From assembly GCA_035570235.1 (NCBI GenBank), contig DATMML010000133.1, positions 1 to 64,000 of the forward strand: a stretch of DNA of 64,000 nt. Reading direction: 5' to 3'. This document shows positions 1 through 64,000 of this stretch, piece by piece. The first letter of the stretch is position 1; each line of letters begins with the position of its first letter. Position numbers and translations under genes: made by a program. The notes beneath the pieces were generated by a model. That model worked only from the letters and a program-made list of their open reading frames with translations, did not search any database and was not told the DNA's origin. The stretch is from Vicinamibacteria bacterium. GTDB taxonomy: Bacteria; Acidobacteriota; Vicinamibacteria; Fen-336.

Positions 1-54
1 AGCGGCAGCCTTCTAAGCTGCGGGTCAGGGGTTCGAGTCCCTTCAGGCGCGCCA
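1..54 (+). tRNA. tRNA-Arg(TCT), 3' part, cut by the window start
   Basis: The anticodon arm is visible as GCAGC-CTTCTAA-GCTGC, giving anticodon TCT. The T arm follows with the TTCGAGT loop, then the 3' acceptor strand CAGGCGC, discriminator G and an encoded CCA at 52-54. The acceptor 5' strand and D arm lie before base 1, so the gene is partial. It decodes AGA arginine codons. Confidence 0.9.
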
Positions 55-62
55 GCTGCTGT

Positions 63-141
63 GGTGGATGTAGCTCAGCTTGGTTAGAGCGCCAGGTTGT
101 GGCCCTGGAGGTCGCGGGTTCGAATCCCGTCATCCACCCCA
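63..141 (+). tRNA. tRNA-His(GTG)
   Basis: A complete cloverleaf can be drawn. The acceptor GTGGATG (64-70) pairs with CATCCAC (131-137), the anticodon loop TTGTGGC sits in a CCAGG/CCTGG stem, and the T loop is TTCGAAT. The base before the acceptor is G (63) and the discriminator is C (138), which together give the G-1:C73 identity pair specific to tRNA-His. CCA is encoded at 139-141. It lies only 8 bp after the tRNA-Arg, so the two are probably cotranscribed. Confidence 0.96.
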
Positions 142-445
142 TTCATAATAAATAGAATACGGCCAGAGATGCACGCTCCACAAAGCCCCATGAGTGCCTC
201 GGGCTAGCACTGGGCTAGCACTCCGCGCATAGGAACATTTTCTCCCCTTCAAACAAATGGTGGACCAAAGAACGGTCTCTGAAAACTGATTCGCCTTACG
301 TCTGGCTCCTTACAGAACTCCCCAAGCGCCGCGCGGGAGAGGGCCTACGGAGCGAATCCCAGGGGTTGTTTCAAGACGTTCCACGCACCAGGGTCGGATA
401 TGACGCGACGACGGCCCCGGTAGGTTATGGGAGCTCAGTCCACCC
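142..445. other. Intergenic stretch downstream of tRNA-His with no intact gene
   Basis: I see no convincing coding frame, tRNA or strong hairpin here. The first 20 bp after tRNA-His are AT-rich compared with the rest. The stretch ends in a recombinase remnant (446-556), so it may be eroded DNA of an element that once integrated at the tRNA. That origin is inference. Confidence 0.5.
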
Positions 446-556
446 GACATCCGCACCATCCATGAGCTCCTGGGCCACTCAGACGTGACCTCCACGATGA
501 TCTACACCACCTCCTCAATCGCCCCGGGGCCGCGGTGTGCGCAACCCGACCGCTAG
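446..556 (+). pseudogene. Tyrosine recombinase (integron/Xer-type) C-terminal remnant
   Basis: Read in frame from 446, the translation starts DIRTIHELLGHSDVTSTMIY and stops at TAG 554-556. The LLGH motif holds the catalytic histidine region (box II) of tyrosine recombinases, and the Y of MIYT is the position of the nucleophile. In integron-type integrases the tail normally continues THVLNR. Here a small deletion after ATCTACACC puts a similar CTCAATCGC (LNR) tail out of frame. No N-terminal or box I part is recognisable upstream. It is therefore a degraded end of an integrase, lying about 300 bp from tRNA-His, a common integration target. Confidence 0.7.
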
Positions 557-640
557 TCGCTGAGTTTCTTCGAAAGCCCAGGATCGAGTCTCGCTTAGAC
601 AAAAAGCCCCGGCTGCGGTGTGATGGGGGTGAGAAGCCTC

Positions 641-1126
641 GTGAATGAGCGAGAGACGCGCATCCAGGCGTTCTACGCGGAGCTCGGGCCAGCCCTTCTC
701 GCCTATGCCCGATCCATTCTGCGGGACACGGCGCCCGCAGAAGATGTTCTGCAGCAAGTGTTCTTGAAGTTGCTCTCAAACCCGGCTTTACCCTTGCCCA
801 CAGATGCTAGACCCTACCTGTTTCGTGCCGTGCGCAATACCAGCCTCAACGTCCAGCGTTCGACGATGCGCGACGCCGCTCACCGAGAGGGTCTTGAGTT
901 GTTTACGGCTCCAAACGGCCTCTCTCACCTCGTCCCGGAATTGGAGGCGGCACTGGACGACCTGCCGGACGAGCAGCGGCAAGTCGTCATCCTACGGATC
1001 TGGGGCGAGCTGACGCTAGATGAGACGGCGGAGGTACTGGGTATTCCCGCCAATACAGCGGCGTCCCGCTATCGATACGCGCTCGCGAAGCTCCGTCAAC
1101 GTCTGGGCGCGCTCGTGAGGTCCTGA
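641..1126 (+). CDS. ECF-family RNA polymerase sigma factor
   Basis: This is a small sigma-70 family protein of about 160 residues with only regions 2 and 4, as in ECF factors. Region 2 carries DTAPAEDVLQQVFLKLL. Region 4 is a helix-turn-helix (LDETAEVLGIPANTAASRYR) preceded by LPDEQRQVVILR, the usual LPxxxRxV signature. I prefer GTG 641 because GGGGTGAG lies 7 bp upstream; GTG 620 and ATG 623 are alternatives in the same frame. The next gene starts one base after the stop, so the membrane protein that follows is probably its regulatory partner. It is expected to redirect RNA polymerase to a small regulon in response to an envelope signal. The signal cannot be read from the sequence. Confidence 0.9.
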   Translation: MNERETRIQAFYAELGPALLAYARSILRDTAPAEDVLQQVFLKLLSNPALPLPTDARPYLFRAVRNTSLNVQRSTMRDAAHREGLELFTAPNGLSHLVPELEAALDDLPDEQRQVVILRIWGELTLDETAEVLGIPANTAASRYRYALAKLRQRLGALVRS

Positions 1127-1127
1127 G

Positions 1128-1484
1128 ATGTCCGATGATCCCGAGCTCGAAGCCTTTCTGAAGCAGTTCCGACCGCGGTCCCCAGCGCCCCTCAGGCGCC
1201 TGCCACGTCCGATGGGGCGTTCCTGGCGATTCGTCGCCGTGGCGGGGGGACTGTTGGCGGTGGCAGCGGCACTCATCCTGGCGCGGAAGCCGGACTCAGG
1301 CCCCACAAGGTCGCGGAAGTCGGGGAGTGGTGTACCGCTGCCCACCGTGGCCGTCCTCGGTGCGGCGCTCCGCGCGGGCCAGTATGAAGCGGTGCTGGAC
1401 CACATGAACGCCCGTCTCCTGCCGAACCCCCGCCGGCCCGGGAGCGCGCTCAGTGAACTTGGCGACTTCAACAGGGACCAATGA
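1128..1484 (+). CDS. Small single-pass membrane protein, putative anti-sigma partner
   Basis: The product has 118 residues: a short basic N-terminal cytoplasmic part, one membrane helix (about residues 33-53, rich in A, V, L and G) and a short outer segment with LRAGQYEAVLDHMNARLL. It begins one base after the sigma factor stop, the usual place for an anti-sigma factor. It has no recognisable zinc-binding HxxxCxxC motif, so the anti-sigma role rests on position and topology alone. Its last 30 bp would overlap the longest reading of the next gene. A plain membrane protein of unknown function is the alternative. Confidence 0.65.
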   Translation: MSDDPELEAFLKQFRPRSPAPLRRLPRPMGRSWRFVAVAGGLLAVAAALILARKPDSGPTRSRKSGSGVPLPTVAVLGAALRAGQYEAVLDHMNARLLPNPRRPGSALSELGDFNRDQ

Positions 1485-1521
1485 GAGCACGCTGTTAGTC
1501 ATAGAGGTGAGAATGATTTCG

Positions 1522-2538
1522 ATGCGTTCGCTGTTCGTGTTCATGCTCCTCTCTGCCACTACCCTCCGAGCCACGCCAGAGAAGAGCCTGCCGTGCCCTG
1601 GTAATGCCGCGCTGCGGTACTGGATGGCCTTTGCCTTGATGGACAACCCAACCGCCGACAGCGAGCTCGCGAAGGGCCTCGAAAGAGTTGCCAGCGGCAC
1701 GCAGCCCTGGGACGACAGCTTGGCGCCGATCGTCGACGGCAATCAAGAGGCGCTGGCGACGATGCACCGGGGCACACGCCTTCCCTCATGTGACTGGGGC
1801 CTAGAGCCTGAGATGTTGGCTGCGGCCCCGATTGGACACCTTAGTCGAGCTCGCGCGCTCGCGCGGCTCAACGTGCTCCTCGGGATGCGGCTGGCACGGG
1901 AAGGAAGGACGGCGGACGCTGTCGATGCGTGGCTGGCCGGCGCTCGGTTCTCTCGTGACATCGCCTCGGGTGGCCCCTATCTAAGCGCACTCGTGGCGGG
2001 CCAAGCGCTCAGCACCCATCTGCGCGCCATCGCAAAGGCAGTCACTGATAAGAAGCTAAATAGCGCGACGCTCTCGAAGGTCGTACGCAGCGTGAACGAG
2101 ATGCCCGAGTCGGGATTCGACTGGGGGGTGGCCGTCGACACCGAAGTCGAGGGCCTGAGCCGTATCATCGGCTCCGCCGAAAAGGCTGATGACCCCGCCG
2201 AATACCTTGCGAGATACTTCTCTTCGATTGACGGCAAACCTGACCACGCGGCGCTGGCCCTACGGCTCGGCCTTACGGAGTCACAGTTGACGGATCGGGA
2301 TCGGATGCGGGCTCGCGTGCGACAGGCCCGGGCGCTTTACGACGAGCTACGACCCCAGCTGGTGACTGCGTTTCGCGGCCCCTACGACCGCTCAATTGAA
2401 GCCGTCAAGGCGCTCGACGCCCACGCCTTGGCACAGCCGATCTCGGCACTGGGGTGGCCCTCTGCGTCGCAGCTTAACAAACGCCGAGGCGAGGTCGCCC
2501 GATCCCGCAACGAGCTGTTGACGCTCCTTCGGCAGTGA
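1522..2538 (+). CDS. Secreted alpha-helical protein of unknown function
   Basis: I do not recognise the family. Starting at ATG 1522 the protein has 338 residues and a signal peptide (MRSLFVFMLLSATTLRA). The AGAGGTGAG sequence ends about 10 bp before this ATG, which favours it over ATG 1513 and GTG 1453. The mature part is predicted mostly helical, with stretches such as ARLNVLLGMRLAREGRTADA that resemble tetratricopeptide-type helix pairs. It is the third gene of the sigma factor operon, so it probably acts outside the membrane in the same response. Related sigma/membrane/secreted triplets occur in Acidobacteriota, but a function cannot be given. Confidence 0.75.
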   Translation: MRSLFVFMLLSATTLRATPEKSLPCPGNAALRYWMAFALMDNPTADSELAKGLERVASGTQPWDDSLAPIVDGNQEALATMHRGTRLPSCDWGLEPEMLAAAPIGHLSRARALARLNVLLGMRLAREGRTADAVDAWLAGARFSRDIASGGPYLSALVAGQALSTHLRAIAKAVTDKKLNSATLSKVVRSVNEMPESGFDWGVAVDTEVEGLSRIIGSAEKADDPAEYLARYFSSIDGKPDHAALALRLGLTESQLTDRDRMRARVRQARALYDELRPQLVTAFRGPYDRSIEAVKALDAHALAQPISALGWPSASQLNKRRGEVARSRNELLTLLRQ

Positions 2539-2980
2539 GCGCTCGGATTACCGCTTCGGCTGAAGGGCCTGACGCAGGCTGCCCGGCTCCTAGCGGCGCG
2601 TCGGGCCCGCGCGCTTCGCGCGCGCTTTGTGGGGCATACTCGGGCTTCCGCCCTCGTATGTACACAGCACGCCTCTCACGATGCGGTGAAGTCAACGGCC
2701 ATGCACACTTACGCGCGCCCCTCTAGCGCCCCTGGCGATCTAACCACCTGATCCCAAAGTCCTTACGAGCGCCCCTAACAGATCGTGGCATTCCGCAGTT
2801 TGGCTGGTCTCAGAGGTCAGACGCCGATGCCTCGCGACCGGTCGTTCAGGTTGGGTTGATGTCATCACAGCTTGGCGCCCGGCCCTCCGCGCTGAGCAGG
2901 CAGGCACCAAGCATCAGCGAATTTGCGGGTACCACATCTCCCGAGATTGTGTGGTTGCTCTTTGTCTTCTGAACTGCGTC
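2539..2980. other. Intergenic region between the sigma operon and the TA pair
   Basis: This 442 bp stretch separates the plus-strand sigma operon from the minus-strand toxin-antitoxin pair. Apart from the hairpin at 2608-2624 I see no conserved frame or RNA gene. Short ATG-initiated frames here show no recognisable protein. Confidence 0.5.
2608..2624 (+). terminator. Perfect GC hairpin after the sigma factor operon
   Basis: CGCGCGC-TTC-GCGCGCG forms a perfect 7 bp stem with a 3-base loop. It is followed by CTTTGT rather than a clean T tract. It lies 70 bp after the stop of the third operon gene, where a terminator is expected. Confidence 0.5.
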
Positions 2981-3316
2981 CTAGCTCGCCTTCGGCAGCG
3001 ACGCACCAGAGATGGCTCGGGCAAGATCGCGATTAGACGCGCCAAGGGCCAGAAGAGAGCGGATCAGGAGGTCGATCGAGACGGAGGGATCGCCGCCCTC
3101 CATCTTCGCCACGCGAGACTGGCTCGAACAGAGCAGTTTCGCGAGATCCGTCTGGCTCAGGTTCCGCTTCTGGCGGCGACGCCTGAGGCTGTCCGCCAGC
3201 CGCAGCCGCAGTTCCACGTAGGCGGTCTCCTCATCCGACAGCCGAAGGAACTCCTGAGCGCTTCCGAACCTCCAGCCCTTCGCTTCCAGCCTCAGCGTCT
3301 TCCCTCTACGCATCAT
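2981..3316 (-). CDS. XRE-family antitoxin (HigA-like transcriptional regulator)
   Basis: The protein has 111 residues with a helix-turn-helix of the XRE type in its middle (about residues 40-90): RLADSLRRRRQKRNLSQTDL followed by AKLLCSSQSRVAKMEGGD. This is the layout of the second gene of RelE/HigB-type toxin-antitoxin operons. It overlaps the end of the upstream toxin gene by 11 bp. The antitoxin should bind the toxin and, through its helix-turn-helix, the operon promoter. The palindrome at 3651-3666 is the obvious binding site. Two ATG codons are adjacent at the start, and either may be used. Confidence 0.88.
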   Translation of the reverse strand: MMRRGKTLRLEAKGWRFGSAQEFLRLSDEETAYVELRLRLADSLRRRRQKRNLSQTDLAKLLCSSQSRVAKMEGGDPSVSIDLLIRSLLALGASNRDLARAISGASLPKAS

Positions 3317-3512
3317 CGTATTCCTTCAAGCGCCTCCGACAAGCCTCCAAGACCGCCGCCTGGCTCTTGGCCGTCTTCTTGGCGAAGACTTCAGCAATCA
3401 CGATCGCGTCCGGATCCACCCGATACACGATGCGCCACGTAACCCCCTTGTCTACCACCCTCAGCTCGTGGCAGCGGACGCCAACGGCCGGCATCGGCCG
3501 GGAATGCGGCAT
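3306..3512 (-). CDS. RelE/HigB-like toxin, start uncertain or decayed
   Basis: The visible frame encodes the core of a RelE/HigB-type mRNA interferase: RCHELRVVDKGVTWRIVYRV, then AIVIAEVFAKKT and CRRRLKEYDDA. The frame with ATG at 3512 gives only 68 residues. In-frame similarity continues upstream without a stop to about 3647: KPLAWLHGEVKTPPFSKGAR precedes GYFLRELQRGEDLSMPHSRP, as in full-length relatives. That extension contains no ATG, GTG or TTG; the only candidate is ATT at 3645-3647. The toxin may therefore start at a rare ATT codon, be translated in a shortened form, or be a recent pseudogene. It overlaps the antitoxin gene. Confidence 0.75.
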   Translation of the reverse strand: MPHSRPMPAVGVRCHELRVVDKGVTWRIVYRVDPDAIVIAEVFAKKTAKSQAAVLEACRRRLKEYDDA

Positions 3513-3650
3513 CGACAGATCTTCCCCCCTCTGAAGCTCCCTGAGGAAGTAGCCGGTCTCAATCCGCGCCCCCTTACTGAACGGAGGAGTCTTGACCTCC
3601 CCGTGAAGCCAGGCAAGCGGCTTATCCCTTGAGGCCTCACGTGCAATGCT

Positions 3651-3666
3651 ATGTCAGTTCTGACAT
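3651..3666. promoter_or_regulatory. Palindromic operator candidate of the toxin-antitoxin operon
   Basis: ATGTCAG-TT-CTGACAT is a perfect inverted repeat with 7 bp arms. It lies just upstream of the toxin frame, where an autoregulating XRE antitoxin would bind. No strong -35/-10 pair is clear. On the minus strand TAGCAT follows the palindrome and might be a weak -10. Confidence 0.6.
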
Positions 3667-3960
3667 CGCAAGAAGCGCGAGCAGGTTAACCCTCCGCCCT
3701 AACTGGAAGTCCTTTGTTCGCCGCGGAGTGGCCACGGAGCGGAAGGCGGGGTTAACCCGCTTTATCTTGCAGCGTCGGTTCGTTCGGGCTGAGGTGGATT
3801 CGAGACACACCGTTCGCCGGCAACAGTGCAGAACGACCGAACGACAGGCCGACTGGCTAGCTCCCCGGCGCCTCGGGTGCAGCCTTCACGCGCTATCAAG
3901 TCCGCCGCCTCGCGACAGTCTCCACATCGCGGTGGGATACTAAGGAACGGGAGCGGAGCC
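3667..3960. other. Region upstream of the VWFA gene
   Basis: This divergent spacer lies between the toxin operon and the large plus-strand gene. The plus frame of the VWFA gene stays open back to 3826, but that part lacks any recognisable protein feature. GCGGG-GTTAA-CCCGC followed by TTTAT (3746-3764) is a small hairpin whose role is unclear. Confidence 0.5.
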
Positions 3961-6900
3961 ATGAGAGCCAGCTCGCGCGCACGAAGCGCAGGTATGAGCC
4001 TTCTCAGCATCGTGTGGCTGCTGCGCCAAGGAACCGTTGTCGGCCGGGCGCAGACGTCCACCCCACCGGAGTTCCCATCACAGGTCGAGCTCATCACGCT
4101 CGACGTGGTCGTCAGCGACGGCAAGGGGAAACCGGTCGGTGGGCTCACCCAGAACCACTTCGTGGTGGAGGAGGACGGCCAGCGGCAGGAGATCGAGAAC
4201 TTCGAGGCCGTGTCGCTGTCAACCCAACCCGAGGCGACGGCACCCGAACCCTCCGCAATAGCGACGTCCGCTTCGACGCGAAAGACCGGTCGCGGGTTCG
4301 CCATCGTCGCGGACGACTTGGGTGTTCAAGGAAAGCAAACCCCCCAGTTACGCGAAGCCGTAGCCACGATGATTGACAAGTCGCTTGGCCTGGGTGACGC
4401 AGTTGTCCTCGGCACGACGAGCGGCGAGGCGTGGTGGAGCGGCCGCATCCCGAGTGGGCGCGAGGACCTCCTGGCGGTCCTTGGCCGGGTGCAAGGCCGG
4501 CTCGCCGAGAGTTATGTTCTCGACCGCATGACCGATTACGAAGCCTTCTGGCTCAACGCCCACGAAGACTCCCCGAGCGCCGCGCCGCCGCAGCCTGATC
4601 GTTCGGATTTGATTCCGAGTGGTTCAGCGACGGAGGTGCCAGATCCTCTGGGGACAAGCATCAAGGCGCGCGTTATCGGGCGCTGGAAGGATGCCAAGGT
4701 CTGCGAGGGGGCCCGCTCCTGCGAGGCTCTGATCCAGGCACGGGCGACGGAGATTGACGCCCAGCGGCGCGCCCGCGCTCACCTGACGCTTTCCGCCGTC
4801 CACCGTGGGATCGGGGAGCTCGCGGGCATCCGTGGCCGCAAGTCGCTGATCCTGGTCTCGCAGGGCTTCCTCGACGACTCCTCGACGGACTTGCGCGAAG
4901 TCGCAACGACCGCGCGCGAGGCCAACGCCGCCATCTACTTCGTCGACCTCGACGGACCCGAGGCATTCCGGGGCTGGAGGTCCGTCGCCGAGGCGGAGGT
5001 GACGAACGATCCGCGGGCCTGGACCACCATGCGCTACGAGGAACGGGTCCTGGAATCAGCGGGTGCGCAGTTCTTGGTCGAGCAGACCGGGGGCTTCTCG
5101 GTACGGAATGCCAAGGATCTCGCGTCCGCAGTGGAGCGGATCGCTGTTGAGTCGCGTACCTTCTATCTCCTCGGATTCCATCCCCCCGCTGGCAAGCCTC
5201 CCGGAGTTTGGCGCAAGCTGCGCGTAGCCGTCGACAGAAAGGACGTCACGACGCGGGCCCGGCCTGGATACCGCCTCTACGGGGCCAGCGCAGGTGCCAT
5301 TACGCGGTCTGGGACGGAGACACTCGTCCCGCTCCGGCTCGCCTCCTACGTCCTTGAGCCCCTAGCCACTGAACGGAACCGGGTGGTCACGGTAACCGAA
5401 ATCGATGTCTCCGGCCTCGTGGCAGGGAGCCTTGATGTGGCCAGGCCGCCGCTCCAACTGAGGCTCGAAGCCACGCCCCGAGACGGGGGCAAGACGCAGG
5501 CTCAGGATGTCTCGCTCCAGTGGGCTCGTGGGAGCGCTCCAGAGAATCCGCCGACCGGCTCCGACTGGCGGTTGGCTCGCCTGGAGTCCGCCCTCCCTCC
5601 AGGCGTTTACCGGGTCCGTGCCTTCGTCCGTGACCCAGCCAGTGGGCGAACCGGCCAGGTGGAGCAACGCATTCTCGTGCCTGACATGACGGTGTTTCGC
5701 GTCTCGACGCCCGTGCTCTCCGATCAGGTGACGGCCTCAGTTGACGCCCAGTCTTCGGTTTCCCCCGCGCCCGTAGCCCACGAAGAGTTCAGCCCAACGG
5801 CGGCCCGCCCGTTGCTCGCCACCTTTGAGGTACTTGGTGCTGCCAAGGACCCCGCCACGGGCCAAAGCAGAATCGAAACCCGCTTCGTGCTCGAAGATCA
5901 GACAGGCCACCCGCTGGCCGCGCCTCCTGCCTCCGCGCTCGTTCCCTCACCGGAGGGCCGCTTGCAACAGGTCATAGCATTGCCCCAGCTTCCGGGCGGC
6001 CAATACGCTTTGGTGATAACGGTCGATGACCGCGTCGCGGGAAACAGTCAAGAGGTCCGTCGGGGGTTCAGCGTCCGGGAGCCGCCCGCCTCAGCCGCTG
6101 CAGAGGCCCCTTCGAGTCTTGGGCCAGTCACGGCGGCAACCCCGGAGCTCACAGCGATTTTGGATCGCGCCGCACAGTACGTTCTGGCTTATGGGCAGGA
6201 GCTCACCAACATCGTCGCCGAGGAGGAGTGCCGCCAGGTTTATGCGCCCGGCGACCTGGATAGACAGGTTGTGCGCACCATACGAGCGGGCGTTCTTTTC
6301 GTCTCGCTCCCTGGACCCGTGCCCTGGGCGACGTTCCGGGATGTGTGGGAAGTGGATGGCAACAAGATCCGCGATCGTGCAGACCGCCTAGTGCGTCTAT
6401 TCCGCGACTCGCCGGCTACCGCCCACGAGCGCGCGCGGGCGATCCTCGAGGAGAGTGCGCGCTTCAACCTGGGGCCCGTTCGCCGCACGTTGAACATACC
6501 AACGCTGGCGCTCCTCTTCCTACATCACGAGAACCAATACCGCTTCGCCTTTCAGCTCAAGGGAGAGCGGTCGTTCCATGGCACCAAGGTCAGGGACGTG
6601 GCCTTCAGCGAGCGTGTCCGGCCGGCGCTCGTGGTGGGAGAAACCGGGGCGGGCGCCCCCGTCAGGGGCCGCCTCTGGATCGACCCCCAGCAAGGGACCG
6701 TCCTGAAGACAGATGCCGAGTATGACATCGATCCCCTAGACCCGTACCACAGGTCCCGGGCCCACATCGTTACCGAGTATCGACGCGATCCCACTCTGCG
6801 CATCGTTGTCCCGGATCTAATGGAGGAGACTTACGAGTCGTTGGTCGCAACCGGAGGCGGGGGTTTGGGGGTGGCCCTTGTCCAAGCTACGACACGGTAC

Positions 6901-6969
6901 TCGGGCTACCTTCGTTTCAGCGTGACCACTGAGGAGAGGGTCATCGGCCTTCCCCACAAGTTGCAGTGA
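3961..6969 (+). CDS. Large secreted VWFA-related protein (acidobacterial type)
   Basis: From ATG 3961 the product has 1002 residues. This start gives a signal peptide (about residues 1-31, ending GRAQ) and is preceded by GGAGCGGAG. The mature N-terminus has the pattern typical of acidobacterial VWFA-related proteins: VELITLDVVVSDGKGKPVGG, then HFVVEEDGQRQEIENF. The VWFA-like fold starts near residue 113 (FAIVADDLG). The canonical DxSxS metal site is replaced by VADDLG, so metal-dependent adhesion is doubtful. SLILVSQGFLDDSSTDLRE and FYLLGFHPPAGKPPGVWRKL are further family landmarks. The C-terminal third (after about residue 720) is a separate conserved part beginning near ILDRAAQYVLAYGQELTNIV. 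It is probably periplasmic or surface-bound; no biochemical role is established. Confidence 0.88.
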   Translation: MRASSRARSAGMSLLSIVWLLRQGTVVGRAQTSTPPEFPSQVELITLDVVVSDGKGKPVGGLTQNHFVVEEDGQRQEIENFEAVSLSTQPEATAPEPSAIATSASTRKTGRGFAIVADDLGVQGKQTPQLREAVATMIDKSLGLGDAVVLGTTSGEAWWSGRIPSGREDLLAVLGRVQGRLAESYVLDRMTDYEAFWLNAHEDSPSAAPPQPDRSDLIPSGSATEVPDPLGTSIKARVIGRWKDAKVCEGARSCEALIQARATEIDAQRRARAHLTLSAVHRGIGELAGIRGRKSLILVSQGFLDDSSTDLREVATTAREANAAIYFVDLDGPEAFRGWRSVAEAEVTNDPRAWTTMRYEERVLESAGAQFLVEQTGGFSVRNAKDLASAVERIAVESRTFYLLGFHPPAGKPPGVWRKLRVAVDRKDVTTRARPGYRLYGASAGAITRSGTETLVPLRLASYVLEPLATERNRVVTVTEIDVSGLVAGSLDVARPPLQLRLEATPRDGGKTQAQDVSLQWARGSAPENPPTGSDWRLARLESALPPGVYRVRAFVRDPASGRTGQVEQRILVPDMTVFRVSTPVLSDQVTASVDAQSSVSPAPVAHEEFSPTAARPLLATFEVLGAAKDPATGQSRIETRFVLEDQTGHPLAAPPASALVPSPEGRLQQVIALPQLPGGQYALVITVDDRVAGNSQEVRRGFSVREPPASAAAEAPSSLGPVTAATPELTAILDRAAQYVLAYGQELTNIVAEEECRQVYAPGDLDRQVVRTIRAGVLFVSLPGPVPWATFRDVWEVDGNKIRDRADRLVRLFRDSPATAHERARAILEESARFNLGPVRRTLNIPTLALLFLHHENQYRFAFQLKGERSFHGTKVRDVAFSERVRPALVVGETGAGAPVRGRLWIDPQQGTVLKTDAEYDIDPLDPYHRSRAHIVTEYRRDPTLRIVVPDLMEETYESLVATGGGGLGVALVQATTRYSGYLRFSVTTEERVIGLPHKLQ

Positions 6970-7074
6970 GCGGCGACGGATACGCCGAGTGTGGTTCATG
7001 CTCGACCTCCGCAACCCCGGATTTCGCCCCCCACTCGAGAGGTGGATTCACCTACACTTTGATGGTTGGTGCGT

Positions 7075-7086
7075 ACACTGCAGTGT
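7075..7086. promoter_or_regulatory. 12-bp perfect palindrome upstream of the orphan gene pair
   Basis: ACACTGCAGTGT is a perfect palindrome 34 bp before the ATG of the next gene, a plausible operator position. No helix-turn-helix gene is adjacent, so the binding protein is unknown. Confidence 0.35.
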
Positions 7087-7119
7087 TGAGGGGTCAGTTG
7101 TCTTGGTGATTAGGAGTAT

Positions 7120-7383
7120 ATGAAGTTCAAGCTGACGGCCAGCCAAGTCGCTGACACGCTGGAGGGGTTTGTTGATGGAACGGCCGGCCCTTACGACTGG
7201 GACGACTTCCTAAGCCTCCCGCTCCAAGACCCTCGATTAGAAGCTATTCGACTGCGTTGTTTATCCCTTGACGAAGAGTTCCCCCCTAGGCTACCGGGAG
7301 AGTTTTGCTCGGAAGAAGGTGCCGAGGTGATACGGGAATACGTCCGTGAGTTGCGTGCCGATACTGCGGCGAACAAGAGCTAA
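7120..7383 (+). CDS. Small acidic protein, unknown function (possible immunity protein)
   Basis: This 87-residue protein is supported by a good ribosome site (TTAGGAGTATATG). It is acidic and without signal peptide or membrane helix, with the features TLEGFVDGTAGPYDWDDFL, LEAIRLRCLSLDEEFPP and AEVIREYVREL. Small cytoplasmic acidic proteins of this shape are common as immunity proteins of polymorphic toxins, but no toxin gene is visible beside it. The link to immunity is inference from its character and its neighbour. Confidence 0.65.
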   Translation: MKFKLTASQVADTLEGFVDGTAGPYDWDDFLSLPLQDPRLEAIRLRCLSLDEEFPPRLPGEFCSEEGAEVIREYVRELRADTAANKS

Positions 7384-7465
7384 CCTCCCTCTAGTCGAGA
7401 CGCGGCCGGGTCCGTGGAACAAAGAGCCTTGGCGTAGCATTCGTCTCGGCCAGGAGCCGTAGAAA

Positions 7466-7873
7466 GTGTCCCTGTTCTACATTGGAGCCATTTGTGGCGG
7501 ACCTGAGGCCATGAGTTCTAAGATCGGCTCCGCGATCTCTAAGATTCAGAGGCTAGCGGGCCAGGGTCAAGCGGACGAGACGGGTTCGCTCGATGTCGTC
7601 TTTCATGTGCCGGGGTCATTAGTTAGTCCCGATTATGACGGAGTTCGCACCGGCACGTTCTGGAGGAAGAAGCGCATTCTTCAGGTGCAGATCGCTGTTC
7701 CACGAGATCTGAGCGAAAAGGAAGAAGGCGAAATTGGTCGTTCGCTCGTCAATTTGCTTCGGAGGGCTGTACACATCGCCCAGCCCGTATTTCACGAGGC
7801 GAGAGTCCCTTTTCGGCATGATCATTACGAGCGGCTCCTTGAGTCGATCGAAAGAGCGTTCTCGCCGAACTAG
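7466..7873 (+). CDS. Small cytoplasmic protein resembling toxin-immunity families
   Basis: The product has 135 residues. GTG 7466 is chosen because CAGGAG lies about 9 bp upstream; ATG 7511 is the alternative. The central part, LDVVFHVPGSLVSPDYDGV followed by TGTFWRKKRILQVQIAVP, looks like immunity proteins of the Imm39 kind as I remember them. No database search was possible. It follows another small orphan gene and precedes a broken recombinase, which suggests a leftover of a mobile toxin-immunity cassette. A conserved protein of other function is possible. Confidence 0.6.
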   Translation: MSLFYIGAICGGPEAMSSKIGSAISKIQRLAGQGQADETGSLDVVFHVPGSLVSPDYDGVRTGTFWRKKRILQVQIAVPRDLSEKEEGEIGRSLVNLLRRAVHIAQPVFHEARVPFRHDHYERLLESIERAFSPN

Positions 7874-7883
7874 AGCAAAAGCC

Positions 7884-8601
7884 TTACCCTCTTGGAGTCC
7901 TGCCACGAAGCGGGACCACCACCGCCTCCCCGCCGCCCGCTTGGACGACCCATGATGCCCAGGCGACAAGGGCGGCACGGCGTTCGGGCAGAAGCTCGCT
8001 TCTGTCATAGACCCGTGTGACGCGAGGTCCAGCGAGTGTGTGTCCAAGAATGAGGCTTACGATGTCGCCTGAGACCTTTAGATCCTCGCGCAGGTGCGTG
8101 GCGATCGCATGCCGAAGGTCGTGGATCCGCCACTTCGCGATTCGTTGGCCGAGTTTCTCTTCAGTCGCCTTGCGAATCGCCTCCACAGCGCGGGACGACC
8201 ACGTCAGATTGTGATGCTTGGGCGGCTCCCCTACCCGTGCTTGCGCGCGTCACCGCAAACAGCAGCTCCCCGGCAGTCCCTTCGAACCGCCGCCTCAGCA
8301 CCGCCAGGGCTTCGGGGGAAAGCGGCACAACGTGAGCACGCCCCGACTTGGAGCGTCCCTCGAACCCGCCCGGGATTACCCAGCGCGGCTCACGGCCATC
8401 GAGGTCTTCGAGTTCGGCACGCTTCATGCCGAGGACCATGTCCCTCCGCACCCCAGTCAGCAGCAGGAGCCGTGCCGCGTCGGCGGGCTGCGGGAGAGCC
8501 ACCATTGGTGCTGGCGGACTGAACCACTCCTGCACTTCCCTCTGCCCAGCCGACCTCGCCCATGCTAGAGGAGAACAGCCGGAGCTGACCGCCTGCCACA
8601 C
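7884..8601 (-). pseudogene. Tyrosine recombinase (phage-type integrase), frameshifted and N-truncated
   Basis: Two adjacent minus-strand frames together make the catalytic domain. The first (from 8601) has the box I arginine in LLLLTGVRRDMVLG and the beta-hairpin lysine region RSKSGRAHVVPLS. The second (ending 7884) has HDLRHAIATHL (box II arginine), LILGH (histidine) and VTRVYDR (tyrosine nucleophile). They are joined by a frameshift at about 8227-8236. Adding one G to the GGGG run restores a continuous reading from VTRASTGRG into EPPKHHNLTWSSRAVEAIRK. The N-terminal arm and core-binding domain are absent, so the gene is dead even if the frameshift were a sequencing error. Its presence marks an old insertion near the two orphan genes. 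Confidence 0.85.
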
Positions 8602-8653
8602 GCCAGCTCCGGAAGGAACCCCCCAAGGCGAGGGGAGCGGCCCTCTCCCTCCT

Positions 8654-9469
8654 CTAGCGCCGCTTTCTTCGGTACTCGTCGCTCTGGCGGAGGTCGTCCG
8701 CGATCTGCTGCTCGCTCCAATGATCGCGCAGAACCCTGGCCTTGTAGTCCCTGAGCCCGGTAGGGTCCGGCTCCCGATTCAGGACCGCGCGGTACGCCCG
8801 GCGCACCATGTCCGCCGCCTCGGCGTCGCTCCTCTGCCGCTTCTCGGGGCTCCTCCGGAGCGCTTCCCGGACGTCGTGCTCGTCGAACCCATCCTCGACG
8901 ATATGCCTTCGAAACGTTTGCTGGCCCTCTGGGTCAGGCTCGCGGCCGAGGATGTCCTGGTAGGCCCGGCGGATGATCCGGTCGGCGGAAGCGTAGCGGT
9001 GCTCACTCGAAGCGTGCTCGTCGCTTCGGCGAAGGGCTTCCCGGACCTCTCGCTCCGACCAACCCTCGTCAATCATCTTGCTGCGATAGGTGCGCATTCC
9101 CTCCGAGTCCGGGTCGCGGCCAAGGATGTCCTGGTACGCCTTCCGGATGACGGCTTCGGGCTCAACGCCCCGCCCCTTGGAGAAGCGTTGGTAGTCGGGG
9201 CGTTCACTCAGGTCGCGGCGCACGTCTGCCTCTCCCCACTCGTTCTCCCGCATGAGCAGGCGGTACCGCCGCCGCTCCGTGGGAGAGGGCTCGCGCTCGA
9301 GGACGGCCCGGAACGCCCGGTCTATCGCCCGGTCCGCGCTCTCGTCATCCTGAGCCAGCGCGACGCCATTGATGGCCAGAGCCAGGTTCACGTGGGTTCC
9401 TCCAGGCACGGACCCGCCGGCAGCGCTACCGAGGGCGATCGCCACCAGCGTGGCGGTAGTCAGTCTCAT
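8654..9469 (-). CDS. Secreted protein made of four DUF4214-like repeats
   Basis: The 271-residue product has a signal peptide (first ~40 residues, ending ALAQ) and an excellent ribosome site (ACAGGAGGAGGCC before ATG). The mature part is four tandem helical repeats of about 50 residues, each with the core [IV]xRAYxxxLxREPDxxGxxxY and ending VRxxLRxSxEY. Examples are IRKAYQDILGRDPDSEGMRT and VRRAYRAVLNREPDPTGLRD. This unit matches DUF4214, found in surface and calcium-binding repeat proteins and related to phycobilisome linker folds. It is probably periplasmic or surface located. Its high charge (R, E, D) suggests interaction with other proteins or polymers. Confidence 0.85.
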   Translation of the reverse strand: MRLTTATLVAIALGSAAGGSVPGGTHVNLALAINGVALAQDDESADRAIDRAFRAVLEREPSPTERRRYRLLMRENEWGEADVRRDLSERPDYQRFSKGRGVEPEAVIRKAYQDILGRDPDSEGMRTYRSKMIDEGWSEREVREALRRSDEHASSEHRYASADRIIRRAYQDILGREPDPEGQQTFRRHIVEDGFDEHDVREALRRSPEKRQRSDAEAADMVRRAYRAVLNREPDPTGLRDYKARVLRDHWSEQQIADDLRQSDEYRRKRR

Positions 9470-9996
9470 GGCCTCCTCCTGTCATCATGCCCGTCTTCCG
9501 TGCGGTTGCCAGTTCATACCGCGCGCTGTCCTCCGCTTGCGCCCCGGTCGTCACCGGGAGCCGCGCTGCAGGCGAGGGTAGCGCCGGGAGCGGGCTCCGG
9601 GTCCCCTGGCGATGTCTCAAGTCCTCGCCCCCTTCTCAGCGAAACCCCGCCGAACCGCCTACACGGGGAGCAGCCTCCCATGCGCCACAGATCCCATCGC
9701 CGCCTCGATTGTAACCGCGGTTCCGCCTCGAGAGTGGCTGGCCAAGGAAGGGGGGCCGCGACACGCTGCCCGGTCCGATTGCCCTGACCGCTAGCCTCAC
9801 GTAAAGGGCGGCGGCTATGCCAGGGCTACCCACTCGGCTAAACCTGATTCGGTTCCGGCGAGGTCTCGCTACTCTGGCCTACTTCGCAGTCAGAAGCTTC
9901 GGCCTCAACTCCACCATACTAGCTCAGGTCTATTCGCGCAGCCCGCTGATCGAGCGTCAACTGCATTCCTTGAAGGCAGAAACACCGCTATCCGAC
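9470..9996. other. Intergenic region between the repeat-protein gene and the cytochrome operon
   Basis: These 527 bp hold the promoter of the minus-strand repeat-protein gene and whatever ends the cytochrome operon. AACCGCGGTT (9713-9722) is a 10 bp palindrome. I see no recognisable gene. A plus-strand frame at 9817-10320 mostly runs antisense to the cytochrome gene and resembles no protein. Confidence 0.5.
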
Positions 9997-11103
9997 TCAC
10001 ATCGGCTTCACGAACTTTGCGTCATCGACGCGGACGTTCTCCTGAACCTGCTGGAGTTGAATGGTGTATTGAGATCTCGATTGGATGAACGTCCGGCGGA
10101 AGGGCACCTTGATTCCGCCCACGGCCCGATAGTCAGTGTAGTCGGCTTGAACGGGATTAGGGCCGAATGGAGTTTGCGTGTAGCGGAGTACGCGCACCAA
10201 CAATCCGGATTGCCGATCGAAGCAATAGGTCATGGGCGGGTGATCTGGCTGGAGGCCCACGAGAACATTGATCGGGCGGCCGTCAATCATGCCGCGGGGC
10301 GCAACGCGAGCGTTGGATAATTGTCTCCGGATGCGGGCGGGCTCTTCGATGTCGGCGAGGGACCTGAAGTAATCGGTGGCGGCGGCGCTCATGTCATCAG
10401 CCGGGTCGCTCGACTTCTTTGTCCAGCCCCCACCGTGGCCGTAGCCGGTAAGCGAGTCGCCCCTGGGATAGTGGATGACCTCCAGCCTCTGGCCAGGGGC
10501 TTTCGTAAAGGCCTCGAAGGCAAATGATCCCGGGAAGATGCTGTTGGAATAGGAGCCTTTCTCCACGTATGTCGAGATCCTCCCGACGGCCGCCGCGCCG
10601 CCGATCGCATCGATGTACTTCTCGATGATCTCACTCGCCGCCTCAGACAAGGCTGCGCCCCGGACCGTTACGCCGTCGTCATCGCCTTGCCTTGCTACGC
10701 TCGGCAGGGGGAAACGGACGGGCGTGGCGGAACCCCGGTGGCACGTGTGACAGGTGACAACAGGCTGACCTCTGAAGTTCGCCTGGTTGATGGCAAGCTC
10801 CATCTCCATCATCTTGCGAGCCACCTGCTTGTTCTTCTTGTCGTCTTTGTCGAAGTCCGGGCCATCGACGTGACAGAAACCGCAGTCCACGTTGAGAGAG
10901 GCGCCAAAGAAACTCATGCTGGGGAACACACGGTCCGCGGGCATCTCTTTGAGCACCTGGATGTTCCGGAAGCGCCGCCCGGCGGTAGGAATCGCCTGGC
11001 CCGCGCCGACCGGGCCCTGAGGGCGCGCCCCGCGAGTCGCCACGATCGAGAGGACGAGAATCGAAGCCACCTGCGCCACGCGCTTAGTGCATTCTGTTCC
11101 CAA
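9997..11103 (-). CDS. Secreted di-haem cytochrome, photosynthetic-reaction-centre cytochrome c family
   Basis: The 368-residue product has an N-terminal signal segment (about residues 8-28) and two CxxCH haem motifs, CGFCH and CHTCH, within the first 130 residues. Between them lies KKNKQVARKMMEMELAINQA, and before them FRNIQVLKEMPADRVFPSM. This is the pattern of the non-photosynthetic PSRC cytochrome family common in Acidobacteriota. The C-terminal 200 residues have no haem motif and resemble an outer-membrane lipoprotein-carrier-like beta domain. It is the last gene after two permeases and an ATPase on the same strand, 39 bp downstream. A periplasmic electron-carrier role is expected; the link to the transporter is unexplained. 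Confidence 0.87.
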   Translation of the reverse strand: MGTECTKRVAQVASILVLSIVATRGARPQGPVGAGQAIPTAGRRFRNIQVLKEMPADRVFPSMSFFGASLNVDCGFCHVDGPDFDKDDKKNKQVARKMMEMELAINQANFRGQPVVTCHTCHRGSATPVRFPLPSVARQGDDDGVTVRGAALSEAASEIIEKYIDAIGGAAAVGRISTYVEKGSYSNSIFPGSFAFEAFTKAPGQRLEVIHYPRGDSLTGYGHGGGWTKKSSDPADDMSAAATDYFRSLADIEEPARIRRQLSNARVAPRGMIDGRPINVLVGLQPDHPPMTYCFDRQSGLLVRVLRYTQTPFGPNPVQADYTDYRAVGGIKVPFRRTFIQSRSQYTIQLQQVQENVRVDDAKFVKPM

Positions 11104-11142
11104 GCGGTCTCCTCGGGTGAACTGGCGGTACGAGCGATGCGA

Positions 11143-12309
11143 TCAGCCCTCGCGCAATGCCGCCGTTATGGGGAGCCGGGAAGCGCGCAGCGCAGGAAGA
11201 AAGCCACCCAGAACGCCAACGATGAGCGTAAAGCAAAGCGCGGCCAACCAGTCACTCCGGCTGATGCGGAAGGCAAAGGCGATTTCGCTCATATTGGGTC
11301 CGAATGTGCTGACGCCGAAGCCATCGAGGCTGAAGGCGAGGAGGCCACCGAGCACTCCACCGATCAGCGCCACCAAGATTGATTCCATCACGAAGGCAGT
11401 GAGAACGCTGAGACGCGAGAAGCCCAGGGCGCGCAGGGTACCGATTTCGCGGGTGCGGGCGGCTACGATGGCGTACATGGTGTTCATGGCACCGAACAGC
11501 GCTCCGATGCCCATCACCACCGAGACGAAAATCGCGAGGCCAATGAGGAAGCTGGAGAAGGGACCCGCCTGATCCTCGTAATACCGGCGCTCCTCTTTGG
11601 CCTCCAATTGGAACTGCGGATTGGCCTTGAGATCCTGGTTGAAAGCCGCAAGAGCGTTGGGATCAGTCAGGCGCAGGGTCAGAGAGCTTTGCTCGCCAGC
11701 GCGGTTGAAGGCTGATCCCATGGCGCCGAGGTCCCCCCAGATTTCACTCTCGAAGGAACTATCCTCGGCGGTGAAGACGCCTACGACTTCGAAAGTCGGG
11801 CGCATGAGGCTGACGTGTGAGCCGAGGTCGAGCCCGCGCATCCGCTCCGCGGTGCGCTTGCCCACGATGACTTCGTAGAGTCCGGGGCGGAAGGCACGGC
11901 CTTGAACTATGCTGACCCCATTGCGCACGGCAAACGCGCGGGGGGTCACGGCGCGCACGGTGACGTTGGCGAGCACGCCGTCGGCGCGCCTCGGCAGCGC
12001 GACAATCGTGACGAATTCGGGCGAGGCGAGAGGGCCACCGTCCGCGGCCCGGGCCACGCGGGAATCAACGGCGATCAGGTTGACGTGATCCGTGGAGAGG
12101 GAGGAGGCGAGTTCCGCGGTTGAGCCTTGCTGCACGACGATAGCGTTTTGCGGGCTGCCCGTGGCGCGCAGGGTCATCTGAAAGCCGCTCGCCACAGAGA
12201 GCAGGGCCATGAGCACCATCACGACCAGGCAGATGCCCACAACGGCGAGCAAGGTCACCTTCCAGCGCACAATCAGATTGCGGAAGGTGTATGTGAGCGG
12301 TAGCGCCAT
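11143..12309 (-). CDS. FtsX/MacB-family ABC transporter permease (second)
   Basis: This 388-residue inner-membrane protein has the MacB/FtsX layout: one N-terminal helix (about residues 16-38), a large periplasmic domain, then three helices in the C-terminal FtsX domain. That domain has the conserved cytoplasmic ARTREIGTLRALGFSRL just after the first of the three. It follows the first permease after one intergenic base, so the two probably form a heterodimer driven by the ATPase encoded upstream. MacB-type systems act as mechanotransmitters or export substrates from the periplasm; the substrate cannot be inferred. Confidence 0.9.
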   Translation of the reverse strand: MALPLTYTFRNLIVRWKVTLLAVVGICLVVMVLMALLSVASGFQMTLRATGSPQNAIVVQQGSTAELASSLSTDHVNLIAVDSRVARAADGGPLASPEFVTIVALPRRADGVLANVTVRAVTPRAFAVRNGVSIVQGRAFRPGLYEVIVGKRTAERMRGLDLGSHVSLMRPTFEVVGVFTAEDSSFESEIWGDLGAMGSAFNRAGEQSSLTLRLTDPNALAAFNQDLKANPQFQLEAKEERRYYEDQAGPFSSFLIGLAIFVSVVMGIGALFGAMNTMYAIVAARTREIGTLRALGFSRLSVLTAFVMESILVALIGGVLGGLLAFSLDGFGVSTFGPNMSEIAFAFRISRSDWLAALCFTLIVGVLGGFLPALRASRLPITAALREG

Positions 12310-12310
12310 A

Positions 12311-13492
12311 TCAGACCTGCCTTAGTAGATCGGTGATCCGCGAGCGATAAGCGAGAAGGGCGGGAACAAAGCCTGCGGCTAGGCCGAGCGCAAGGGCCAT
12401 GGCAATCCCGAGGGCGGCGATCGGAAGTGGCAGTCCGACGTTGACAACCCTCTTGAGCAGATCTCCGATCATGGGGGCCCTAACGAAGGCCTTGGTTGCG
12501 AATAGCGCGAGCACGATACCGAGCACGCCCCCGCACCCCCCAATCGCGATGGCCTCGCCGATGATCAGGCGTAGGACCAATCCCGCCGAGAAACCAAGGG
12601 TCTTGAGCACTCCGATCTCGGTGCGGCGCTCACGCACGGCCATGCTCATGGTGTTGGCGGTGACCAGCAGGATCGTGAACATCACGGTCAACCCGATGCC
12701 GTTTAGCAGCAACACCAGTTTTCCACCGAGGGAGATGAAGCCGGCGGCGTAGACGGCCTCGGTCTCGGTATGCGTTTGCGCTTCGCTGTCTCGAAAGAGC
12801 GCGTCGATGGCTCCGCTCACGGCGACGGCCTGACTGGAATCGGAAATCTCGACGCGATAAGTGCTGACGACCATTTTCCTGCCGGTGGCTTCGTCTAAGT
12901 ACTTGAAGTGGAAGAACATCAGGTTCTCGCTGGTGTCGGGAAAGCGGGCCTGATCAACCCTGTAAATGCCGCGCACGACGAACTCAAAGGGCTTCCCAAT
13001 GCGGTAGGGCGCCATGGTGCTTTGGAGTTGAAGGGAGTCGCCTTCTTTCAGGTTGGCTTTGTCTGCGATGTCCTTGCCGATGATGCAGCCTCGCTGGTCC
13101 TCAAGAAAGGCCTGCCGCTGCTGAGGATCCAGATGGTACTCAGGATACATGGGCAGGAATGCCTCGGCCTCGACCGCGAAGTTCGGGAAGAAATCGCGAG
13201 GCTTGGCGAGATCGCGCATGCCGCCGAACCAGTTGGCAATGGAGACTCGCTTGACACCCGGGACAGCAGCGATTTGGGCCCCATAGGATTTGGGCATGCG
13301 GAAGGCCAGGCTGACGTTATTGCGGGTGATGAGGCGAGACGCACCGGGACTCTTCACCTGTCCACTGACGGCGTAGACAAGGGTCTGTAGGGTAGCGAAG
13401 AGAAAGATGCAGACAGCCATGGCCAATACCGTGCTCGAAGTGCGCATCCAGTTGTGCCGCAAGTGACTGACGATAAAGGGAAGGAACTTCAT
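12311..13492 (-). CDS. FtsX/MacB-family ABC transporter permease (first)
   Basis: The 393-residue protein has an N-terminal helix (about 15-42), a periplasmic domain of about 220 residues and a three-helix FtsX domain. That domain includes VRERRTEIGVLKTLGFSAGL, the equivalent of the coupling segment in the second permease. It begins 3 bp after the ATPase stop. Its similarity to the next gene suggests an old duplication. No periplasmic adaptor (membrane-fusion) gene is in the operon, unlike classical MacAB-TolC pumps. Confidence 0.9.
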   Translation of the reverse strand: MKFLPFIVSHLRHNWMRTSSTVLAMAVCIFLFATLQTLVYAVSGQVKSPGASRLITRNNVSLAFRMPKSYGAQIAAVPGVKRVSIANWFGGMRDLAKPRDFFPNFAVEAEAFLPMYPEYHLDPQQRQAFLEDQRGCIIGKDIADKANLKEGDSLQLQSTMAPYRIGKPFEFVVRGIYRVDQARFPDTSENLMFFHFKYLDEATGRKMVVSTYRVEISDSSQAVAVSGAIDALFRDSEAQTHTETEAVYAAGFISLGGKLVLLLNGIGLTVMFTILLVTANTMSMAVRERRTEIGVLKTLGFSAGLVLRLIIGEAIAIGGCGGVLGIVLALFATKAFVRAPMIGDLLKRVVNVGLPLPIAALGIAMALALGLAAGFVPALLAYRSRITDLLRQV

Positions 13493-13495
13493 GAC

Positions 13496-14203
13496 TTACG
13501 CACTCGCGAGAACGCCCTTCTGGAGATGGAGTTGCCTACGGGCGCGCTCGGCGGCGCGCGGGTCGTGAGTAACCATGACAATGGTCTTCTTGAATTCGCG
13601 GTTCAGGGCCTGTAGGAGATCGAGAATCTCTTCCGCGCTATGGGCGTCAAGATCGCCGGTCGGCTCGTCGGCGACTAGGAGATTGGGATCGGCGACAAAG
13701 GCGCGGGCGATGGCCACGCGCTGCTCCTGCCCGCCGGAGAGTTGACGGGGATAGTGCGAGGCGCGATCAGCCAGGCCGACAATGCGAAGCGCCGTTAGGG
13801 CGCGGGCGCGCCGCTCCTTGCCGCCGAGGGGATTAAGAAGGAGCGGCAGTTCGACGTTCTGGACGGCGTTAAGCACTGGAATGAGGTTGTAGAACTGGAA
13901 AATGAAGCCCACGTTGCGACTACGCCAGCCGGCGAGCGCGCCTTCCGAGAGAGTCCCAAGATCAGCGCCGGCAACGGTTACTCGACCCGAGGTTGGACGA
14001 TCGATACCGGCGATAAGGTTCAGGAGCGTGGTCTTGCCGGAACCAGATGGGCCCATGAGGGCGACAAATTCTCCTTCCGAGACGGCGAGATTGATGCGGT
14101 CGAGAACAACGATTTCCTGGCTGTCGCGGTGGTACAGCTTGCGAACCTCTTCGACGCTAACCCTGACGGGACCGGGCTTGATATCGGCGGTGGCTGGTGG
14201 CAC
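13496..14203 (-). CDS. MacB/LolD-type ABC transporter ATP-binding protein
   Basis: The 235-residue ATPase has Walker [11 protein letters not shown]-loop FQFYNLIP, signature LSGGQ, Walker [13 protein letters not shown] and the switch histidine in VTHDP. The segment NVELPLLL after the Q-loop is typical of the MacB/LolD/FtsE group. The start is GTG with TAGGAG about 5 bp upstream. It is the first gene of a minus-strand operon with two permeases and a cytochrome, and it diverges from a LytS/LytTR two-component system across a 338 bp spacer that holds repeats. Confidence 0.95.
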
Positions 14204-14541
14204 AAGGCTCCTAACGCTGGATGCTCGCGCATTCTCTGCCCGTGCAGCGGGACATTAGGCCAAGCGGTTCTAGAAGCGAGATGAGCGGTCGAGCGAGGTG
14301 GTGTGCGGATTGCTAGCTGGCACCTCGTGCCTGCGCTCGTGGAGGCGCTCGTACCGAGGGCCGCGATTGTCCACCAAGGCTAGCGACGGCTGCGCTCTAG
14401 CGGGGTTGTAGCCGACTTCCGATGGCAGATCGTCTGATCTGCTGAAGTCTTTCCAATCGATTGTGGCGACCGGTTCCTGAGGGCGGATGAGCGGTCGTCT
14501 GGCGAGGATGAACGGGGCGCCGCTCGGCTCCGCCTACGACG
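14204..14541. promoter_or_regulatory. Divergent promoter region between ABC operon and two-component genes
   Basis: This 338 bp spacer must hold promoters for both directions. It contains a 12 bp direct repeat, GATGAGCGGTCG, at 14280-14291 and 14486-14497, each followed by GCGAGG within 10 bp. It also contains an inverted repeat with 7 bp arms at 14425-14442 (GCAGATC-GTCT-GATCTGC). LytTR regulators bind paired direct repeats, so the repeated 12-mer may be its target. I cannot assign -35/-10 boxes with confidence. Confidence 0.5.
14425..14442. repeat. Inverted repeat, operator candidate
   Basis: GCAGATC and GATCTGC are perfect 7 bp arms around GTCT. The position in the divergent spacer suggests a regulator site or an RNA hairpin in a leader of either transcript. 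Confidence 0.4.
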
Positions 14542-15636
14542 ATGGCTGACAAGGTTAAGATGGTGAGTGTGACCGCGCACCTAGCCCCGATACCGACAAG
14601 GATCGCCGCCTACGACCGCTTCGCTTACTACGTTGCGCAACTACTGGGATGGGGCCTCTACTCGGTTTTGATTTACCTCATTTCGCCAGGTCCAAAGGGA
14701 GCGGATCTGGCAGCTAGTGCCCTGGCATGGTGCGGTTGTGGGTTGTTTTGTACTCACGTGCTGCGAATCTATGTAAACCGGCATGGTAGACACAGCGTGG
14801 CGCAACTGACGGCTGGCTTTGGTGTCGCAATCGTACTGATTCCGGTAGCAATGGTCTCGGCGCAGGCACTGGCCCAGGGATTTCTGAGCAAGGAGCAAGT
14901 GCATTCGTCGGGCGTGGTTCCCCACTTTTTCCAAGCAGTGCTCGTTATCTCCCTCTGGTGCGCCCTGTACTTCAGCGCGCACGAGTTCCGCAAGCGCCGT
15001 GCAGCGGAGATGGAGGCCTTGCGACTGGCGCTCCTGGCTCAGGTGGCTCAGTTTCGCACGCTCCGCTCGCAATTGAATCCGCACTTTCTCTTCAATTCCT
15101 TGAACAGCCTGCGCGAGCTCGTCGATGAAGATCAAGAGCGTGCGAAGCAACTGATCACACGGCTGTCGGGCCTCTTGCGCTATACCCTGCGCGCGGACAG
15201 CGTGGAAACCGTCCCGCTCAAAGAGGAACTGGCGGCCGTCGAAGATTATCTCGCCCTGGAGAAGGTTCGCTTCGAAGAGAGATTGCGGTTGCGGTACGAG
15301 GTCACGCCCGAAGCTCTTTCAGCGAGAGTGCCCCCCATGTTGCTGCAAACGCTGGCCGAGAATGGGTTGAAGCATGGGATTTCAAAGTCCCCGACCGGCG
15401 GAGAGCTGGCGATCGCAGCCGCCGTGAATGACGGCTTTCTCCGCATCGAGGTAACCAACACCGGCACCATGGCAGAGACTAGCGGCTCGACGGCCATTGG
15501 TCTCGAGAACGCTCGCGAGCGGCTGAAGCTAGTCTATGGGGAGCAGGCGTGCCTGACGCTGCGGGTGGATACTGGCGAGAGAGTGCGTGCTGCGGTCACA
15601 ATTCCACTGCTCACACCGAGGGCCGCCGGTACATGA
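14542..15636 (+). CDS. LytS/YehU-type membrane sensor histidine kinase
   Basis: The 364-residue kinase has four predicted membrane helices in the first 155 residues, then a linker and the His_kinase domain (PF06580 type). The phospho-accepting histidine is in LRSQLNPHFLFNSLNSL. The ATP-binding domain has LLQTLAENGLKHGI (N box) and AIGLENARERLKL (G box). ATG 14560 may be the true start because AAGG precedes it at good spacing, whereas ATG 14542 has no clear ribosome site. Its stop overlaps the regulator start (ATGA), so the two are translationally coupled. The short membrane part with little periplasmic loop suggests sensing within the membrane or through the adjacent ABC transporter. Confidence 0.93.
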   Translation: MADKVKMVSVTAHLAPIPTRIAAYDRFAYYVAQLLGWGLYSVLIYLISPGPKGADLAASALAWCGCGLFCTHVLRIYVNRHGRHSVAQLTAGFGVAIVLIPVAMVSAQALAQGFLSKEQVHSSGVVPHFFQAVLVISLWCALYFSAHEFRKRRAAEMEALRLALLAQVAQFRTLRSQLNPHFLFNSLNSLRELVDEDQERAKQLITRLSGLLRYTLRADSVETVPLKEELAAVEDYLALEKVRFEERLRLRYEVTPEALSARVPPMLLQTLAENGLKHGISKSPTGGELAIAAAVNDGFLRIEVTNTGTMAETSGSTAIGLENARERLKLVYGEQACLTLRVDTGERVRAAVTIPLLTPRAAGT

Positions 15637-16355
15637 GAACGCTGATCATTGATGATGAGCGTCTGGCCCGTAACGCACTGCGGCGCTTGCTTCGTCCATA
15701 TAAGGATATTGAAATTGCGGGCGAGGCGGCAAATTCGGAGGAGGGCCTGCGGGCCATTAACACATTAAGGCCCGATCTTGTTCTCATGGATGTGGAGATG
15801 CCGGGGCGCAACGGTTTTCAACTCCTGGAGGAGTTGGAAGATGTTCCGCTGGTCATTTTTACGACTGCCTTTGACACTTACGCCGTAAAGGCATTCGAGG
15901 CGAGCGCGCTCGACTACTTGATGAAGCCGATTTCCTCGGACCGGCTGGAAGCAGCCCTGGGCCGGGCGCGCAGGGCTCTGGCCGCGGCTGCGGCCGAGCC
16001 CCTCGGTGCAGGCGTGAAAGGATCTGCCGCACGACAGATTTTCGTGCGCGACGGTGACCGCTGCTGGATCGTGCGCCTGGCCGATATCCGGTTGATGGAG
16101 TCTGAGGGCAACTACACCCGGCTGCATTTCGGAAACGATTCGCCTATCGTCTTCAGATCGCTTTCGGCAATTGAACAGGGTCTCGCTCCCGATCTCTTCT
16201 TTCGCAGTAACCGCTCGCAAGTCATTAACCTACAATGCATTGAAAGCGTGCACAACGAGATTGACGGAAGACTGGTTGTGAAGCTGATCAAAGGAGAGCA
16301 GATCGAGGTTTCGCGGCGCCAATCACAACGGCTGCGGCAGCTCCTCAAATTCTAA
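15633..16355 (+). CDS. LytTR-family response regulator
   Basis: The 240-residue regulator has a receiver domain (about 1-120) with acidic pocket IIDDE, phospho-accepting aspartate in LVLMDVEMPG, TTAF and the lysine in LMKPI. A LytTR DNA-binding domain follows (about 135-238): IFVRDGDRCWIVRLADIRLM, ESEGNYTRLHF, FFRSNRSQVINL. ATG 15633 overlaps the kinase stop by 4 bp. It probably regulates the divergent ABC/cytochrome operon, and perhaps its own genes, through the repeats in the spacer. That target is inferred from position. Confidence 0.94.
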   Translation: MRTLIIDDERLARNALRRLLRPYKDIEIAGEAANSEEGLRAINTLRPDLVLMDVEMPGRNGFQLLEELEDVPLVIFTTAFDTYAVKAFEASALDYLMKPISSDRLEAALGRARRALAAAAAEPLGAGVKGSAARQIFVRDGDRCWIVRLADIRLMESEGNYTRLHFGNDSPIVFRSLSAIEQGLAPDLFFRSNRSQVINLQCIESVHNEIDGRLVVKLIKGEQIEVSRRQSQRLRQLLKF

Positions 16356-16537
16356 GGGATGCACTGGGCTCAAGCCTGGCGACGCGTCCTTCTTCCAACG
16401 GCTTCCCGAGGTTGCTTAGTTGCCTTGCCCGCGACTTTCCGAGGGTCATGGCTTCGATCCCCGCAGCCTGCCAACCTGCTCGACTCCAAGTGGCGTACGG
16501 AAGCGCTTGCCGAGAGGGTCTCCATCCTAATCCCTGG

Positions 16538-17932
16538 CTACTTGTTCGTACGCGCGTAGCCGAGGAACACGCTCACTGCTGAGCGGCTGGCCGCCGGTGA
16601 CGACCCGGCGTGGAACCGTGCAAACGTGTAGTTCACACCCGCGCTTCCCCGTTTCTTGATCCGCGCCCCCACCGAGGCGCCGGCGAGAATGGTGTCGTAG
16701 GCGTAGGTAGAATCAAATTGATCCCCTGCCTCGCGGTAGTAGCCAAATGCGGAGAGGAATAGTCGACGGGTGAGAGACTGGCTGACGAGTCCGTAAAAGA
16801 GGTCTGCCACCTGACTGCGGCCCACTATCAAGCCCTGGTACTGCGTGCGGTCATAGCGGGCCGCGATGGTCGTGCGTTTGAGACGCAGGGAGAGGCCCAC
16901 TCCCCCGACCGGTGCCCAACCGGAGGTGGTCGAGCTAGGCCCCTCGAGATGGCTCCCTCCGAGCGCGGCGTCGGCAGTGAATTCTTGGCTGAACTGCTTG
17001 TCCACATGCGCTTGGAATGTGTGGATCCGCAGATCAGGCTGGAAGTTGTTGTCTTGATAGGCGTAGGACAGGGTCAGATTCGCGCTTTGGTCAAGGACCC
17101 TCCGCAGACCCGCCGTTGCTTCAATCTGGTCTCCTTCCGCAAACGCTAGCGGGCTTTCGTATGTGCGTCGGTAGCCGAAGCCGACAGTGACGCGTGTCTG
17201 GGCGGAGAAATCGTGGGAGAGGCCCGTTCCGATCCGCCAGGTCAGATAGTCGAGTCGCAGGGTCTGTACTCCCTCAGCCGTCAGAAGCGCCAGCGCCTGC
17301 GAGGAGGCCTCGGGTGGTGCTGGCACCAGGGGCTGGCTCGGGAGGAGAGGGGCGAGCAAGTCCGCTCGAGCGAGCGTGTCACCCGGGAGCATTCCAGAGT
17401 TCACAAGCTGGTCCGTCTGATACCGAACCCCCGTCACATCGAAGGATACGGTGCCGGAAGTGCTAGGCGTCAGCTCATAACTGAGGCCCGCCACACCCGC
17501 GACCGACTTAAGGTCGAGTTGCGGGAGCCCCACGCGGCTGGCGTAGAGCGTTTCGAGATTCAGCCCGTCAGCGTACGACCCTCCCAGACGCAGTCGGACG
17601 CGACGAGAGAGCTTGGGCTCGAAGGATGCTCCAAGCCCGAACTGGACCCCGTTAAGGGAACCATACTGGTTGAAAAGCTGGCCGTTCGCCCATCCCACCG
17701 CAGACAGGGAATAGCGCGGGTCGAGCCGGCCGTAGCTTAGGCTGAGGGTGGCGCCAGAGATCGCATCACCCGGGCCTTCGGAGATCAGGAACAGGTTGTC
17801 GGTGAAGGTCTGACGCAGGTTGGCAGCAAACGTCCAACGCTCCGCCTCGACCTGGGCCGACGACGGCGTCGCCGCGAGGCCGAAGAGCAGGGTCAGAACG
17901 ATGCCGACGCGCTCCACACCTGTGCGCGTCAT
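16538..17932 (-). CDS. Outer-membrane beta-barrel protein of the polysaccharide locus
   Basis: Starting at ATG 17932 (TTG 17959 is possible but weaker), the 464-residue product has a signal peptide ending PSSAQ. Alternating hydrophobic beta strands follow through to the C-terminus (for example NLTLSYAYQDNNFQPDL and RRLFLSAFGYYREAG). It resembles the outer-membrane beta-barrel proteins found in exopolysaccharide and exosortase loci. It is transcribed away from the exopolysaccharide genes across about 100 bp. A role as an outer-membrane component for polymer export or anchoring is likely but unproven. It carries no enzymatic motif. Confidence 0.8.
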   Translation of the reverse strand: MTRTGVERVGIVLTLLFGLAATPSSAQVEAERWTFAANLRQTFTDNLFLISEGPGDAISGATLSLSYGRLDPRYSLSAVGWANGQLFNQYGSLNGVQFGLGASFEPKLSRRVRLRLGGSYADGLNLETLYASRVGLPQLDLKSVAGVAGLSYELTPSTSGTVSFDVTGVRYQTDQLVNSGMLPGDTLARADLLAPLLPSQPLVPAPPEASSQALALLTAEGVQTLRLDYLTWRIGTGLSHDFSAQTRVTVGFGYRRTYESPLAFAEGDQIEATAGLRRVLDQSANLTLSYAYQDNNFQPDLRIHTFQAHVDKQFSQEFTADAALGGSHLEGPSSTTSGWAPVGGVGLSLRLKRTTIAARYDRTQYQGLIVGRSQVADLFYGLVSQSLTRRLFLSAFGYYREAGDQFDSTYAYDTILAGASVGARIKKRGSAGVNYTFARFHAGSSPAASRSAVSVFLGYARTNK

Positions 17933-18038
17933 TGCCCGCGGCAGCTTCGCCAATGACAAAGACTAACGGCGGCAGTGGCCAGGGTCAAATCGGCGCCTTG
18001 GGAAGCGGTTCCATTTGGGTTAAGGTACGGTTCGGATA

Positions 18039-19943
18039 ATGCTCGGCGATTTGGCCGCTTCCTACAAGCCGTCCCGCGCGGCCTGGCGCGACGCACGGAA
18101 TCTCCTCTGGGTTGAGCGTCGGCGGCTGCTGGCCGGCCTGTTACTGCTCTTGGTCGGACGGCTAGCCGGTCTGGTTCTGCCTGCCTCAAGCAAGTTCCTG
18201 GTCGACGATGTCATAACCCGACGCCATGGCGCCCTGCTCGGACCACTGGCTGCCGCCATCATGGTGGCAACCGTCATCCAGGCCCTCTCGTCGCTGGCGC
18301 TCTCGCGGGTCCTCGGCCTGGCTGCACAGCGAGCGATCATGGACATCCGACGGGATCTCCAGCGCCGGGTGCTCCACATGCCCATCGCCTTCTTCGACTC
18401 GACGAGGAGCGGGGTGCTGATCGCGCGCATCATGACCGACCCCGAGGCCCTACGGAATCTCATGGGCACCGGCTTCGTCCAGGTCGCCGGCAGTTTCCTC
18501 ACCGCGGTCTTCGCGCTCGGCATCCTCCTGTGGATGAACTGGCGGCTGACGGCCACGACCCTGGTCCTCTTGGGCGCCTTCGCCGCCCTCATGGTCTATG
18601 CCTTTCGGCTAATCCGCCCACTCCACCGCCAGCGGGCCGAGATTGGGGCCCAGGTGACGGGTCGCCTGACCGAGGCGCTGAGCGGCATCCGCGTGGTTAA
18701 GTCCTACCGGGCCGAGGAATACGAGGCCCGAGTGTTCGCGGCCGGACTGGATCGGCTCTTCGCCAGCGTAGCCCGGGAGGTGACCGCCAGTGCCGCCCTG
18801 GGAGGCCTGGGGATCGCCATTTTCGGAGCCATATCGGCCCTCCTGGTTCTTTTCGGCGGGAAGGAGATTCTGACCGGGGCCATGACCCTGGGCGATTTCG
18901 TAATGTATGTCTTCTTCATCGGATTGCTACTTGCACCTCTTGTGCGAATTGCGGAGACCACCACGCAGCTCGGCGAAACCTTCGCGGGGCTGGACCGAAT
19001 CCGCGAGCTGAAAGACCTGCCCACGGAAGAGGAAGGAGACCACGACCGCGAGCCGCTTCCTAAAATAGGTGGTGACGTCGAGTTCGAGGACGTCCATTTC
19101 GAGTACGCACACGGGATATCGGTCCTGAAGGGCATTTCCCTTCGCGCCGCTCCCGGTACGACCACGGCGCTGGTGGGCCCGAGCGGAGCGGGCAAGAGCA
19201 CCGTGATTGGCTTGCTCATGGCCTTGTATCGCCCGTCCTCGGGACGGATCTTGTTGGATGGACGAGACTTGTCGACACTCCGAATCCGTGATTTCCGAAC
19301 CCACCTGGGTGTGGTCCTCCAGGAGAGTTTTCTCTTCGACGGGACCATCGCGGAGAACATTGCCTACGCCCGGCCAGATGCCAGCCACGAGGAGATCCTG
19401 CGGGCAGCGCAGGCAGCGCATTGCGATGTGTTCGTGGAAGCCTTCGAGAACGGGTATCAAACGGTGGTGGGAGAACGTGGCGTCAAGCTCTCGGGGGGCG
19501 AGCGTCAGCGGGTGGCCATTGCCAGGGCTCTCCTGGCTGACCCGAAGCTCCTCATCTTGGACGAGGCCACATCTAGCCTGGACAGCGAGAACGAGGCCCT
19601 GGTCCAGGACGGACTGCGGCTCCTGCGGCGCGGCCGGACGACATTTGTGATTGCCCACCGTCTTTCCACGGTGCGCAGCGCAGATCAGATCCTTGTGATG
19701 GAGGCGGGTCGCATCGTCGAGTTTGGGACTCATGAAGCGCTGATCGACAAGGGGGGCTCCTACCGCCACCTCTACGAGCGGCAGTTCAGTACGAACGGCG
19801 ACGACTTCTTGAATCCCGGCGAGACCCCAAGATCGGGCGCGGGGGACGTTGTGGAAGCCCAAGCGGCATCCGTCCCTCCTCCGGAGTCACCCCTCCCCCT
19901 CTTGGCCCCTCGCCCCCCCCGTGGAGGAGGGGGATTGGTCTAG
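18039..19943 (+). CDS. MsbA-type ABC exporter (fused membrane and ATPase domains)
   Basis: The 634-residue half-transporter has six membrane helices (about residues 25-310), then an ATPase domain with Walker A GPSGAGKST, Q-loop VVLQESFLF, signature LSGGERQR, Walker B LLILDEATSSLD and switch histidine in IAHRLS. This is the layout of MsbA-like lipid/lipopolysaccharide flippases and peptide exporters. The C-terminus carries a proline-rich tail of about 40 residues (PPPESPLPLLAPRPPRGGGG). As the first plus-strand gene of the polysaccharide locus it may export a lipid-linked precursor. Another flippase (MurJ-like) is also encoded, so the division of labour is open. Confidence 0.92.
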   Translation: MLGDLAASYKPSRAAWRDARNLLWVERRRLLAGLLLLLVGRLAGLVLPASSKFLVDDVITRRHGALLGPLAAAIMVATVIQALSSLALSRVLGLAAQRAIMDIRRDLQRRVLHMPIAFFDSTRSGVLIARIMTDPEALRNLMGTGFVQVAGSFLTAVFALGILLWMNWRLTATTLVLLGAFAALMVYAFRLIRPLHRQRAEIGAQVTGRLTEALSGIRVVKSYRAEEYEARVFAAGLDRLFASVAREVTASAALGGLGIAIFGAISALLVLFGGKEILTGAMTLGDFVMYVFFIGLLLAPLVRIAETTTQLGETFAGLDRIRELKDLPTEEEGDHDREPLPKIGGDVEFEDVHFEYAHGISVLKGISLRAAPGTTTALVGPSGAGKSTVIGLLMALYRPSSGRILLDGRDLSTLRIRDFRTHLGVVLQESFLFDGTIAENIAYARPDASHEEILRAAQAAHCDVFVEAFENGYQTVVGERGVKLSGGERQRVAIARALLADPKLLILDEATSSLDSENEALVQDGLRLLRRGRTTFVIAHRLSTVRSADQILVMEAGRIVEFGTHEALIDKGGSYRHLYERQFSTNGDDFLNPGETPRSGAGDVVEAQAASVPPPESPLPLLAPRPPRGGGGLV

Positions 19944-19972
19944 GCCCCCGGCCGTCTTGACCCCAGGGTCCC

Positions 19973-20026
19973 TTGACAATGGCGACCGGTCCAACTAAGC
20001 TAAGCCTTCTCGGAACAGAAGCTTAG
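19973..20026 (+). promoter_or_regulatory. Promoter candidate for the exopolysaccharide genes with overlapping inverted repeat
   Basis: TTGACA (19973-19978) is a perfect sigma-70 -35 box, followed after 17 bp by TAAGCT (19996-20001), a weak -10. CTAAGC (20000-20005) pairs with GCTTAG (20021-20026). That forms an inverted repeat over the expected start of transcription, so a repressor could act here. It lies about 115 bp before the wza-like start. Confidence 0.55.
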
Positions 20027-20118
20027 GGGGCTTGCGAGTCGAAGCGAATAGGCCAGCGGATCCGGCGAGGGATCGGATGGCAGCCGGTCTCGACGGGTTC
20101 GATGCGGGGGGTGGACGA

Positions 20119-20718
20119 GTGACGAACGTGTACCGGTTCCTGCTCCAGGCGGTCGTATGCCTTGGGACTGCGGCGTGCCTTGCGGAAGCGGCGCAGACCC
20201 CTCCCCCGAGCCAGGCCCCCGCTTCCGACGAGCCCGCTCCCTACTTCATCGCGCCGGGCGACATCCTGCACATAACGGTGTGGAAGGAGCCGGAACTCAC
20301 CACGGACGTGTTCGTGCGCCTCGACGGAAGAATAACGGTACCCCTCGTCGGTGACATCAGGGCCGGGGGCCGGAGTACCGAGCAGCTCACGACTGAGGTC
20401 CGCACCAAGCTGCGGGCCTTCCTCGAGGTGCCCCAAGTCACGATCACGGTTTCCCAGGCGGTGAGCGCCCGGTTCTACGTGATTGGTGAGGTGACGACCT
20501 CCGGTGCCTTCCCCATGAGCGGGAGTACCACCGTGATCCAGGCCCTCGCCTTGGCCGGCGGCTTTCGGGAGTTTGCCAAGCGCGACCGGATCATGATCAT
20601 CCGTGACCGGCGTGGAGAGCGCAAGGCCATTCCCTTCAACTTCCACGACGTCGAGCTGGGGCTCCACCTGGAGCAGAACATCATTCTTGAGTCCGGCGAC
20701 ACGATTATCGTTCCGTAG
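20119..20718 (+). CDS. wza: Wza-type polysaccharide export protein
   Basis: With GTG 20119 (GGGGGTGG upstream) the product has 199 residues and a signal peptide ending AEAAQ. The frame stays open to 20032 and ATG 20077 is another option. The polysaccharide export domain is clear: FIAPGDILHITVWKEPELT, then RLDGRITVPLVGDIRAGGRS. The SLBB domain follows with FYVIGEVTTSGAFPMSG. No lipobox cysteine is at the cleavage site, unlike E. coli Wza. It should form the periplasmic/outer-membrane channel for the polymer and works with the Wzz-like protein two genes downstream. Confidence 0.92.
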   Translation: MTNVYRFLLQAVVCLGTAACLAEAAQTPPPSQAPASDEPAPYFIAPGDILHITVWKEPELTTDVFVRLDGRITVPLVGDIRAGGRSTEQLTTEVRTKLRAFLEVPQVTITVSQAVSARFYVIGEVTTSGAFPMSGSTTVIQALALAGGFREFAKRDRIMIIRDRRGERKAIPFNFHDVELGLHLEQNIILESGDTIIVP

Positions 20719-20723
20719 CCAAC

Positions 20724-21470
20724 ATGCGCAAGACCGTCCTCATCGACGCTTTCCCCGACAGCGCCTTCCGCCACCGCGAGGGCGCGGCCGTGGCCTGCAT
20801 TGACGTGATGCTTGCTACCACCACCCTCGTCACGGCCGTCGCCCAGGGACGGAGGACTCTGCTGGCGGCATCTCACGCTGAGTTGCGCGCGATCCTGGCT
20901 CGGCTGGGGCCCGCTCTGGTGGCGGGTCGCCTGGAGGACGCAGCGCCGGGAGAGTTCGAACTGCCCGACAGCCCCTCCGCGCTGCCACGGTGGTCGGAGG
21001 ACAAGCGCCCGCTCGTCCTCGCATCCGAGCCCGGTACCAACCTGATTGCCAACGCCGTCAGCAGCGGCCCTGTCCTCGTGGCCTCCTTTCGCAATCTCTC
21101 GGCCACCGCCGCCGCCCTCGCCGACTACGAACGCGTAGCCCTTCTTTGCGCGGGCTCTCGCGGAGAGTTCAGCTGCGAAGACCAGATGGCAGCGGCTTGG
21201 ATCGCGGAGCAACTCCTGGACCAGGGTTTCGAGGCGGTAGACCGCCGCACCGCCGACACCGTGCGCCGCTGGAGCGGCGCCGCGCCCGCGCTGGCGGGAT
21301 GGGGCAACAGCGCCGCCCAGCTCTGCCGCGCGGGTCGTGCGGAAGAGGTAGATTTCGTGATCGCCCATGTGGACGATGTGGACCACAGCTGCCGCTGCGA
21401 GGCCGACGAGGTCTTTCTGGAGCAGTTCCCGGTTGGCGTACGCTGCGCGCGGGAAGGACTCGACAGATGA
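20724..21470 (+). CDS. ComB-like (2-phosphosulfolactate phosphatase family) protein
   Basis: The 248-residue cytoplasmic protein resembles the ComB family: DVMLATTTLVTAVAQGRRTL at the N-terminus, LVASFRNLSATAAALA and LLCAGSRGEFSCEDQMAAAW further on. Two family blocks are altered. The usual GERGG is VAGRLEDAAPGEF, and TTTNGT is ASEPGTN. It is therefore unlikely to be a standard coenzyme M pathway enzyme. It starts 6 bp after wza and overlaps the wzz-like gene by 4 bp (ATGA), firmly inside the polysaccharide operon. An action on a phosphorylated or sulfonated sugar intermediate is conceivable but inferred from context only. Confidence 0.8.
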   Translation: MRKTVLIDAFPDSAFRHREGAAVACIDVMLATTTLVTAVAQGRRTLLAASHAELRAILARLGPALVAGRLEDAAPGEFELPDSPSALPRWSEDKRPLVLASEPGTNLIANAVSSGPVLVASFRNLSATAAALADYERVALLCAGSRGEFSCEDQMAAAWIAEQLLDQGFEAVDRRTADTVRRWSGAAPALAGWGNSAAQLCRAGRAEEVDFVIAHVDDVDHSCRCEADEVFLEQFPVGVRCAREGLDR

Positions 21471-22900
21471 ACCACCCCGAGTACGCCGACATCGAGGAGC
21501 GGCCGAGGCGCGACGCTATCGAGTACCTTGAGATCCCCTTCCGCTACCCTCCCTATTTCTGGGTTCCCTTCGCGGCGGTCATGACGGTCGCCATCCTCCT
21601 CGCGCTCGGGGCGCCGCGAAAATACCGCTCCGCGACCCTCATCCTCGTGGAGTCGAAGAATGTGCCCGAGTACTTCGTGACCCCGGTCACTCCCGAGGGG
21701 ATCGCCCAGCGTCTGAACACAATCCGTCAGGTGGTCATGAGCCGGACCCGCCTCGAGCAGGTGCTCCAGAAGCTTGACCCCTACCCGGAGATGGCCGGAC
21801 AGCCCTCCCACGTAATCGTAGAGGCAATGCGGGGCGCCATCGAGATCCGTGTGCAAGGCACGGACTCGTTCGTGATCGAGTATGTCAACCGTGACCCCGA
21901 GAAAGCAATGAGGGTCACAAACATGCTCGCCTCGCAATTTACCGAGGACGCGGCGCGGCTCCGCGACAGTCTGACCAAGAAAGCCTTCGACTTCATCCAA
22001 CAGAGCCTTGAGGACGCGCGCAAGACTCTCGAAGAGCGCGAAGGGGCGCTGCGTCGGCACAAGCAGGCGTACTGGGGCTCCCTTCCGGAGCAGCTCGACG
22101 CCAACCTCCGTGTGCTTCAGCAGCTCCAGCTCGAGCAGCAGACGCTGGGCGAGAGCCTCCGCACCCTAGGAGACCGCCGAGCGGCCCTGGAGCGGAGCGT
22201 GCTCGAGGGCCAGCGGCTCGCCCCCAGCCCTTCGACGCCGGAGGCAGAGCTCGCTAAGCTCCGCTCCACCTACAACTCCCTCCGTGGCCGCTATACAGAC
22301 GACCACCCAGACATGCGCGCTCTTCGCGCTCGCATGGAGAAGCTAGAGAAGCAGCCTCGGGACCCCCAAAAGGGAGACGGGGAGGACACGAGCGAAGTCG
22401 CCAACCCCGAGGCCGCCTCGCTCCACCAGTCTCTTCGCCTCGTTGAGGCCGAGATCGAATCGCTGCAGACCCGGCGTGAGCATCTTGACCAGAGGATCGC
22501 GGCTTTTCAGGCTCGCGTGGAGCAGACGCCCCGGGCGGAGCAGGAGTTGGCTGCCCTGACCCGCGATTACCAACAGCTCCGTGAGAACTACAACACCGCG
22601 CTCAAGAAGGAGATGGATGCGGAGATGGGGCGGCGCCTGGAAGAGTACTGGAAGGGCGGATACTTCCGCGTTCTCGACCCCGCTTTTCTCCCTCGCCGGC
22701 CCATCCGTCCCTACGGTACGCTCTTCGTCATGGCCGGCCTCCTGTTCGGCCTCGCGGCCGGCCTCGCCGGCACCTTCATCGCCGACCTCCTCGACCCCTC
22801 CATCAAGAATGAGCGTGACTTGGAGGATCTCCTGCCCCAACCCGTTCTGGTCACAATCCCGCGCGTGATGCCGCCTGGCAAGCACGCCACTGCGTCTTGA
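21467..22900 (+). CDS. Wzz-type polysaccharide chain-length determinant (polysaccharide co-polymerase)
   Basis: From ATG 21467 the product has 477 residues. It has one membrane helix near residues 33-50, a long periplasmic part with a coiled coil (about 175-360, many LE/RR heptads) and a second helix near 415-440 (TLFVMAGLLFGLAAGLAGTF). ATYPICAL features are absent: the N-terminal Wzz pattern (KYRSATLILVESKNVPEYFV) and the motif FRVLDPAFLPRRPIRPYG before the last helix are as expected. The cytoplasmic kinase domain is not fused but follows as a separate gene, as in Gram-positive systems. The reading frame continues upstream to 20990, but that part is out of phase with ComB and has no ribosome site. 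Confidence 0.92.
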   Translation: MNHPEYADIEERPRRDAIEYLEIPFRYPPYFWVPFAAVMTVAILLALGAPRKYRSATLILVESKNVPEYFVTPVTPEGIAQRLNTIRQVVMSRTRLEQVLQKLDPYPEMAGQPSHVIVEAMRGAIEIRVQGTDSFVIEYVNRDPEKAMRVTNMLASQFTEDAARLRDSLTKKAFDFIQQSLEDARKTLEEREGALRRHKQAYWGSLPEQLDANLRVLQQLQLEQQTLGESLRTLGDRRAALERSVLEGQRLAPSPSTPEAELAKLRSTYNSLRGRYTDDHPDMRALRARMEKLEKQPRDPQKGDGEDTSEVANPEAASLHQSLRLVEAEIESLQTRREHLDQRIAAFQARVEQTPRAEQELAALTRDYQQLRENYNTALKKEMDAEMGRRLEEYWKGGYFRVLDPAFLPRRPIRPYGTLFVMAGLLFGLAAGLAGTFIADLLDPSIKNERDLEDLLPQPVLVTIPRVMPPGKHATAS

Positions 22901-22908
22901 GCCCTTCC

Positions 22909-23694
22909 ATGACTCCGGTCGACCCCCTCCTGACCACGCTGCCCGCGACCCGGGTGACGTTCGCGGAGCCGGCGACCGCGCCCATTCTGATCGAGGACCC
23001 GCGACTCGCCGCGCTCGTCTCCCCCGGCACCTTGGATTTTGAGCCTTTCCGCGTCTTGCGTTCCAAAGTGAAGGCAGCGGTGGAGGGGATGTCGATGGTG
23101 GAGACGGTGCTAGGCGAACAGCGCCTCGTCCGCTGCCTCGGCGTGATTGGCCCGACGGCCGGCGAGGGAACGAGCACGATAGCCCTGGGGCTCGCCAACG
23201 CCCTCGCGCAGGAACAGGAGGCCCGTGTTCTCCTCGTCGAGGCGGCGCTTCGCGCGCCCCGGCTCGCCCAGATGCTCGGCCTTCCTCCCGAGGCCGGCCT
23301 CAGCGAGTGGCTCGCTGAAGGAGGCCACGGAGCGGTGCCGCTGGTCCGCCTCGAGCCGGGGGGGGTTCTTCTGTTAGCGGCCGGGACGCCGTCCCCTCTT
23401 CAATCTGCGGAGCTGCTGGGCTCGGAGCCCATGGCACGGCTGTTGGCAGCCGCGCGCCGGTCCTTTGATTTCGTCCTCCTGGACTGCCCACCGCTGGAGA
23501 CGGTGGCGGATTCGGTTGTGCTCCAGGACTTGCTTGATGGCTTCCTCCTGGTAGTTCGGGCCCGTCACGCATCACGTACCGCAATCCGCCGGTCCCTGTC
23601 CAAACTCAAGCCCAATGCAGTTCACGGGGTGGTCTTCAACGACCGGACGGAGATCCTGGCCCGCTGGCTCGAACGTCGCCGCAAGCCGCTCTGA
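22909..23694 (+). CDS. BY-kinase-like (CpsD/CapB family) P-loop protein with degenerate Walker A
   Basis: With ATG 22909 (TTG 22897 is the alternative) the product has 261 residues and the fold of bacterial tyrosine kinases of the CpsD/CapB/MinD group. The P-loop reads GPTAGEGTSTIALGLANALA (81-100), with threonine (T88) where the essential lysine should be. The Walker A' aspartate is replaced by E111 (VLLVEAALRAPR). Walker B is intact (FVLLDCPP, D191). The C-terminus (WLERRRKPL) has no tyrosine cluster. ATP hydrolysis and autophosphorylation therefore look unlikely, and the protein may be a non-catalytic regulator of the Wzz-like partner encoded just before it. Confidence 0.88.
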   Translation: MTPVDPLLTTLPATRVTFAEPATAPILIEDPRLAALVSPGTLDFEPFRVLRSKVKAAVEGMSMVETVLGEQRLVRCLGVIGPTAGEGTSTIALGLANALAQEQEARVLLVEAALRAPRLAQMLGLPPEAGLSEWLAEGGHGAVPLVRLEPGGVLLLAAGTPSPLQSAELLGSEPMARLLAAARRSFDFVLLDCPPLETVADSVVLQDLLDGFLLVVRARHASRTAIRRSLSKLKPNAVHGVVFNDRTEILARWLERRRKPL

Positions 23695-23700
23695 GGCGTC

Positions 23701-25086
23701 GTGAACACCGTCTCCCTGCCTGATTTCCGGCGTGCTGTTCTCTTCCTCGTGGAGTCCCTCCTTCTCCTGCTGGCGGTGGTGCTGGCTTGCCTTCTCGGCT
23801 CTGCTCACGAGCTGCAGGCCAGCCCCGGCTCGGCTGTCCTCAAGGCTCTGCTTCCCGTGCTCGCCCTCCAGCTCTGCCTGTACTACAGCGAGCTCTACGA
23901 CGACCGCGCCCTACGGAGCCGTACACAGTTCTTCCTGCGCCTAGGCCAGTCCTACGTGGCGAGCGCCCTGATCCTGGGCCTCGCCTACTACCTCCTGCCG
24001 GCAGCGCGCATCGGCCCCGCGACGCTCCTCCTAGCCTTACCGTTCAGCTCCTTCGCAATCCTGGGTTGGCACACCGCGCACCGGTGGGCGGCCGACCGAG
24101 AGTCGCTGAACGACAACGTGCTCATCCTCGGCACTGGCCAGACCGCCCAGTTGATCGCGGTGGAGATGCTTCAGCGGGCCCCGCTCGGATACCGGGTGTT
24201 GGGCTTCCTGGGGATCCACACGGCCGACGTGGGTCGCCGACTCGTCAACCCCTCCGTCATCGGAACCATGGGCGATCTTCTGCTGCTCGTGAGCTCACTC
24301 AACGTCAACCTCATCGTCGTCGCATTGGAGGATCAGCGCGGCCAGCTCCCGGTAGATGACCTCCTCAGTTGCCGCCTGGCCGGCATCCGCATCGAGGACG
24401 CCCCGAGCTTCTACGAGCGCCTGACCGGCAAGATTCTCATTAGCGACCTGCGGCCGAGCTGGCTCGTCTTCTCCCCCGGCTTCAGCAAGCCGCGCCTGCT
24501 TCGCGGCACCAAGCGCGCGGTAGAGACGGTGGTGGCGCTGATAGGCCTGGTGCTTGTCGCCCCCCTCCTTGGCCTACTCGCCCTGCTCATTCGACTGGAG
24601 ACCCCCGGTCCCGGCTTCCTGCGCCAGGTGCGCGTGGGCATGCAGGGGCGGGTCTTTACCCTTTACAAGCTCCGCACCATGCGCACGGACGCGGAGGCGC
24701 TCACGGGCCCGGTGTGGGCCTCGCCGGATGAGGATCCGCGCGTCACCCACCTCGGACGCGTCCTCCGCCAGCTCCGGCTGGACGAGCTTCCCCAGGTGAT
24801 CAACGTGGTAAAGGGAGACATGAGCTTCGTGGGCCCGCGCCCCGAGAGGCCCCATTTCGTGGAGAACCTCCGAAGGATCATCCCCTACTACGACGAGCGC
24901 CACACTGTGCGCCCCGGAATCACGGGCTGGGCTCAGGTCAAGTTCGGCTATGGCTCGACCATCGAGGACAGTGAATGCAAGTTGCAGTTCGACCTCTACT
25001 ACGTCAAGAACATGTCCCTGTTCCTCGATCTCGCCATCATTCTCGACACCTTCAAGGTCATGCTCCTGGGGCGGGGGGCACGCTGA
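23701..25086 (+). CDS. Undecaprenyl-phosphate sugar phosphotransferase (WbaP/WcaJ/EpsB type)
   Basis: The 461-residue membrane enzyme starts with GTG. It has four N-terminal helices, a Rossmann-like CoA-binding part (NVLILGTGQTAQLIAVEM, near 140) and the C-terminal bacterial sugar transferase domain from about residue 265. That domain has a re-entrant helix and the catalytic region FTLYKLRTMRTDAE, then RLDELPQVINVVKGDMSFVG and GPRPERPHF. The C-terminus (ITGWAQVKFGYGSTIEDSE) is also typical. It should transfer a sugar-1-phosphate to undecaprenyl phosphate, the first step of repeat-unit synthesis. Confidence 0.95.
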   Translation: MNTVSLPDFRRAVLFLVESLLLLLAVVLACLLGSAHELQASPGSAVLKALLPVLALQLCLYYSELYDDRALRSRTQFFLRLGQSYVASALILGLAYYLLPAARIGPATLLLALPFSSFAILGWHTAHRWAADRESLNDNVLILGTGQTAQLIAVEMLQRAPLGYRVLGFLGIHTADVGRRLVNPSVIGTMGDLLLLVSSLNVNLIVVALEDQRGQLPVDDLLSCRLAGIRIEDAPSFYERLTGKILISDLRPSWLVFSPGFSKPRLLRGTKRAVETVVALIGLVLVAPLLGLLALLIRLETPGPGFLRQVRVGMQGRVFTLYKLRTMRTDAEALTGPVWASPDEDPRVTHLGRVLRQLRLDELPQVINVVKGDMSFVGPRPERPHFVENLRRIIPYYDERHTVRPGITGWAQVKFGYGSTIEDSECKLQFDLYYVKNMSLFLDLAIILDTFKVMLLGRGAR

Positions 25087-25088
25087 CC

Positions 25089-26612
25089 ATGACCACGCGG
25101 ACGCCCTACCTCGCGAGTGGGCCGTCGCTGGCCGCTTCCTCTCCGCCCCTCCCCGGGGCGCGTTTCGAGGCTGTCGCTCGGCGGGCGCAGCAGGAGGTGC
25201 GTCCCGGCCTCGTTCTCGCCCTCCTCTACGCTTGCGGTCTGGCTGTGGCCCGCGCCATCGACGTTACCGAGGACGGCCCCGTCATGCTGCTCTTCGGGGC
25301 GGCCTACTCCGCAACGGTCACGGTCTCGGCCCTCCTCCGCCCTCGCTGGTACCTGCCGCTGGTGGTAGCTTACCTGCCCTTCAGCAAGGTCTACCCCCTT
25401 CCCGTGGCCGGAATCGCCGGCGCCAACTTGACCAACTTGCTGCTTGTGCTCGGACCCGTCGCTTGGTTATCCAGCCGTTTCCAGGGCCGACCTGACCTCC
25501 GCGCCAAGTTGCCTGACTTGCTGGCGGTGCTTTTCGTGGCTGTGGCATCGCTGAGCCTGCTCCCCGCCTACGCGGCCGGGCCCGGCCTTGGGGAACTCGT
25601 CCAGACCTATCGCGCCTGGCTTGCGCCCGTGCTGTTCTTCTTTATGGCGCGAGGGCTTGCGCGCGATCGAGAGGATATCCGCGCTGTGCTCCAGGTCATG
25701 GCCTGGACCACCCTCCTAGTCGCGGCCGACACCTGGAGGGCGGGGCTGGAGCGCTCGAGTCGGGGCAGCATCGACGCCGCCCGTGTTCCGGGCCTGATGG
25801 TGCAGGCCAATTCCATGGGCGCGTTTCTCGCCTATTACGGGGTCCCCCTTCTCGCCTTCGCAATGAATGCGCGACCCCGCCGCCGGGCCCTGGCCTACTT
25901 CGCTTCCTTCGCCTTCGCCGTCCGGGCGACGCTCTACACCTTTTCGCGCGGAGCCTATCTAGCCCTGGCCGCGGGCGCGGGAACCGTATTGGCTTTCACG
26001 AGCCCGGTGCTCCTGGCCACCGCGGGTGGAGGGGGAGCCGTGACCCTCCTAGCTTTTCCTTCCTTGATCCCCGAGAGCGTTCGCGAGCGCCTCGCCGACA
26101 CTACCGCGGAGCGTTCGGTGCCCTCGGCGTTTGAAGGGGAGAACGCGACGGTCAGCCTGGACCGCAGCAGCGCCCACCGCCTGGTCCTCTGGCGCGGCGC
26201 CGCGCAGATGATCGCAGATCACCCCCTCACCGGCGTAGGCCTGGGCCGTTTCCAAGAGCTCATCGGCTATTACACGGAGTACCCGCTGCGGAGGAGTGAT
26301 CCCCACGACGCTCACAATGCCTTCATCCTTCTGGCCGCGGAGACGGGCCTGCCCACTCTCGCCCTCCTTCTCTTGCTCTTTCTCGCCTGGTCCTTGATCG
26401 CCCTAAAGCTCCGCTTCCGACGCCGACACCCGGTCGACCGCGGCCTTGCCCTGGCCTTCCTGGGCAGCCTGGTTGCCGTGGTGGTGAGCTCCTTGCTGGG
26501 CTCGCGCTTCTCCGACGAGGCTCTCGTGGGGTGGTTCTGGATCCTGGCGGCCTTGGTCGTTGTTGCGGGTCGCCTTCGTGATCCTTTTCGGCCCGCACGC
26601 CGGGCGGCATGA
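25089..26612 (+). CDS. O-antigen ligase/polymerase-like membrane protein (Wzy type)
   Basis: From ATG 25089 (2 bp after the previous stop) the 507-residue protein has about 12 membrane helices. A large outer loop between helices carries RLVLWRGAAQMIADHPLTGV, GLGRFQELIGYYTEYPL and HDAHNAFILLAAETGLPTLA. This HNxxL/LGxxR pattern belongs to the Wzy_C/O-antigen ligase family (PF04932). In this locus a repeat-unit polymerase acting in the periplasm is the most likely role; ligase activity is the alternative. It overlaps the next gene by 4 bp. Confidence 0.9.
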   Translation: MTTRTPYLASGPSLAASSPPLPGARFEAVARRAQQEVRPGLVLALLYACGLAVARAIDVTEDGPVMLLFGAAYSATVTVSALLRPRWYLPLVVAYLPFSKVYPLPVAGIAGANLTNLLLVLGPVAWLSSRFQGRPDLRAKLPDLLAVLFVAVASLSLLPAYAAGPGLGELVQTYRAWLAPVLFFFMARGLARDREDIRAVLQVMAWTTLLVAADTWRAGLERSSRGSIDAARVPGLMVQANSMGAFLAYYGVPLLAFAMNARPRRRALAYFASFAFAVRATLYTFSRGAYLALAAGAGTVLAFTSPVLLATAGGGGAVTLLAFPSLIPESVRERLADTTAERSVPSAFEGENATVSLDRSSAHRLVLWRGAAQMIADHPLTGVGLGRFQELIGYYTEYPLRRSDPHDAHNAFILLAAETGLPTLALLLLLFLAWSLIALKLRFRRRHPVDRGLALAFLGSLVAVVVSSLLGSRFSDEALVGWFWILAALVVVAGRLRDPFRPARRAA

Positions 26613-27616
26613 CGGGCGCGGCTCCGATCAAACGGACGGTGGCCTGGAGCCTCCTCCGCTCCGGGGCTCTGCGCCTCCATCGCTCCCATTTCGAGAAGGG
26701 GCGGGCCATACTCCTCGCCTATCATCGCGTGAACGACGAGCGGGACCCCTTCTTCCCTTCCCTGCCCCGAAGTGATTTTGCCGCCCAGGTCGATTACATC
26801 GCCTCCCGTTATCGCGTGGAGCCCCTGGACGCAGTCGTCGCCTGGCTGGCCGATGGAGCACCGGGGCCTTCCCGCGTGGCCATAACCATCGACGACGGGT
26901 ATCCCGACACGTTCGAGGTCGTGCTACCCATCCTCGAAGGCCGCGGCCTACCCGCTACTCTGTTCCTTGCCACCGGTCCCCCGGAGACGGGCGAGCCCCT
27001 TTGGATCGACCGGATAAGGTGGGTGCTCAAGCACGCTCGGGCCACCGTGCTCGACGTTCCCGCCCTCGGTCTGCCTTCCTCGGGCCTGGGCCGGCCGAGC
27101 GCGCGCCTGGAGTTGCTCGCCCGCCTGCTCCGGCAGCTCAAGGCCTTGGGCCCGAAGGACGTGGAGGACGCGGTTGCCACCCTGGAGGCCGCCCTGCAGC
27201 CACAGGGCCCGCCCCTCCGCCTCCTCCGCTGGCCGGAGGTCCGGCGGATGACCGAGGGAGGGATCAGTCTCGCCGGCCACACCCATCGGCACTACATGCT
27301 CTCCCGGCTCGATGAAGGCAAGCAGGAGGACGAGATCACGACCTGCCTGCGGCTGATCGAGGAACGGGCCGGCCGCCAAGTCACGAGCTTCGCCTATCCC
27401 AACGGCGACCCGGAAGACTACGACGGGCGCACGATTGCCATTTTACGGCGCCTTGGCTTGCGCTGCGCGGTCACCTGCCGCAGGGGCCTGGCCCGCCCCG
27501 GCCAGGACCCCTTCCAGCTTCCCCGCCTTTATACCAACGAGCCGAGCCTCGCGCTCTTCGCCGCTCGCCTCGCAGGCCTCGGCCAAGAGGAGCGCGGGCG
27601 AGTAGAGGTCTCGTGA
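26609..27616 (+). CDS. Polysaccharide deacetylase (NodB family), first of three
   Basis: The 335-residue protein has the NodB domain with motif 1 TIDDGYPD (about residues 93-100) and the metal-binding histidines in GHTHRHYML. Motif 3 region SFAYPNGDPEDY follows. An AYHRV motif near residue 37 precedes it, as in exopolysaccharide-associated deacetylases. No signal peptide is evident, so it may act on lipid-linked intermediates in the cytoplasm. It overlaps both neighbours by 4 bp. Confidence 0.9.
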   Translation: MTGAAPIKRTVAWSLLRSGALRLHRSHFEKGRAILLAYHRVNDERDPFFPSLPRSDFAAQVDYIASRYRVEPLDAVVAWLADGAPGPSRVAITIDDGYPDTFEVVLPILEGRGLPATLFLATGPPETGEPLWIDRIRWVLKHARATVLDVPALGLPSSGLGRPSARLELLARLLRQLKALGPKDVEDAVATLEAALQPQGPPLRLLRWPEVRRMTEGGISLAGHTHRHYMLSRLDEGKQEDEITTCLRLIEERAGRQVTSFAYPNGDPEDYDGRTIAILRRLGLRCAVTCRRGLARPGQDPFQLPRLYTNEPSLALFAARLAGLGQEERGRVEVS

Positions 27617-29232
27617 TGCGCGGCTTGGGCGGAGGGACCGTCGCCCGCGCCATGATCGTGGTCTCCGCGTCCTCGGGCGCCGCCCTTCTGGTTGGCTTCT
27701 TCAAGAATGTCCTCGCCGCCTACTACTTCGGGACTTCGGGGGGTATGGATGCCTACCTTGTGGCGCTGCTCCTCCCGGATCTGGCCATGCAGCTCGCGCG
27801 CACGGGCGCGTTCAACTTCATCCCACTCTTCGCGGCCCAACGGGCCCGCTCCGAGGATGAGGCCTGGCGCGACGCGGGAAGGATGCTCAGTTATTGGCTG
27901 CTGCTGCTCTCGGGATCGCTGCTCATTGCCTATCTGGTATCGCCGGGGGCTATGTCACTGCTCGCCCCTGGGTTTAGCGAGGCGCGACGCACCCAGACGC
28001 TGGAGCTGACCCGAGTGCTCCTGCTCATGAGTGCCTCCCTGGGAGCGGGGCGCATCCTGGGCGTGGTGCTCCATGCAGAGCGGCGCTTTGCGGCGGTGGG
28101 GCTCTCCGAGATCGCCTTCCAGGCAGGCTCCACGGCTTTTCTGGTCGTTCATCATTGGATGGGGGTGGAGGCGCTCGCCCTCGCCCAGGTCTTCGGCGGC
28201 TTGTTGCAGTTCCTCGTAGTGACGGTAGCCCTTCTCCGGCGCCGGAACCGCCTCAAGGCCGGCCTCGATCTCACGAGCGCCCCGGTTCGGCGGCTGATCC
28301 GCCTCTCCCTGCCCGTCTATCTCGGCGACTCCGGCGACAAGCTCAACCTCATAGTCATGCGGGCCTTCGCCTCCCTCCTCCCCGTGGGCGCCGTCTCCGG
28401 GCTGCAGTATGCGTTCACTCCTGTCGAGGCGCTGCACCGCCTGCTCGTAGGCCCCCTGACCACCGCATTCTTTCCCTTCCTGTCCAGCCGCTTCGCGGAG
28501 CCCAACCAGCAACAGGCGAGGGTGAGCCTCGGCCGAGCTCTGCTGACTGCGGTCATGGTCTTCCTGCCTCTGGCGGCAGTCGTTTGGCTTGTGGCCGATC
28601 CCTTGGTGGTTGTGCTCTTCGAGCGCGGATCCTTCGACGTGCGCTCGACCAGCGTTACCGCCTCTGCACTCCGTCTCTTTGCGCCCTCTGTTTTCGCTTT
28701 GGCTCTAAATGAGCTCGTCGGCTCCGCCTTTCATGCCCGTCAGGACACCCTCACGCCCATGCGGGCGGGATTCGCCCGGGTGGCTTGCAACGCGATACTC
28801 TGCGCCACCCTCACCCCCTGGATGGGACACCGCGGCATTGCCCTCGCCACCACTCTCTCCCTGTACTTCAAGCTGCTCGTGCTGGCCTTCTGCCTACGTG
28901 GAGTGTTCACCCCGAGCGAGACGCGCCGGCATCTGCGTTCGCTCTACGGGGTGGTTTTCGCGGTAGGGGCCATGACGCTAACGGTCTACCCGGTCGCCGC
29001 CTTCAGCTCGACGCCGGCCGTGCTCGAGGGCTACGCCCTGCCCGCCGCCGTGGTCCTCGGTTTGCTCTGCCTCGGCGTCTACACAGCGGCTCTTTGGCTC
29101 TTCGCCCGCCGTCAGCTGCTCGTGCAACTCGCCTTCCTGCACCGAGCCCTGCGCCGCCCGGCCCGCCTCCCGCTCCCGGTCGCGGGCGCCTCCAGGAAGC
29201 CCACGGCCGTCGCTGAGCAATCCCCCATATGA
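27613..29232 (+). CDS. MurJ/MviN-like lipid-linked oligosaccharide flippase
   Basis: The 539-residue protein has about 14 membrane helices and MurJ-family landmarks: FFKNVLAAYYFGTSGGMDAY near the N-terminus, QYAFTPVEALHRLLVGPL and FERGSFDVRST. Either GTG 27613 or ATG 27616 can start it. It sits between two deacetylase genes inside the polysaccharide operon. It therefore more likely flips the polymer's undecaprenyl-linked repeat unit (Wzx role) than lipid II. Confidence 0.92.
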   Translation: MMRGLGGGTVARAMIVVSASSGAALLVGFFKNVLAAYYFGTSGGMDAYLVALLLPDLAMQLARTGAFNFIPLFAAQRARSEDEAWRDAGRMLSYWLLLLSGSLLIAYLVSPGAMSLLAPGFSEARRTQTLELTRVLLLMSASLGAGRILGVVLHAERRFAAVGLSEIAFQAGSTAFLVVHHWMGVEALALAQVFGGLLQFLVVTVALLRRRNRLKAGLDLTSAPVRRLIRLSLPVYLGDSGDKLNLIVMRAFASLLPVGAVSGLQYAFTPVEALHRLLVGPLTTAFFPFLSSRFAEPNQQQARVSLGRALLTAVMVFLPLAAVVWLVADPLVVVLFERGSFDVRSTSVTASALRLFAPSVFALALNELVGSAFHARQDTLTPMRAGFARVACNAILCATLTPWMGHRGIALATTLSLYFKLLVLAFCLRGVFTPSETRRHLRSLYGVVFAVGAMTLTVYPVAAFSSTPAVLEGYALPAAVVLGLLCLGVYTAALWLFARRQLLVQLAFLHRALRRPARLPLPVAGASRKPTAVAEQSPI

Positions 29233-30047
29233 CGACTGGTCGGCGCATCCTGCGACGGGCCCTCGTCCGTACATTCGCCCTGGCCGGCACGGGAGAGTCG
29301 GGCCTGCGCATCCTGACCTATCACCGGGTAAACGACGGCCATCCCCACGATCGCCTCAGCGTCACTTCTCGGGCCTTCACTGATCAGATGGATGCCCTTG
29401 CGAGCTCAGGCCGGCCCGTGCTCCCCCTTGCGCACGCGCTCCCCGCGTTGGGGGGGGCGGCTCCCCTACCCGCGGGCGCCGTAGCCCTCACTTTTGATGA
29501 CGGCTTCGAGGACAACTATTCCACCGCTCTGCCCATCCTCCACCGCTTCGGCTTCACCGCGACGTTTTTCATCGTCACCGGCGCCATAGGCGGGACGGAA
29601 ACGCTGGATCGGTACCGGGGCTGCTGCGCTGCCGATCGGATGCTCGACTGGGAGCAGGTCCTCTCTCTGCGCGCGCGGGGTCACACCATCGGCGGCCACG
29701 GCCGCACGCACCGCGAGCTAACGCGCGTGACCGCAGCGGAGTTGCGGGAAGAGGCCGAGGGTTGCCGGCGCGACATCGACGAACGCACCGGGGAGTCCCC
29801 CCGCTTGTTCTGCTACCCGCGGGGCCAGGAGTCGGTAGGTGTGAGACAGGTCGTGGCCGCGGCGGGGTTCGAGGCGGCCTGCACGGTGCGCCCGGGGGTC
29901 AACCCTCCGGGGACCGAGCCGTTTGTGCTCCGCCGCACGGAGATCTCTGGCGACGACACAAGCGAGGACTTCCGGCTCAAGCTGGAGGGCGGCTTCGACA
30001 CCTGGCATCGCTTCTGGCAACGAGCGCAGGCCGCGTGGGCCCCGTGA
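29229..30047 (+). CDS. Polysaccharide deacetylase (NodB family), second of three
   Basis: The 272-residue protein has the ILTYHRVND motif, then TFDDGFEDNYSTALPIL (motif 1), FFIVTGAIGG, the metal ligands in GGHGRTHREL, and a motif 3 region LFCYPRGQ. It overlaps the flippase stop by ATGA and the next gene by GTGA. The three deacetylases of the locus differ clearly in sequence, so they may act at different positions or stages of the polymer. Confidence 0.92.
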   Translation: MTTGRRILRRALVRTFALAGTGESGLRILTYHRVNDGHPHDRLSVTSRAFTDQMDALASSGRPVLPLAHALPALGGAAPLPAGAVALTFDDGFEDNYSTALPILHRFGFTATFFIVTGAIGGTETLDRYRGCCAADRMLDWEQVLSLRARGHTIGGHGRTHRELTRVTAAELREEAEGCRRDIDERTGESPRLFCYPRGQESVGVRQVVAAAGFEAACTVRPGVNPPGTEPFVLRRTEISGDDTSEDFRLKLEGGFDTWHRFWQRAQAAWAP

Positions 30048-31948
30048 ACCGGTCGACCCTGCGCTTTCCCTTGGTGCTGGTCGGGATCTTGACCGCGGGC
30101 TCGATTCTTGTCGCCGCGGTCGCCGGACGCCTTAAGACGGTTCGGGCGCGGCGGGCTCAACCATCAGGTTCTCAGAACGGGGCCCAGGCCCCGCCTCCCC
30201 CGCCTCCGGAGACTCGCTCGTCGACCCCGGCGGGCTTGGGCCTTTGGGTCCTAAGGGACTCGGTAAAGGTGCGGCCGGGCGATGGCCTCGGGGAACCACA
30301 GGCGGTCGGGGCGCCGGTGCGGCTCCAAGGCGCGCGTGGCGAGACCGTGGCCTTCCAGGTGGCACTGGCCTCCGAGAGGGGCAGCCCAAGGGTGGAGGTC
30401 GAGCTTAGCGATCTGGCGGGACAGGGCAGCCGACTCCCCCGCCGCCAGTTCGCCGCCTTCTTGGAGACCTACCTCTACTGTCCCGCAGTGGAAGGTAAGC
30501 TGGTCGCCCTCCCCCCCGGGGAGTACCCGGATCCCCTGGTGCCGCTCTGGGAAGACGCGCCGGGCAGCCGTCCCGTGGCCGCCCCGTTTTCCCTCATTCC
30601 CCGCCGCAACCAGGTTCTCTGGATCGATCTCGAGGTCCCACGCGGTGCAGCGGCCGGGAGCTATGCCGGCACCCTCACCTTCCGCGCGGAGGGACAGCCT
30701 CTGGCTGTGTTGCGGATCGAGCTACAGGTGCTCCCCTTCGAGATCCCCGCCCGCCCCTCGCTGGCAGCCTGGGTGCCCCTCTACGCGACCCGCCTCTGGG
30801 AGCGCGAGGGCCTTGCCCCCCTTCCCGCACCCGAGCGCCAGGGGGTCCTCGCGGCTTACTTCCGCATGGCCCACGCTCACCGCTTCGCCACCCAAATCAT
30901 GGAAGAGCAGCCGGAGCTACGATGGGACGAGAAGACGGGCGCTCTCCTCTCTGTGGCCTGGGCCGACTATGACTCCCGCTACGGATCTAGCCTCGATGGC
31001 TCTCTATTCACGGACCGGGAGCCGCCCCGCCTGTGGAAGGTTGGGGGCTTTGTCTGGTGGGGAGCCCGCACCGGCGATCCGCCCAACTTCGGCGGCGACT
31101 ACCGGCGAGACTCGGCCCTCACCCCCGCCCACCGCCGCGCCCTGATCGAGTATGCCCGCATCTGCGCCCAACACTTTCGCGAGAAGGGCTGGACGCGACC
31201 CCAGCTGTTCATGTACATGATCGACGAGCCGAAGTTCCGAGAGTACCCTGGCACACCGCGGCTCGTGAAGGACTACGGGGATGCCCTCCACGCGTCGGGC
31301 ACGCCCATCCGGCACTTGGTGACGATCGCCCCGCACGACAGCCCGGTCCCCGTGGGTGCGGTGGACATCTGGGCGACCTGGGGGGCGGGTTACCGCCCGC
31401 GGGAGATGGGCGCGCGGCAGTCACGCGGCGAGCAGGCCTGGTTCTACCAGCAGCACGAACCATTCGTGGGCGGCCACTGCTTGAACAATGAGGGCCTCGG
31501 CCTCCGCAGCTGGCCCTGGATCGCCGAGCGCTACGCCGTCGACGGGATCTTCCTCTGGGTCGGGAACTTCTGGGACCAAGATCCGTATCGAAGTGTCTAC
31601 AACTGGGACGATGGCCTCCTCGGGAATGGCGTGCTCTTCTACCCGGGAGCCATGCTCCCCTCCGTTGGCTTCCCGGCGGTGCGCGGCCCCGTTCCCTCCT
31701 TCCGCATGAAGGCGCTTCGTCGCGGCCTTCTCGACTACGAGTACCTGGCCCTGCTGAGGGCCCTCGGCGGCGATCCCGGCCCCCTTGTGCGCCGCGTGAT
31801 CCGCTCCGCCCTCAACGAGAAGGAGTACGACCCCTACTGGGATCACCCGCTCTGGGCCAAGCCGGGGGACTGGAGCCACAACCCCGCCGATTGGGATGCG
31901 GCGCGGGAGGAGGTGGCGCGCGACATCGTGCTCCGGAAGGCGCAATGA
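30044..31948 (+). CDS. DUF4091 / GH123-like glycoside-hydrolase-family protein
   Basis: GTG 30044 overlaps the preceding stop. The 634-residue product has an N-terminal membrane anchor or uncleaved signal (about residues 5-27) and a proline-rich linker (AQAPPPPPPETRSS). A beta domain follows, then a TIM-barrel-like part with FMYMIDEPKFREYPG; the D-E pair is at the position used by GH123 enzymes. DIWATWGAGYRPREMG and the C-terminal RMKALRRGLLDYEYLALLRA are typical of DUF4091 proteins. It may trim or edit N-acetylhexosamine-containing polymer in the periplasm, which would suit the flanking deacetylases. Substrate is inference. Confidence 0.85.
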   Translation: MNRSTLRFPLVLVGILTAGSILVAAVAGRLKTVRARRAQPSGSQNGAQAPPPPPPETRSSTPAGLGLWVLRDSVKVRPGDGLGEPQAVGAPVRLQGARGETVAFQVALASERGSPRVEVELSDLAGQGSRLPRRQFAAFLETYLYCPAVEGKLVALPPGEYPDPLVPLWEDAPGSRPVAAPFSLIPRRNQVLWIDLEVPRGAAAGSYAGTLTFRAEGQPLAVLRIELQVLPFEIPARPSLAAWVPLYATRLWEREGLAPLPAPERQGVLAAYFRMAHAHRFATQIMEEQPELRWDEKTGALLSVAWADYDSRYGSSLDGSLFTDREPPRLWKVGGFVWWGARTGDPPNFGGDYRRDSALTPAHRRALIEYARICAQHFREKGWTRPQLFMYMIDEPKFREYPGTPRLVKDYGDALHASGTPIRHLVTIAPHDSPVPVGAVDIWATWGAGYRPREMGARQSRGEQAWFYQQHEPFVGGHCLNNEGLGLRSWPWIAERYAVDGIFLWVGNFWDQDPYRSVYNWDDGLLGNGVLFYPGAMLPSVGFPAVRGPVPSFRMKALRRGLLDYEYLALLRALGGDPGPLVRRVIRSALNEKEYDPYWDHPLWAKPGDWSHNPADWDAAREEVARDIVLRKAQ

Positions 31949-32736
31949 GGCCCCCCCGCGCCGCCATCCTCATGTATCACCGGGTCAGCGAGACGGGCGC
32001 CGAACCGGAGGAGGGCGACTATGCCCTCCCGAGCGCGCTCTTCGAGGCCCAAATACGGCTTCTGGCCGCGGAGGGGCGAGCGGTGGTGCCTCTGGTCTCG
32101 CTCGCGCAGGGGCCCTACCCGGACGGGGCGGTCGTCCTCACCTTCGACGATGGCTGTGACACGGACGCCATGATCGCAGCGCCATTGCTCCGCACGCTAG
32201 GTTTTCCGGCCGCCTTCTTCGTAAACCCCGCGCGGGTCGGACAAGCCGGCCGCCTCTCCTGGGATCAGCTCCGCGGCCTGGCCGCGGATGGGTTTGCGAT
32301 CGGGTCGCATGGCCTGGACCACACACTACTCGACCACGTTTCCGCCCCTGAGCTGCAGCGGCAGCTCGTGGACTCGAAACAGCGCCTTCAGGAGTGCTTG
32401 CGTCAGCCCGTCGATGCCCTGTCCTTGCCCGGCGGCCGCGGCGGACGGCGCGCGTGGCGCATGGCGAACGCCGCGGGCTACCGCTGGGTGCTGGGATCCC
32501 GCCCGGGTCTCGTGCGCGGGGCGGCGGGGGCCGGCATACTACCTCGCTTCCCCCTGCGGCGGGCCCACGGCCTGGCCGGGTTCTCGGCCGCGGTCGGGCA
32601 GCGGCCCTCCTTCCTCCTCCGGCAGCTGCTGCGGCATCAGGCGACGCATGTCACTCGGGCGCTCCTATCCGCGCGAGCCTATGATAGCCTGCGCCGCCTC
32701 TGGCTCGCGCGCTTCCATCCCACGGGGAGGGCTTGA
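31945..32736 (+). CDS. Polysaccharide deacetylase (NodB family), third of three
   Basis: From ATG 31945 (ATGA overlap with the preceding stop) the product has 263 residues. ILMYHRVSETG opens the protein. Motif 1 is TFDDGCDTDAM and the histidine motif is GSHGLDHTLL. ALSLPGGRGGRRAWRMANAA corresponds to the later NodB motifs. The frame remains open to 31891, but that part is antisense to no signal and lacks a ribosome site. No secretion signal is seen. Confidence 0.9.
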   Translation: MRPPRAAILMYHRVSETGAEPEEGDYALPSALFEAQIRLLAAEGRAVVPLVSLAQGPYPDGAVVLTFDDGCDTDAMIAAPLLRTLGFPAAFFVNPARVGQAGRLSWDQLRGLAADGFAIGSHGLDHTLLDHVSAPELQRQLVDSKQRLQECLRQPVDALSLPGGRGGRRAWRMANAAGYRWVLGSRPGLVRGAAGAGILPRFPLRRAHGLAGFSAAVGQRPSFLLRQLLRHQATHVTRALLSARAYDSLRRLWLARFHPTGRA

Positions 32737-32739
32737 GAG

Positions 32740-33879
32740 GTGGGGCTCGTGTTCTGGATCGCAGCCGCGCTCGTTCTCTACGCCTACCTCGGCTACCCCA
32801 TCCTCATTACCGTCATGGCCCGACTATGGCCGGCGCCCGCGGTCTCTAAGCAGGACGTCACCCCCGCCCTCTCCCTCCTGATCATCGTCCACAACGAGGA
32901 GGCCTACCTCGAAGACAAGCTCCGCAATGCGCTTGCCCTCGACTACCCGAAGCACAAGCTCGAGATACTGGTCGTCTCCGATGGCTCCACGGACGGCACG
33001 GAAGCCATTGCCGTCAGCTTTGCGGCGGCGGGCGTTCGGCTCCTGTGCCTCGCCGGACCCCGTGGCAAGGCGGCCTGCCTCAACGAAGCAGTGCCCCGCG
33101 CCAGTGGCGATTTCGTAGTATTCACGGACGCCCGCCAGCCTCTCGCCCCGGATGCCGTGCGTCACCTCGTTGGCTACTTTGCCGACCCCTCGGTGGGCGC
33201 AGTGGGCGGCGAACTCCACCTGCTCACCCCTGCCGGCGTGCCCACCGAGGGGGTGGCGCTCTACTGGAGGTACGAGAAACTCATCCGTCGCGCAGAGAGC
33301 CGGTTCGACTCCACGGTGGGCGTAACGGGGGCCCTCTATGCGTTGCGCAGGGACCTGTTCGTGCCCCTCGATCCCCGAACGATTCTGGATGACGTCGCCC
33401 TGCCCATGGAGGTCGTGCTGGCCGGGCACCGGGTGCTCTTCGCCCCGGAGGCGCGAGCCTGGGACCGCATGGCCGAGAGCCCGGCCCGCGAGTTTCAACG
33501 CAAGGTCCGCACCCTGGCCGGAAACTTTCAGCTTCTCGCCCTGCGTCCCGTGCTTCTACACCCCGTGCGCGACCGTCTCCTCTGGCAGCTTCTCTCCCAC
33601 AAGGTCCTGCGCCTCGCGGTGCCTTGGTGCCTGCTCGTCCTCTTCCTAGCCAGCGCACAGCTCTCCTTTTCGGGCAGTGCCTTCTACCGGCTCGCGTTTG
33701 GCGCCCAAGTGCTCTTCTATCTCCTTGCCGCTGCCGGCGGACGTAAGGCCCGGGCGCGGAGCCCTCTGCGCCTGACCCTCCTTCCCTACACCCTCGCGCT
33801 GCTGAACCTGGCCGCCGCTCGCGGCCTGGTTGGCTTTCTCCGCGGCACGGAGACCGCGGTCTGGAAGAGTTCTTCATGA
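32740..33879 (+). CDS. Membrane glycosyltransferase, family 2
   Basis: The 379-residue protein starts with GTG, with GGGAGG 9 bp upstream. It has an N-terminal helix (about 3-22) and a GT-A domain with LLIIVHNEEAYLEDKL, EILVVSDGSTDGTEAI, a TDAR acidic motif, ILDDVALPMEVVLAG and FQRKVRTLAGNF. Three C-terminal helices follow. This layout matches membrane-bound GT2 enzymes that add sugars to lipid-linked intermediates on the inner face. It ends in an ATGA overlap with the next glycosyltransferase. Confidence 0.93.
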   Translation: MGLVFWIAAALVLYAYLGYPILITVMARLWPAPAVSKQDVTPALSLLIIVHNEEAYLEDKLRNALALDYPKHKLEILVVSDGSTDGTEAIAVSFAAAGVRLLCLAGPRGKAACLNEAVPRASGDFVVFTDARQPLAPDAVRHLVGYFADPSVGAVGGELHLLTPAGVPTEGVALYWRYEKLIRRAESRFDSTVGVTGALYALRRDLFVPLDPRTILDDVALPMEVVLAGHRVLFAPEARAWDRMAESPAREFQRKVRTLAGNFQLLALRPVLLHPVRDRLLWQLLSHKVLRLAVPWCLLVLFLASAQLSFSGSAFYRLAFGAQVLFYLLAAAGGRKARARSPLRLTLLPYTLALLNLAAARGLVGFLRGTETAVWKSSS

Positions 33880-35084
33880 ACACTTCCCGCATCGCCTATA
33901 TCCTCTCCAGGTTCCCTTGCTACGACGAGGTGTTCCTGCTCCGCGAGATCCACGCCGTGGCCGCGCGGCTCGATACCTGGATCTTTACCTTGCGCTCCTC
34001 CCATGAACCCGTAGTCCACGATGAGGCCCGCGCCCTCCTCCCGCGTACGCTCTACGTCGCCTTTCTGGTGTCTCCCCGCATTTTGCGGGCGCACGCGCTT
34101 TTGCTCCGGCGCCGACCTCGGCGCTACCTGGCCGCGCTGGCTCGCCTCGTGGCCGGCAACTGGCGAAGCCCCGAGTTTCTGCTCAAGAACCTCGCCTTCT
34201 TTCCCAAGGCCGTGTGGCTCGCCCAGTGGGCGATCGAAAACGGAGTCACCCACGTGCACGCCGGCTGGGCGACCTACGCAGCCTCGGTCGCCCACGTGGT
34301 CTCCGGGATCTCTGGCGTACCCTTCAGCTTCTCCGGCCACGCCCACGACATCTATCTCAACACCACCCACCTCGCCGAAAAGATCCGGCACGCCGCTTTC
34401 GTCACCACCTGCACCGTCGCCAACGCCGTGCACCTCCGCGGGCTCGCTCCCGAGTGCCCATCCGCACACCTCGCCGTGATCCACCACGGCATCCGAGTCT
34501 CCGACTTCCGCCAAGCGCGGGAGGGGGATGAGCCGCTGCATATCCTTTCCGTAGGCACCCTCAACCCCCACAAGGGATTCGCATACCTGATCGATGCCCT
34601 TGCCCGTCTGGCCGGGGAGGGCCACAAGTTCCACTGTACGATCGTGGGCGGGGGACCCCTGGACGCGACCCTGCGTGCCCAGCTGACGGGCGCCCGCCTA
34701 GACGATCGCGTCACCATGACTGGGCCCCTCAAGCACGCAGACGTGCTCCCCCACTACTCCCGCGCGTCCGTCTTCGTCCTGATGGCCCAACCGGAGTGGC
34801 ACTGGGGGATCCCCAATGTCCTCATCGAGGCCCTGGCCGCCCGTTGCGCCGTGATCACCACCCGCTTTGGATCGGTGGAGGAGCTGGTGAAGGACGGAGA
34901 GACTGGACTGCTCGTGCCACCCCGCGATTCCGCCGCGCTGGCGGAGGCCATCCGCGGCCTCGCCGAAAACCAGGCGCTCCGCCGGCGGCTCGCCGAAGCC
35001 GGTCATCGGGTCGTGGCATCGGAGTTCGATCTCGAGAGGGCCACGGAGGAGTACGTTCGGCGCTTCCAGGGCCTGCCCGCATGA
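33876..35084 (+). CDS. Glycosyltransferase, family 4 (GT-B)
   Basis: The 402-residue cytosolic enzyme has the GT-B fold. The N-terminal domain includes THVHAGWATYAASVAHVVSG and SFSGHAHDIYLNTTHLAEK. The C-terminal donor site has ILSVGTLNPHKGFAYLIDAL, IVGGGPLDATLRAQL and the EX7E-like region ending NVLIEALAARCAVITTR. It is expected to add one sugar of the repeat unit. It is coupled to both neighbours by 4 bp overlaps. Confidence 0.94.
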   Translation: MNTSRIAYILSRFPCYDEVFLLREIHAVAARLDTWIFTLRSSHEPVVHDEARALLPRTLYVAFLVSPRILRAHALLLRRRPRRYLAALARLVAGNWRSPEFLLKNLAFFPKAVWLAQWAIENGVTHVHAGWATYAASVAHVVSGISGVPFSFSGHAHDIYLNTTHLAEKIRHAAFVTTCTVANAVHLRGLAPECPSAHLAVIHHGIRVSDFRQAREGDEPLHILSVGTLNPHKGFAYLIDALARLAGEGHKFHCTIVGGGPLDATLRAQLTGARLDDRVTMTGPLKHADVLPHYSRASVFVLMAQPEWHWGIPNVLIEALAARCAVITTRFGSVEELVKDGETGLLVPPRDSAALAEAIRGLAENQALRRRLAEAGHRVVASEFDLERATEEYVRRFQGLPA

Positions 35085-36241
35085 GCCTGCGTCCCATCCG
35101 GGTCGCCTTTCTGATCGACAAGCTGCACCGGGCGGGGGCCCAGGTCCACCTGGGCCAGCTCGTCTCCCGCCTCGATCGCGGTGCCTTTACACCCGAGGTC
35201 GTCTGCCTCCTCGGCGGCGGCCCGGTGGCGGATGAGCTACGCGAAAATGGGGTGAGGGTGGAGGTTCTGAGTCTCGGTCGACTCTACAGCCCCCGCGGCA
35301 TGCTCGGCCTGCCGCGCCTGGCTCGGCGCTTGCGCGCCTCAAAGCCTGACGTGCTTCACACCTACCTGACGAGCGCGAACATATATGGCGCGCTAGCCGG
35401 ACGGCTCGCCGGAGTGGGCGCGGTGGTGACCTCCCGCCGGGACACCGGCTTCTCACGCAATTGGAGGCTCCGGCTCGTCGAAGAATGCCTCATCAACCCC
35501 TTCGTGGACCGAGTGACCGCGGTCTGCCCCGCCGTCGCCACCGCAACCCGGGGGGAAAGGGGCCTTCGCAACGGGCAAATAGTAACGATACCGAACGGAG
35601 TGGACCTGACGAGGTTCGATCCCGAGCGCCACTCCCGGGCCGAGGCTCGCCACCGATGGGGCCTTCGCCCTGAGCAGGAAGCGGTGGGCGCGATCGGGAA
35701 CCTCCTGCCTGCTAAGGGGCATGCCGACTTGCTCAAGGCCGCGGCGCTCGTGGTGGCGCAGAGGCCCGACACGCATTTCTTCCTGGTGGGCGATGGTCCC
35801 CTGCGACCCGACCTCGAGGCCCTTGCCGACCAACTGGGCATCCGCGGACGCGTGGTCTTCACGGGACCCCTTCAGGATGTGTCCTCCGTCCTGGCCATGC
35901 TGGACGTCGTGGTCCTACCCTCCCACCACGAAGGCCTCTCCAACGTTCTGCTCGAGTCCATGGCCATGGCACGGCCCGTGGTAGCGACCGCCGCGGGTGG
36001 GAATCCCGATGTGGTTCGCGATGGGGTAAACGGTCGCCTGGTCCCGACCCGCGACCCCCAGGCCCTTGCTGCGGCGATCCTCGCTCTCCTCGAGGATTCC
36101 CCCGCGGCGGCATCCCTGGGGCGCGAAGCGCGGCGCTTGGTTGGGCGCGAATTCAGCCTGGAACGCATGGTTGCCGGCTATGAGGTCTTCTACCGCGACC
36201 TCGTGGAGTCGCGGCGGGCCGCCTCCGCGCCCTCCTCGTAG
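35081..36241 (+). CDS. Glycosyltransferase, family 4 (GT-B), last gene of the plus-strand run
   Basis: From ATG 35081 the 386-residue protein shows VAFLIDKLHRAGAQVHLGQL at the N-terminus, VVTSRRDTGFSRNWRL, then NGVDLTRFDP, AIGNLLPAKGHADLLKAA and the donor-binding HHEGLSNVLLESMAMARPVV. Its 3' end overlaps the convergent minus-strand glycosyltransferase by 52 bp. That means the last 17 codons of each gene are read on both strands and no terminator can lie between them. Confidence 0.94.
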   Translation: MSLRPIRVAFLIDKLHRAGAQVHLGQLVSRLDRGAFTPEVVCLLGGGPVADELRENGVRVEVLSLGRLYSPRGMLGLPRLARRLRASKPDVLHTYLTSANIYGALAGRLAGVGAVVTSRRDTGFSRNWRLRLVEECLINPFVDRVTAVCPAVATATRGERGLRNGQIVTIPNGVDLTRFDPERHSRAEARHRWGLRPEQEAVGAIGNLLPAKGHADLLKAAALVVAQRPDTHFFLVGDGPLRPDLEALADQLGIRGRVVFTGPLQDVSSVLAMLDVVVLPSHHEGLSNVLLESMAMARPVVATAAGGNPDVVRDGVNGRLVPTRDPQALAAAILALLEDSPAAASLGREARRLVGREFSLERMVAGYEVFYRDLVESRRAASAPSS

Positions 36242-37317
36242 AGCTGCTCGTGGGCCGCCACCATGCGCGCGACCGTGAAGAGCTCCTCCACCCGGCGATG
36301 CGCCGCCTCCCGGATCGCGGCCGCCCGGGCCCGGTCCCCGAGGAGCCCGATGAGCGCCTCTGCCAACGCGTCGGGCTGTCCGGGCGGCACCAGGAGACCG
36401 GTCCGGCCATCGGTTATCAGCTCCGGGGTGCCTCCGACCTCGGTGGCGATCACGGGCACCCCAGCTGCCATTGCCTCCAGCATGGCCATCGAGAGCCCTT
36501 CCCGTACCGACGAGAAGAGCACGGCGTCCAGACCCGCCAGCAGTTCCGAGACGTCCGTGCGCAGGCCGGCGAACACCACGCGTCTCTCCAGGCCGAGCCG
36601 TCGAGCCTCGCCCTCCAACTCGGACCGCAGGGGGCCGTCGCCGACCACGAGGCCGCGCAGGGCGGGGACGCGCAGCGCGGCCCGGGCCAGGGCCTGCAGG
36701 AAGACCTCCGGTGCCTTGGCGGGCACGAGCCGACCGATCAGCGCCACCACCGGCTCTTCCGCTCCCAGACCGAGGTCCCGCCAAGCCGGGCCGCGGTGCC
36801 GCGAGGGGGCGGCACGGATCTCCACCCCGTTGTAGATGACCTGCCACCGCCCACGACCGACCCCGTGGCCCTCGTAGAACTCCCGCACCTCTTGCGAGAC
36901 CGCCACCAGGCGGGTAGTGGCGAGGGCCAGGGCGCGGTCGATCATGAAGTGATGCACCCTCTTCCAGGAGTCAACGTTGTGCTCGGTGGTCACGACCACG
37001 GGAATCCGGGCCCAGAGCCCGGCCAGCCGCCCCCAAAAGTTCGCTCCCCAGAGATGCGTGTGGACCGTCTGCACTCCGCGGGAGGAGAGGAGCCGGGCGA
37101 GCCGGTGAGCCGCCCCGCCGTCGAGGGGGCCCCGCTTGCCGAGGGAGACGACCTCGATCCCCGCCTTCTCGGCCTGGGTCGCGAAGGGCCCCGGCTCGTC
37201 AAGGCAGCAGATGAGGGGCTCGAAGCGTCGGCGGTCGAGCCCCGCGGCCAGGCGAATCACGACCTGCTCCGCCCCCCCGAGCCCGAGCGACCAGATCGCG
37301 TAGGCGACCCTGATCAA
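36190..37317 (-). CDS. Glycosyltransferase, family 4 (GT-B), convergent
   Basis: The 375-residue enzyme starts at TTG 37315-37317 (IRVAYAIWSLGLGGAEQVVI follows), preceded by a strong AAAGGAAGG. An open frame goes further upstream but is not needed. Features are PVVVTTEHNVDSWKRVHHF, NGVEIRAAPS, LIGRLVPAKAPEVFLQAL, VVGDGPLRSELE and REGLSMAMLEAMAAGVPVIA. It diverges from the SGNH hydrolase gene by 50 bp. It may serve the same polymer under separate control, or another glycoconjugate. Confidence 0.93.
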   Translation of the reverse strand: MIRVAYAIWSLGLGGAEQVVIRLAAGLDRRRFEPLICCLDEPGPFATQAEKAGIEVVSLGKRGPLDGGAAHRLARLLSSRGVQTVHTHLWGANFWGRLAGLWARIPVVVTTEHNVDSWKRVHHFMIDRALALATTRLVAVSQEVREFYEGHGVGRGRWQVIYNGVEIRAAPSRHRGPAWRDLGLGAEEPVVALIGRLVPAKAPEVFLQALARAALRVPALRGLVVGDGPLRSELEGEARRLGLERRVVFAGLRTDVSELLAGLDAVLFSSVREGLSMAMLEAMAAGVPVIATEVGGTPELITDGRTGLLVPPGQPDALAEALIGLLGDRARAAAIREAAHRRVEELFTVARMVAAHEQLYEEGAEAARRDSTRSR

Positions 37318-37367
37318 GGCCGGGCCTTCCTTTCCCGCGCGGTCCGGCCGCTTGGGCGAACGAGGCC

Positions 37368-38483
37368 TTGAGAGTGAGGGCCTGGCGCGCGAACCTCGCC
37401 TTGGCCGCCTTCGGCGCGGCCGCGGCCCTCGGCTTGGGCGAGATCGTCGCCCGCGTTGCCCCCCCGCTCGCCCGCAAAGCAGCCGCGCGCCAGGCCGTCC
37501 TGGAGCGCCAATTCGAGGTCCACCCACGGGGGCTTTATCACCTGGACGACCAGTCGTTCTGGACGCTCACCCCCGGCTTTTCTGGGCGCTTTGTGCGCCC
37601 CTACTTTGACATTGAAGTGCGGGCTAACAGCAAGGGGCTGCGGGACCGCGAGTACTCCGCCAAGAGCTCCGGGATCTTCCGGACCCTCGGGCTCGGGGAT
37701 TCTTTTGCCTTCGGGTGGGGTGTTCCCCTGGAGGCCAGCTTCTTCAAACGGCTGGAGCTGCTTCTGAACGGAGCCCCCACCGGAAGGGTCCATGAAGTGG
37801 TGAACGCGGGGATTCCCGGCTATGGCACCTACGAGGCTCTCCGCCTCCTGACCTCCGTGGGCCTCGGCTACGAATCGGACCTCGTGATTCTCGCCTTCTA
37901 CGAGGGCAACGATTACCTGAACAACGCCGATGCCCCCCGAAGACGCGCGATCGTCGACGGCTACCTGAGCGACGCCCCGTCCTGGGAGCGTTCGGGCCTC
38001 ACTCGATTTGCCCTCCGCCACAGCGCGCTTTTTGCGGTCCTGGATGGGCAGTGGTCGGGAGTGGGGGAGAAGCGTGCCTTCCGTGCCTCGGTTGAGAAGA
38101 CCAAGCGCTACCTCCTGGAGATGCGAAGGGTGCTCGCGGTGCGGAACACACCGCTCGTGCTCGTGTTCATCCCCGATCAAGATGCGGAGGCCTACGCTCG
38201 ATCGCCGCTCTTGCGGCTCTCGGACCGGCTCCTGCGGGGCGAGGAATTCTTCGGCCAGCGCGCCGAGCTGGAGGCATTCTGCCGCGATCAGGGGATCGGG
38301 TTCTGCCGCCTGTCCGTGGCATTCGAGGACCGCCCCGAGTCTCCCCGCCTGCGACTTTCGTCCATGGATAGCCATCTCAACGCGCGCGGGCACCGTCTGG
38401 CGGCGGAGGAGATCCACGCCTGGCTCTCCGCTCATCCTTGGGCCCTGGAGGGGAAGATGCCCCCTCCCGGGGGCCCGCCCTAG
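37368..38483 (+). CDS. Membrane-anchored SGNH/GDSL hydrolase
   Basis: The 371-residue protein has an N-terminal membrane segment (about residues 8-25), then an SGNH hydrolase fold. The catalytic serine is in GLGDSFAFGWGV, a block with FYEGNDYLNN carries the GxND signature, and the C-terminal DSHLNARGHRLAA holds the Asp and His. TTG 37368 or GTG 37374 may be the start. Such enzymes often add or remove O-acetyl groups on exported polysaccharides. A deacylase or acetyltransferase acting in the periplasm is the best guess. Confidence 0.85.
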   Translation: MRVRAWRANLALAAFGAAAALGLGEIVARVAPPLARKAAARQAVLERQFEVHPRGLYHLDDQSFWTLTPGFSGRFVRPYFDIEVRANSKGLRDREYSAKSSGIFRTLGLGDSFAFGWGVPLEASFFKRLELLLNGAPTGRVHEVVNAGIPGYGTYEALRLLTSVGLGYESDLVILAFYEGNDYLNNADAPRRRAIVDGYLSDAPSWERSGLTRFALRHSALFAVLDGQWSGVGEKRAFRASVEKTKRYLLEMRRVLAVRNTPLVLVFIPDQDAEAYARSPLLRLSDRLLRGEEFFGQRAELEAFCRDQGIGFCRLSVAFEDRPESPRLRLSSMDSHLNARGHRLAAEEIHAWLSAHPWALEGKMPPPGGPP

Positions 38484-39346
38484 AGCGCCTCCCGAGCGGC
38501 CACGTGGCAAGCCCAGTCGGCGAGAAGGGCCACAAGCCGCTGCTGGGCCGCGGCCGGGGTGAAGACGTGGTCCGTGCGCGTGATCACCTCGAGCTGTGCC
38601 CTCCCCCGCGCCATCGCCTTCCGGACCTCCCGGCGCAGAAGAGTCCGGTAGTTGTGGTAGGCGGGGCTCTCCGCGGAGTACACGAGGCAGAGATCGACCC
38701 CCCGCTCGGTGAGCCTCCGGAGCTGCGCCAGAACCTCCTCCCGGGAAGGAACGACGGCCTCTGTGATCACGGATTGTGCCCCAGGCACGGGATCGGCTTC
38801 CCCACTCGCCCTCGTCCGCTCCCTGAGCATTTCCCAGAGCTCGCTCCGCCCGCGGAGCAGGCGCCACCAGGCGAGGGGGTTCAGGATCTTCCGTCGATAG
38901 GAGTAAAGAAGGAACCCGGGAGCGGGAATGCCATACGGTTCGATGAGGGCCGTACCCACCACCCGCTCGTCGAGTCCAGCTGCGCGGAGGGCATTGTCGG
39001 CGCCGGAGCAGATGCCGATCAGAAGGAATGATTGTGCCCCCCGCGAGCTAGCGAGGAGGTCCATCCCCTGGCGCGTTTCCGCCACTGCCGACTCCACAAA
39101 TGGCGTGGGGTCGCGGCGGGAGCGGCTGTCACCCAGGCCGGAAAAGTCGAAGCGCATCGAGACGAAGCCATGGCGCGCCAGCTCGCGAGCGAGGCGCACG
39201 TGGATGCGGTTGGGACCCACTCGGTGCAAGACGCCGGCGTTCAGGAAGATGACGGCGGGTCGCTCCCGCCCGAGCGCCCCAGAGGGTTCGGTGATCACGG
39301 CTACCAAGGACTTCTCTTCGCCAAAAAGGAGCGCCCCTTCTTTCAC
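38480..39346 (-). CDS. Alpha/beta hydrolase resembling exosortase-associated hydrolase 1
   Basis: The start GTG 39344-39346 overlaps the stop of the upstream hydrolase gene (GTGA), giving 288 residues. The fold shows AVIFLNAGVLHRVGPNRIHV, FVSMRFDFSGLGDS, then the nucleophile elbow LIGICSGADNAL with cysteine in the usual serine position. A late histidine is in RTDHVFTPAA. This pattern resembles the hydrolases found in PEP-CTERM/exosortase loci. Here no exosortase is nearby and the gene lies downstream of a polyketide synthase without thioesterase, so acyl release or acyl transfer is a possible role. That is inference. Confidence 0.82.
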   Translation of the reverse strand: MKEGALLFGEEKSLVAVITEPSGALGRERPAVIFLNAGVLHRVGPNRIHVRLARELARHGFVSMRFDFSGLGDSRSRRDPTPFVESAVAETRQGMDLLASSRGAQSFLLIGICSGADNALRAAGLDERVVGTALIEPYGIPAPGFLLYSYRRKILNPLAWWRLLRGRSELWEMLRERTRASGEADPVPGAQSVITEAVVPSREEVLAQLRRLTERGVDLCLVYSAESPAYHNYRTLLRREVRKAMARGRAQLEVITRTDHVFTPAAAQQRLVALLADWACHVAAREAL

Positions 39347-40110
39347 GTGCAGGCGCCCTCCAGCCAGGTGGTAACGGCACTGAGGAGCTGAGCGGGCACG
39401 AAAGCCCGGCCCATCCCTTCGGCGGGCAGCCATACCGGTGCGGGCGGGAAGCGCTGATGTTCCACTCCCGCCGCTCCTCTCCAGAGAGGCGGCTCGCCTT
39501 CCCCATCCCCACTGTTGACCACCAGCACGCGGCGGGCGGGTCCGTGGGCGAGACCCAGGAGGCCCACTCTCTCGAGGTCAGCCGCCAGTTCATCGCGCAG
39601 GGGAAACCCCAGCGCCTCGTTGGGCTGGGCGATCGCGCCCGGGGCGTGCTCGTGCGTCCAGGCCTCATGCGTTTCTCGTAGCTCGCGCAGGTAGGCGGCA
39701 CCTTGGACCACGGGGTCCCAGAGCACGAGGGCTTCCACACCTCCGAGGCGAGCCGCGCAGAGGCCGGCCAGCGTCCCCCCTAGGCGCAGGCCGATCAAGG
39801 CCACCCTGGAGAGGCCCGTAGACTCGCGAAGCTCCGCCACCGCGGCCACGGTGTCGGCAAGCCACTCCTCCCAGCGAGCCTCTTCCCCTTCCCCCGCTGA
39901 GTCCCCGCAGCCGTGATAGTCGAAGCGCAACGCGGGCAGCCCCGCCTCGGCGAGGCGCTCCCCTAGCTCGCGGAGCGAGCGATGCGCGCGTAGGTACTCC
40001 TGCCCGAAGGGAGCACAGACGACCACACCCGTGCGCCGGCTGGAGCTGCGTGGCGCGTGATAGACCCCGAAGAGGGGCCGAGCGGAGTCTCCGAAATAGA
40101 AGGGTTGCAC
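39343..40110 (-). CDS. Alpha/beta hydrolase-like protein resembling exosortase-associated hydrolase 2
   Basis: The 255-residue product starts with GTG. It has VVVCAPFGQEYLRAHRSLRE, ALRFDYHGCGDSAGEGEEAR and an elbow GLRLGGTLAGLCAARLG, in which the nucleophile position is arginine. No catalytic histidine is evident near the C-terminus (FVPAQLLSAVTTWLEG). That matches my memory of the exosortase hydrolase 2 family, which keeps the fold but not the triad. It is probably a partner of hydrolase 1, to which it is translationally coupled. Confidence 0.8.
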   Translation of the reverse strand: MQPFYFGDSARPLFGVYHAPRSSSRRTGVVVCAPFGQEYLRAHRSLRELGERLAEAGLPALRFDYHGCGDSAGEGEEARWEEWLADTVAAVAELRESTGLSRVALIGLRLGGTLAGLCAARLGGVEALVLWDPVVQGAAYLRELRETHEAWTHEHAPGAIAQPNEALGFPLRDELAADLERVGLLGLAHGPARRVLVVNSGDGEGEPPLWRGAAGVEHQRFPPAPVWLPAEGMGRAFVPAQLLSAVTTWLEGACT

Positions 40111-40237
40111 CGAGGAACGGGGCGAGCAAGAACCCGCAACGGCGAGGCTAACACGGAAGACTGGGCCTGTCCACGCGGGCAGGAGCAGACGGCCCGGTGC
40201 GGATATGCTTGCGGTCCCGGCCCCCTGCGCCTGAAGA

Positions 40238-40259
40238 GGGGCGGCGACCGCGCCGCCCC
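40238..40259 (-). terminator. GC hairpin after the beta-propeller gene
   Basis: GGGGCGGC (40238-40245) pairs with GCCGCCCC (40252-40259) around a 6-base loop. It begins 8 bp beyond the stop of the minus-strand gene, a likely terminator without a T tract. Confidence 0.6.
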
Positions 40260-40266
40260 CGCGGGC

Positions 40267-41886
40267 TCAGGGCGAGAACGTGAACACGGCACTCGCGGAA
40301 GCGAGCACATCCCCGGGTTCGAAAAGGTTGTCAAGCAGCGAGCCGGGACGCACCGCGGCCAGGACCCAGGCGTACGTTCCCGGCGTCTCACTGCCCGTCC
40401 AGGTGTAGGTGAGAAATGGCTGGTTGAGCTGGAAGGGTGCAGAAAGGTCGACGCCCGCGGCGACCGGAACCAGGCTCGAAGGCTGGGAGAGCCGCCCCCG
40501 CTTGGGCCCCTGGGGGGTGAGAAGCACCACCTGGTCGCCGTCCGGAAGCACCTCGAAAAGCAGGAGGTCCACCTGCGCGGCCCGCCCGATGTTCGTGATC
40601 GACAGCGACGCGCTGAGGGAGCTCTTCGTCGCGTAGCGGGACTTGTCGGTGGACACCCCGAGGCGGAGCCCAAGGTCGGAGGGCAGTTCCAGGACGTAGG
40701 TGTCCACACTAAACCCGTTGCCCCAGTCGCTTCCGAAGATGGCCCGCGTGCCGCTCGGGCTCGCGACTACATGCGGCTCCGCCCAGTAGTTGTTGCTGAG
40801 GTGGGTGTTGTTGTTGCCAAAGCTCCGGTGGTGGGCAGCGCGGCAGACCCGACCGGTGTTCGTATCCGCTATGACGATCTCGTTGTCGAGGACACCCGCC
40901 CCCGAGGGGTTGCCCACGATCGACAGGAATACCCAGCCTGGGTTTCGGTAGTCGAGGGCGGAGACGTGTGTCCCCGACGGTGGGTACGGATAGCCCGTCG
41001 ACGGCCCGACCACCACTCGGGAGCTACCGTCGGTCAGGTCGAAGCTCACGAGGGAGCCTAACCCGCTCCCCGCTGGTCCGGGATCGAAGGCCACGGTCTC
41101 GTACGTGTCGTGGCCGTTGGTCATCTGCCCCTGGGACGCGTGCTCGTAAGGACTTGCCAGGTCCAACTTCCGCTGCACGTTCAGACCCGGGTCCAGGACC
41201 CAGCCATCCATGACTACCCTCGCTCCGCTGGCCGAGGCCTGCGGAGCATCGAGGGTCGTCGTCCCCATGCCGGTGACGGCGTCGCTTCCGATCTGGTAGA
41301 CAAAGACCGTGGAGTCACACTTGAGACCGATCGTGTTGGAGTCCCAGGAGGTAAACATCGGGTCACTTCCACCACTGATGGGCCCTGAGCAAAAGTTGAA
41401 CGAATGCACCGTTTCCCGCGTGTCACTCGACACGTGGTAGCGCAGGAGGCTCTTGCCGCTCAAGTAGAAAAGCACGTCCGGGTCGGTGGTGTGCCAGTAC
41501 ACCTGCTCGATGTCGTTGGGGGCGATGTCGAGGGAGCGCAGGAAGCGGTAGGAACGGCCATCGTAGAGCTCATGGCCACGACCCACGTGGTAGAGGAGTA
41601 GCCGCGACTCGTCCGCGTTCCACGCCGAGATGGTCGAATAGATGGGCACGATTGCGGCGTCCGAGCCGGGCACGCTGCCCGCGGCCGTGATCCGGCGGAC
41701 CGTCCCTCCGAACTCCGGATCCACAACGGTCTGGCCCACGGCGGGCTGGGTGAGCGAGCTCAGGGGATGCGGGAGCTTATCAAGAACGAGCCCTTGACAC
41801 AGATCGGATGGGGCCGCGGGTGGGGCGGTGAAGGCCAGGCTCGAGAGCCCTAGGGCCAGGTGAAGGGACTGGCGCAAATACTTCAT
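40267..41886 (-). CDS. Secreted beta-propeller-like protein of unknown function
   Basis: ATG 41884-41886 gives 539 residues with a signal peptide (MKYLRQSLHLALGLSSLAF). Upstream codons in frame are not needed. The middle part has repeated beta-rich units such as STISAWNADESRLLLYHVGR and WDSNTIGLKCDSTVFVYQIG. A block THLSNNYWAEPHVVASPSGT reads like a WD40/TolB-like propeller, and a C-terminal Ig-like domain follows (LSASLSITNIGRAAQVDLLL). It is bounded by terminators on both sides, so it is probably its own transcript. No enzymatic motif is seen. It may bind a surface polymer or secreted product. Confidence 0.75.
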   Translation of the reverse strand: MKYLRQSLHLALGLSSLAFTAPPAAPSDLCQGLVLDKLPHPLSSLTQPAVGQTVVDPEFGGTVRRITAAGSVPGSDAAIVPIYSTISAWNADESRLLLYHVGRGHELYDGRSYRFLRSLDIAPNDIEQVYWHTTDPDVLFYLSGKSLLRYHVSSDTRETVHSFNFCSGPISGGSDPMFTSWDSNTIGLKCDSTVFVYQIGSDAVTGMGTTTLDAPQASASGARVVMDGWVLDPGLNVQRKLDLASPYEHASQGQMTNGHDTYETVAFDPGPAGSGLGSLVSFDLTDGSSRVVVGPSTGYPYPPSGTHVSALDYRNPGWVFLSIVGNPSGAGVLDNEIVIADTNTGRVCRAAHHRSFGNNNTHLSNNYWAEPHVVASPSGTRAIFGSDWGNGFSVDTYVLELPSDLGLRLGVSTDKSRYATKSSLSASLSITNIGRAAQVDLLLFEVLPDGDQVVLLTPQGPKRGRLSQPSSLVPVAAGVDLSAPFQLNQPFLTYTWTGSETPGTYAWVLAAVRPGSLLDNLFEPGDVLASASAVFTFSP

Positions 41887-42166
41887 GTTGCCTTGGGTTC
41901 CTATCGAAGGCGCTGGCCGAGACGAGGTCGGCCAGCAGGTCACCGTCGCGGCGCGAGGCGCGACGGCACCTCCACCCGGCTCTGACGACGCCGCTTCGGC
42001 CCGCAGCCTCGCGCCTCAGTGAGGGAAGCCGAGACGGCGCACCGACGGCCCATCCCCTTGGGCGGGAGGGCTCCCGCCGAGGGACGGCCTATTGTCCTTG
42101 GGCTAGGGGGGCCCGGACAGTGAGGGCCCTCACAGTGTGAGGGCCCTCACAGAGGCCGGCAATCGC
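41887..42166. other. Spacer between the PKS operon and the beta-propeller gene, with hairpins
   Basis: These 280 bp hold the tandem palindromes described separately and a second hairpin, GGCGGGAG/CTCCCGCC at 42061-42078. Both follow the last PKS stop in the direction of transcription. The promoter of the propeller gene should lie between about 41890 and 42060, but no clear boxes stand out. Confidence 0.55.
42120..42150 (-). terminator. Tandem 14-bp perfect palindromes, terminator of the PKS operon
   Basis: GTGAGGGCCCTCAC occurs twice, at 42120-42133 and 42137-42150, separated by AGT. Each copy is a perfect palindrome, and the two copies can also pair with each other into one 14 bp stem with a 3-base loop. 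The structure starts 16 bp after the last PKS stop. A second hairpin follows at 42078-42061. Confidence 0.7.
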
Positions 42167-45100
42167 TCAGATCACTTCGACTTGCTCGCGGCCTGCTGGG
42201 GCGGAAGCCGCCGCGGCCAGACGCTGGTGCAGGAGAGCGGTCAGTGCCTCAACTGTCGTGGAGTCGAACAGCTTGCCGATCGGCACGTCGACCTCCAGGT
42301 TGGTGCGGATCTGGTTGCGAAGCTGGACCGCCATCAGGGAGTCGAAGCCCAGCTCGAGGAGGGTGAGCTCACTGTCCACCTGGGCGGGATCGCTGTAGCC
42401 CAGGATCTTGGCCACACGCTCCCGAACGTAGGCTGACAGCACCTCCTGACGGTTCGCGGCCTCTGCCGCCCTCACCTTGGGTAGAATGCCCTTCACCTCT
42501 TCGCCCGCAACGACCCGCTCGCCCTTGGGAGCGAGACGCTCCAGGTAAGGCGGGGCCGTGCCTTCGGCCACTTCCTTGAAGAACTTGTCCCAGTTGATCG
42601 GCATGACGCCGACCTGGGCCCGACCCTCGGCGATCAGGTCACCCAGCACCTGGACCGCCTGCGCCGGGTCGATCGGCCCCAAACCGCGGTCCCGGAGCGC
42701 CTTGCGGCGGAACTCGGGCAGTGTCGCGGCCATTCCGACCTCCGCCCAGGTTCCCCAGTTGACGGCCAAGCCCTTGAGCCCTTCGCGGACGCGGCAGTGG
42801 GCGACCGCGTCCTTGAAGGCGTTGCCCGCTGCGTAGCTCGCCTGCGCCACGGAGCCCAAGAGAGATGCGGCCGAAGAGAAACACACGAAGAAGTCGAGGG
42901 GCAGGTCGCGGGTGAGAACGTGGAGGTTCCAGCTCCCGGCCATCTTGGTGTCCAGCACCTCGACAAAGTGCTCCCAGGTCTCGTCCAGCAGCACCCCGCC
43001 GATCCCGATACCCGCGGCATTTATGACTCCCCGCAACGGCGGTAGTGTCGCGGCCACCTGATCAAACACGGCCTTCATGTCACTCTCGTTCGCCACGTCC
43101 GCAGGCATCACAACAACCTGAGCGCCCTGGGCCTCGAGGGCCCGGATCTCCTCCCGAGCCGACTCCCTCGCGCCCCGACGGCTGGTCAACACGAGGTACC
43201 GGGCCCCTTCGTTGGCCAGCCAGGCCGCTGCTTTCAGGCCAAGGCCTCCGGTGCCTCCGGCGATCAAGTAGGATGCGTCGGGACGAATCTCGGTACGCCG
43301 GCGCTCCGGCCGCGGGCGACGCGTGAGGCGGGGCACGAATCGTTCACGCTGGCGGTAGGCGGCATGGAACTCGCCGTCCGGTCCGGCGAGCTCGCCGAGG
43401 ATGGCCGCTACCTTCGCCTCCTTGGAACCAGCCTCCACGTCCACCATGCCTCCCCACAACTCGGGGTTTTCATCCAGGAGCGCCTTGCCCAGGCCGAAGA
43501 GTGGAGCTTGAGCTATCTGGACGGGGCCCTGACCCAAGGCCTGAGCCTGCTCGGTCACAAGCCACAGCCGTGGCTTCGCGAGCCCCTCTACCCCAGCTAG
43601 GGCCTGCACTAGGTGAATGGCGCTAGCGCATCCGAGCACCTGGGCCTCGCGAAGCGAGGCCAGGCTCAGCTCATCGACGGGAGCGGCGTCGAGGCTCCAG
43701 AGGTGCACGGCACCGCGGAATGTGGCATTTCCCTGCTCCTTAAGGAGCCGGAAGAAGTCCTCCCGCCGCGCCGGGTTCACCGTGAAGCGGTCGGTCTCGA
43801 CCCGGCTGAACGCCGACCCTCGGGCCACGATCACGGTCTTCTCGCCGGCCTCCCGGAGGCGCCGGGCGAGCTCCGCCCCGACGCCACCCGCATCCGCCAG
43901 GATGAGCCAGTTTCCGGGCTGGCCGTTGCTCTTCCATGGTTGGGTGCGGTTCTTCCTTACCCATTCCACCTCGTAGCAGCCGTGCGGGATGGAGACTTCG
44001 GAATAGGGCGTTGGGGCCTCCAGCACCGGCCGGTTCAACCGCCTCAATTCCTCGACCGAGATGTCCGAACGCTTCTCGCACGTAATTAACGCGTAGAGCG
44101 CCAGGCCTTGCGCGTGCATCTTTCCCAGCCGGTCGTAGGATTTCAGGCCACGGAGAAACTCCTTGGAGCCTCCCTTGGCTTCGAGCTTGGCAAGGTTTTG
44201 GTCAAAGTCCGGGTCGTGGAGGAAGTACGACATCTCCCGGCTGATGTCGACCAAGTCCACGCAAAGCAACTGGCTCTCGGAGAGCAGTTCCACCCACTCC
44301 TCGGTCGTCGGGAAGTAGGAGGAGATGGCGTCGTAGTCGATGCTGAAGCCGGTCCTGGAGATGAAATCGGCCATCACCAGCTGACCCCTCTCGGTGAGGT
44401 GCCGGCCGATGTGGCCGAAGAGGGCAGGCTTGTCGGGGACGTGGTGGGCAACCTCGAACCCGAAGGCGAGCTCGTACATCCCCGGGAACTCGTCCTTGGT
44501 ACTGTCGCAGTTGAAGATGCGGACGCGGTTTGCGAGGCCGAGTCGCTCGGCTTTCTTCTGCCCTACTTTCATCTGCTCGACCGATAGCGTGTAGCCCGTC
44601 CCCTCGATGTGGGGGTACCTAAGGCCCAAGGTGCAGAGGTCAGAGGCGTAGCCACATCCGAAATCGAGGACACGTTTCACCTGGGCAAAGTTCACCTTAC
44701 GGAACACAGCCTCGCGGAGGTCCTGTTGCGCCTCCAAGGTGAGCTTCGCCCACCCGGGACGGCTCTCGCCGTCGACCATGGCCAGCACCCAGGAGTATCC
44801 GGGGAGAACCGCCGGCAGAGGGGCAAAGGTCAGGTAAGCCTCTGTTGTCTCTTCGAGCGCCGCTGCCTCTACATCCGGGTTGAGGTTACGGAAGTTGTCG
44901 TAGTAGTTTCCGACCACGGCTTTGTAGGCGCCGTTTTCGGGGTTGACACGGCGCTCGTACTCCTCCGCGAACACCTCGAGGAGCCGACCTAGCAGTCGTG
45001 CCTCGTCGTCCGAGAAGCGCCCGCTCCTCTTCACCTCCTCCACGATCCTGCCCTTCTCTCTCTCTTCGAGAAGGTCCTGAAGCCAACTACCGTCTCCCCG

Positions 45101-47857
45101 CCGGCCGTTCGGGATCGCATCCACGAAATAGCGCTGCCCCTTGTGCGGGTAAGTCGGCATGCCGATCTTCCTGCGGCCATACCCAGCGTCGAAGGCATCC
45201 CAGTCGACGCCAACCCCGCGCACGAACAACTCGCCGAGGGTTAGGAGGATGCGTTCCCAGTCATCCTGGCCCGGGGAAAGCGTGGGAAGGAAGGCTCCGC
45301 TGCCCGGAGGCAAGCAGGCTTCGCTGATCCTCGCCAGAGTCGGCTTGGGACCGACTTCGACGAAGAGCTCGCAGCCGAGGCGATGAAGAGCCGCTATCCC
45401 GTCTGCGAAGCGCACCGGCTTCTGGATGTGGCGGACCCAATGGTCGGGCCCCGTCAACTCGTCCCCCGCCACGGCTCCGGTCAGATTCGAGACGAGCGGG
45501 ATCCGGGGCTTGTAATAGGTGATCCCTCGCGCCACCCGCGTGAACTCCTCGAGCATAGGGTCCATGAGTGGCGAATGGAAGGCGTGCGAAACCTTGAGCG
45601 GTCGCGTCTCGACCCCCTCGGCCTCGAACGCGCGGGCGATCCCCTCCACCACTTCTGTGCGCCCGGAGATGACGACGTTTCCGGGCCCGTTAAGGGTGGC
45701 GATGGACACATCCTTCCGATAAGGCTCGACCGCACGCGCTACCCGTGGCTCGTCGGCCAGGATGGCGACCATGGTCCCCTCGCGGGGCAGGGCGCCCATG
45801 AGTCGGCCCCGCTCCGCGATGAGCCGAAGACCATCCTCCAGGCTAAAGACGCCGGCCACGCAGGCCGCCACGTCCTCGCCCGCGCTGTGGCCGATCACGA
45901 AGTCGGGCTCGATGCCCCAGGATTTCCAGGTCTCGCAGACGCTGTACTCTAGGGCGAACAAGGCGGGCTGGGCGAAAGTCGTGTCGTCAATGGGCGAGGT
46001 CACGCCGGGCGCTGGATAGATCACGTCCAGGATCCTTCGGCCCATGATGGGCCGCAGGATCTCGTCGCAATGGTCCATTGCCCGACGGAATGCCGGTTGG
46101 CACTCGTACAGCCCCCGTCCCATCTGGACATACTGGGCACCTTGCCCGGTGAAGAGGAACCCCACTAAGGGACGGCCGCTCGACTTGGCCTTTCCGCTCA
46201 CGACACCGGGGGTATCCTTTCCCTCACCCAGGGCGCGCAACTTCGTCCGCAGATCCTCGAGCGAGGAGCCGACCACGGCAAGACGCTCTCGGTACTTCGA
46301 GCGGCCGGTGGCGGCGGTGAAGCAGGCGTCGCCTACGTTCAGTTCCGGGTGTTTCGCGAAGTGGTCGGCGTAGGACTTGCCAAAGCGCTGGACGGCTTCC
46401 CTGTCCTTGGCGGAAGCCACGAGCACATGTCGCGGACGCTCGCGATTAACGGCGCGCGGCCTCTCCATGGGCGGCGCCTCCCCCACCACCAAGTGCGCGT
46501 TGGTCCCGCTCACACCAAAGGAGCTCACGCTGGCGTAGCGCGCCCGGTCGCCCCGCGCCCAGGGAGTGAGCTTCGTGACCACCTTGACGGGCAGGGAGTC
46601 CCAGGGAATACCTGGATTTGGGGTGCGAAAATGGAGGTTCGGAGGCAGCGCCTCGTGCTGAAGGGCGAGCACGACCTTGATCAAACCCGCGATCCCAGCC
46701 GCAGACTCGAGGTGGGCGATGTTCGTCTTGACCGTGCCCAGCAGCAGAGGGTTCTCCGGGCTTCGTCCCTGGCTGTAGGCGTTGCCGAGAGCAATCACCT
46801 CGATGGGATCGCCCACGGTGGTGCCAGTGCCGTGCGCTTCGCAGTAGGCCACCTCTGCAGGCTCGATCCCTGCCTGGAGGAGCGCTCTCCTCGCGGCCGC
46901 CTCTTGGGCGGGGCCATTGGGCACCGCGATACCGCTCGTCTTCCCGTCCTGGGTCACGGCAGAGCCGTAGATCACGGCTTGGATGCGGTCCCCGTCACGG
47001 AGGGCGTCTGAGAGCCTCTTGAGCAAGACCGCCCCCGCCCCCTCTCCGCGGCCGAACCCATCCGCCGAGGCGTCGAAGGCCTTGCAGCGGCCGTCGGATG
47101 AGAGCACCTGCAGGCCGGAGAAGCACACGTAGTTCTCAGGCCCCAGGATGGCGTTGACCCCTCCCGCCAAGGCCATATCACAGGCCCCACTTCGCAAGCT
47201 CTGCACGGCCAGGTCCACTGCTACCAGCGAGGCCGAGCATGCGGTGTCGAGGGATAGGCTTGGTCCCTTGAGGCCCAGCCCGTAGGAGATGCTGCCCGAG
47301 GCCAGGCTGTGGAGGTTGCCGCCCACCACATTGCCATCGAGCGCCGCAAGCGGCCTCGAGGCCAGGCGCTGCCAGTACTCGACGCTCCAGACTCCTACGA
47401 AGACTCCGGTGATACTCCCGTCGAGGCTAGCCGGGGCGATCCCGGCATCTTCGATGGCCGCCCAGCACACAGCCCCAAAGAGCCGGTGCTGTGGGTCGAC
47501 GGAAACGGCGTTCTTCGGAGCGACCCCCGCGAACACGGCGTCGAAGAGCTCGATGTCCTTGACGAAGGCGCCGTAGCGCGTGTGGGTCTTACCCGGAGTT
47601 CCGGGCACGGGGTTGTAGTACTGATCGATGTCGAAACGCTCCCGTGGGACCACGGTGACCGCGTCCACGCCGTCGCGCATCAGCTCCCAGAACTTCTCGG
47701 GGTCGGTAGCCTCGCCGGGCATGTTGCACCCCATCCCGATGATCGCGATGGGCTCGTGCTGCCGTCGCTCCGTGGCCTCGAGCCGCGCCTTCAGCTCCTC
47801 CGCCTCCAGCAACGCCTTCTTGAGGGCTGTAAGGTCGGTTGGATTCATTTCGCTCAT
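42167..47857 (-). CDS. Type I polyketide synthase, KS-AT-MT-KR-ACP (last module)
   Basis: ATG 47857 with GGAGTGG just upstream gives 1896 residues. A short coiled N-terminal docking segment (about 8-35, LKKALLEAEELKARLEATER) precedes the KS (35-457). Its catalytic residues are in DTACSASL (C207), EAHGTGTT (H342) and NIAHLESAAG (H382). AT (565-865) has GHSAGE (S658) and HAFHS, the malonyl-type motif. A SAM methyltransferase follows (about 980-1265, VLDFGCGYASDL). KR (1527-1705) has AGGTGGLG and ASYAAGN with Y1675, so it should be active. ACP (1805-1880) has LGFDSL (S1840). DH, ER and TE are absent. The KS differs from the other four proteins (TACS versus FCST), as if this module had another origin. 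The MT may be C- or O-specific. Confidence 0.95.
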   Translation of the reverse strand: MSEMNPTDLTALKKALLEAEELKARLEATERRQHEPIAIIGMGCNMPGEATDPEKFWELMRDGVDAVTVVPRERFDIDQYYNPVPGTPGKTHTRYGAFVKDIELFDAVFAGVAPKNAVSVDPQHRLFGAVCWAAIEDAGIAPASLDGSITGVFVGVWSVEYWQRLASRPLAALDGNVVGGNLHSLASGSISYGLGLKGPSLSLDTACSASLVAVDLAVQSLRSGACDMALAGGVNAILGPENYVCFSGLQVLSSDGRCKAFDASADGFGRGEGAGAVLLKRLSDALRDGDRIQAVIYGSAVTQDGKTSGIAVPNGPAQEAAARRALLQAGIEPAEVAYCEAHGTGTTVGDPIEVIALGNAYSQGRSPENPLLLGTVKTNIAHLESAAGIAGLIKVVLALQHEALPPNLHFRTPNPGIPWDSLPVKVVTKLTPWARGDRARYASVSSFGVSGTNAHLVVGEAPPMERPRAVNRERPRHVLVASAKDREAVQRFGKSYADHFAKHPELNVGDACFTAATGRSKYRERLAVVGSSLEDLRTKLRALGEGKDTPGVVSGKAKSSGRPLVGFLFTGQGAQYVQMGRGLYECQPAFRRAMDHCDEILRPIMGRRILDVIYPAPGVTSPIDDTTFAQPALFALEYSVCETWKSWGIEPDFVIGHSAGEDVAACVAGVFSLEDGLRLIAERGRLMGALPREGTMVAILADEPRVARAVEPYRKDVSIATLNGPGNVVISGRTEVVEGIARAFEAEGVETRPLKVSHAFHSPLMDPMLEEFTRVARGITYYKPRIPLVSNLTGAVAGDELTGPDHWVRHIQKPVRFADGIAALHRLGCELFVEVGPKPTLARISEACLPPGSGAFLPTLSPGQDDWERILLTLGELFVRGVGVDWDAFDAGYGRRKIGMPTYPHKGQRYFVDAIPNGRRGDGSWLQDLLEEREKGRIVEEVKRSGRFSDDEARLLGRLLEVFAEEYERRVNPENGAYKAVVGNYYDNFRNLNPDVEAAALEETTEAYLTFAPLPAVLPGYSWVLAMVDGESRPGWAKLTLEAQQDLREAVFRKVNFAQVKRVLDFGCGYASDLCTLGLRYPHIEGTGYTLSVEQMKVGQKKAERLGLANRVRIFNCDSTKDEFPGMYELAFGFEVAHHVPDKPALFGHIGRHLTERGQLVMADFISRTGFSIDYDAISSYFPTTEEWVELLSESQLLCVDLVDISREMSYFLHDPDFDQNLAKLEAKGGSKEFLRGLKSYDRLGKMHAQGLALYALITCEKRSDISVEELRRLNRPVLEAPTPYSEVSIPHGCYEVEWVRKNRTQPWKSNGQPGNWLILADAGGVGAELARRLREAGEKTVIVARGSAFSRVETDRFTVNPARREDFFRLLKEQGNATFRGAVHLWSLDAAPVDELSLASLREAQVLGCASAIHLVQALAGVEGLAKPRLWLVTEQAQALGQGPVQIAQAPLFGLGKALLDENPELWGGMVDVEAGSKEAKVAAILGELAGPDGEFHAAYRQRERFVPRLTRRPRPERRRTEIRPDASYLIAGGTGGLGLKAAAWLANEGARYLVLTSRRGARESAREEIRALEAQGAQVVVMPADVANESDMKAVFDQVAATLPPLRGVINAAGIGIGGVLLDETWEHFVEVLDTKMAGSWNLHVLTRDLPLDFFVCFSSAASLLGSVAQASYAAGNAFKDAVAHCRVREGLKGLAVNWGTWAEVGMAATLPEFRRKALRDRGLGPIDPAQAVQVLGDLIAEGRAQVGVMPINWDKFFKEVAEGTAPPYLERLAPKGERVVAGEEVKGILPKVRAAEAANRQEVLSAYVRERVAKILGYSDPAQVDSELTLLELGFDSLMAVQLRNQIRTNLEVDVPIGKLFDSTTVEALTALLHQRLAAAASAPAGREQVEVI

Positions 47858-47951
47858 GCTAACCACTCCAGTTATACGAGGCGCCCAAGCGGCAACGCCT
47901 CCGGTCTTGCTCTCCGCCGATTGGCAGCGTTCGCCATATCGCGTTCAAGCC

Positions 47952-50900
47952 TCACAGCTCGATCTCCACGCGCTCGCCCGTAGCCCCGCCAGGGCCCGCC
48001 CCCCCCTTGGCCCATGTGGCGGTCTCGACCTGGGTTGCCAGCTGCGCGATCGTGCGGGCATCGAAGATCACTTCCACCGGCAGTGATACGCCGAACACCT
48101 CCCGCACCCGCGACAGCACCCGGGCCGCGAACAACGAGTGCCCTCCTAGTTCGAAGAAGTCGTCGTGGATGCCCAAAGTCTCCAGTCCCAGCAGCTCCTG
48201 CCAGATGCCGGCCAAGCGCCTCTCGGCCTCGCTCCGCGGGGCGAGGTATTCGCTGCCAAGGGGAGGACGGGGTCGCGCACCGGCCGCCGCGGACAACGCG
48301 GGCGGAGTCGGCAGCGGCTTCCCCCGGCGCCCCAGGCGGGCCTCCAGCCGGCCCGCCGAGACCAGCAGGCGGTCAAGGCGGCGCAGGCGGAGCAGCCGAG
48401 AAAAGCCGCGCAGGGCCTGCTCCGGCATGAGCGCCGGCCCTTCGGTCGCGAGGCCGCGCATCCATGCTGCCTCCACGCGCCCGGGCAAGGCCCACTGGTC
48501 CCAGTTGACGCTCACCCAGGCTGCGTTCCCTTCTCGGCTGGCCGAGGTGGCAAAGGCGTCCAGGAACGCATTCGCGCCGGCGTAGGCCGCGTAGCCCACT
48601 CCGCCCAGCGCGGTAGAGAGCGACGAGATGAGTAGGCAGAAGTCGAGCTCCTCGCCTCGCAGCACCTCTTCGAGGGCCAGAAGACCCCGTACCTTGGGGA
48701 GGAACTGGCGGTCGCAGGCCTCGCGGCCCAACTCCCGGGCGACGCGGAAGCTGTCCGCGTCCAGAACGCCCGCGGCGTGGATGACCCCATGGAGGGCGCC
48801 GAACCGCTCGTGGGCTGCCCGCACAACCGACCCCATGGCGGTGACGTCCGCAACGTCCGCGGCCACGACCAGGACTTCGGCCCCGAGCCCCTCCAGCGCC
48901 TGGACCTTTCTGATCCGCAGCGCGGTCCGCTCCGTGGGCTCGTGGCTCGCGAGCCAGTCCCCCCACTGCGCGCGCGGTGGTAACCCGGTCCGTCCTGTAA
49001 GGACGAGCCTCGCTCGCGCCTGCTGTACGAGCCAGATCCCAAGGACGAACCCTATGTCCCCGAGGCCCCCGGTGATCAGATAGACGCCACCCGCACGTGC
49101 CCTCGAGCCGTTGAGTGCGTCGGCGTCCGCCCCGAGCGGGTCGTCTTCCTCCGGCATCCAGTCATAGTCCTGGACCCAGCGGTGACCTCGGCGATAAGCG
49201 GTCACCGGCTCGGGGCGCGGGAGCCCGAGTTCCGCCACCAGCCGGTCGGCCAGCCCCTCGTGGCCCCCCACGGCGGGCTCCACATCGATCACGGCGCAGG
49301 TAACTTCTGGGTCCTCCTGGGGCAGGACACGGCAGAGTCCCAGCAAGGGCGCCTTCTCGGGGGCCAGCGCCTCCCCACCCACGACCTCATGGAGGCCCGC
49401 CGTGACGACCTTCAGGGCGAGCGGGCCGCCACCGCGCGCGGCGGTTAGGTGGAGCAGGCTAAAGAATCCGAGGTCGCAGGCCCGCCGAAATCGCTCTGGG
49501 CTGGACAATTGGGGATCGGGGGCCTCCACGCTCCACAGGTGGATCACCCCCGCCGGCAGCCGTCGGCGCCGGTGCAGGTCCTCCCACAGTAGAGAATAGT
49601 CTCGCGGCTGGCTGGGGTCGATGGTGTAGCCCCGCTCCGGATCACCCGTGAAACGGGCGCCCGCTGCGATCGTGATCACTTCGGCGGCAAGGGCGTTTAG
49701 CCGCTTAGCGATGCTCGCCCCGAGGCCCTCAGGATCAATGAACAGCAGCCAGAGCTGCCCTGGACCCGCAGGTTCCGCTGCCGCGGGCAGCGCGGTCTTC
49801 CAAATGGGCCGATACAGCTCGGGCTCCATCTTCTCATCCGCGGGCTTCGCCTCCTCCTCGAGGGGATCCACCCAGAAGCGGCTCCGTTCGAATGGGTAGG
49901 TGGGAAGGGGAACCCGCCGGCGGGCCTCCGGCGCATGCACCGCGCGCCAGTCGAGCTCCACGCCCGAGAGCCAGAGGCGACCCAGCACCTCTAGCAGCTG
50001 CGCAGAGCTCAGGGAGGCGCGGATCGCCGGCGCTTCGGAGCCCCGGATCGCATCACGGGTCGTCACCCGACCTCCATCAAGCTCGATCCGGAAGCGACCG
50101 CCCCCAGAAGCCGGCTCCGCGGTGCTCCCCGCCGCCTCGGGATTCGGTCCGCCGGATCGCACGGCCCCCGCAAGCTCCATCACTCCCTGCAAGCAGGCCG
50201 CCACCCGCGCCCCCACGCCTTCTCCCTCGATGGCCTCGAAACGGAGGCCCCAGGACTGGAGAAGGCGCGCGCTCGCGTACTCGAGGGCGAAGGTGGCGAG
50301 GGACCCGATCTGGGGCTCGACAAGTGCTCGCCCAGCCGCCTGTGCTTCGGGAGCAGCCGGGAAGAGCGCATCCCGCATCCGGCGGCCGGTCTCGCCCGCT
50401 GCCTCCACACAGGAGAGCAGCGCATCCCGGAACACGGGCTCCTGCTCGTACAGATCGCGCCCAGTACCCACGGGGGGGGGCGCGCTGGTGGCCAGGCGCA
50501 GAACGATGGGAGGGTTCCGCAGATCGCAGACAACACCCGGCCCATCTGTGCGCAGAAGGGATGCGGCCTCGCCTGCCGTCGCGGCGACGAGGACGCCCCG
50601 GTGGGCGAAGGCCCGGCGGCCGACCTGCAGCGTATAGGCCACGTCGGCGAGGTTCAGCTCGGGTTGCGCCTCCAGGTACGCGGCCAGTCTGTGGCGAGCC
50701 ACCACCAGCGCCTCCTCCGTCCGCGCCGAGAGGAGGAGCAGATGATGCCGGCGCGCGGATGGGGCGCTCGGCATCGCCGGCGCTTCCTCTAGGATCACGT
50801 GGGCGTTGGTGCCGCCGACGCCGAAGGTGTGCACTCCCGCCCGGCGGGCAACGCCGTCACGGGGCCAGGGCCGGAGGGTGGCGTTCACGAAGAACGGGCT

Positions 50901-52103
50901 GTCCGAAAGGTCGATGCCGGGATTGGGGGACTGGAAGTGGAGGCTGGGGGGGATCTCGCCGTGCTGGAAGGCGAGGATCACCTTGATGAGGCTTGTGACC
51001 CCGGACGCCGCGTCCAGATGCCCGACGTTGCCCTTCACCGAGCCAAGGGCGCAGAAGCGGCGGCGATCGGTCCCCGTGCGGAAGGCTCGGGTGAGGGCCG
51101 CGACTTCGGCGGGGTCGCCCAGCCGAGTGCCGGTGCCGTGAGCCTCCACGTAGCCGACCGTCGAGGGGTCGACGCCGGCCGCGGACAGGGCCTCCACCAC
51201 TACCTCGGTCTGCCCGACCACTCCCGGCGCCCCGAAGCTCACCCGCAGCGATCCGTCGTTGTTAACGGCGGAGCCCCGGATGATTGCGTGGACGCTGTCC
51301 CCGTCGGCGAGGGCGTCCTCCAGCCGGCGCAGCACGACCACCCCGAGCCCGTTACCGAAGACGGTGCCTCCCGCCCGGGCGTCGAAGGAGCGGCAGTGAC
51401 CGTCGGGCGAGACGATGCTCCCCTCCTCGTACAGGTACCCGCTCTGCTGCGGGACGTAGATGGTTACGCCCCCCGCCAGGGCCAGGTCGCTCTCGTGGTT
51501 GAGAAGATTCTGGCAGGCCAGGTGCACCGCGACCAGAGAAGTGGAGCAGAAGGTCTGTACCGCGCAGCAGGCCCCCTTTAGGTTCAGCTTGTAGCCCACC
51601 ATGGTGACCAGAGAGTCCTGCACGTTGAAGAGGGTGGCCTGCAGGTCACCGAAGGCCTCCATCCGGGGCCGGTTCCGGTAGAGGTTGTGGACGAGGTAGT
51701 TGCTGAAGCTCGCCCCCGCGAAGAGGCTGATCGGCCCCGGGAAGCGCTCGGGATCGTGGCCGGCATGCTCGAGCGCCGTCCAAGCGCACTCCAGGAAGAG
51801 GCGATGCTGGGGGTCGAGGATCTCGGCCTCCCGTGGGGTGAAGCCGAAGAAGGCGGCGTCGAACATCTCCACGTCGTCCAGGATGGGCCGGACCCGCACG
51901 TAGCGGGGATCCTCGAGATGTTTCCTGTCCTCCCCCCCCTTCAACAGGTCCTCTTCCGAGAAGACCGTGATGGACTCCACTCCCTCACGTAGGTTTCGCC
52001 AGAAGGCTTCGACGTCGGGCGCACCCGGGAACCGCCCCGCCATCCCCACCACCGCGATCTCGGAGCCGTCGTAGGCCGGCTCGGCGGGCGGATGGAAGCT
52101 CAC
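47952..52103 (-). CDS. Type I polyketide synthase, KS-(dead AT)-KR-carrier
   Basis: The 1383-residue protein has an intact KS (13-440) with TFCSTSL (C186), EAHGTGTR (H322) and NVGHLDAASG (H362). The AT region is a relic of about 190 residues (530-720). Flanking parts align with the sister modules (GRDLYEQEPVFRDALL, FALEYASARLLQSWGL), but GHSVGEYVAAHLAGV has become GEGVGARVAACLQGV. The serine is lost, and the HAFHS half of the domain is deleted. KR (1003-1200) keeps TGGLGDIG and YAAYAGAN (Y1174). The carrier (1290-1360) ends with FFELGGHSL (S1323), a form more often seen in peptidyl carriers. The module can condense only if it is loaded by another AT. ATGA overlap couples it to the upstream gene. 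Confidence 0.94.
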   Translation of the reverse strand: MSFHPPAEPAYDGSEIAVVGMAGRFPGAPDVEAFWRNLREGVESITVFSEEDLLKGGEDRKHLEDPRYVRVRPILDDVEMFDAAFFGFTPREAEILDPQHRLFLECAWTALEHAGHDPERFPGPISLFAGASFSNYLVHNLYRNRPRMEAFGDLQATLFNVQDSLVTMVGYKLNLKGACCAVQTFCSTSLVAVHLACQNLLNHESDLALAGGVTIYVPQQSGYLYEEGSIVSPDGHCRSFDARAGGTVFGNGLGVVVLRRLEDALADGDSVHAIIRGSAVNNDGSLRVSFGAPGVVGQTEVVVEALSAAGVDPSTVGYVEAHGTGTRLGDPAEVAALTRAFRTGTDRRRFCALGSVKGNVGHLDAASGVTSLIKVILAFQHGEIPPSLHFQSPNPGIDLSDSPFFVNATLRPWPRDGVARRAGVHTFGVGGTNAHVILEEAPAMPSAPSARRHHLLLLSARTEEALVVARHRLAAYLEAQPELNLADVAYTLQVGRRAFAHRGVLVAATAGEAASLLRTDGPGVVCDLRNPPIVLRLATSAPPPVGTGRDLYEQEPVFRDALLSCVEAAGETGRRMRDALFPAAPEAQAAGRALVEPQIGSLATFALEYASARLLQSWGLRFEAIEGEGVGARVAACLQGVMELAGAVRSGGPNPEAAGSTAEPASGGGRFRIELDGGRVTTRDAIRGSEAPAIRASLSSAQLLEVLGRLWLSGVELDWRAVHAPEARRRVPLPTYPFERSRFWVDPLEEEAKPADEKMEPELYRPIWKTALPAAAEPAGPGQLWLLFIDPEGLGASIAKRLNALAAEVITIAAGARFTGDPERGYTIDPSQPRDYSLLWEDLHRRRRLPAGVIHLWSVEAPDPQLSSPERFRRACDLGFFSLLHLTAARGGGPLALKVVTAGLHEVVGGEALAPEKAPLLGLCRVLPQEDPEVTCAVIDVEPAVGGHEGLADRLVAELGLPRPEPVTAYRRGHRWVQDYDWMPEEDDPLGADADALNGSRARAGGVYLITGGLGDIGFVLGIWLVQQARARLVLTGRTGLPPRAQWGDWLASHEPTERTALRIRKVQALEGLGAEVLVVAADVADVTAMGSVVRAAHERFGALHGVIHAAGVLDADSFRVARELGREACDRQFLPKVRGLLALEEVLRGEELDFCLLISSLSTALGGVGYAAYAGANAFLDAFATSASREGNAAWVSVNWDQWALPGRVEAAWMRGLATEGPALMPEQALRGFSRLLRLRRLDRLLVSAGRLEARLGRRGKPLPTPPALSAAAGARPRPPLGSEYLAPRSEAERRLAGIWQELLGLETLGIHDDFFELGGHSLFAARVLSRVREVFGVSLPVEVIFDARTIAQLATQVETATWAKGGAGPGGATGERVEIEL

Positions 52104-55100
52104 GACAGGCCCTCCGTCCCCTGCTGGCGCCGGCGGCGCTCATCCTTGCGCCGACGCCCCCGGGCGCTGCTGTGCTCGAACTCCTGGGTTTCCTCGGTCT
52201 CCCGCCCGATGAGGCGGGCGAGCGACTCGACCGTTGGCCCTTCGAACAACGTCGCCACGGATACCTCGGCCGCGAGCTCGGCCTTGATCTTCGTGATGAC
52301 CTGAATCGCCAGCAAGGAGTGCCCGCCGAGATCGAAGAAGTTGTCCTGTATCCCGACCTTCTCCACCCCCAACAGCTCCGCCCATATGCGCGCAATCTTC
52401 TGCTCGCTGGGCTTACCGGGGGCAACGTAGGCGTTCTGGAGGTGGGGCCGGGGGTGGCGGGCGCCTTCGGACTCCTTGGCCCCTTTGTTCCTGTCCCCCC
52501 GCAGTGCCTCCAACCGGATCCACTTCTCGATGCGGCCCTGCAGGTCTCCGGTGGAGACCACGACCTGGGATACGCCCGCAAGGTCGAGCAGGCGGGCGAA
52601 CGCCCCCGCTCCCTCAAGGGCGCCCATCGCGAACTGCGCAAGGCCCGCCCCCCGGCCGGCTTCGTCGGGAGGCTCGGCGAGTCGCCACTCGTCCCAGTCG
52701 ACGCTAAGCCAGCGCGGTCTCCCTCGCTGGTTCCTCGCCTGCGTGAAGGCATCCATGAAGATATTGCCGGCGGCGTAGGCGGCGTAGGCGAAGCCCCCGA
52801 GCACGGAGGAGAGGGAGGAGGTGAGCATGCAGAAATCGATCTCTCGGCCCGCGAGCACGCGGTCTAGGGCGAGCAGGCCCGCGATCTTCGGATGGAACTG
52901 CTGCTCGCACTCGCTAGGGCCAATCTGCGGGATTGGCCGGAAAGAGTCACCCCCGACGATGCCGGCCCCGTGGATCACACCGTGGACTGGGCCAAAGCGT
53001 GCCTCCGCCTGACGGAAGGCCTCTTCCATCTGGGCGGAATCCGCCACGTCGGCGGCCACGACCAGCACCTCCGCCCCCAGTTGTTCGAGGCTCTCCGCGC
53101 GGACGATCCGCTGGCTGACCGGGTCGGCATCGCCGTGGCTCCGCCGCCATTCCGCCCACTCTCCACGCTCGGGCAAACGAGCACGGCCAGTAAGGACCAG
53201 CTTGGCCTTGGCCACGTGGGCGAGATAGGCTCCGAGGATGAAGGTGACACCGCCCAGGCCGCCGGTGATCAGGTAGACCCCTCCCTCCCGCAGAAGGCGT
53301 GGTCGAGCTTCCGGGAGCGGCAATCGCAGCGGCTCGTATCCCAGGACGAAACGTTGCCGACGGCGGACCGCGACCACCGTGCCCGGGTGGCGGGTACGCA
53401 ACTCGAGCAGGAGGCCGTCAAGGGCGGATACGTCGCTCCAGGTGGGAGCCTGGGGCGCCTCCACATCCACCGCCGAGCAGGTGACGTGATGCAACTCCTG
53501 CGGAACGACTTTGACGAGCCCCAACATGGTCGCCTTCTCGGGGTGCGGGACGTCGCCCTGCAACACGTCGTGCATTTGGCTGGTCAGGAGCTTGAGCTGC
53601 AGGGGATGGCTTTCCGCTCGCCCGGCCAGAGTCTGGGCCAGGTAGAGCAGGCTGTAGTAGCCGAGGTCCTGCGCCTGGGCGACCTGCTCCGGGGTGAGCG
53701 TGCCCGCTCGCTCGGGACCCACCGCGAAGCCGTGCACGATCCGCTCCACTCGCCGTCCCTCTTGGGAAGTGGCCTCGAGCACCCGCTGGTATTGCTCGCG
53801 CGCGCGGGGATCGATGACGAACCCGGTGCGCGCGTTGCCCGAGAAGACGGATCCGGGACGGACGGTGACCACCACATCGCCCTGTTCGCGCAGGCGCTGG
53901 GCCAAGCGGTCCCCAAAGCCACCCTCGTCCACGAAGAGCAGCCACCCGCTCGCCGAATCGGACCCGTTCCGCGTCTCCACCGCCTCCGCGGGCAAGGCGG
54001 ACTTCCAGGTCGGGAGGTAGAACCAGTCCGCGGGATCCTTCTTCGCCGCGGCGGCCTGGAGGGCGGCCCGGGCGGGATCCGCCTCCACCCAATAGCGCTC
54101 GCGCTCAAAGGAGTAGGTGGGCAAGCTGACCCGCCGGCGCTGCTCCCCCGCGAAGATGCGCGCGGCGTCGATCCGCACCCCCGACGCCCACAGCCGGCCC
54201 AGGGCACTCAGGAGGAATGGCAGGTCCCCCTCCACCTCCCGGGGATGGCGGAGGGAAGACACGATCGACGGGGCGGCGCTCCTCGCCGCCTGCTGGCGGG
54301 CGAAAGCCCCGAGGGCGTTGCCGGGGCCGACCTCGAGGAGCAGGCGCTCCGGCTCGGCCCAGAGAGTCCGGATCCCTTCCGCGAAGTGCACCGTCCCGCG
54401 CAGGTGGCGCACCCAGTAGTCCGGGCTCGTGGCTTCCGCCTCCGTGATCCAGGTTCCGCTAAGGTCCGAGACATAGGGGAGACGGGGCGGGGCCAGGCGA
54501 ACCGCGTTCATCCTCTCGCGAAAGGGAGCCAGGATGGGGTCCATCATCGGGGAATGGAAGGCATGGGAGGTGTGCAGCCGGGTGGCGGGGACGTTGCGCC
54601 GCTTCAAGTCCGCCTCGATCGCCTCGATCGCGGGGCTGGGCCCGGACAGCACGCAGTAGGAAGGACCGTTCACGGCGGCCAGAGCCACGCCGTCGCGGAG
54701 GCAGTCCTCCACTTCGCCCGCGGGCAGGGGCACCGCCAGCATGGAGCCGGGGGGCATCGACTGCATGAGCCGCCCGCGCTCCGCGACCAAGGCCATGGCA
54801 TCTGCCAGGGTGAGGACACCCGCGAGGTGCGCCGCCACGTACTCGCCGACGCTGTGGCCGATCATGGCTTGAGGTTGGATCCCCCAGCTCATCCAGAGAC
54901 GGGCGAGGGCGTACTCCACGACGAACAGGGCCGGCTGGGTGATCGCGGTCTGGCCGAGGCGATCCGCGGCTTCCGCCGCGTGGTCCGGAGAGGGGTAGAG
55001 AACGCTGCGTAGGTCGAGGCCGAGGGTGGGCTTGAGCCGTTCGCAACACTCGTCCAGGGTCTTCCGGAACACCGCTTCCTGCTCGTACAGCCCGCGGGCC

Positions 55101-56722
55101 ATGTCGACGTACTGCGCTCCCTGGCCGGGAAACATGAAGACGACCGGGCGTTCCATGGCCCGCGAATACGTCGTGTAAACCCGCTTGGGATCGAGGCTTT
55201 CCAGGGCGTCGGCCGCCCGGATCGCGTCCTCCGCCACCAGGATCCGCCGGTGCTCGAAGCGGCGACGGCCAGCGAGGAGTGTGAAGGCGACGTCCCCGAG
55301 GTTCTGGTCGGAGTGGGATCGGAGGTGCCGGACGAGGCGCAGCGTGGCCGCCTCCAGAGACGACTCTGTCCGCGCCGACAGCACCATGAGCTGGGCCGGC
55401 CGACCCGGTCCCGAGGGCGGGTTGGAAGGCGCCTCCTCGAGTATCAAGTGTGCGTTTGTTCCCCCCACTCCCAGAGAGCTGATTCCCGCCCGGCGGGGTG
55501 AGCCGTCCGTCCTCCACTCGGCAAGCCGGGTGTTGACTTGGAAGGGGCTGTTCTCGAAGTCGATCTTCGGATTGGGCCGCTCAAAGTGGACGAGAGGCGG
55601 GATCGCCTGGTGCTTCATCATGAGGGCTGTCTTGACCAGGGAGGCGACGCCAGCCGCCCGGTCGAGGTGCCCGAGGTTGGCTTTCAGGGATCCGATCGCG
55701 CAATAGCCCTTCCGCTGGGTCCCTGCGCGGAAGGCCCGCGTCAGGGCCTCGATCTCTATGGGATCGCCAAGAGCGGTGGCCGTGCCGTGGGCTTCCACGT
55801 AGCTGATGGAGTCCGGGCTCACGCGGGCCACCGCCATGGCCTCGGCGATCGCCTTGGTCTGGCCCACGACGCTCGGTGCCGTGTAACCGGCCTTCTGGGC
55901 CCCGTCGTTGTTGATCGCGCTGCCGCGGATTACGGCGTGGATGGTGTCGCCGTCGGCGAGGGCGTCGGCAAGGCGCTTCAGGGCCACCACCCCCACCCCG
56001 TTGCCGAAGACGGTCCCCGCGGCTTTCTCGTCGAAGCTGCGGCAGTGCCCGTCCGGGGAGAGGATTCCCCCTTCCTGATAGAGGTACCCCCCGCCCAGGC
56101 CGACGTTGACCGAGGAGGCGCCCGCCAGGGCCAAATCGCTCTCGCCGTTCAGGAGGCTCTGGCAGGCCAGGTGAACGGCGACCAGCGATGTCGAGCAGAA
56201 CGTCTGAACCGTGATCGCCGGCCCGGTCAAGTCGAACTTGTAGGCCACGATGGTGGCGAGCGAGTCGCGGTCGTTGAAGACCCCCAGGGAGGACATCCCC
56301 GCACCGGCCGCGCGTATCGCCTCCGGGTTCAGCAACAGGTTTTGGGTCAGGTACGTGCTCATGGCGGAGCCTGCGAAGACGCCGATGCGCCCCGCGTACT
56401 GCTGGCTGTCGTAGCCTGCGGCCTCAAGCACCGTCCAGGCGCACTCCAGGAAGAGGCGGATCTGGGGGTCCATGGTCTCGGCCTCGCGCGGGTTGAAGCC
56501 GAAGAAGCTGGCGTCAAAGAGCTCGATGTCGTCGAGGAGGGGAGCCGCCTTCACGTGCGCCACTCCGCCGTGCACGACGGGGGCCTCCGGAGAGAGGATG
56601 GTGATGGTCTCGACGCCCTGACGGAGGTTCTCCCAGAAGCCCTCGAGGGTGGACGCCCCCGGCACTCGGAGCTCCATTCCCACGATCGCGACGTCGTTGA
56701 GGTGATCGTCCTGGTCGCTCAT
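52100..56722 (-). CDS. Type I polyketide synthase, KS-AT-KR-carrier
   Basis: The 1540-residue protein has an acidic start (MSDQDDHLND), then KS (10-430) with TFCSTSL (C176), EAHGTATA (H312) and NLGHLDRAAG (H352). AT (527-830) has GHSVGE (S624) and HAFHS (720-724), pointing to malonyl-CoA. KR (about 1125-1330) has ITGGLGGV and YAAYAAGN. The carrier has FFDLGGHSL (S1469). After it comes a strongly basic tail (ARGRRRKDERRRRQQ) that may dock to the next protein. No DH or ER is present, so a beta-hydroxy product is predicted. AT and KS are very close to those of the next upstream gene, consistent with module duplication. Confidence 0.95.
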   Translation of the reverse strand: MSDQDDHLNDVAIVGMELRVPGASTLEGFWENLRQGVETITILSPEAPVVHGGVAHVKAAPLLDDIELFDASFFGFNPREAETMDPQIRLFLECAWTVLEAAGYDSQQYAGRIGVFAGSAMSTYLTQNLLLNPEAIRAAGAGMSSLGVFNDRDSLATIVAYKFDLTGPAITVQTFCSTSLVAVHLACQSLLNGESDLALAGASSVNVGLGGGYLYQEGGILSPDGHCRSFDEKAAGTVFGNGVGVVALKRLADALADGDTIHAVIRGSAINNDGAQKAGYTAPSVVGQTKAIAEAMAVARVSPDSISYVEAHGTATALGDPIEIEALTRAFRAGTQRKGYCAIGSLKANLGHLDRAAGVASLVKTALMMKHQAIPPLVHFERPNPKIDFENSPFQVNTRLAEWRTDGSPRRAGISSLGVGGTNAHLILEEAPSNPPSGPGRPAQLMVLSARTESSLEAATLRLVRHLRSHSDQNLGDVAFTLLAGRRRFEHRRILVAEDAIRAADALESLDPKRVYTTYSRAMERPVVFMFPGQGAQYVDMARGLYEQEAVFRKTLDECCERLKPTLGLDLRSVLYPSPDHAAEAADRLGQTAITQPALFVVEYALARLWMSWGIQPQAMIGHSVGEYVAAHLAGVLTLADAMALVAERGRLMQSMPPGSMLAVPLPAGEVEDCLRDGVALAAVNGPSYCVLSGPSPAIEAIEADLKRRNVPATRLHTSHAFHSPMMDPILAPFRERMNAVRLAPPRLPYVSDLSGTWITEAEATSPDYWVRHLRGTVHFAEGIRTLWAEPERLLLEVGPGNALGAFARQQAARSAAPSIVSSLRHPREVEGDLPFLLSALGRLWASGVRIDAARIFAGEQRRRVSLPTYSFERERYWVEADPARAALQAAAAKKDPADWFYLPTWKSALPAEAVETRNGSDSASGWLLFVDEGGFGDRLAQRLREQGDVVVTVRPGSVFSGNARTGFVIDPRAREQYQRVLEATSQEGRRVERIVHGFAVGPERAGTLTPEQVAQAQDLGYYSLLYLAQTLAGRAESHPLQLKLLTSQMHDVLQGDVPHPEKATMLGLVKVVPQELHHVTCSAVDVEAPQAPTWSDVSALDGLLLELRTRHPGTVVAVRRRQRFVLGYEPLRLPLPEARPRLLREGGVYLITGGLGGVTFILGAYLAHVAKAKLVLTGRARLPERGEWAEWRRSHGDADPVSQRIVRAESLEQLGAEVLVVAADVADSAQMEEAFRQAEARFGPVHGVIHGAGIVGGDSFRPIPQIGPSECEQQFHPKIAGLLALDRVLAGREIDFCMLTSSLSSVLGGFAYAAYAAGNIFMDAFTQARNQRGRPRWLSVDWDEWRLAEPPDEAGRGAGLAQFAMGALEGAGAFARLLDLAGVSQVVVSTGDLQGRIEKWIRLEALRGDRNKGAKESEGARHPRPHLQNAYVAPGKPSEQKIARIWAELLGVEKVGIQDNFFDLGGHSLLAIQVITKIKAELAAEVSVATLFEGPTVESLARLIGRETEETQEFEHSSARGRRRKDERRRRQQGTEGLS

Positions 56723-56726
56723 AGTG

Positions 56727-59700
56727 TCACGCTAGGGGGTCCAGCGCGGGTTGGATCTCACGCTGCTGCCGCCGTCGCCGCATCAGGTCCAGGCGGGTCT
56801 CCGCCCGCTGCCCCACTTCTTCGAGCACAACCGGCTCATCCGCGGTCCGGTCCCTCAAGGCGCGAGCGAGCAGGCCCACCGTCGGCGCCTCGTAGAAGGT
56901 CACGATGGGGATCTCCTTCCCCAGGCGCGTTCTGAGGAGGGGGATGACCTGGAGAGCGGTGAGCGAGTCGCCGCCCAACTCGAAGAAGTTGTCGTCGACC
57001 CCGATCTCCTTCCGCCCGAGGATCCGTTCCCAGGTCTCGGCGATCATGCGTTCCAGGTCGCCGCTGAAGGCGTCCTGCTCCACGGCCCGCACCTCGCTCG
57101 TCGGTTCGAGCGTCCCCGCCAGAGCCGGGGGGGTGGCCTTGCGCTCGAGTTGGGGTTGGAGCAAGGCCGGCCGCATGTCCATCGTGAATACGACGACCTG
57201 GGGGACGCCGGCGGCGAGGATGCGGCCGAGGGCATCCACCCCCTCTCGGGGAGCGATGCCCACCTTTAGGCTGAAGTCGCGCGCCGCCTGCAGGGCGCCG
57301 GAGACGGGAGTGTTCACCGCCATCCCCACCTCCCGCCAAGCATCCCAATTCACGGAGATTGCCGGCGGCCCGCCGGCGGCGCGCGCGCGATGGGCGTAGG
57401 CGTCGAGGAATGCGTTGGCTCCGCAGTAGTCGACCTGGCCAAGGCCGCCCAGGAGCGCGGCCGTGGAAGAACAAAGCAGGAAAAAGTCGAGTGACTCCTC
57501 CCTCAGCGCCGCCTCCAAGACGAGCGTGCCCTGGACCTTGGGGGCCATGACGCGCGCCGCAACGTCACGTTCCTTGAGGGAGATGATCCCCCCGCCAGCC
57601 ACGCCCGCGGAGTGAATCACTCCCTGAATGGGACCGAAGCGCTTACGAGTGGCTACGACTGCGCCTTCCATGTCCTCCCGACTCGCCACGTCCGCTCTCA
57701 GGTAGAGCACCTCCCCGCCGCGGCCCTCGAGATCCCGAATCTCCCCGATCCGCTGGCTGGTTGCGTCTTGCCGGCCGTGCTGTTCGAGCCAGACCTCCCA
57801 CTCCTCCCGGGGCGGCAACAAAGAGCGCCCGGTGAGCGCGAGACGAGCCTTCCAGTTCTCAGCCAGGTGCTGGGCGAAGACGAGACCGATCCCGCCCAGG
57901 CCACCCGTGATGAGGTACGTGCCCCCTTTCCTTAACCGGCTCACCCCGTTGGGGGGCGCGAGCGGTGTCGGTTCCGCAGACTGCACCCAGCGGTGAGGGC
58001 CACGATAGGCCACGACGGGTTCGGGCTGGCCGGTCAGCAGCTCGGCGACGATGCGATCGGCGAGCCTGACGGCCTGGGCGGAGCCGGGCGTCGGCAGGTC
58101 CACATCGATGCTTTGGCACGAAACCTGCGTCATCTCCTGGGGGATCACCTTGCACGGCCCGAGAACGGTCGCCTTCTCCGGGCAGGTGAGCTCGCTCCCC
58201 ACCACCTCTTGCATGTTGTTGGTGACCACGGCCATGTGCAGCGGCTGCCGGAAGTCCGCGCCCGCGAGGCCCTGGGCCAAGAAGAGCACGCTGTAGAAGC
58301 CCCGGGTCTGCGCCTCCTCCACTCGGTCGAGGTTGGAGGTCGAATCGTCGCGCGTCAGGCCCCACAGGTGTACCACGAACTGCGGAGGGCCATCCTGAAG
58401 CGTTCGGAGGAGGGTGACGTAATCCGCCCTCTCCCGGGGATCAATCTCGAAGCTGTTTGGCGCGACGGTCGCGAACCCACGCCCCCTCCGGACCGTCATC
58501 ACGGTCTGGCCGGCCCGAGTCAGCTGTTCCGCCATCACCGCCCCGAGGCCCTCTTCGTCCAGGAATAGCAACCAGCGCGAGCCCCCGGGAGGAAATGGCG
58601 TCGACAATAGCTCGGCGGGAAGGAAACGACGCCACGAGGGCTGGTAAAACCAGTCCTGCACCTCGCGGCGTTGCAGCGAGTAGCCCTGAGCGATCGATTC
58701 CACCAGCTGCCGCTTCTCGTTCCGGTCCACCCAGAACCGCTGCCGTTCGAAGGGGTAGCTGGGCAGGGCCACCCGCCGGCGGCGTTCCTCCCCGTGCACA
58801 CTGACCCAGTCCAGGTTGACCCCGGCCAGCCACAACTTCCCGAGCGAGCCGAGCAGGAACGCGCGGTCGGGCAGCGTCTCGCTCACGTGCCGAAGGCTCG
58901 CGACCGCGGCGGCCGCGCCAGTGTCCGCCCCCTGCTGGCGGGCAAGCGACACCAGGGTGTTGCCCGGACCCACTTCCAGTAGGACGGGGCGGCTCTCCTC
59001 GCCAATGAGACGCTTCACCCCTTCCCCGAAACGCACGGTCCCCCGCAGATGCCGGACCCAGTACTCCGCGTCCATGGCCTCCCCGGCGGTGATCCAGTCA
59101 CCGGTGACGTTGGACACGAAGCGTAGCGAGGGGGTTCGGCGCTCCGCCTCACCCACCCGCCTCCGGAACGCGGGCAGGATTGGCTCCATCATCGCGGAGT
59201 GGAAGGCATGGGACGTGTGGAGCCGTCGGCTCGGCACCCCCCGCTCCGCCAGCTCCCGCTCCAGACGATCGATGGCCTCGGCGCTGCCCGCCACCGCACA
59301 GGCCCCGGGCGCATTGACGCTGGCCAAATCCAGGCCTGCCCCGAGGTGCGGCCGGAGCGCAGCCTCCCCCAGGGGAACCGACAACATGGCGCCCCGCGGG
59401 AGAGACTGCATGAGACGGCCGCGCTCCGCCACCAGGGCGAGGGCATCCTCGAAGGAGAAGACGCCCGCGAGGTGGGCAGCCACGTACTCGCCCACGCTGT
59501 GGCCGATCATGGCCACGGGCTGGATTCCCCAGGACATCCATAGCCGGGCCAGGGCGTACTCGACCAGGAACAGCGCGGGCTGGGTGAATTGCGTCTGCAT
59601 GAGCTGTTCCGCGGCCGCCTCCGCATGGCCACTTCGCGGGTAGAGCACTCCGCGCAAGTCGAGCCCCAGCGAGGACCGCAGCAGCTCCGCCCCCGCATCC

Positions 59701-61379
59701 ACCGCCTCGCGAAATACCGGCTCCTCCTCGTAGAGACCCCGGCCCATGCCGACGTACTGCGACCCCTGACCTGTGAACATGAACGCGACGGGCGCGTTCT
59801 GCCGCTCCTGCGCCGCCGTCGCCCACCGCGCGGGATCACCAAGGGCCGCCCGGGCGTCCTCGAGATCCCGCCCCACCACCACCCGGCGGTGGTTGAAGAC
59901 GCGCCGGCCAACCTGGAGGGTCCAGGCTGCGTCCGCGAGGTTCGTATCCGGATGCGCGGTCAAGTGGTTGGTCAGCTTGCGCGTGGCCTCGTCGAGCGCG
60001 GTCGCGGTCTTCGCGGAGGCGACCAGGAGCTGCCAAGGGCGGGCAGGGTCCGAGGGAGGCAGGAGGGGCGCCTCCTGAAGGATGGCATGCGCGTTCGTAC
60101 CACCGATCCCGAACGAGCTAATGCCGGCTCTTCGCGGTCCTTCGCTGTTCCACGGCGTGAGCTCGGTGACCACGTAGAACGGGCTGCCCGCGAAGTCGAT
60201 CTCCGGATTCGGAGCCTCGAAGTGCAGACTGGCCGGAATCTGCCGGTGCTCAAGAGCGAGCACGGTCTTGATGAGGCCGGCCACGCCGGCGGCGGCGTCC
60301 AGGTGGCCGATGTTCGTCTTGACGGAGCCGATCGCGCAGTAGCGCTTCCTCCCCGTCCACTTGCGCCAAGCCTTGGTGAGTCCGGCGATCTCGGCAGGAT
60401 CGCCCAGAGCGGTGGCGGTTCCGTGGGCCTCTACGTAGGTGATCGTCTCGGGGTTCACGTCCGCCGCCGACAGTGCCTCCACGATGACCTCGGCCTGCCC
60501 GCTCACGCTGGGAGCAGTAAAACCGACCTTCACTGAGCCGTCGTTGTTGATCGCGGAGCCCAGGATCACGGCACGGACATTGTCGCCATCGCGTACCGCT
60601 TCTTTTAGCCGTTTCAACACCACCGCCCCGAGGCCGTTGCCAAACACCATCCCCTTGCCGCGAGCATCGAAAGTCCGAGTGTGCCCGTCGGGGGAGAGGA
60701 TTCCGCCCTCCATGTACTGATATCCAGTGTTCTGGGAGACAGCGATCGTCACGCCGCCGGCAAGGGCCAGGTCGCTCTCATGGTTGAGCAAGCTCTGACA
60801 GGCCAAGTGCACGGCCAAGAGGGAGGTCGAGCAGAAAGACTGCACCGCATAAGCGGGACCGCGCAGGTTGAGCTTGTAGGCAACCCGGGTGGGTAGGGCA
60901 TCGTTCATGTTCCCGAGGCCGACCTTCAGGTTGCCCATGGCCTGGATGAGCTCACGATCCCACTGCAGGTAGTTCATGAGGTAGCTGCTCTGGCTCACCC
61001 CCGCCGCCAGCCCGATCGAGCCCGCGAAACGCTCGGTGTCGTAGCCGGCGCTCTCCAGTGCCTCCCAGCAGCACTCGAGGAAGAGCCGCTGCTGGGGGTC
61101 CAGGATCTGGGCCTCCCGGGGCGTGTATCCAAAAAACGCAGCGTCGAAGAGGTCGGCTCCCTCGATGCGGGGCCGCATGGGGACGAGGTCGGGCCGCTCC
61201 AGAAAGGACGGGTGCACGTCCACCTCGGCCGCCCATTCCTCGAGGCTGATTGACGAAACCGACTCGACGCCGTTCTTCAGGTTCTCCCAGAGTTCGTCCA
61301 CGCTGTTGGCCCCGGGGAACTTCCCCGCCATTCCGACGACGGCGATCTCGGTGCCCGTCATCTCAGTCGACGACTGCAT
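56727..61379 (-). CDS. Type I polyketide synthase, KS-AT-KR-carrier
   Basis: ATG 61379 is chosen because AGAGGAGGA lies 8 bp upstream; it overlaps the previous gene by 17 bp. The 1550-residue protein has KS (10-432) with SFCSTSL (C183), EAHGTATA (H319) and NIGHLDAAAG (H359). AT (530-830) has GHSVGE (S628) and HAFHS. KR has LITGGLGGIG and a YCGAN catalytic tyrosine motif. The carrier has FFELGGDSL (S1472). A basic tail (RLDLMRRRRQQREIQ) ends the protein. It should add one malonyl unit and reduce it to the beta-hydroxy level. The stop lies 4 bp before the next PKS start. Confidence 0.95.
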   Translation of the reverse strand: MQSSTEMTGTEIAVVGMAGKFPGANSVDELWENLKNGVESVSSISLEEWAAEVDVHPSFLERPDLVPMRPRIEGADLFDAAFFGYTPREAQILDPQQRLFLECCWEALESAGYDTERFAGSIGLAAGVSQSSYLMNYLQWDRELIQAMGNLKVGLGNMNDALPTRVAYKLNLRGPAYAVQSFCSTSLLAVHLACQSLLNHESDLALAGGVTIAVSQNTGYQYMEGGILSPDGHTRTFDARGKGMVFGNGLGAVVLKRLKEAVRDGDNVRAVILGSAINNDGSVKVGFTAPSVSGQAEVIVEALSAADVNPETITYVEAHGTATALGDPAEIAGLTKAWRKWTGRKRYCAIGSVKTNIGHLDAAAGVAGLIKTVLALEHRQIPASLHFEAPNPEIDFAGSPFYVVTELTPWNSEGPRRAGISSFGIGGTNAHAILQEAPLLPPSDPARPWQLLVASAKTATALDEATRKLTNHLTAHPDTNLADAAWTLQVGRRVFNHRRVVVGRDLEDARAALGDPARWATAAQERQNAPVAFMFTGQGSQYVGMGRGLYEEEPVFREAVDAGAELLRSSLGLDLRGVLYPRSGHAEAAAEQLMQTQFTQPALFLVEYALARLWMSWGIQPVAMIGHSVGEYVAAHLAGVFSFEDALALVAERGRLMQSLPRGAMLSVPLGEAALRPHLGAGLDLASVNAPGACAVAGSAEAIDRLERELAERGVPSRRLHTSHAFHSAMMEPILPAFRRRVGEAERRTPSLRFVSNVTGDWITAGEAMDAEYWVRHLRGTVRFGEGVKRLIGEESRPVLLEVGPGNTLVSLARQQGADTGAAAAVASLRHVSETLPDRAFLLGSLGKLWLAGVNLDWVSVHGEERRRRVALPSYPFERQRFWVDRNEKRQLVESIAQGYSLQRREVQDWFYQPSWRRFLPAELLSTPFPPGGSRWLLFLDEEGLGAVMAEQLTRAGQTVMTVRRGRGFATVAPNSFEIDPRERADYVTLLRTLQDGPPQFVVHLWGLTRDDSTSNLDRVEEAQTRGFYSVLFLAQGLAGADFRQPLHMAVVTNNMQEVVGSELTCPEKATVLGPCKVIPQEMTQVSCQSIDVDLPTPGSAQAVRLADRIVAELLTGQPEPVVAYRGPHRWVQSAEPTPLAPPNGVSRLRKGGTYLITGGLGGIGLVFAQHLAENWKARLALTGRSLLPPREEWEVWLEQHGRQDATSQRIGEIRDLEGRGGEVLYLRADVASREDMEGAVVATRKRFGPIQGVIHSAGVAGGGIISLKERDVAARVMAPKVQGTLVLEAALREESLDFFLLCSSTAALLGGLGQVDYCGANAFLDAYAHRARAAGGPPAISVNWDAWREVGMAVNTPVSGALQAARDFSLKVGIAPREGVDALGRILAAGVPQVVVFTMDMRPALLQPQLERKATPPALAGTLEPTSEVRAVEQDAFSGDLERMIAETWERILGRKEIGVDDNFFELGGDSLTALQVIPLLRTRLGKEIPIVTFYEAPTVGLLARALRDRTADEPVVLEEVGQRAETRLDLMRRRRQQREIQPALDPLA

Positions 61380-64000
61380 CAGATGTCCTCCTCTTGGGTC
61401 GGTGGCCTTCTCTCCTCTGTTGCCCCCGCCCCTCGCTGAGCGCCAGGGCGTGGTCCGGTCCCTGACGCGACCGGATGAGGTGGCCGAGGGCTCGCACGGT
61501 CGGGGCCTCGAAGAGCGTGGCCACGGAGAGTTCGACCGGGAACTCCTTGCGGACACGACCCATCAGGTGGACGGCAAGGAGGGACGAGCCCCCCAGCTCG
61601 AAGAAGTTGTCATCCGCCCCCACGCGGTCGATCCCGAGCATCTGGGCCCAGAGGGTGGCCAGCTGGCGGTCCACGGGGTCCTCGGGGGTGACGTAGACGG
61701 CGCTCATCTCGGGCCGCGCGTGCCGCTCGGCCTCCGGAGACGAGGAGGCTGCGCCGGCCCCTCCCGGGACCTCCCGCCGCGTCCACTCCGCGAGACGCGT
61801 GCCAAGGGGTGTGGTGGACACGACGATCTGAGGCGGCGAGCCCAGGGTCAGGAGCCGCGCGAAGGCTTCGCCACCCTCCTCCGCGGAGATCGCGGTCGAT
61901 GCGAGTCGACCACCCCCCTCGACGATCCCGGAGCCGAGCTGCCAGCCGTCCCAGCAGACACTGACCCAGAAGCGCTTCCCCTTCTGGTGCTGGCGGCGAG
62001 CGAAGGCGTCGAGGGCGTGGTTGCCGGCAGCGTAGGCCCCGAGACCCAGGCCTCCCAATACGGTGGAGAGCGATGAGGTGAACAGGACGAAGTCCAGGGA
62101 CTCGTCGCCCAGCAGCCTTTCCAGCACCTCCGCTCCTCCCAGCTTCGGCCGGAGCTGCCGCTCACAGTCCGCCCGCTCGGTTTCAGCAAGGGGGCGGAAA
62201 GCACCCGGACCCAGCTCCGCCGCCGCGTGGATCACGCCGTGGAGGCGCCCGAACCTCTCTCGGGCCAGCCCCAAAACGGCCCGCATCTGGCCGAGGTCAG
62301 CGGCGTCCGCGCTTAAGGCGAGGACCTCGGCTCCCAGGGCCTCCAAATCCTGGACGGCCCGAATCTTCCGGGCTTCCTCGTCGCCGGGGGGGGCAGCGGC
62401 GAGACGCTGCTCCCACTGCGCGCGCTCGGGCAGGCCGGAGCGGCTGGTCAGGACCAGGCGGGCCTTTGCCGTCCGCGCAAGATGGGCGGCGAGGGCGAGG
62501 CCGACCTTCCCTAGCCCGCCCGTCACGAGGTAGACGCCCCGCGGGCGCAGGGGTGCCGCTGTGGGCGCGGTCGCCGCCGGCTCCACGGGTTCGAAGGACA
62601 GGACCCACCGGTGCCGGCCCCGGTACGCGACCGTCGGCTCCGGGGAGGACGAGGCCCCTTCCGCGAGGACCACTTCCGCGAGCACCTCCCGGGACGGCTC
62701 GTCCGGTCCCCCCCTTGGCAGGTCGAGGGTTCGACAGGCGAGGAGAGGGTACTCCTGGGGGATTACCCGGCAGGGGCCGAGCACCGTTGCCGCCAGGGGC
62801 GACAGAGGCTCATTACCGAGCACGTCCTGGACCCCTGCCGTCACGACCAGCAGGCTCGTCTCCCGGTCCTGCCTGCGACCGAGTGCCTGTCCCAGGTGGA
62901 GCACGCTGAGGAGGCCACGCTCCAAGGGGTCCCCTGCGCCCCCTTGCGCACTCCACAGGTGGACAAAGCGGTCGGGCACGCCCCCCTTCGCCGCCAGGTC
63001 GTCCAGCAATTGCTCATACGCTCCGCGCTGCCCGGGCGGGAGGGTGCACTCCCCGGCCTCGCCCCAAGCAAAGCGTGGTCCCGGCCGCACCACCGTCACC
63101 GAGGCGCCCCGGGCGCGCAGGCCTGCCACCAGAGCCGAGCCCAGCGCGCCCTCCTCGGGGAGGAGCACGCACCAGCGCCCTTCGACCGTCTCCCTGTCGA
63201 GGGGCAGGGCCTCCGTTCGCTTCCAGGACGGCGTGTAGAGCCAGCGCTCCACGGGCAACTTCGAAGCCCCCCCCGGGCGCCCCATCTCCGGCTGCGCGGG
63301 GCCCGGGCTCGTTGCATCGACCCAATATCGCTCGCGGTCGAACGCGTATGTTGGGAGCACAACCCGCCGTTGCCCACGGTAGTGGTCACGCGACGACCAA
63401 TCGACCGCGATGCCCGCCGTCCACAAGCGGGCCGCGGTCTGAAGGAAGAAGACTTCGTCTGCCTCCGGCTGGCGGGGATGCGGGAGAGAGGCCAGCGCGA
63501 TCACCGCGGAGTGCCTCCGCTTTGCCAGAGCGACCAGGGTATGACCCGGGCCCACCTCGAGGAGGGTTCGCTTCGGGTCGGCCAGCAGGGTGGCGAGCCC
63601 CTCGGAGAAGCGCACCGTGTCCCGCAGGTGCCCCGCCCAATAAGCGGAGTCGGTGGCCTGCTCCGCAGTGATCCAGGTCCCCGTCCGGTTGGACACGAAG
63701 GGAATCCGAGGCTCCTTCATACGTGCCCTCGCCACGCGGGCCGCAAAGGCGTCGAGGGCCGGCTCCATCAGCCGGGAGTGAAACGCATGCGAGGTCAGCA
63801 CGCGTCCATGGGCCACGTCGAGCTCCTTCAGGCGGGCCTCCAGCCGCTCGATGTCTTCGAACGCCCCTCCGACGACGCAGGCATCCGGCCCATTCACCAC
63901 GCAGAGGTCCAGTCGACCGTCGAGAAGGGGCAGCACCGTCTCCGCGGCGAGGGCCACCGCGGTCATAGCCCCCGGCGGGCAATCCTCCATGAGACGACCG
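61363..64000 (-). CDS. Type I polyketide synthase, AT-KR-carrier, 5' part beyond the window
   Basis: The frame is open to the window end, so the protein is partial; the visible 878 codons begin inside an AT. GRLMEDCPPGAM corresponds to the segment after the AT active site in the sister modules, so KS and the GHSxG serine lie outside. HAFHS is present (malonyl type). KR has VTGGLGKVG and GAYAAGN. The carrier has FFELGGSSL, and a basic tail with RGQQRREGHRPKRR follows. An ATG at 63990 exists but sits in the middle of the AT and is not the start. As the most upstream module visible it shows that the assembly line extends further to the right. Confidence 0.93.
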   Translation of the reverse strand, partial: GRLMEDCPPGAMTAVALAAETVLPLLDGRLDLCVVNGPDACVVGGAFEDIERLEARLKELDVAHGRVLTSHAFHSRLMEPALDAFAARVARARMKEPRIPFVSNRTGTWITAEQATDSAYWAGHLRDTVRFSEGLATLLADPKRTLLEVGPGHTLVALAKRRHSAVIALASLPHPRQPEADEVFFLQTAARLWTAGIAVDWSSRDHYRGQRRVVLPTYAFDRERYWVDATSPGPAQPEMGRPGGASKLPVERWLYTPSWKRTEALPLDRETVEGRWCVLLPEEGALGSALVAGLRARGASVTVVRPGPRFAWGEAGECTLPPGQRGAYEQLLDDLAAKGGVPDRFVHLWSAQGGAGDPLERGLLSVLHLGQALGRRQDRETSLLVVTAGVQDVLGNEPLSPLAATVLGPCRVIPQEYPLLACRTLDLPRGGPDEPSREVLAEVVLAEGASSSPEPTVAYRGRHRWVLSFEPVEPAATAPTAAPLRPRGVYLVTGGLGKVGLALAAHLARTAKARLVLTSRSGLPERAQWEQRLAAAPPGDEEARKIRAVQDLEALGAEVLALSADAADLGQMRAVLGLARERFGRLHGVIHAAAELGPGAFRPLAETERADCERQLRPKLGGAEVLERLLGDESLDFVLFTSSLSTVLGGLGLGAYAAGNHALDAFARRQHQKGKRFWVSVCWDGWQLGSGIVEGGGRLASTAISAEEGGEAFARLLTLGSPPQIVVSTTPLGTRLAEWTRREVPGGAGAASSSPEAERHARPEMSAVYVTPEDPVDRQLATLWAQMLGIDRVGADDNFFELGGSSLLAVHLMGRVRKEFPVELSVATLFEAPTVRALGHLIRSRQGPDHALALSEGRGQQRREGHRPKRRTSDAVVD

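Follow-up and report, generated by a model that had tools for sequence, protein, structure and literature searches.

A five-gene PKS series in an acidobacterial genome as the probable late half of a modular NRPS-PKS hybrid line set in an EPS locus

The stretch of DNA that we analyzed (the window, 64,000 nucleotides) corresponds to positions 1-64000 of contig C133 of genome G000, and the contig itself extends to 73,288. Using Pfam searches and alignment, we identified five consecutive PKS genes on the minus strand, which are arranged head-to-tail with coupled or near-coupled starts, and which we name A to E in their order of synthesis (A > B > C > D > E; Table 1). This confirmed the original prediction of a five-gene series between 42167 and 64000 whose fifth member is only partial in the window, with PKS A overrunning the edge at 64000 by 1,979 bp. 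The true start of PKS B probably lies near 61379.

Table 1. Location, strand and content of the features described in the text
Feature	Location	Strand	Content	Basis
ABC exporter	C133:18039-19943	+	PF00664+PF00005	Pfam
EPS block	C133:20032-38483	.	Wzx/Wzy type, complete	Pfam, NCBIfam
hydr1	C133:38480-39346	-	alpha/beta-hydrolase, related to TIGR03100	
hydr2	C133:39343-40110	-	alpha/beta-hydrolase fold, related to TIGR03101	
558-aa protein	C133:40267-41943	-	predicted secreted	
PKS E	C133:42167-47866	-	KS-AT-C-methyltransferase-KR-carrier (GFDSL); last module	Pfam, NCBIfam
PKS D	C133:47952-52103	-	KS-dead AT remnant-KR-carrier	Pfam, alignment, motifs
PKS C	C133:52100-56722	-	KS-AT(HAFH)-KR-carrier (GGHSL)	Pfam, alignment
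PKS B	C133:56727-61556	-	KS-AT(HAFH, malonyl type)-KR-carrier	Pfam, alignment
PKS A	C133:61363-65979	-	KS-AT(malonyl type)-KR-carrier	Pfam, motifs
Contig C24	15.8 kb		A(end)-T-C-A-methyltransferase-T-E-C-A-T-KS-AT-KR-T, then gene C-A(start)	Pfam
Contig C23	14.7 kb		in order: ATP-sulfurylase/APS kinase, sulfotransferase, AHSA1-like, type II TE (GHSMG), PPTase, small HTH-like ORF, TubC_N-C-A(start)	
Sulfate genes, G000	C23:5974-8670 (L022)			
Sulfate genes, G008	L063:1885-3597			
Sulfate genes, G009	L150:18277-19998			
Sulfate genes, G010	L151:127-1958			

All five proteins contain a KS with its Cys and both His, a KR with the TGGxG/Ser/Tyr/Asn set and one carrier, and the E-values of the KS, AT and KR domains (1e-38 to 1e-86) are far beyond chance. 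The claim that every KR keeps its NADPH motif and tyrosine is therefore upheld, and the KRs look active. The assignment of KS, AT, KR and carrier domains to all five proteins holds for KS, KR and carrier, but a working AT is present in only four of the five, with D the exception. Every AT present (A, B, C and E) contains GHS(V/A)G and HAFH, and the AT of a further module on contig C24 contains GHSxG and HAFH; we take HAFH in these domains to be a malonyl signature. GGHSL carriers, named for the whole series in the original prediction, strictly occur in C and D only, whereas A carries GGSSL, B GGDSL and E GFDSL. The single methyl group attributed to the last module is consistent with our analysis, since the only C-methyltransferase of the line is the PF08242 domain embedded in PKS E. 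No DH, ER or TE domain was detected in A-E by Pfam, and no DH or ER acting in trans, which had been named as evidence against the original prediction, was present among the Pfam matches of the proteins, megasynthases included, that we examined on C133, C24 and C23.

Immediately upstream of PKS A, and overlapping it by 4 bp, is a gene (65976-72647) that encodes TubC_N-C-A-T-C-A-T by Pfam, followed by a partial NRPS, A(C-terminal part)-T, that is cut by the end of C133. The earlier statement that no NRPS domain is visible is thus correct inside 42167-64000, but not for the very next gene. Elsewhere in the genome, condensation domains occur on C24 and C23 only. The ends of C23 and C24 share an identical 141-bp A-domain stretch, and the opposite end of C24 matches the end of C133 at 97.4% over 78 bp, which indicates that two near-identical A domains interrupted the assembly, and which leaves C23 > C24 > C133 as the only linear path. 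Judged from these shared ends rather than from bridging sequence, C23 and C24 most likely continue the C133 cluster, and the joined line would most likely comprise six NRPS and six PKS modules, i.e., roughly 12 steps. Modules of C, A and carrier domains are collinear with KS-AT-carrier modules on C133, and likewise on C24 and C23, as in a modular type I NRPS-PKS hybrid. Two A-domain codes were read from motifs, DILQLGLIW and DLTKVGEVG, and as leads only we presume that these resemble Gly and Asn codes, respectively.

On the other side of the PKS genes, the gene for a 558-aa protein, for which we found no Pfam or NCBIfam match, intervenes between PKS E and a pair of genes that we call hydr2 and hydr1, and homologues of this protein are located beside the hydrolase pair of the related genome G009 (two copies, 53-58%) and in the EPS block of genome G012 (45%). 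The EPS block next to the pair encodes, for export and assembly, Poly_export/SLBB, GNVR/Wzz and tyrosine autokinase-like proteins, a sugar transferase, Wzy and a MurJ-type flippase, together with polysaccharide deacetylases, GH123, four glycosyltransferases and a GDSL protein. Exosortase (PF09721) had no match in this genome, which is 99.6% complete, and the block is therefore not an XrtA EPS locus. The ABC exporter beyond the block, which has a 64% homologue near the TE and PPTase genes of G009, is a possible exporter of the product or the glycan. Positions 3826-6969 of the window encode a large protein whose VWA domain is of the acidobacterial type (TIGR03436), which supports an acidobacterial origin.

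Both members of the pair fall below the curated cut-offs of their best-matching families, with hydr2 scoring 103.6 bits against TIGR03101 (cut-off 202.75) and hydr1 77.7 bits against TIGR03100 (cut-off 168.45); NCBI lists both families as hypothetical equivalogs only. The nucleophile position of hydr2 is occupied by Arg (GLRLG), as it is in nearly all copies, which rules out a Ser hydrolase. hydr1 has a Cys at the nucleophile elbow (GICSG) and a conserved His, and a structure model (pLDDT 85) places Cys113 at this elbow, flanked by strand 107-112 and helix 114-125, with His260 invariant. A fold search with this model returned esterases as the nearest structures and the curacin TE at rank 24, and we regard hydr1 as a candidate off-loading or acyl-transfer enzyme. 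A hydr1 tree separates two clades with 100/100 support, one megasynthase-linked with the motif GxCS[GA] (n = 9, with the copies of G009 and G010 scored as linked by genome and not by contig), and one from EPS-only loci with the motif GxCGG (n = 7).

The line is also present in two more genera of this family. In G008 ('Acidobacteria sp. RBC046', CADEEV01) NRPS-A-B lie at the end of contig C13 and C-D-E open contig C60 (locus L068), while in the fragmented G009 partial contigs carry orthologues of the line modules; NRPSs are located upstream in both. Our KS tree pairs A, B and E with G008, C with G009 and D with both, and B with D is the only supported pair among the module KSs. The KSs of A-D are scattered inside a hybrid group with cyanobacterial, myxobacterial and proteobacterial members, and that of E lies in the ordinary cis-AT group, so that the single acidobacterial KS clade, proposed earlier as a sign of novelty, is unsupported. 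The view that strings of own-gene KS-AT-KR modules are unusual had to be given up as well, since a GTDB genome scan identified single-gene KS-AT-KR-carrier modules behind A-T-C-A-T NRPSs in many phyla, for example in Nitrosomonas, Thauera, Delftia, Cupriavidus, myxobacteria and cyanobacteria. Myxococcus sp. RHSTA-1-4 has three of them consecutively, and strings of this sort are already known behind NRPSs. A 1,523-aa AMP-ligase-carrier-KS protein on a separate 146 kb contig, C30 (L011:7754-12325), belongs to a different KS clade and was left out of the line.

We estimate a probability of about 0.8 that A-E constitute the late-acting polyketide half of a modular NRPS-PKS hybrid, with a peptide-polyketide and not a 1,3-polyol as the predicted product. 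Synthesis would proceed from NRPS module 1 (C23) through module 2 (A-methyltransferase-carrier-epimerase) and module 3 to one KS-AT-KR module (C24), and then through NRPS modules 4-6 (end of C24 and right end of C133) to PKS A-B-C-D-E. The NRPSs would build the peptide and PKS A would accept the chain, after which A, B, C and E would each add one malonyl unit reduced to a beta-hydroxyl, with E adding an alpha-methyl as well, and D would be loaded in trans by another AT of the line or would hand the chain on without elongation.

Module D departs from both common AT arrangements. It lacks a PF00698 match, and its AT is a remnant that reads GEGVG in place of GHSxG, has lost the QGAQ and HAFH motifs and is about 130 residues short, while the KS Cys/His/His and the KR set are intact. 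The line is thus not a cis-AT type I PKS with an active AT in every elongation module, nor a trans-AT PKS with AT-less modules and a dedicated discrete AT in the cluster, since D alone is AT-less. A sequencing error can be ruled out, in that the frame is open, D of G009 shows the same GEGVG and deletion, and the AT is nearly gone in D of G008, a gene with an assembly gap (N) at the AT region. The D orthologues of these two genera share 78% and 68% identity with D in the KS versus 46% and 27% in the AT remnant, and this difference, with the GEGVG common to G009, suggests that the AT was most likely lost before the three genera split, with KS, KR and, in G008, the carrier being kept. Loss of AT function appears to be a repeated trait of these lines, since the PKS A homologue of G008 (L055 from 11737) has lost the AT Ser (GQGIG) and has no recognisable KR, and the AT of the first PKS module of G369, from another family (L187 from 4483), also reads GEGVG.

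The alternative that D does not elongate, with C acting twice or D relaying the chain, would give four or five polyketide units and require no malonate loading of D, and we place it a little short of an even chance. It agrees with a dead AT in D of three genera and with our genome-wide PF00698 search, which returned cis ATs and only one discrete AT, a FabD-type gene on C15, and no dedicated trans-AT for D. It also has a published precedent in the irumamycin PKS, likewise a cis-AT line apart from module 12, whose AT lacks the Ser, which was explained by iteration of module 11 (PMC11672594). The irumamycin AT, however, has a replaced Ser and degenerate motifs, whereas D has lost much of the domain altogether, and this in three genera. 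On the other hand, the KS of D, which is 68-78% conserved, retains the Cys and the two His that decarboxylative condensation requires, and the KR and carrier are intact, which counts against a pure relay, as that needs none of them. The conserved AT-less module D lends itself to testing whether modules of a cis-AT line share ATs or are skipped.

Since PKS E has no TE, release of the peptide-polyketide would occur in trans, and the best candidates would be the nucleophile-less hydr2 and hydr1, with its Cys nucleophile and His, downstream of E. That this pair releases the chain is a tentative proposal, somewhat less probable than its opposite. The thioesterase domains of SulM and ObiF, which release chains from the carrier, have a catalytic Cys (PMC11298585, PMC6668435), and thus resemble hydr1 as alpha/beta-hydrolases with a Cys nucleophile; unlike hydr1, a separate protein of putative function, they are cis domains with a full triad. 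The type II TE on C23 could also perform release. Because the line lies inside an EPS locus, the chain may leave as a free product or be transferred to a sugar of the polysaccharide, and product and glycan may thus be linked.

The distribution of the pair bears on this link. Within the family (f1), hydr2 and the EPS glycosyltransferase at 33876-35084 coincide exactly, both occurring in 5 of 14 genomes and in no others of these. Such a match is expected by chance in 1 of 2,002 cases for independent genomes, an assumption that does not fully hold here, and two genomes are <70% complete. All five hydr2-bearing genomes have NRPS and/or PKS lines, and both genes are absent from G003 and G006, congeners of two of these five; the converse does not hold, as G003 carries NRPSs but lacks hydr2. 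Genes for sulfate activation (ATP-sulfurylase/APS kinase) and/or for a sulfotransferase are found in 4 of the 5 family loci, which points to possible sulfation of the product or the EPS. In G008, for example, hydr2 and hydr1 (58% and 56% identical) directly follow E, and then come sulfurylase/APS kinase genes and the same glycosyltransferases. One contig of G009 carries glycosyltransferases, the two copies of the 558-aa protein, hydr1-hydr2, a methyltransferase, a sulfotransferase and a sulfurylase, and G010 carries two sulfotransferases and a macrolide-type glycosyltransferase, followed by hydr2-hydr1 and the same glycosyltransferases.

Across the class, we found hydr2 in 15 of 193 genomes, next to an NRPS in G012 (NRPS-hydr2-hydr1) and G492, and next to a PKS in G008 and G484 (PKS-hydr2-hydr1). 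In G369 a long NRPS-PKS with four KS-AT-KR modules, followed by an ABC gene, adjoins the pair (PKS-ABC-hydr1-hydr2). A single ORF of G492 (C4:36,887-41,161, L185+L186; 1,425 aa), followed by hydr1, encodes C-A-T-hydr2, i.e., hydr2 is fused to the NRPS end in the place that a TE would hold. Adjacency of the pair to megasynthases therefore occurs in three families (f1, f5 and f14) with different megasynthases. Most other hydr2 loci are EPS loci without a megasynthase (G354, G295, G356, G192, G505 and others), which suggests that the basic job of the pair may belong to EPS and not to the NRPS-PKS. One ordinary EPS locus, in G024, contains a TIGR03098-like acyl-CoA ligase (488 bits, cut-off 592), hydr2, hydr1 and glycosyltransferases, and comparison of gene orders suggests that in this class the megasynthase stands where that locus has its ligase.

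The EPS genes and the pair could instead be mere neighbours of a line with a free, perhaps sulfated, lipopeptide-like product that the type II TE or some other enzyme would off-load, a reading that we find credible and not far below even odds. Pairs in EPS loci without megasynthases, a TE with GHSMG inside the cluster and the NRPSs of G003 without hydr2 are all in keeping with it. It fits less well with an adjacency that recurs with different megasynthases in f1, f5 and f14 and includes an NRPS-hydr2 fusion, with a clade and motif of their own for linked hydr1 proteins (GxCS[GA] versus GxCGG, 100/100 support), and with the exact co-occurrence of the EPS glycosyltransferase and hydr2 in f1. At the other extreme, and rather improbably, NRPS-PKS lines may have replaced the acyl-CoA ligase of EPS loci, in which case hydr2 would be a dead carrier-docking partner and hydr1 a Cys acyltransferase moving the (perhaps sulfated) peptide-polyketide onto the polysaccharide or a lipid-linked precursor, giving a megasynthase-decorated capsule.

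A stand-alone PKS with at least five ketoreducing modules and a 1,3-polyol as its product, as first predicted, matches the KS-AT-KR-carrier proteins that alone are visible within 42167-64000, but it is highly improbable, and ruled out as a complete description, given the adjacent NRPS genes that overlap the PKS operon on C133, the hybrid-type KSs of the A-D group, the upstream NRPSs of the G008 and G009 lines and a module D without AT; that conclusion went wrong because it rested on the window edge at 64000, with the NRPS just to its right.

Among known systems, the hybrid line most resembles loci of Delftia acidovorans and Cupriavidus sp., presumably siderophore clusters, in which an NRPS with A-T-C-A-T is followed by KS-AT-KR-carrier on its own gene, with PPTase and/or TE genes nearby, and whose best-segment identity to D is ~50%. 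It differs from them in its five PKS modules in a row at the end, the dead AT in the fourth, the C-methylating last module, the absence of a TE domain and the EPS neighbourhood. A locus of Myxococcus sp. RHSTA-1-4 (L071) likewise has an NRPS and then three single-gene KS-AT-KR-carrier proteins, but a further condensation domain comes after them. XrtA-associated EPS loci (TIGR03098 ligase, TIGR03101, TIGR03100) share the hydr2-hydr1 order beside glycosyltransferases, as well as the ligase-hydr2-hydr1 layout in G024, whereas here a megasynthase occupies the ligase position, the hydr1 motif is different and the exosortase is absent.

The PKS string alone would be one more uncharacterised hybrid cluster. 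Its potential importance lies in a recurrent coupling of NRPS/PKS lines to surface polysaccharides via one enzyme pair, with an NRPS-hydr2 fusion and in three families. We found no description of attachment of a megasynthase product to a polysaccharide in the part of the literature covered, and if the chain were attached to the glycan, this would be a novel way of building surface polysaccharides and would suggest a function for two 'hydrolases'. Two of the loci with hydr2 in our survey of the class had additional features. In G484, from another family, a region at C1:38,700-50,700 (L183/L184) contains one KS-AT-KR PKS, hydr2, hydr1 and an NRPS in the middle of an EPS locus, and this NRPS carries a MupA/Atu3671-type luciferase-like monooxygenase domain. 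In G438 (C17 and C24; L181, L182), a hydr2 of the megasynthase clade has an EPS context, and a different contig carries ten condensation domains.

Follow-up and report, generated by a model that had tools for sequence, protein, structure and literature searches.

A stable module without an acyltransferase (AT) in a cis-AT polyketide synthase (PKS) line is of a known kind, of which single cases have been described, and the staged and repeated record reported here is unusually clear. In irumamycin biosynthesis, the nucleophilic Ser of AT12 is changed to Gly and the neighboring AT11 has been proposed as the loader, since the product contains the corresponding unit (PMC11672594). The module studied here, P0001, resembles irumamycin module 12, likewise part of a cis-AT line, in having this Ser-to-Gly change, but the available part of that report describes AT12 with the Ser change alone, whereas the AT of P0001 is also half deleted and conserved in this state in three genera. 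In haliamide biosynthesis, modules 2 and 5 are without an AT and malonate is still incorporated; this line is likewise a PKS-NRPS hybrid that is mostly cis-AT with some AT-lacking modules, but it had a free-standing AT as candidate loader, whereas the genome carrying P0001 has none but FabD (PMC6274090). An AT-null DEBS module has been rescued by a FabD-type MCAT (PMC6164871), and mixed cis/trans lines account for 473 of 8799 catalogued lines (PMC10394414). Literature searches for wording on modules loaded in trans and for AT remnants gave no matches.

Within the window (the whole 64,000-nucleotide stretch of Vicinamibacteria DNA that was analyzed), P0001 is a PKS protein of 1383 aa encoded at 47952..52103 with the layout KS - AT relic - psiKR - KR - carrier. 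It lies on the minus strand, as do its domains and the neighboring modules described below; a plus-strand reading of the ORF at 47952-52103 was rejected as the wrong strand. By domain and residue checks, the ketosynthase (KS; 50754..52061) retains its Cys-His-Lys-His residues, and the catalytic Ser-Tyr-Asn of the ketoreductase (KR; 48399..49094) and the GGHSL motif of the carrier (48018..48236) are also intact. The KS-AT linker or adaptor subdomain is retained at 50553..50753 (Pfam CurL-like_PKS_C / RhiE-like_linker; pLDDT mostly >90), and the post-AT linker (LPTYPFERSRFW), supported by alignment, AlphaFold and structure comparison, is retained at 49848..50012. P0001 thus carries KS residues that appear competent for condensation (Cys-His-His, with the Lys also kept) and both AT-flanking linkers without a full AT, as would be expected of an AT-less extending module. 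The loss of a catalytic KS His, as would be expected of a non-elongating (KS0-type) module, was not seen, both His residues being kept in P0001, P0008 and P0020.

Between the two linkers, the AT relic spans aa 518-697 (50013-50552, or down to 49848 when the post-AT linker is included), close to the 49930-50530 assigned to it in an earlier note on this DNA. In the alignment, P0001 aa 529-652 correspond to the N-terminal half of the AT hydrolase, and what is left of this half of the hydrolase core was delimited as a folded remnant at 50148..50519 by alignment, motif check, AlphaFold and structure comparison. Inside this remnant, the GQG motif is gone and the GHS nucleophile motif reads GEG within a dead elbow, GEGVG (50211-50225); the alignment places GEGVGARVAACLQGV (aa 627-641; 50181-50225) opposite GHSVGEYVAAHLAGV of the neighboring modules, the same replacement that the earlier note had described. 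From the conserved RGRLM to past HAFHS, the sequence is deleted or unalignable until the post-AT linker restarts at aa 698; where the alignment would place the ferredoxin-like subdomain along with the C-terminal AT half (HAFHS region), P0001 has a probably disordered stretch (50013..50147; pLDDT 37-57). The five other PKS ATs encoded in the genome all have HAFHS. At an E cut-off of 0.001, Pfam Acyl_transf_1 (PF00698) had no match in P0001, against scores of 182-192 bits for P0002-P0004, and a locally built AT model covers just positions 10-114 of 322. As read from these residues, the comparison demonstrates an AT that is catalytically dead and half deleted in an otherwise intact module, and the proposal that this module must be loaded in trans or skipped follows from the sequence of the dead AT.

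The earlier note had suggested structure prediction and a comparison of related genomes as checks, and both agree with the loss. The AlphaFold model of P0001 (mean pLDDT 89, 33 sequences) is confident for the KS, the adaptor, the half-hydrolase and the post-AT linker and of low confidence at aa 653-696, the site of the lost AT half, which is probably disordered; the predicted fold contains neither a complete AT nor an alternative nucleophile, whereas a model of the sister module P0003 from the same sequences has a full KS-AT. The best PDB match of the relic model was OzmQ KS1, followed by OzmN KS2, and those of the P0003 model were the ClbI and CurL KS-AT didomains. The closest solved folds to the relic are therefore the 'AT-less' ketosynthases of oxazolomycin biosynthesis (PDB 4oqj, 4wky), which the post-AT linker also resembles. 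The sequence alignment of OzmQ KS1 with P0001 reaches into the AT remnant, to residue 622, just ahead of the elbow, while OzmN KS2 passes from the KS-AT linker almost at once to the post-AT linker. The oxazolomycin line differs in having a discrete AT, named OzmC (PMC6164871), as none was found for the P0001 line.

Relatives of P0001 were compared across 14 genomes of the family, in which G000 is the genome of the window. G009, which belongs to a different genus, has this relic too, in frame, with 62% identity over aa 32-1119 and GEGVGARVAACL identical; the relic region itself is 46% identical between G000 and G009, and the G009 carrier of the relic module is intact and located on another contig. 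In G008, of a third genus, an orthologue lies in the same gene order (P0003-P0001-P0002 is common to G000 and G008), and its AT is a short unrecognizable stretch between both linkers, a stage resembled by OzmN KS2; the exact length of this stretch is uncertain owing to a 10-N scaffold gap and a frame change, but the flanks align and little can be missing. The KSs of the relic modules in the three genera form one clade adjoining P0004 in the KS tree (support 99, a starred branch). All orthologues found lack an intact AT, and a scan of named genomes was also without a close AT-less orthologue; L069 and L073, considered as AT-less from their short match spans, were rejected since their ATs are intact. 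The simplest reading of these sequences is one shared loss of the AT that is old and stable in three genera, while two separate losses may be conceivable, losses being frequent.

Substitution rates between G000 and G009 differ strongly along the module. The relic has a dN of 0.54 versus 0.165, 0.185 and 0.190 in the intact sister ATs (~3x), while dN is 0.15 for the KS (dS 0.66), 0.26 for the KR (dS 1.22) and 0.22 for the post-AT linker (dS 0.78) of the relic module. The carrier was compared in the G000-G008 pair (dN 0.31, dS 1.15), and the P0001 KS has a dN/dS of about 0.23 against P0008; all of these ratios are rough as dS is high in places. The relic is relaxed, yet not clearly neutral, and the remaining module is under purifying selection. 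A non-neutral relic could have a non-catalytic role beyond spacing. The idea that a cis-to-trans transition has been caught in progress fits these results poorly, since the three genera share the loss and purifying selection has since maintained the module over a dS of about 0.7-1.2.

The assembly line runs from NRPS modules through P0011 (KS-AT-KR-T), P0004 and P0003 (both with this same layout) to P0001 and P0002 (KS-AT-cMT-KR-ACP). The upstream P0003 (52100..56722) and the downstream P0002 (42167..47866) each have an intact malonyl-type AT and are candidate trans loaders; P0004 (56727..61556) also has an intact malonyl-type AT, and the C-terminal part of P0011 with an intact AT lies at 61363..64000, the rest being on the contig beyond the window. 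The start of P0001 and the stop of P0003 share an overlap of 4 nt, which suggests coupled synthesis of the two proteins. The line continues past the window on contig C133 and probably onto contig C24; the ends of C24 and C133 (L014:1-1641 and L013:12520-13287) both break within an NRPS adenylation domain and probably belong to one line. An intact AT is present in 5 of the 6 PKS modules on C24 and C133, so this is a line of mixed module types in a genome without a dedicated trans-AT, and not one in which most modules are AT-less, as in a trans-AT line. No DH, ER or thioesterase was recognized in the line (window and L013/L014). A weak alpha/beta hydrolase at 38480-39433 (minus strand) could be a candidate for product release. 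The minus-strand frame at 40267-41943 encodes a protein of 558 aa that may have a signal sequence and gave no Pfam match; its apparent counterpart in G009, also of 558 aa (L054:15256-16932), lies directly after the relic module, P0002 being absent there. Elsewhere in the window (20990-36241, plus strand) is an exopolysaccharide-type cluster with Wzz/GNVR, a sugar transferase, an O-antigen ligase, a MurJ-like flippase, glycosyltransferases, deacetylases and GH123.

To identify ATs that could charge P0001, PF00698 was searched against the 99.6% complete G000, giving the five cis ATs and one AT on contig C15, with a similar result for G008. The C15 AT lies outside the cluster, adjoins KS- and KR-like frames and is read here as FabD. 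No dedicated free-standing AT was found besides FabD by this search in G000 or G008, which also speaks against a finished cis-to-trans conversion with an AT of its own. All five cis ATs of the genome contain SHAFHS, a motif of malonyl-type ATs, and therefore any of them would give P0001 the same unit. As no other AT was found, all cis ATs are malonyl-type and the genes of P0003 and P0001 overlap, the economical reading is that a sister AT or FabD loads the module in trans, and P0001 most likely extends the chain in this manner, as judged from sequence and from the analogous systems above. The carrier would be charged in trans by the resident malonyl-CoA-specific ATs, most likely that of the neighboring P0003 or P0002 and otherwise FabD; P0001 would then add one malonyl unit to the chain and reduce that unit. 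The half-hydrolase and the two linkers would persist as a structural spacer that positions the KS and the downstream domains. Overall, we give a probability of roughly 65% to this explanation, namely an old and stable AT loss in a cis-AT PKS/NRPS line, with a trans-loaded extending module and the relic as spacer.

A less likely reading, but one to be taken seriously, is that the module does not extend, the KS handing the chain via its own carrier to P0002 without condensation or the module being skipped. This would agree with P0001 having no AT of its own and with the variable line end, a P0006-like gene appearing directly after the relic module in G009. We disfavor it because the KS retains its condensing residues, including both His residues of decarboxylative condensation, and the KR its catalytic residues; the KR is also under purifying selection. 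Of the earlier proposal of a recurrent non-extending module, the recurrence is supported (see below), and the non-extending part is disfavored. We consider it improbable that the module or the entire cluster is decaying with no product made: in P0021, a second damaged module in G008, the AT is dead and the KR degraded, but frames are open throughout, the dN/dS of the KS is low and the gene order is kept between G000 and G008. Loading by a dedicated but unrecognized free-standing AT elsewhere in the genome is more doubtful still, even with the precedent of haliamide, which was explained by such an enzyme (PMC6274090), and of G050, which has two AT-less modules and a free 383-aa AT (GYSLGE, CAFHS) in the same cluster region, because the PF00698 search of G000 and G008 gave just cis ATs and FabD. 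An assembly error or frameshift artefact is effectively excluded because the same relic is found in the independent G009, of a second genus, and almost nothing of the AT is left in G008; the window is free of N and the P0001 frame is open. That the AT works with a different nucleophile, for which the retained folded half-hydrolase might speak, is equally implausible, as the GQG and elbow Ser are gone, the catalytic His is missing together with the C-terminal half, and the predicted fold is incomplete.

PKS regions of class members were surveyed by scoring each KS module that had a recognizable post-AT linker. A working AT is missing in 15 of the 78 KS modules surveyed, a non-random sample, since resemblance to the relic or to P0001 guided the choice of regions. 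The AT-dead/AT-live label changes 11 times on the KS tree, with at least 8 changes forced by starred branches. In G008, P0021 (L037:8395-12018), the orthologue of P0011, has an independently dead AT (GQGIG) with KS and carrier kept; further cases are two modules in G050, one in G062, the pairs in G114/G117 and one in G031, G181 has a full-length AT with a Gly elbow, and the f3 genomes have a separate family of dead-AT modules. The nucleophile is Gly in all six of the nearest lineages with an elbow left (GEGVG, GQGIG, GEGVG, GEGTG, GHGAG and GHGIG), and in the more distant family the residue is mostly Gly, in one case Ala and in two Asp. Nucleophile codons of intact ATs are AGC (108), AGT (14) and TCG (4). 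From single-base changes of AGC with a transition bias of 3, Gly would be expected in ~1/4 of cases, and six of six would have a probability of ~0.0002, a rough estimate in which later substitutions are ignored. Plausibly, Gly is favored at the strained elbow, where it would keep the fold while activity is dropped.

Tentatively, these cases could reflect a class-wide process in which ATs are repeatedly killed by Ser-to-Gly change and trimmed to a folded half-domain and linkers, with sister ATs loading the orphan module, a possibility to which we give less than even odds. If true, stable AT sharing without a dedicated trans-AT would offer a natural path by which cis-AT lines turn into trans-AT lines, with its stages visible. 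This bears on the questions of how trans-AT lines originate from cis-AT lines and whether the AT of one module can serve another. In genomes that have no dedicated trans-AT, these orthologous and independent losses range from a full-length dead AT over half-domains to linkers alone; they make AT sharing between modules directly testable, and they mark where evolution tolerates AT excision, which is useful for PKS engineering.

Two other module types were observed among the regions examined. In large PKS proteins from Gammaproteobacteria, Rhodothermales and f3 genomes (L083, L079, L081, L082, L084, L086, L129, L135 and L141), the AT that comes after a second KS is truncated or cut off and has a dead elbow, in most cases GYGVG/GxGAG. 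In G050, a KS module (C32:50260-52515; L146:8184-14690) has two complete tandem ATs near the free-standing 383-aa AT.
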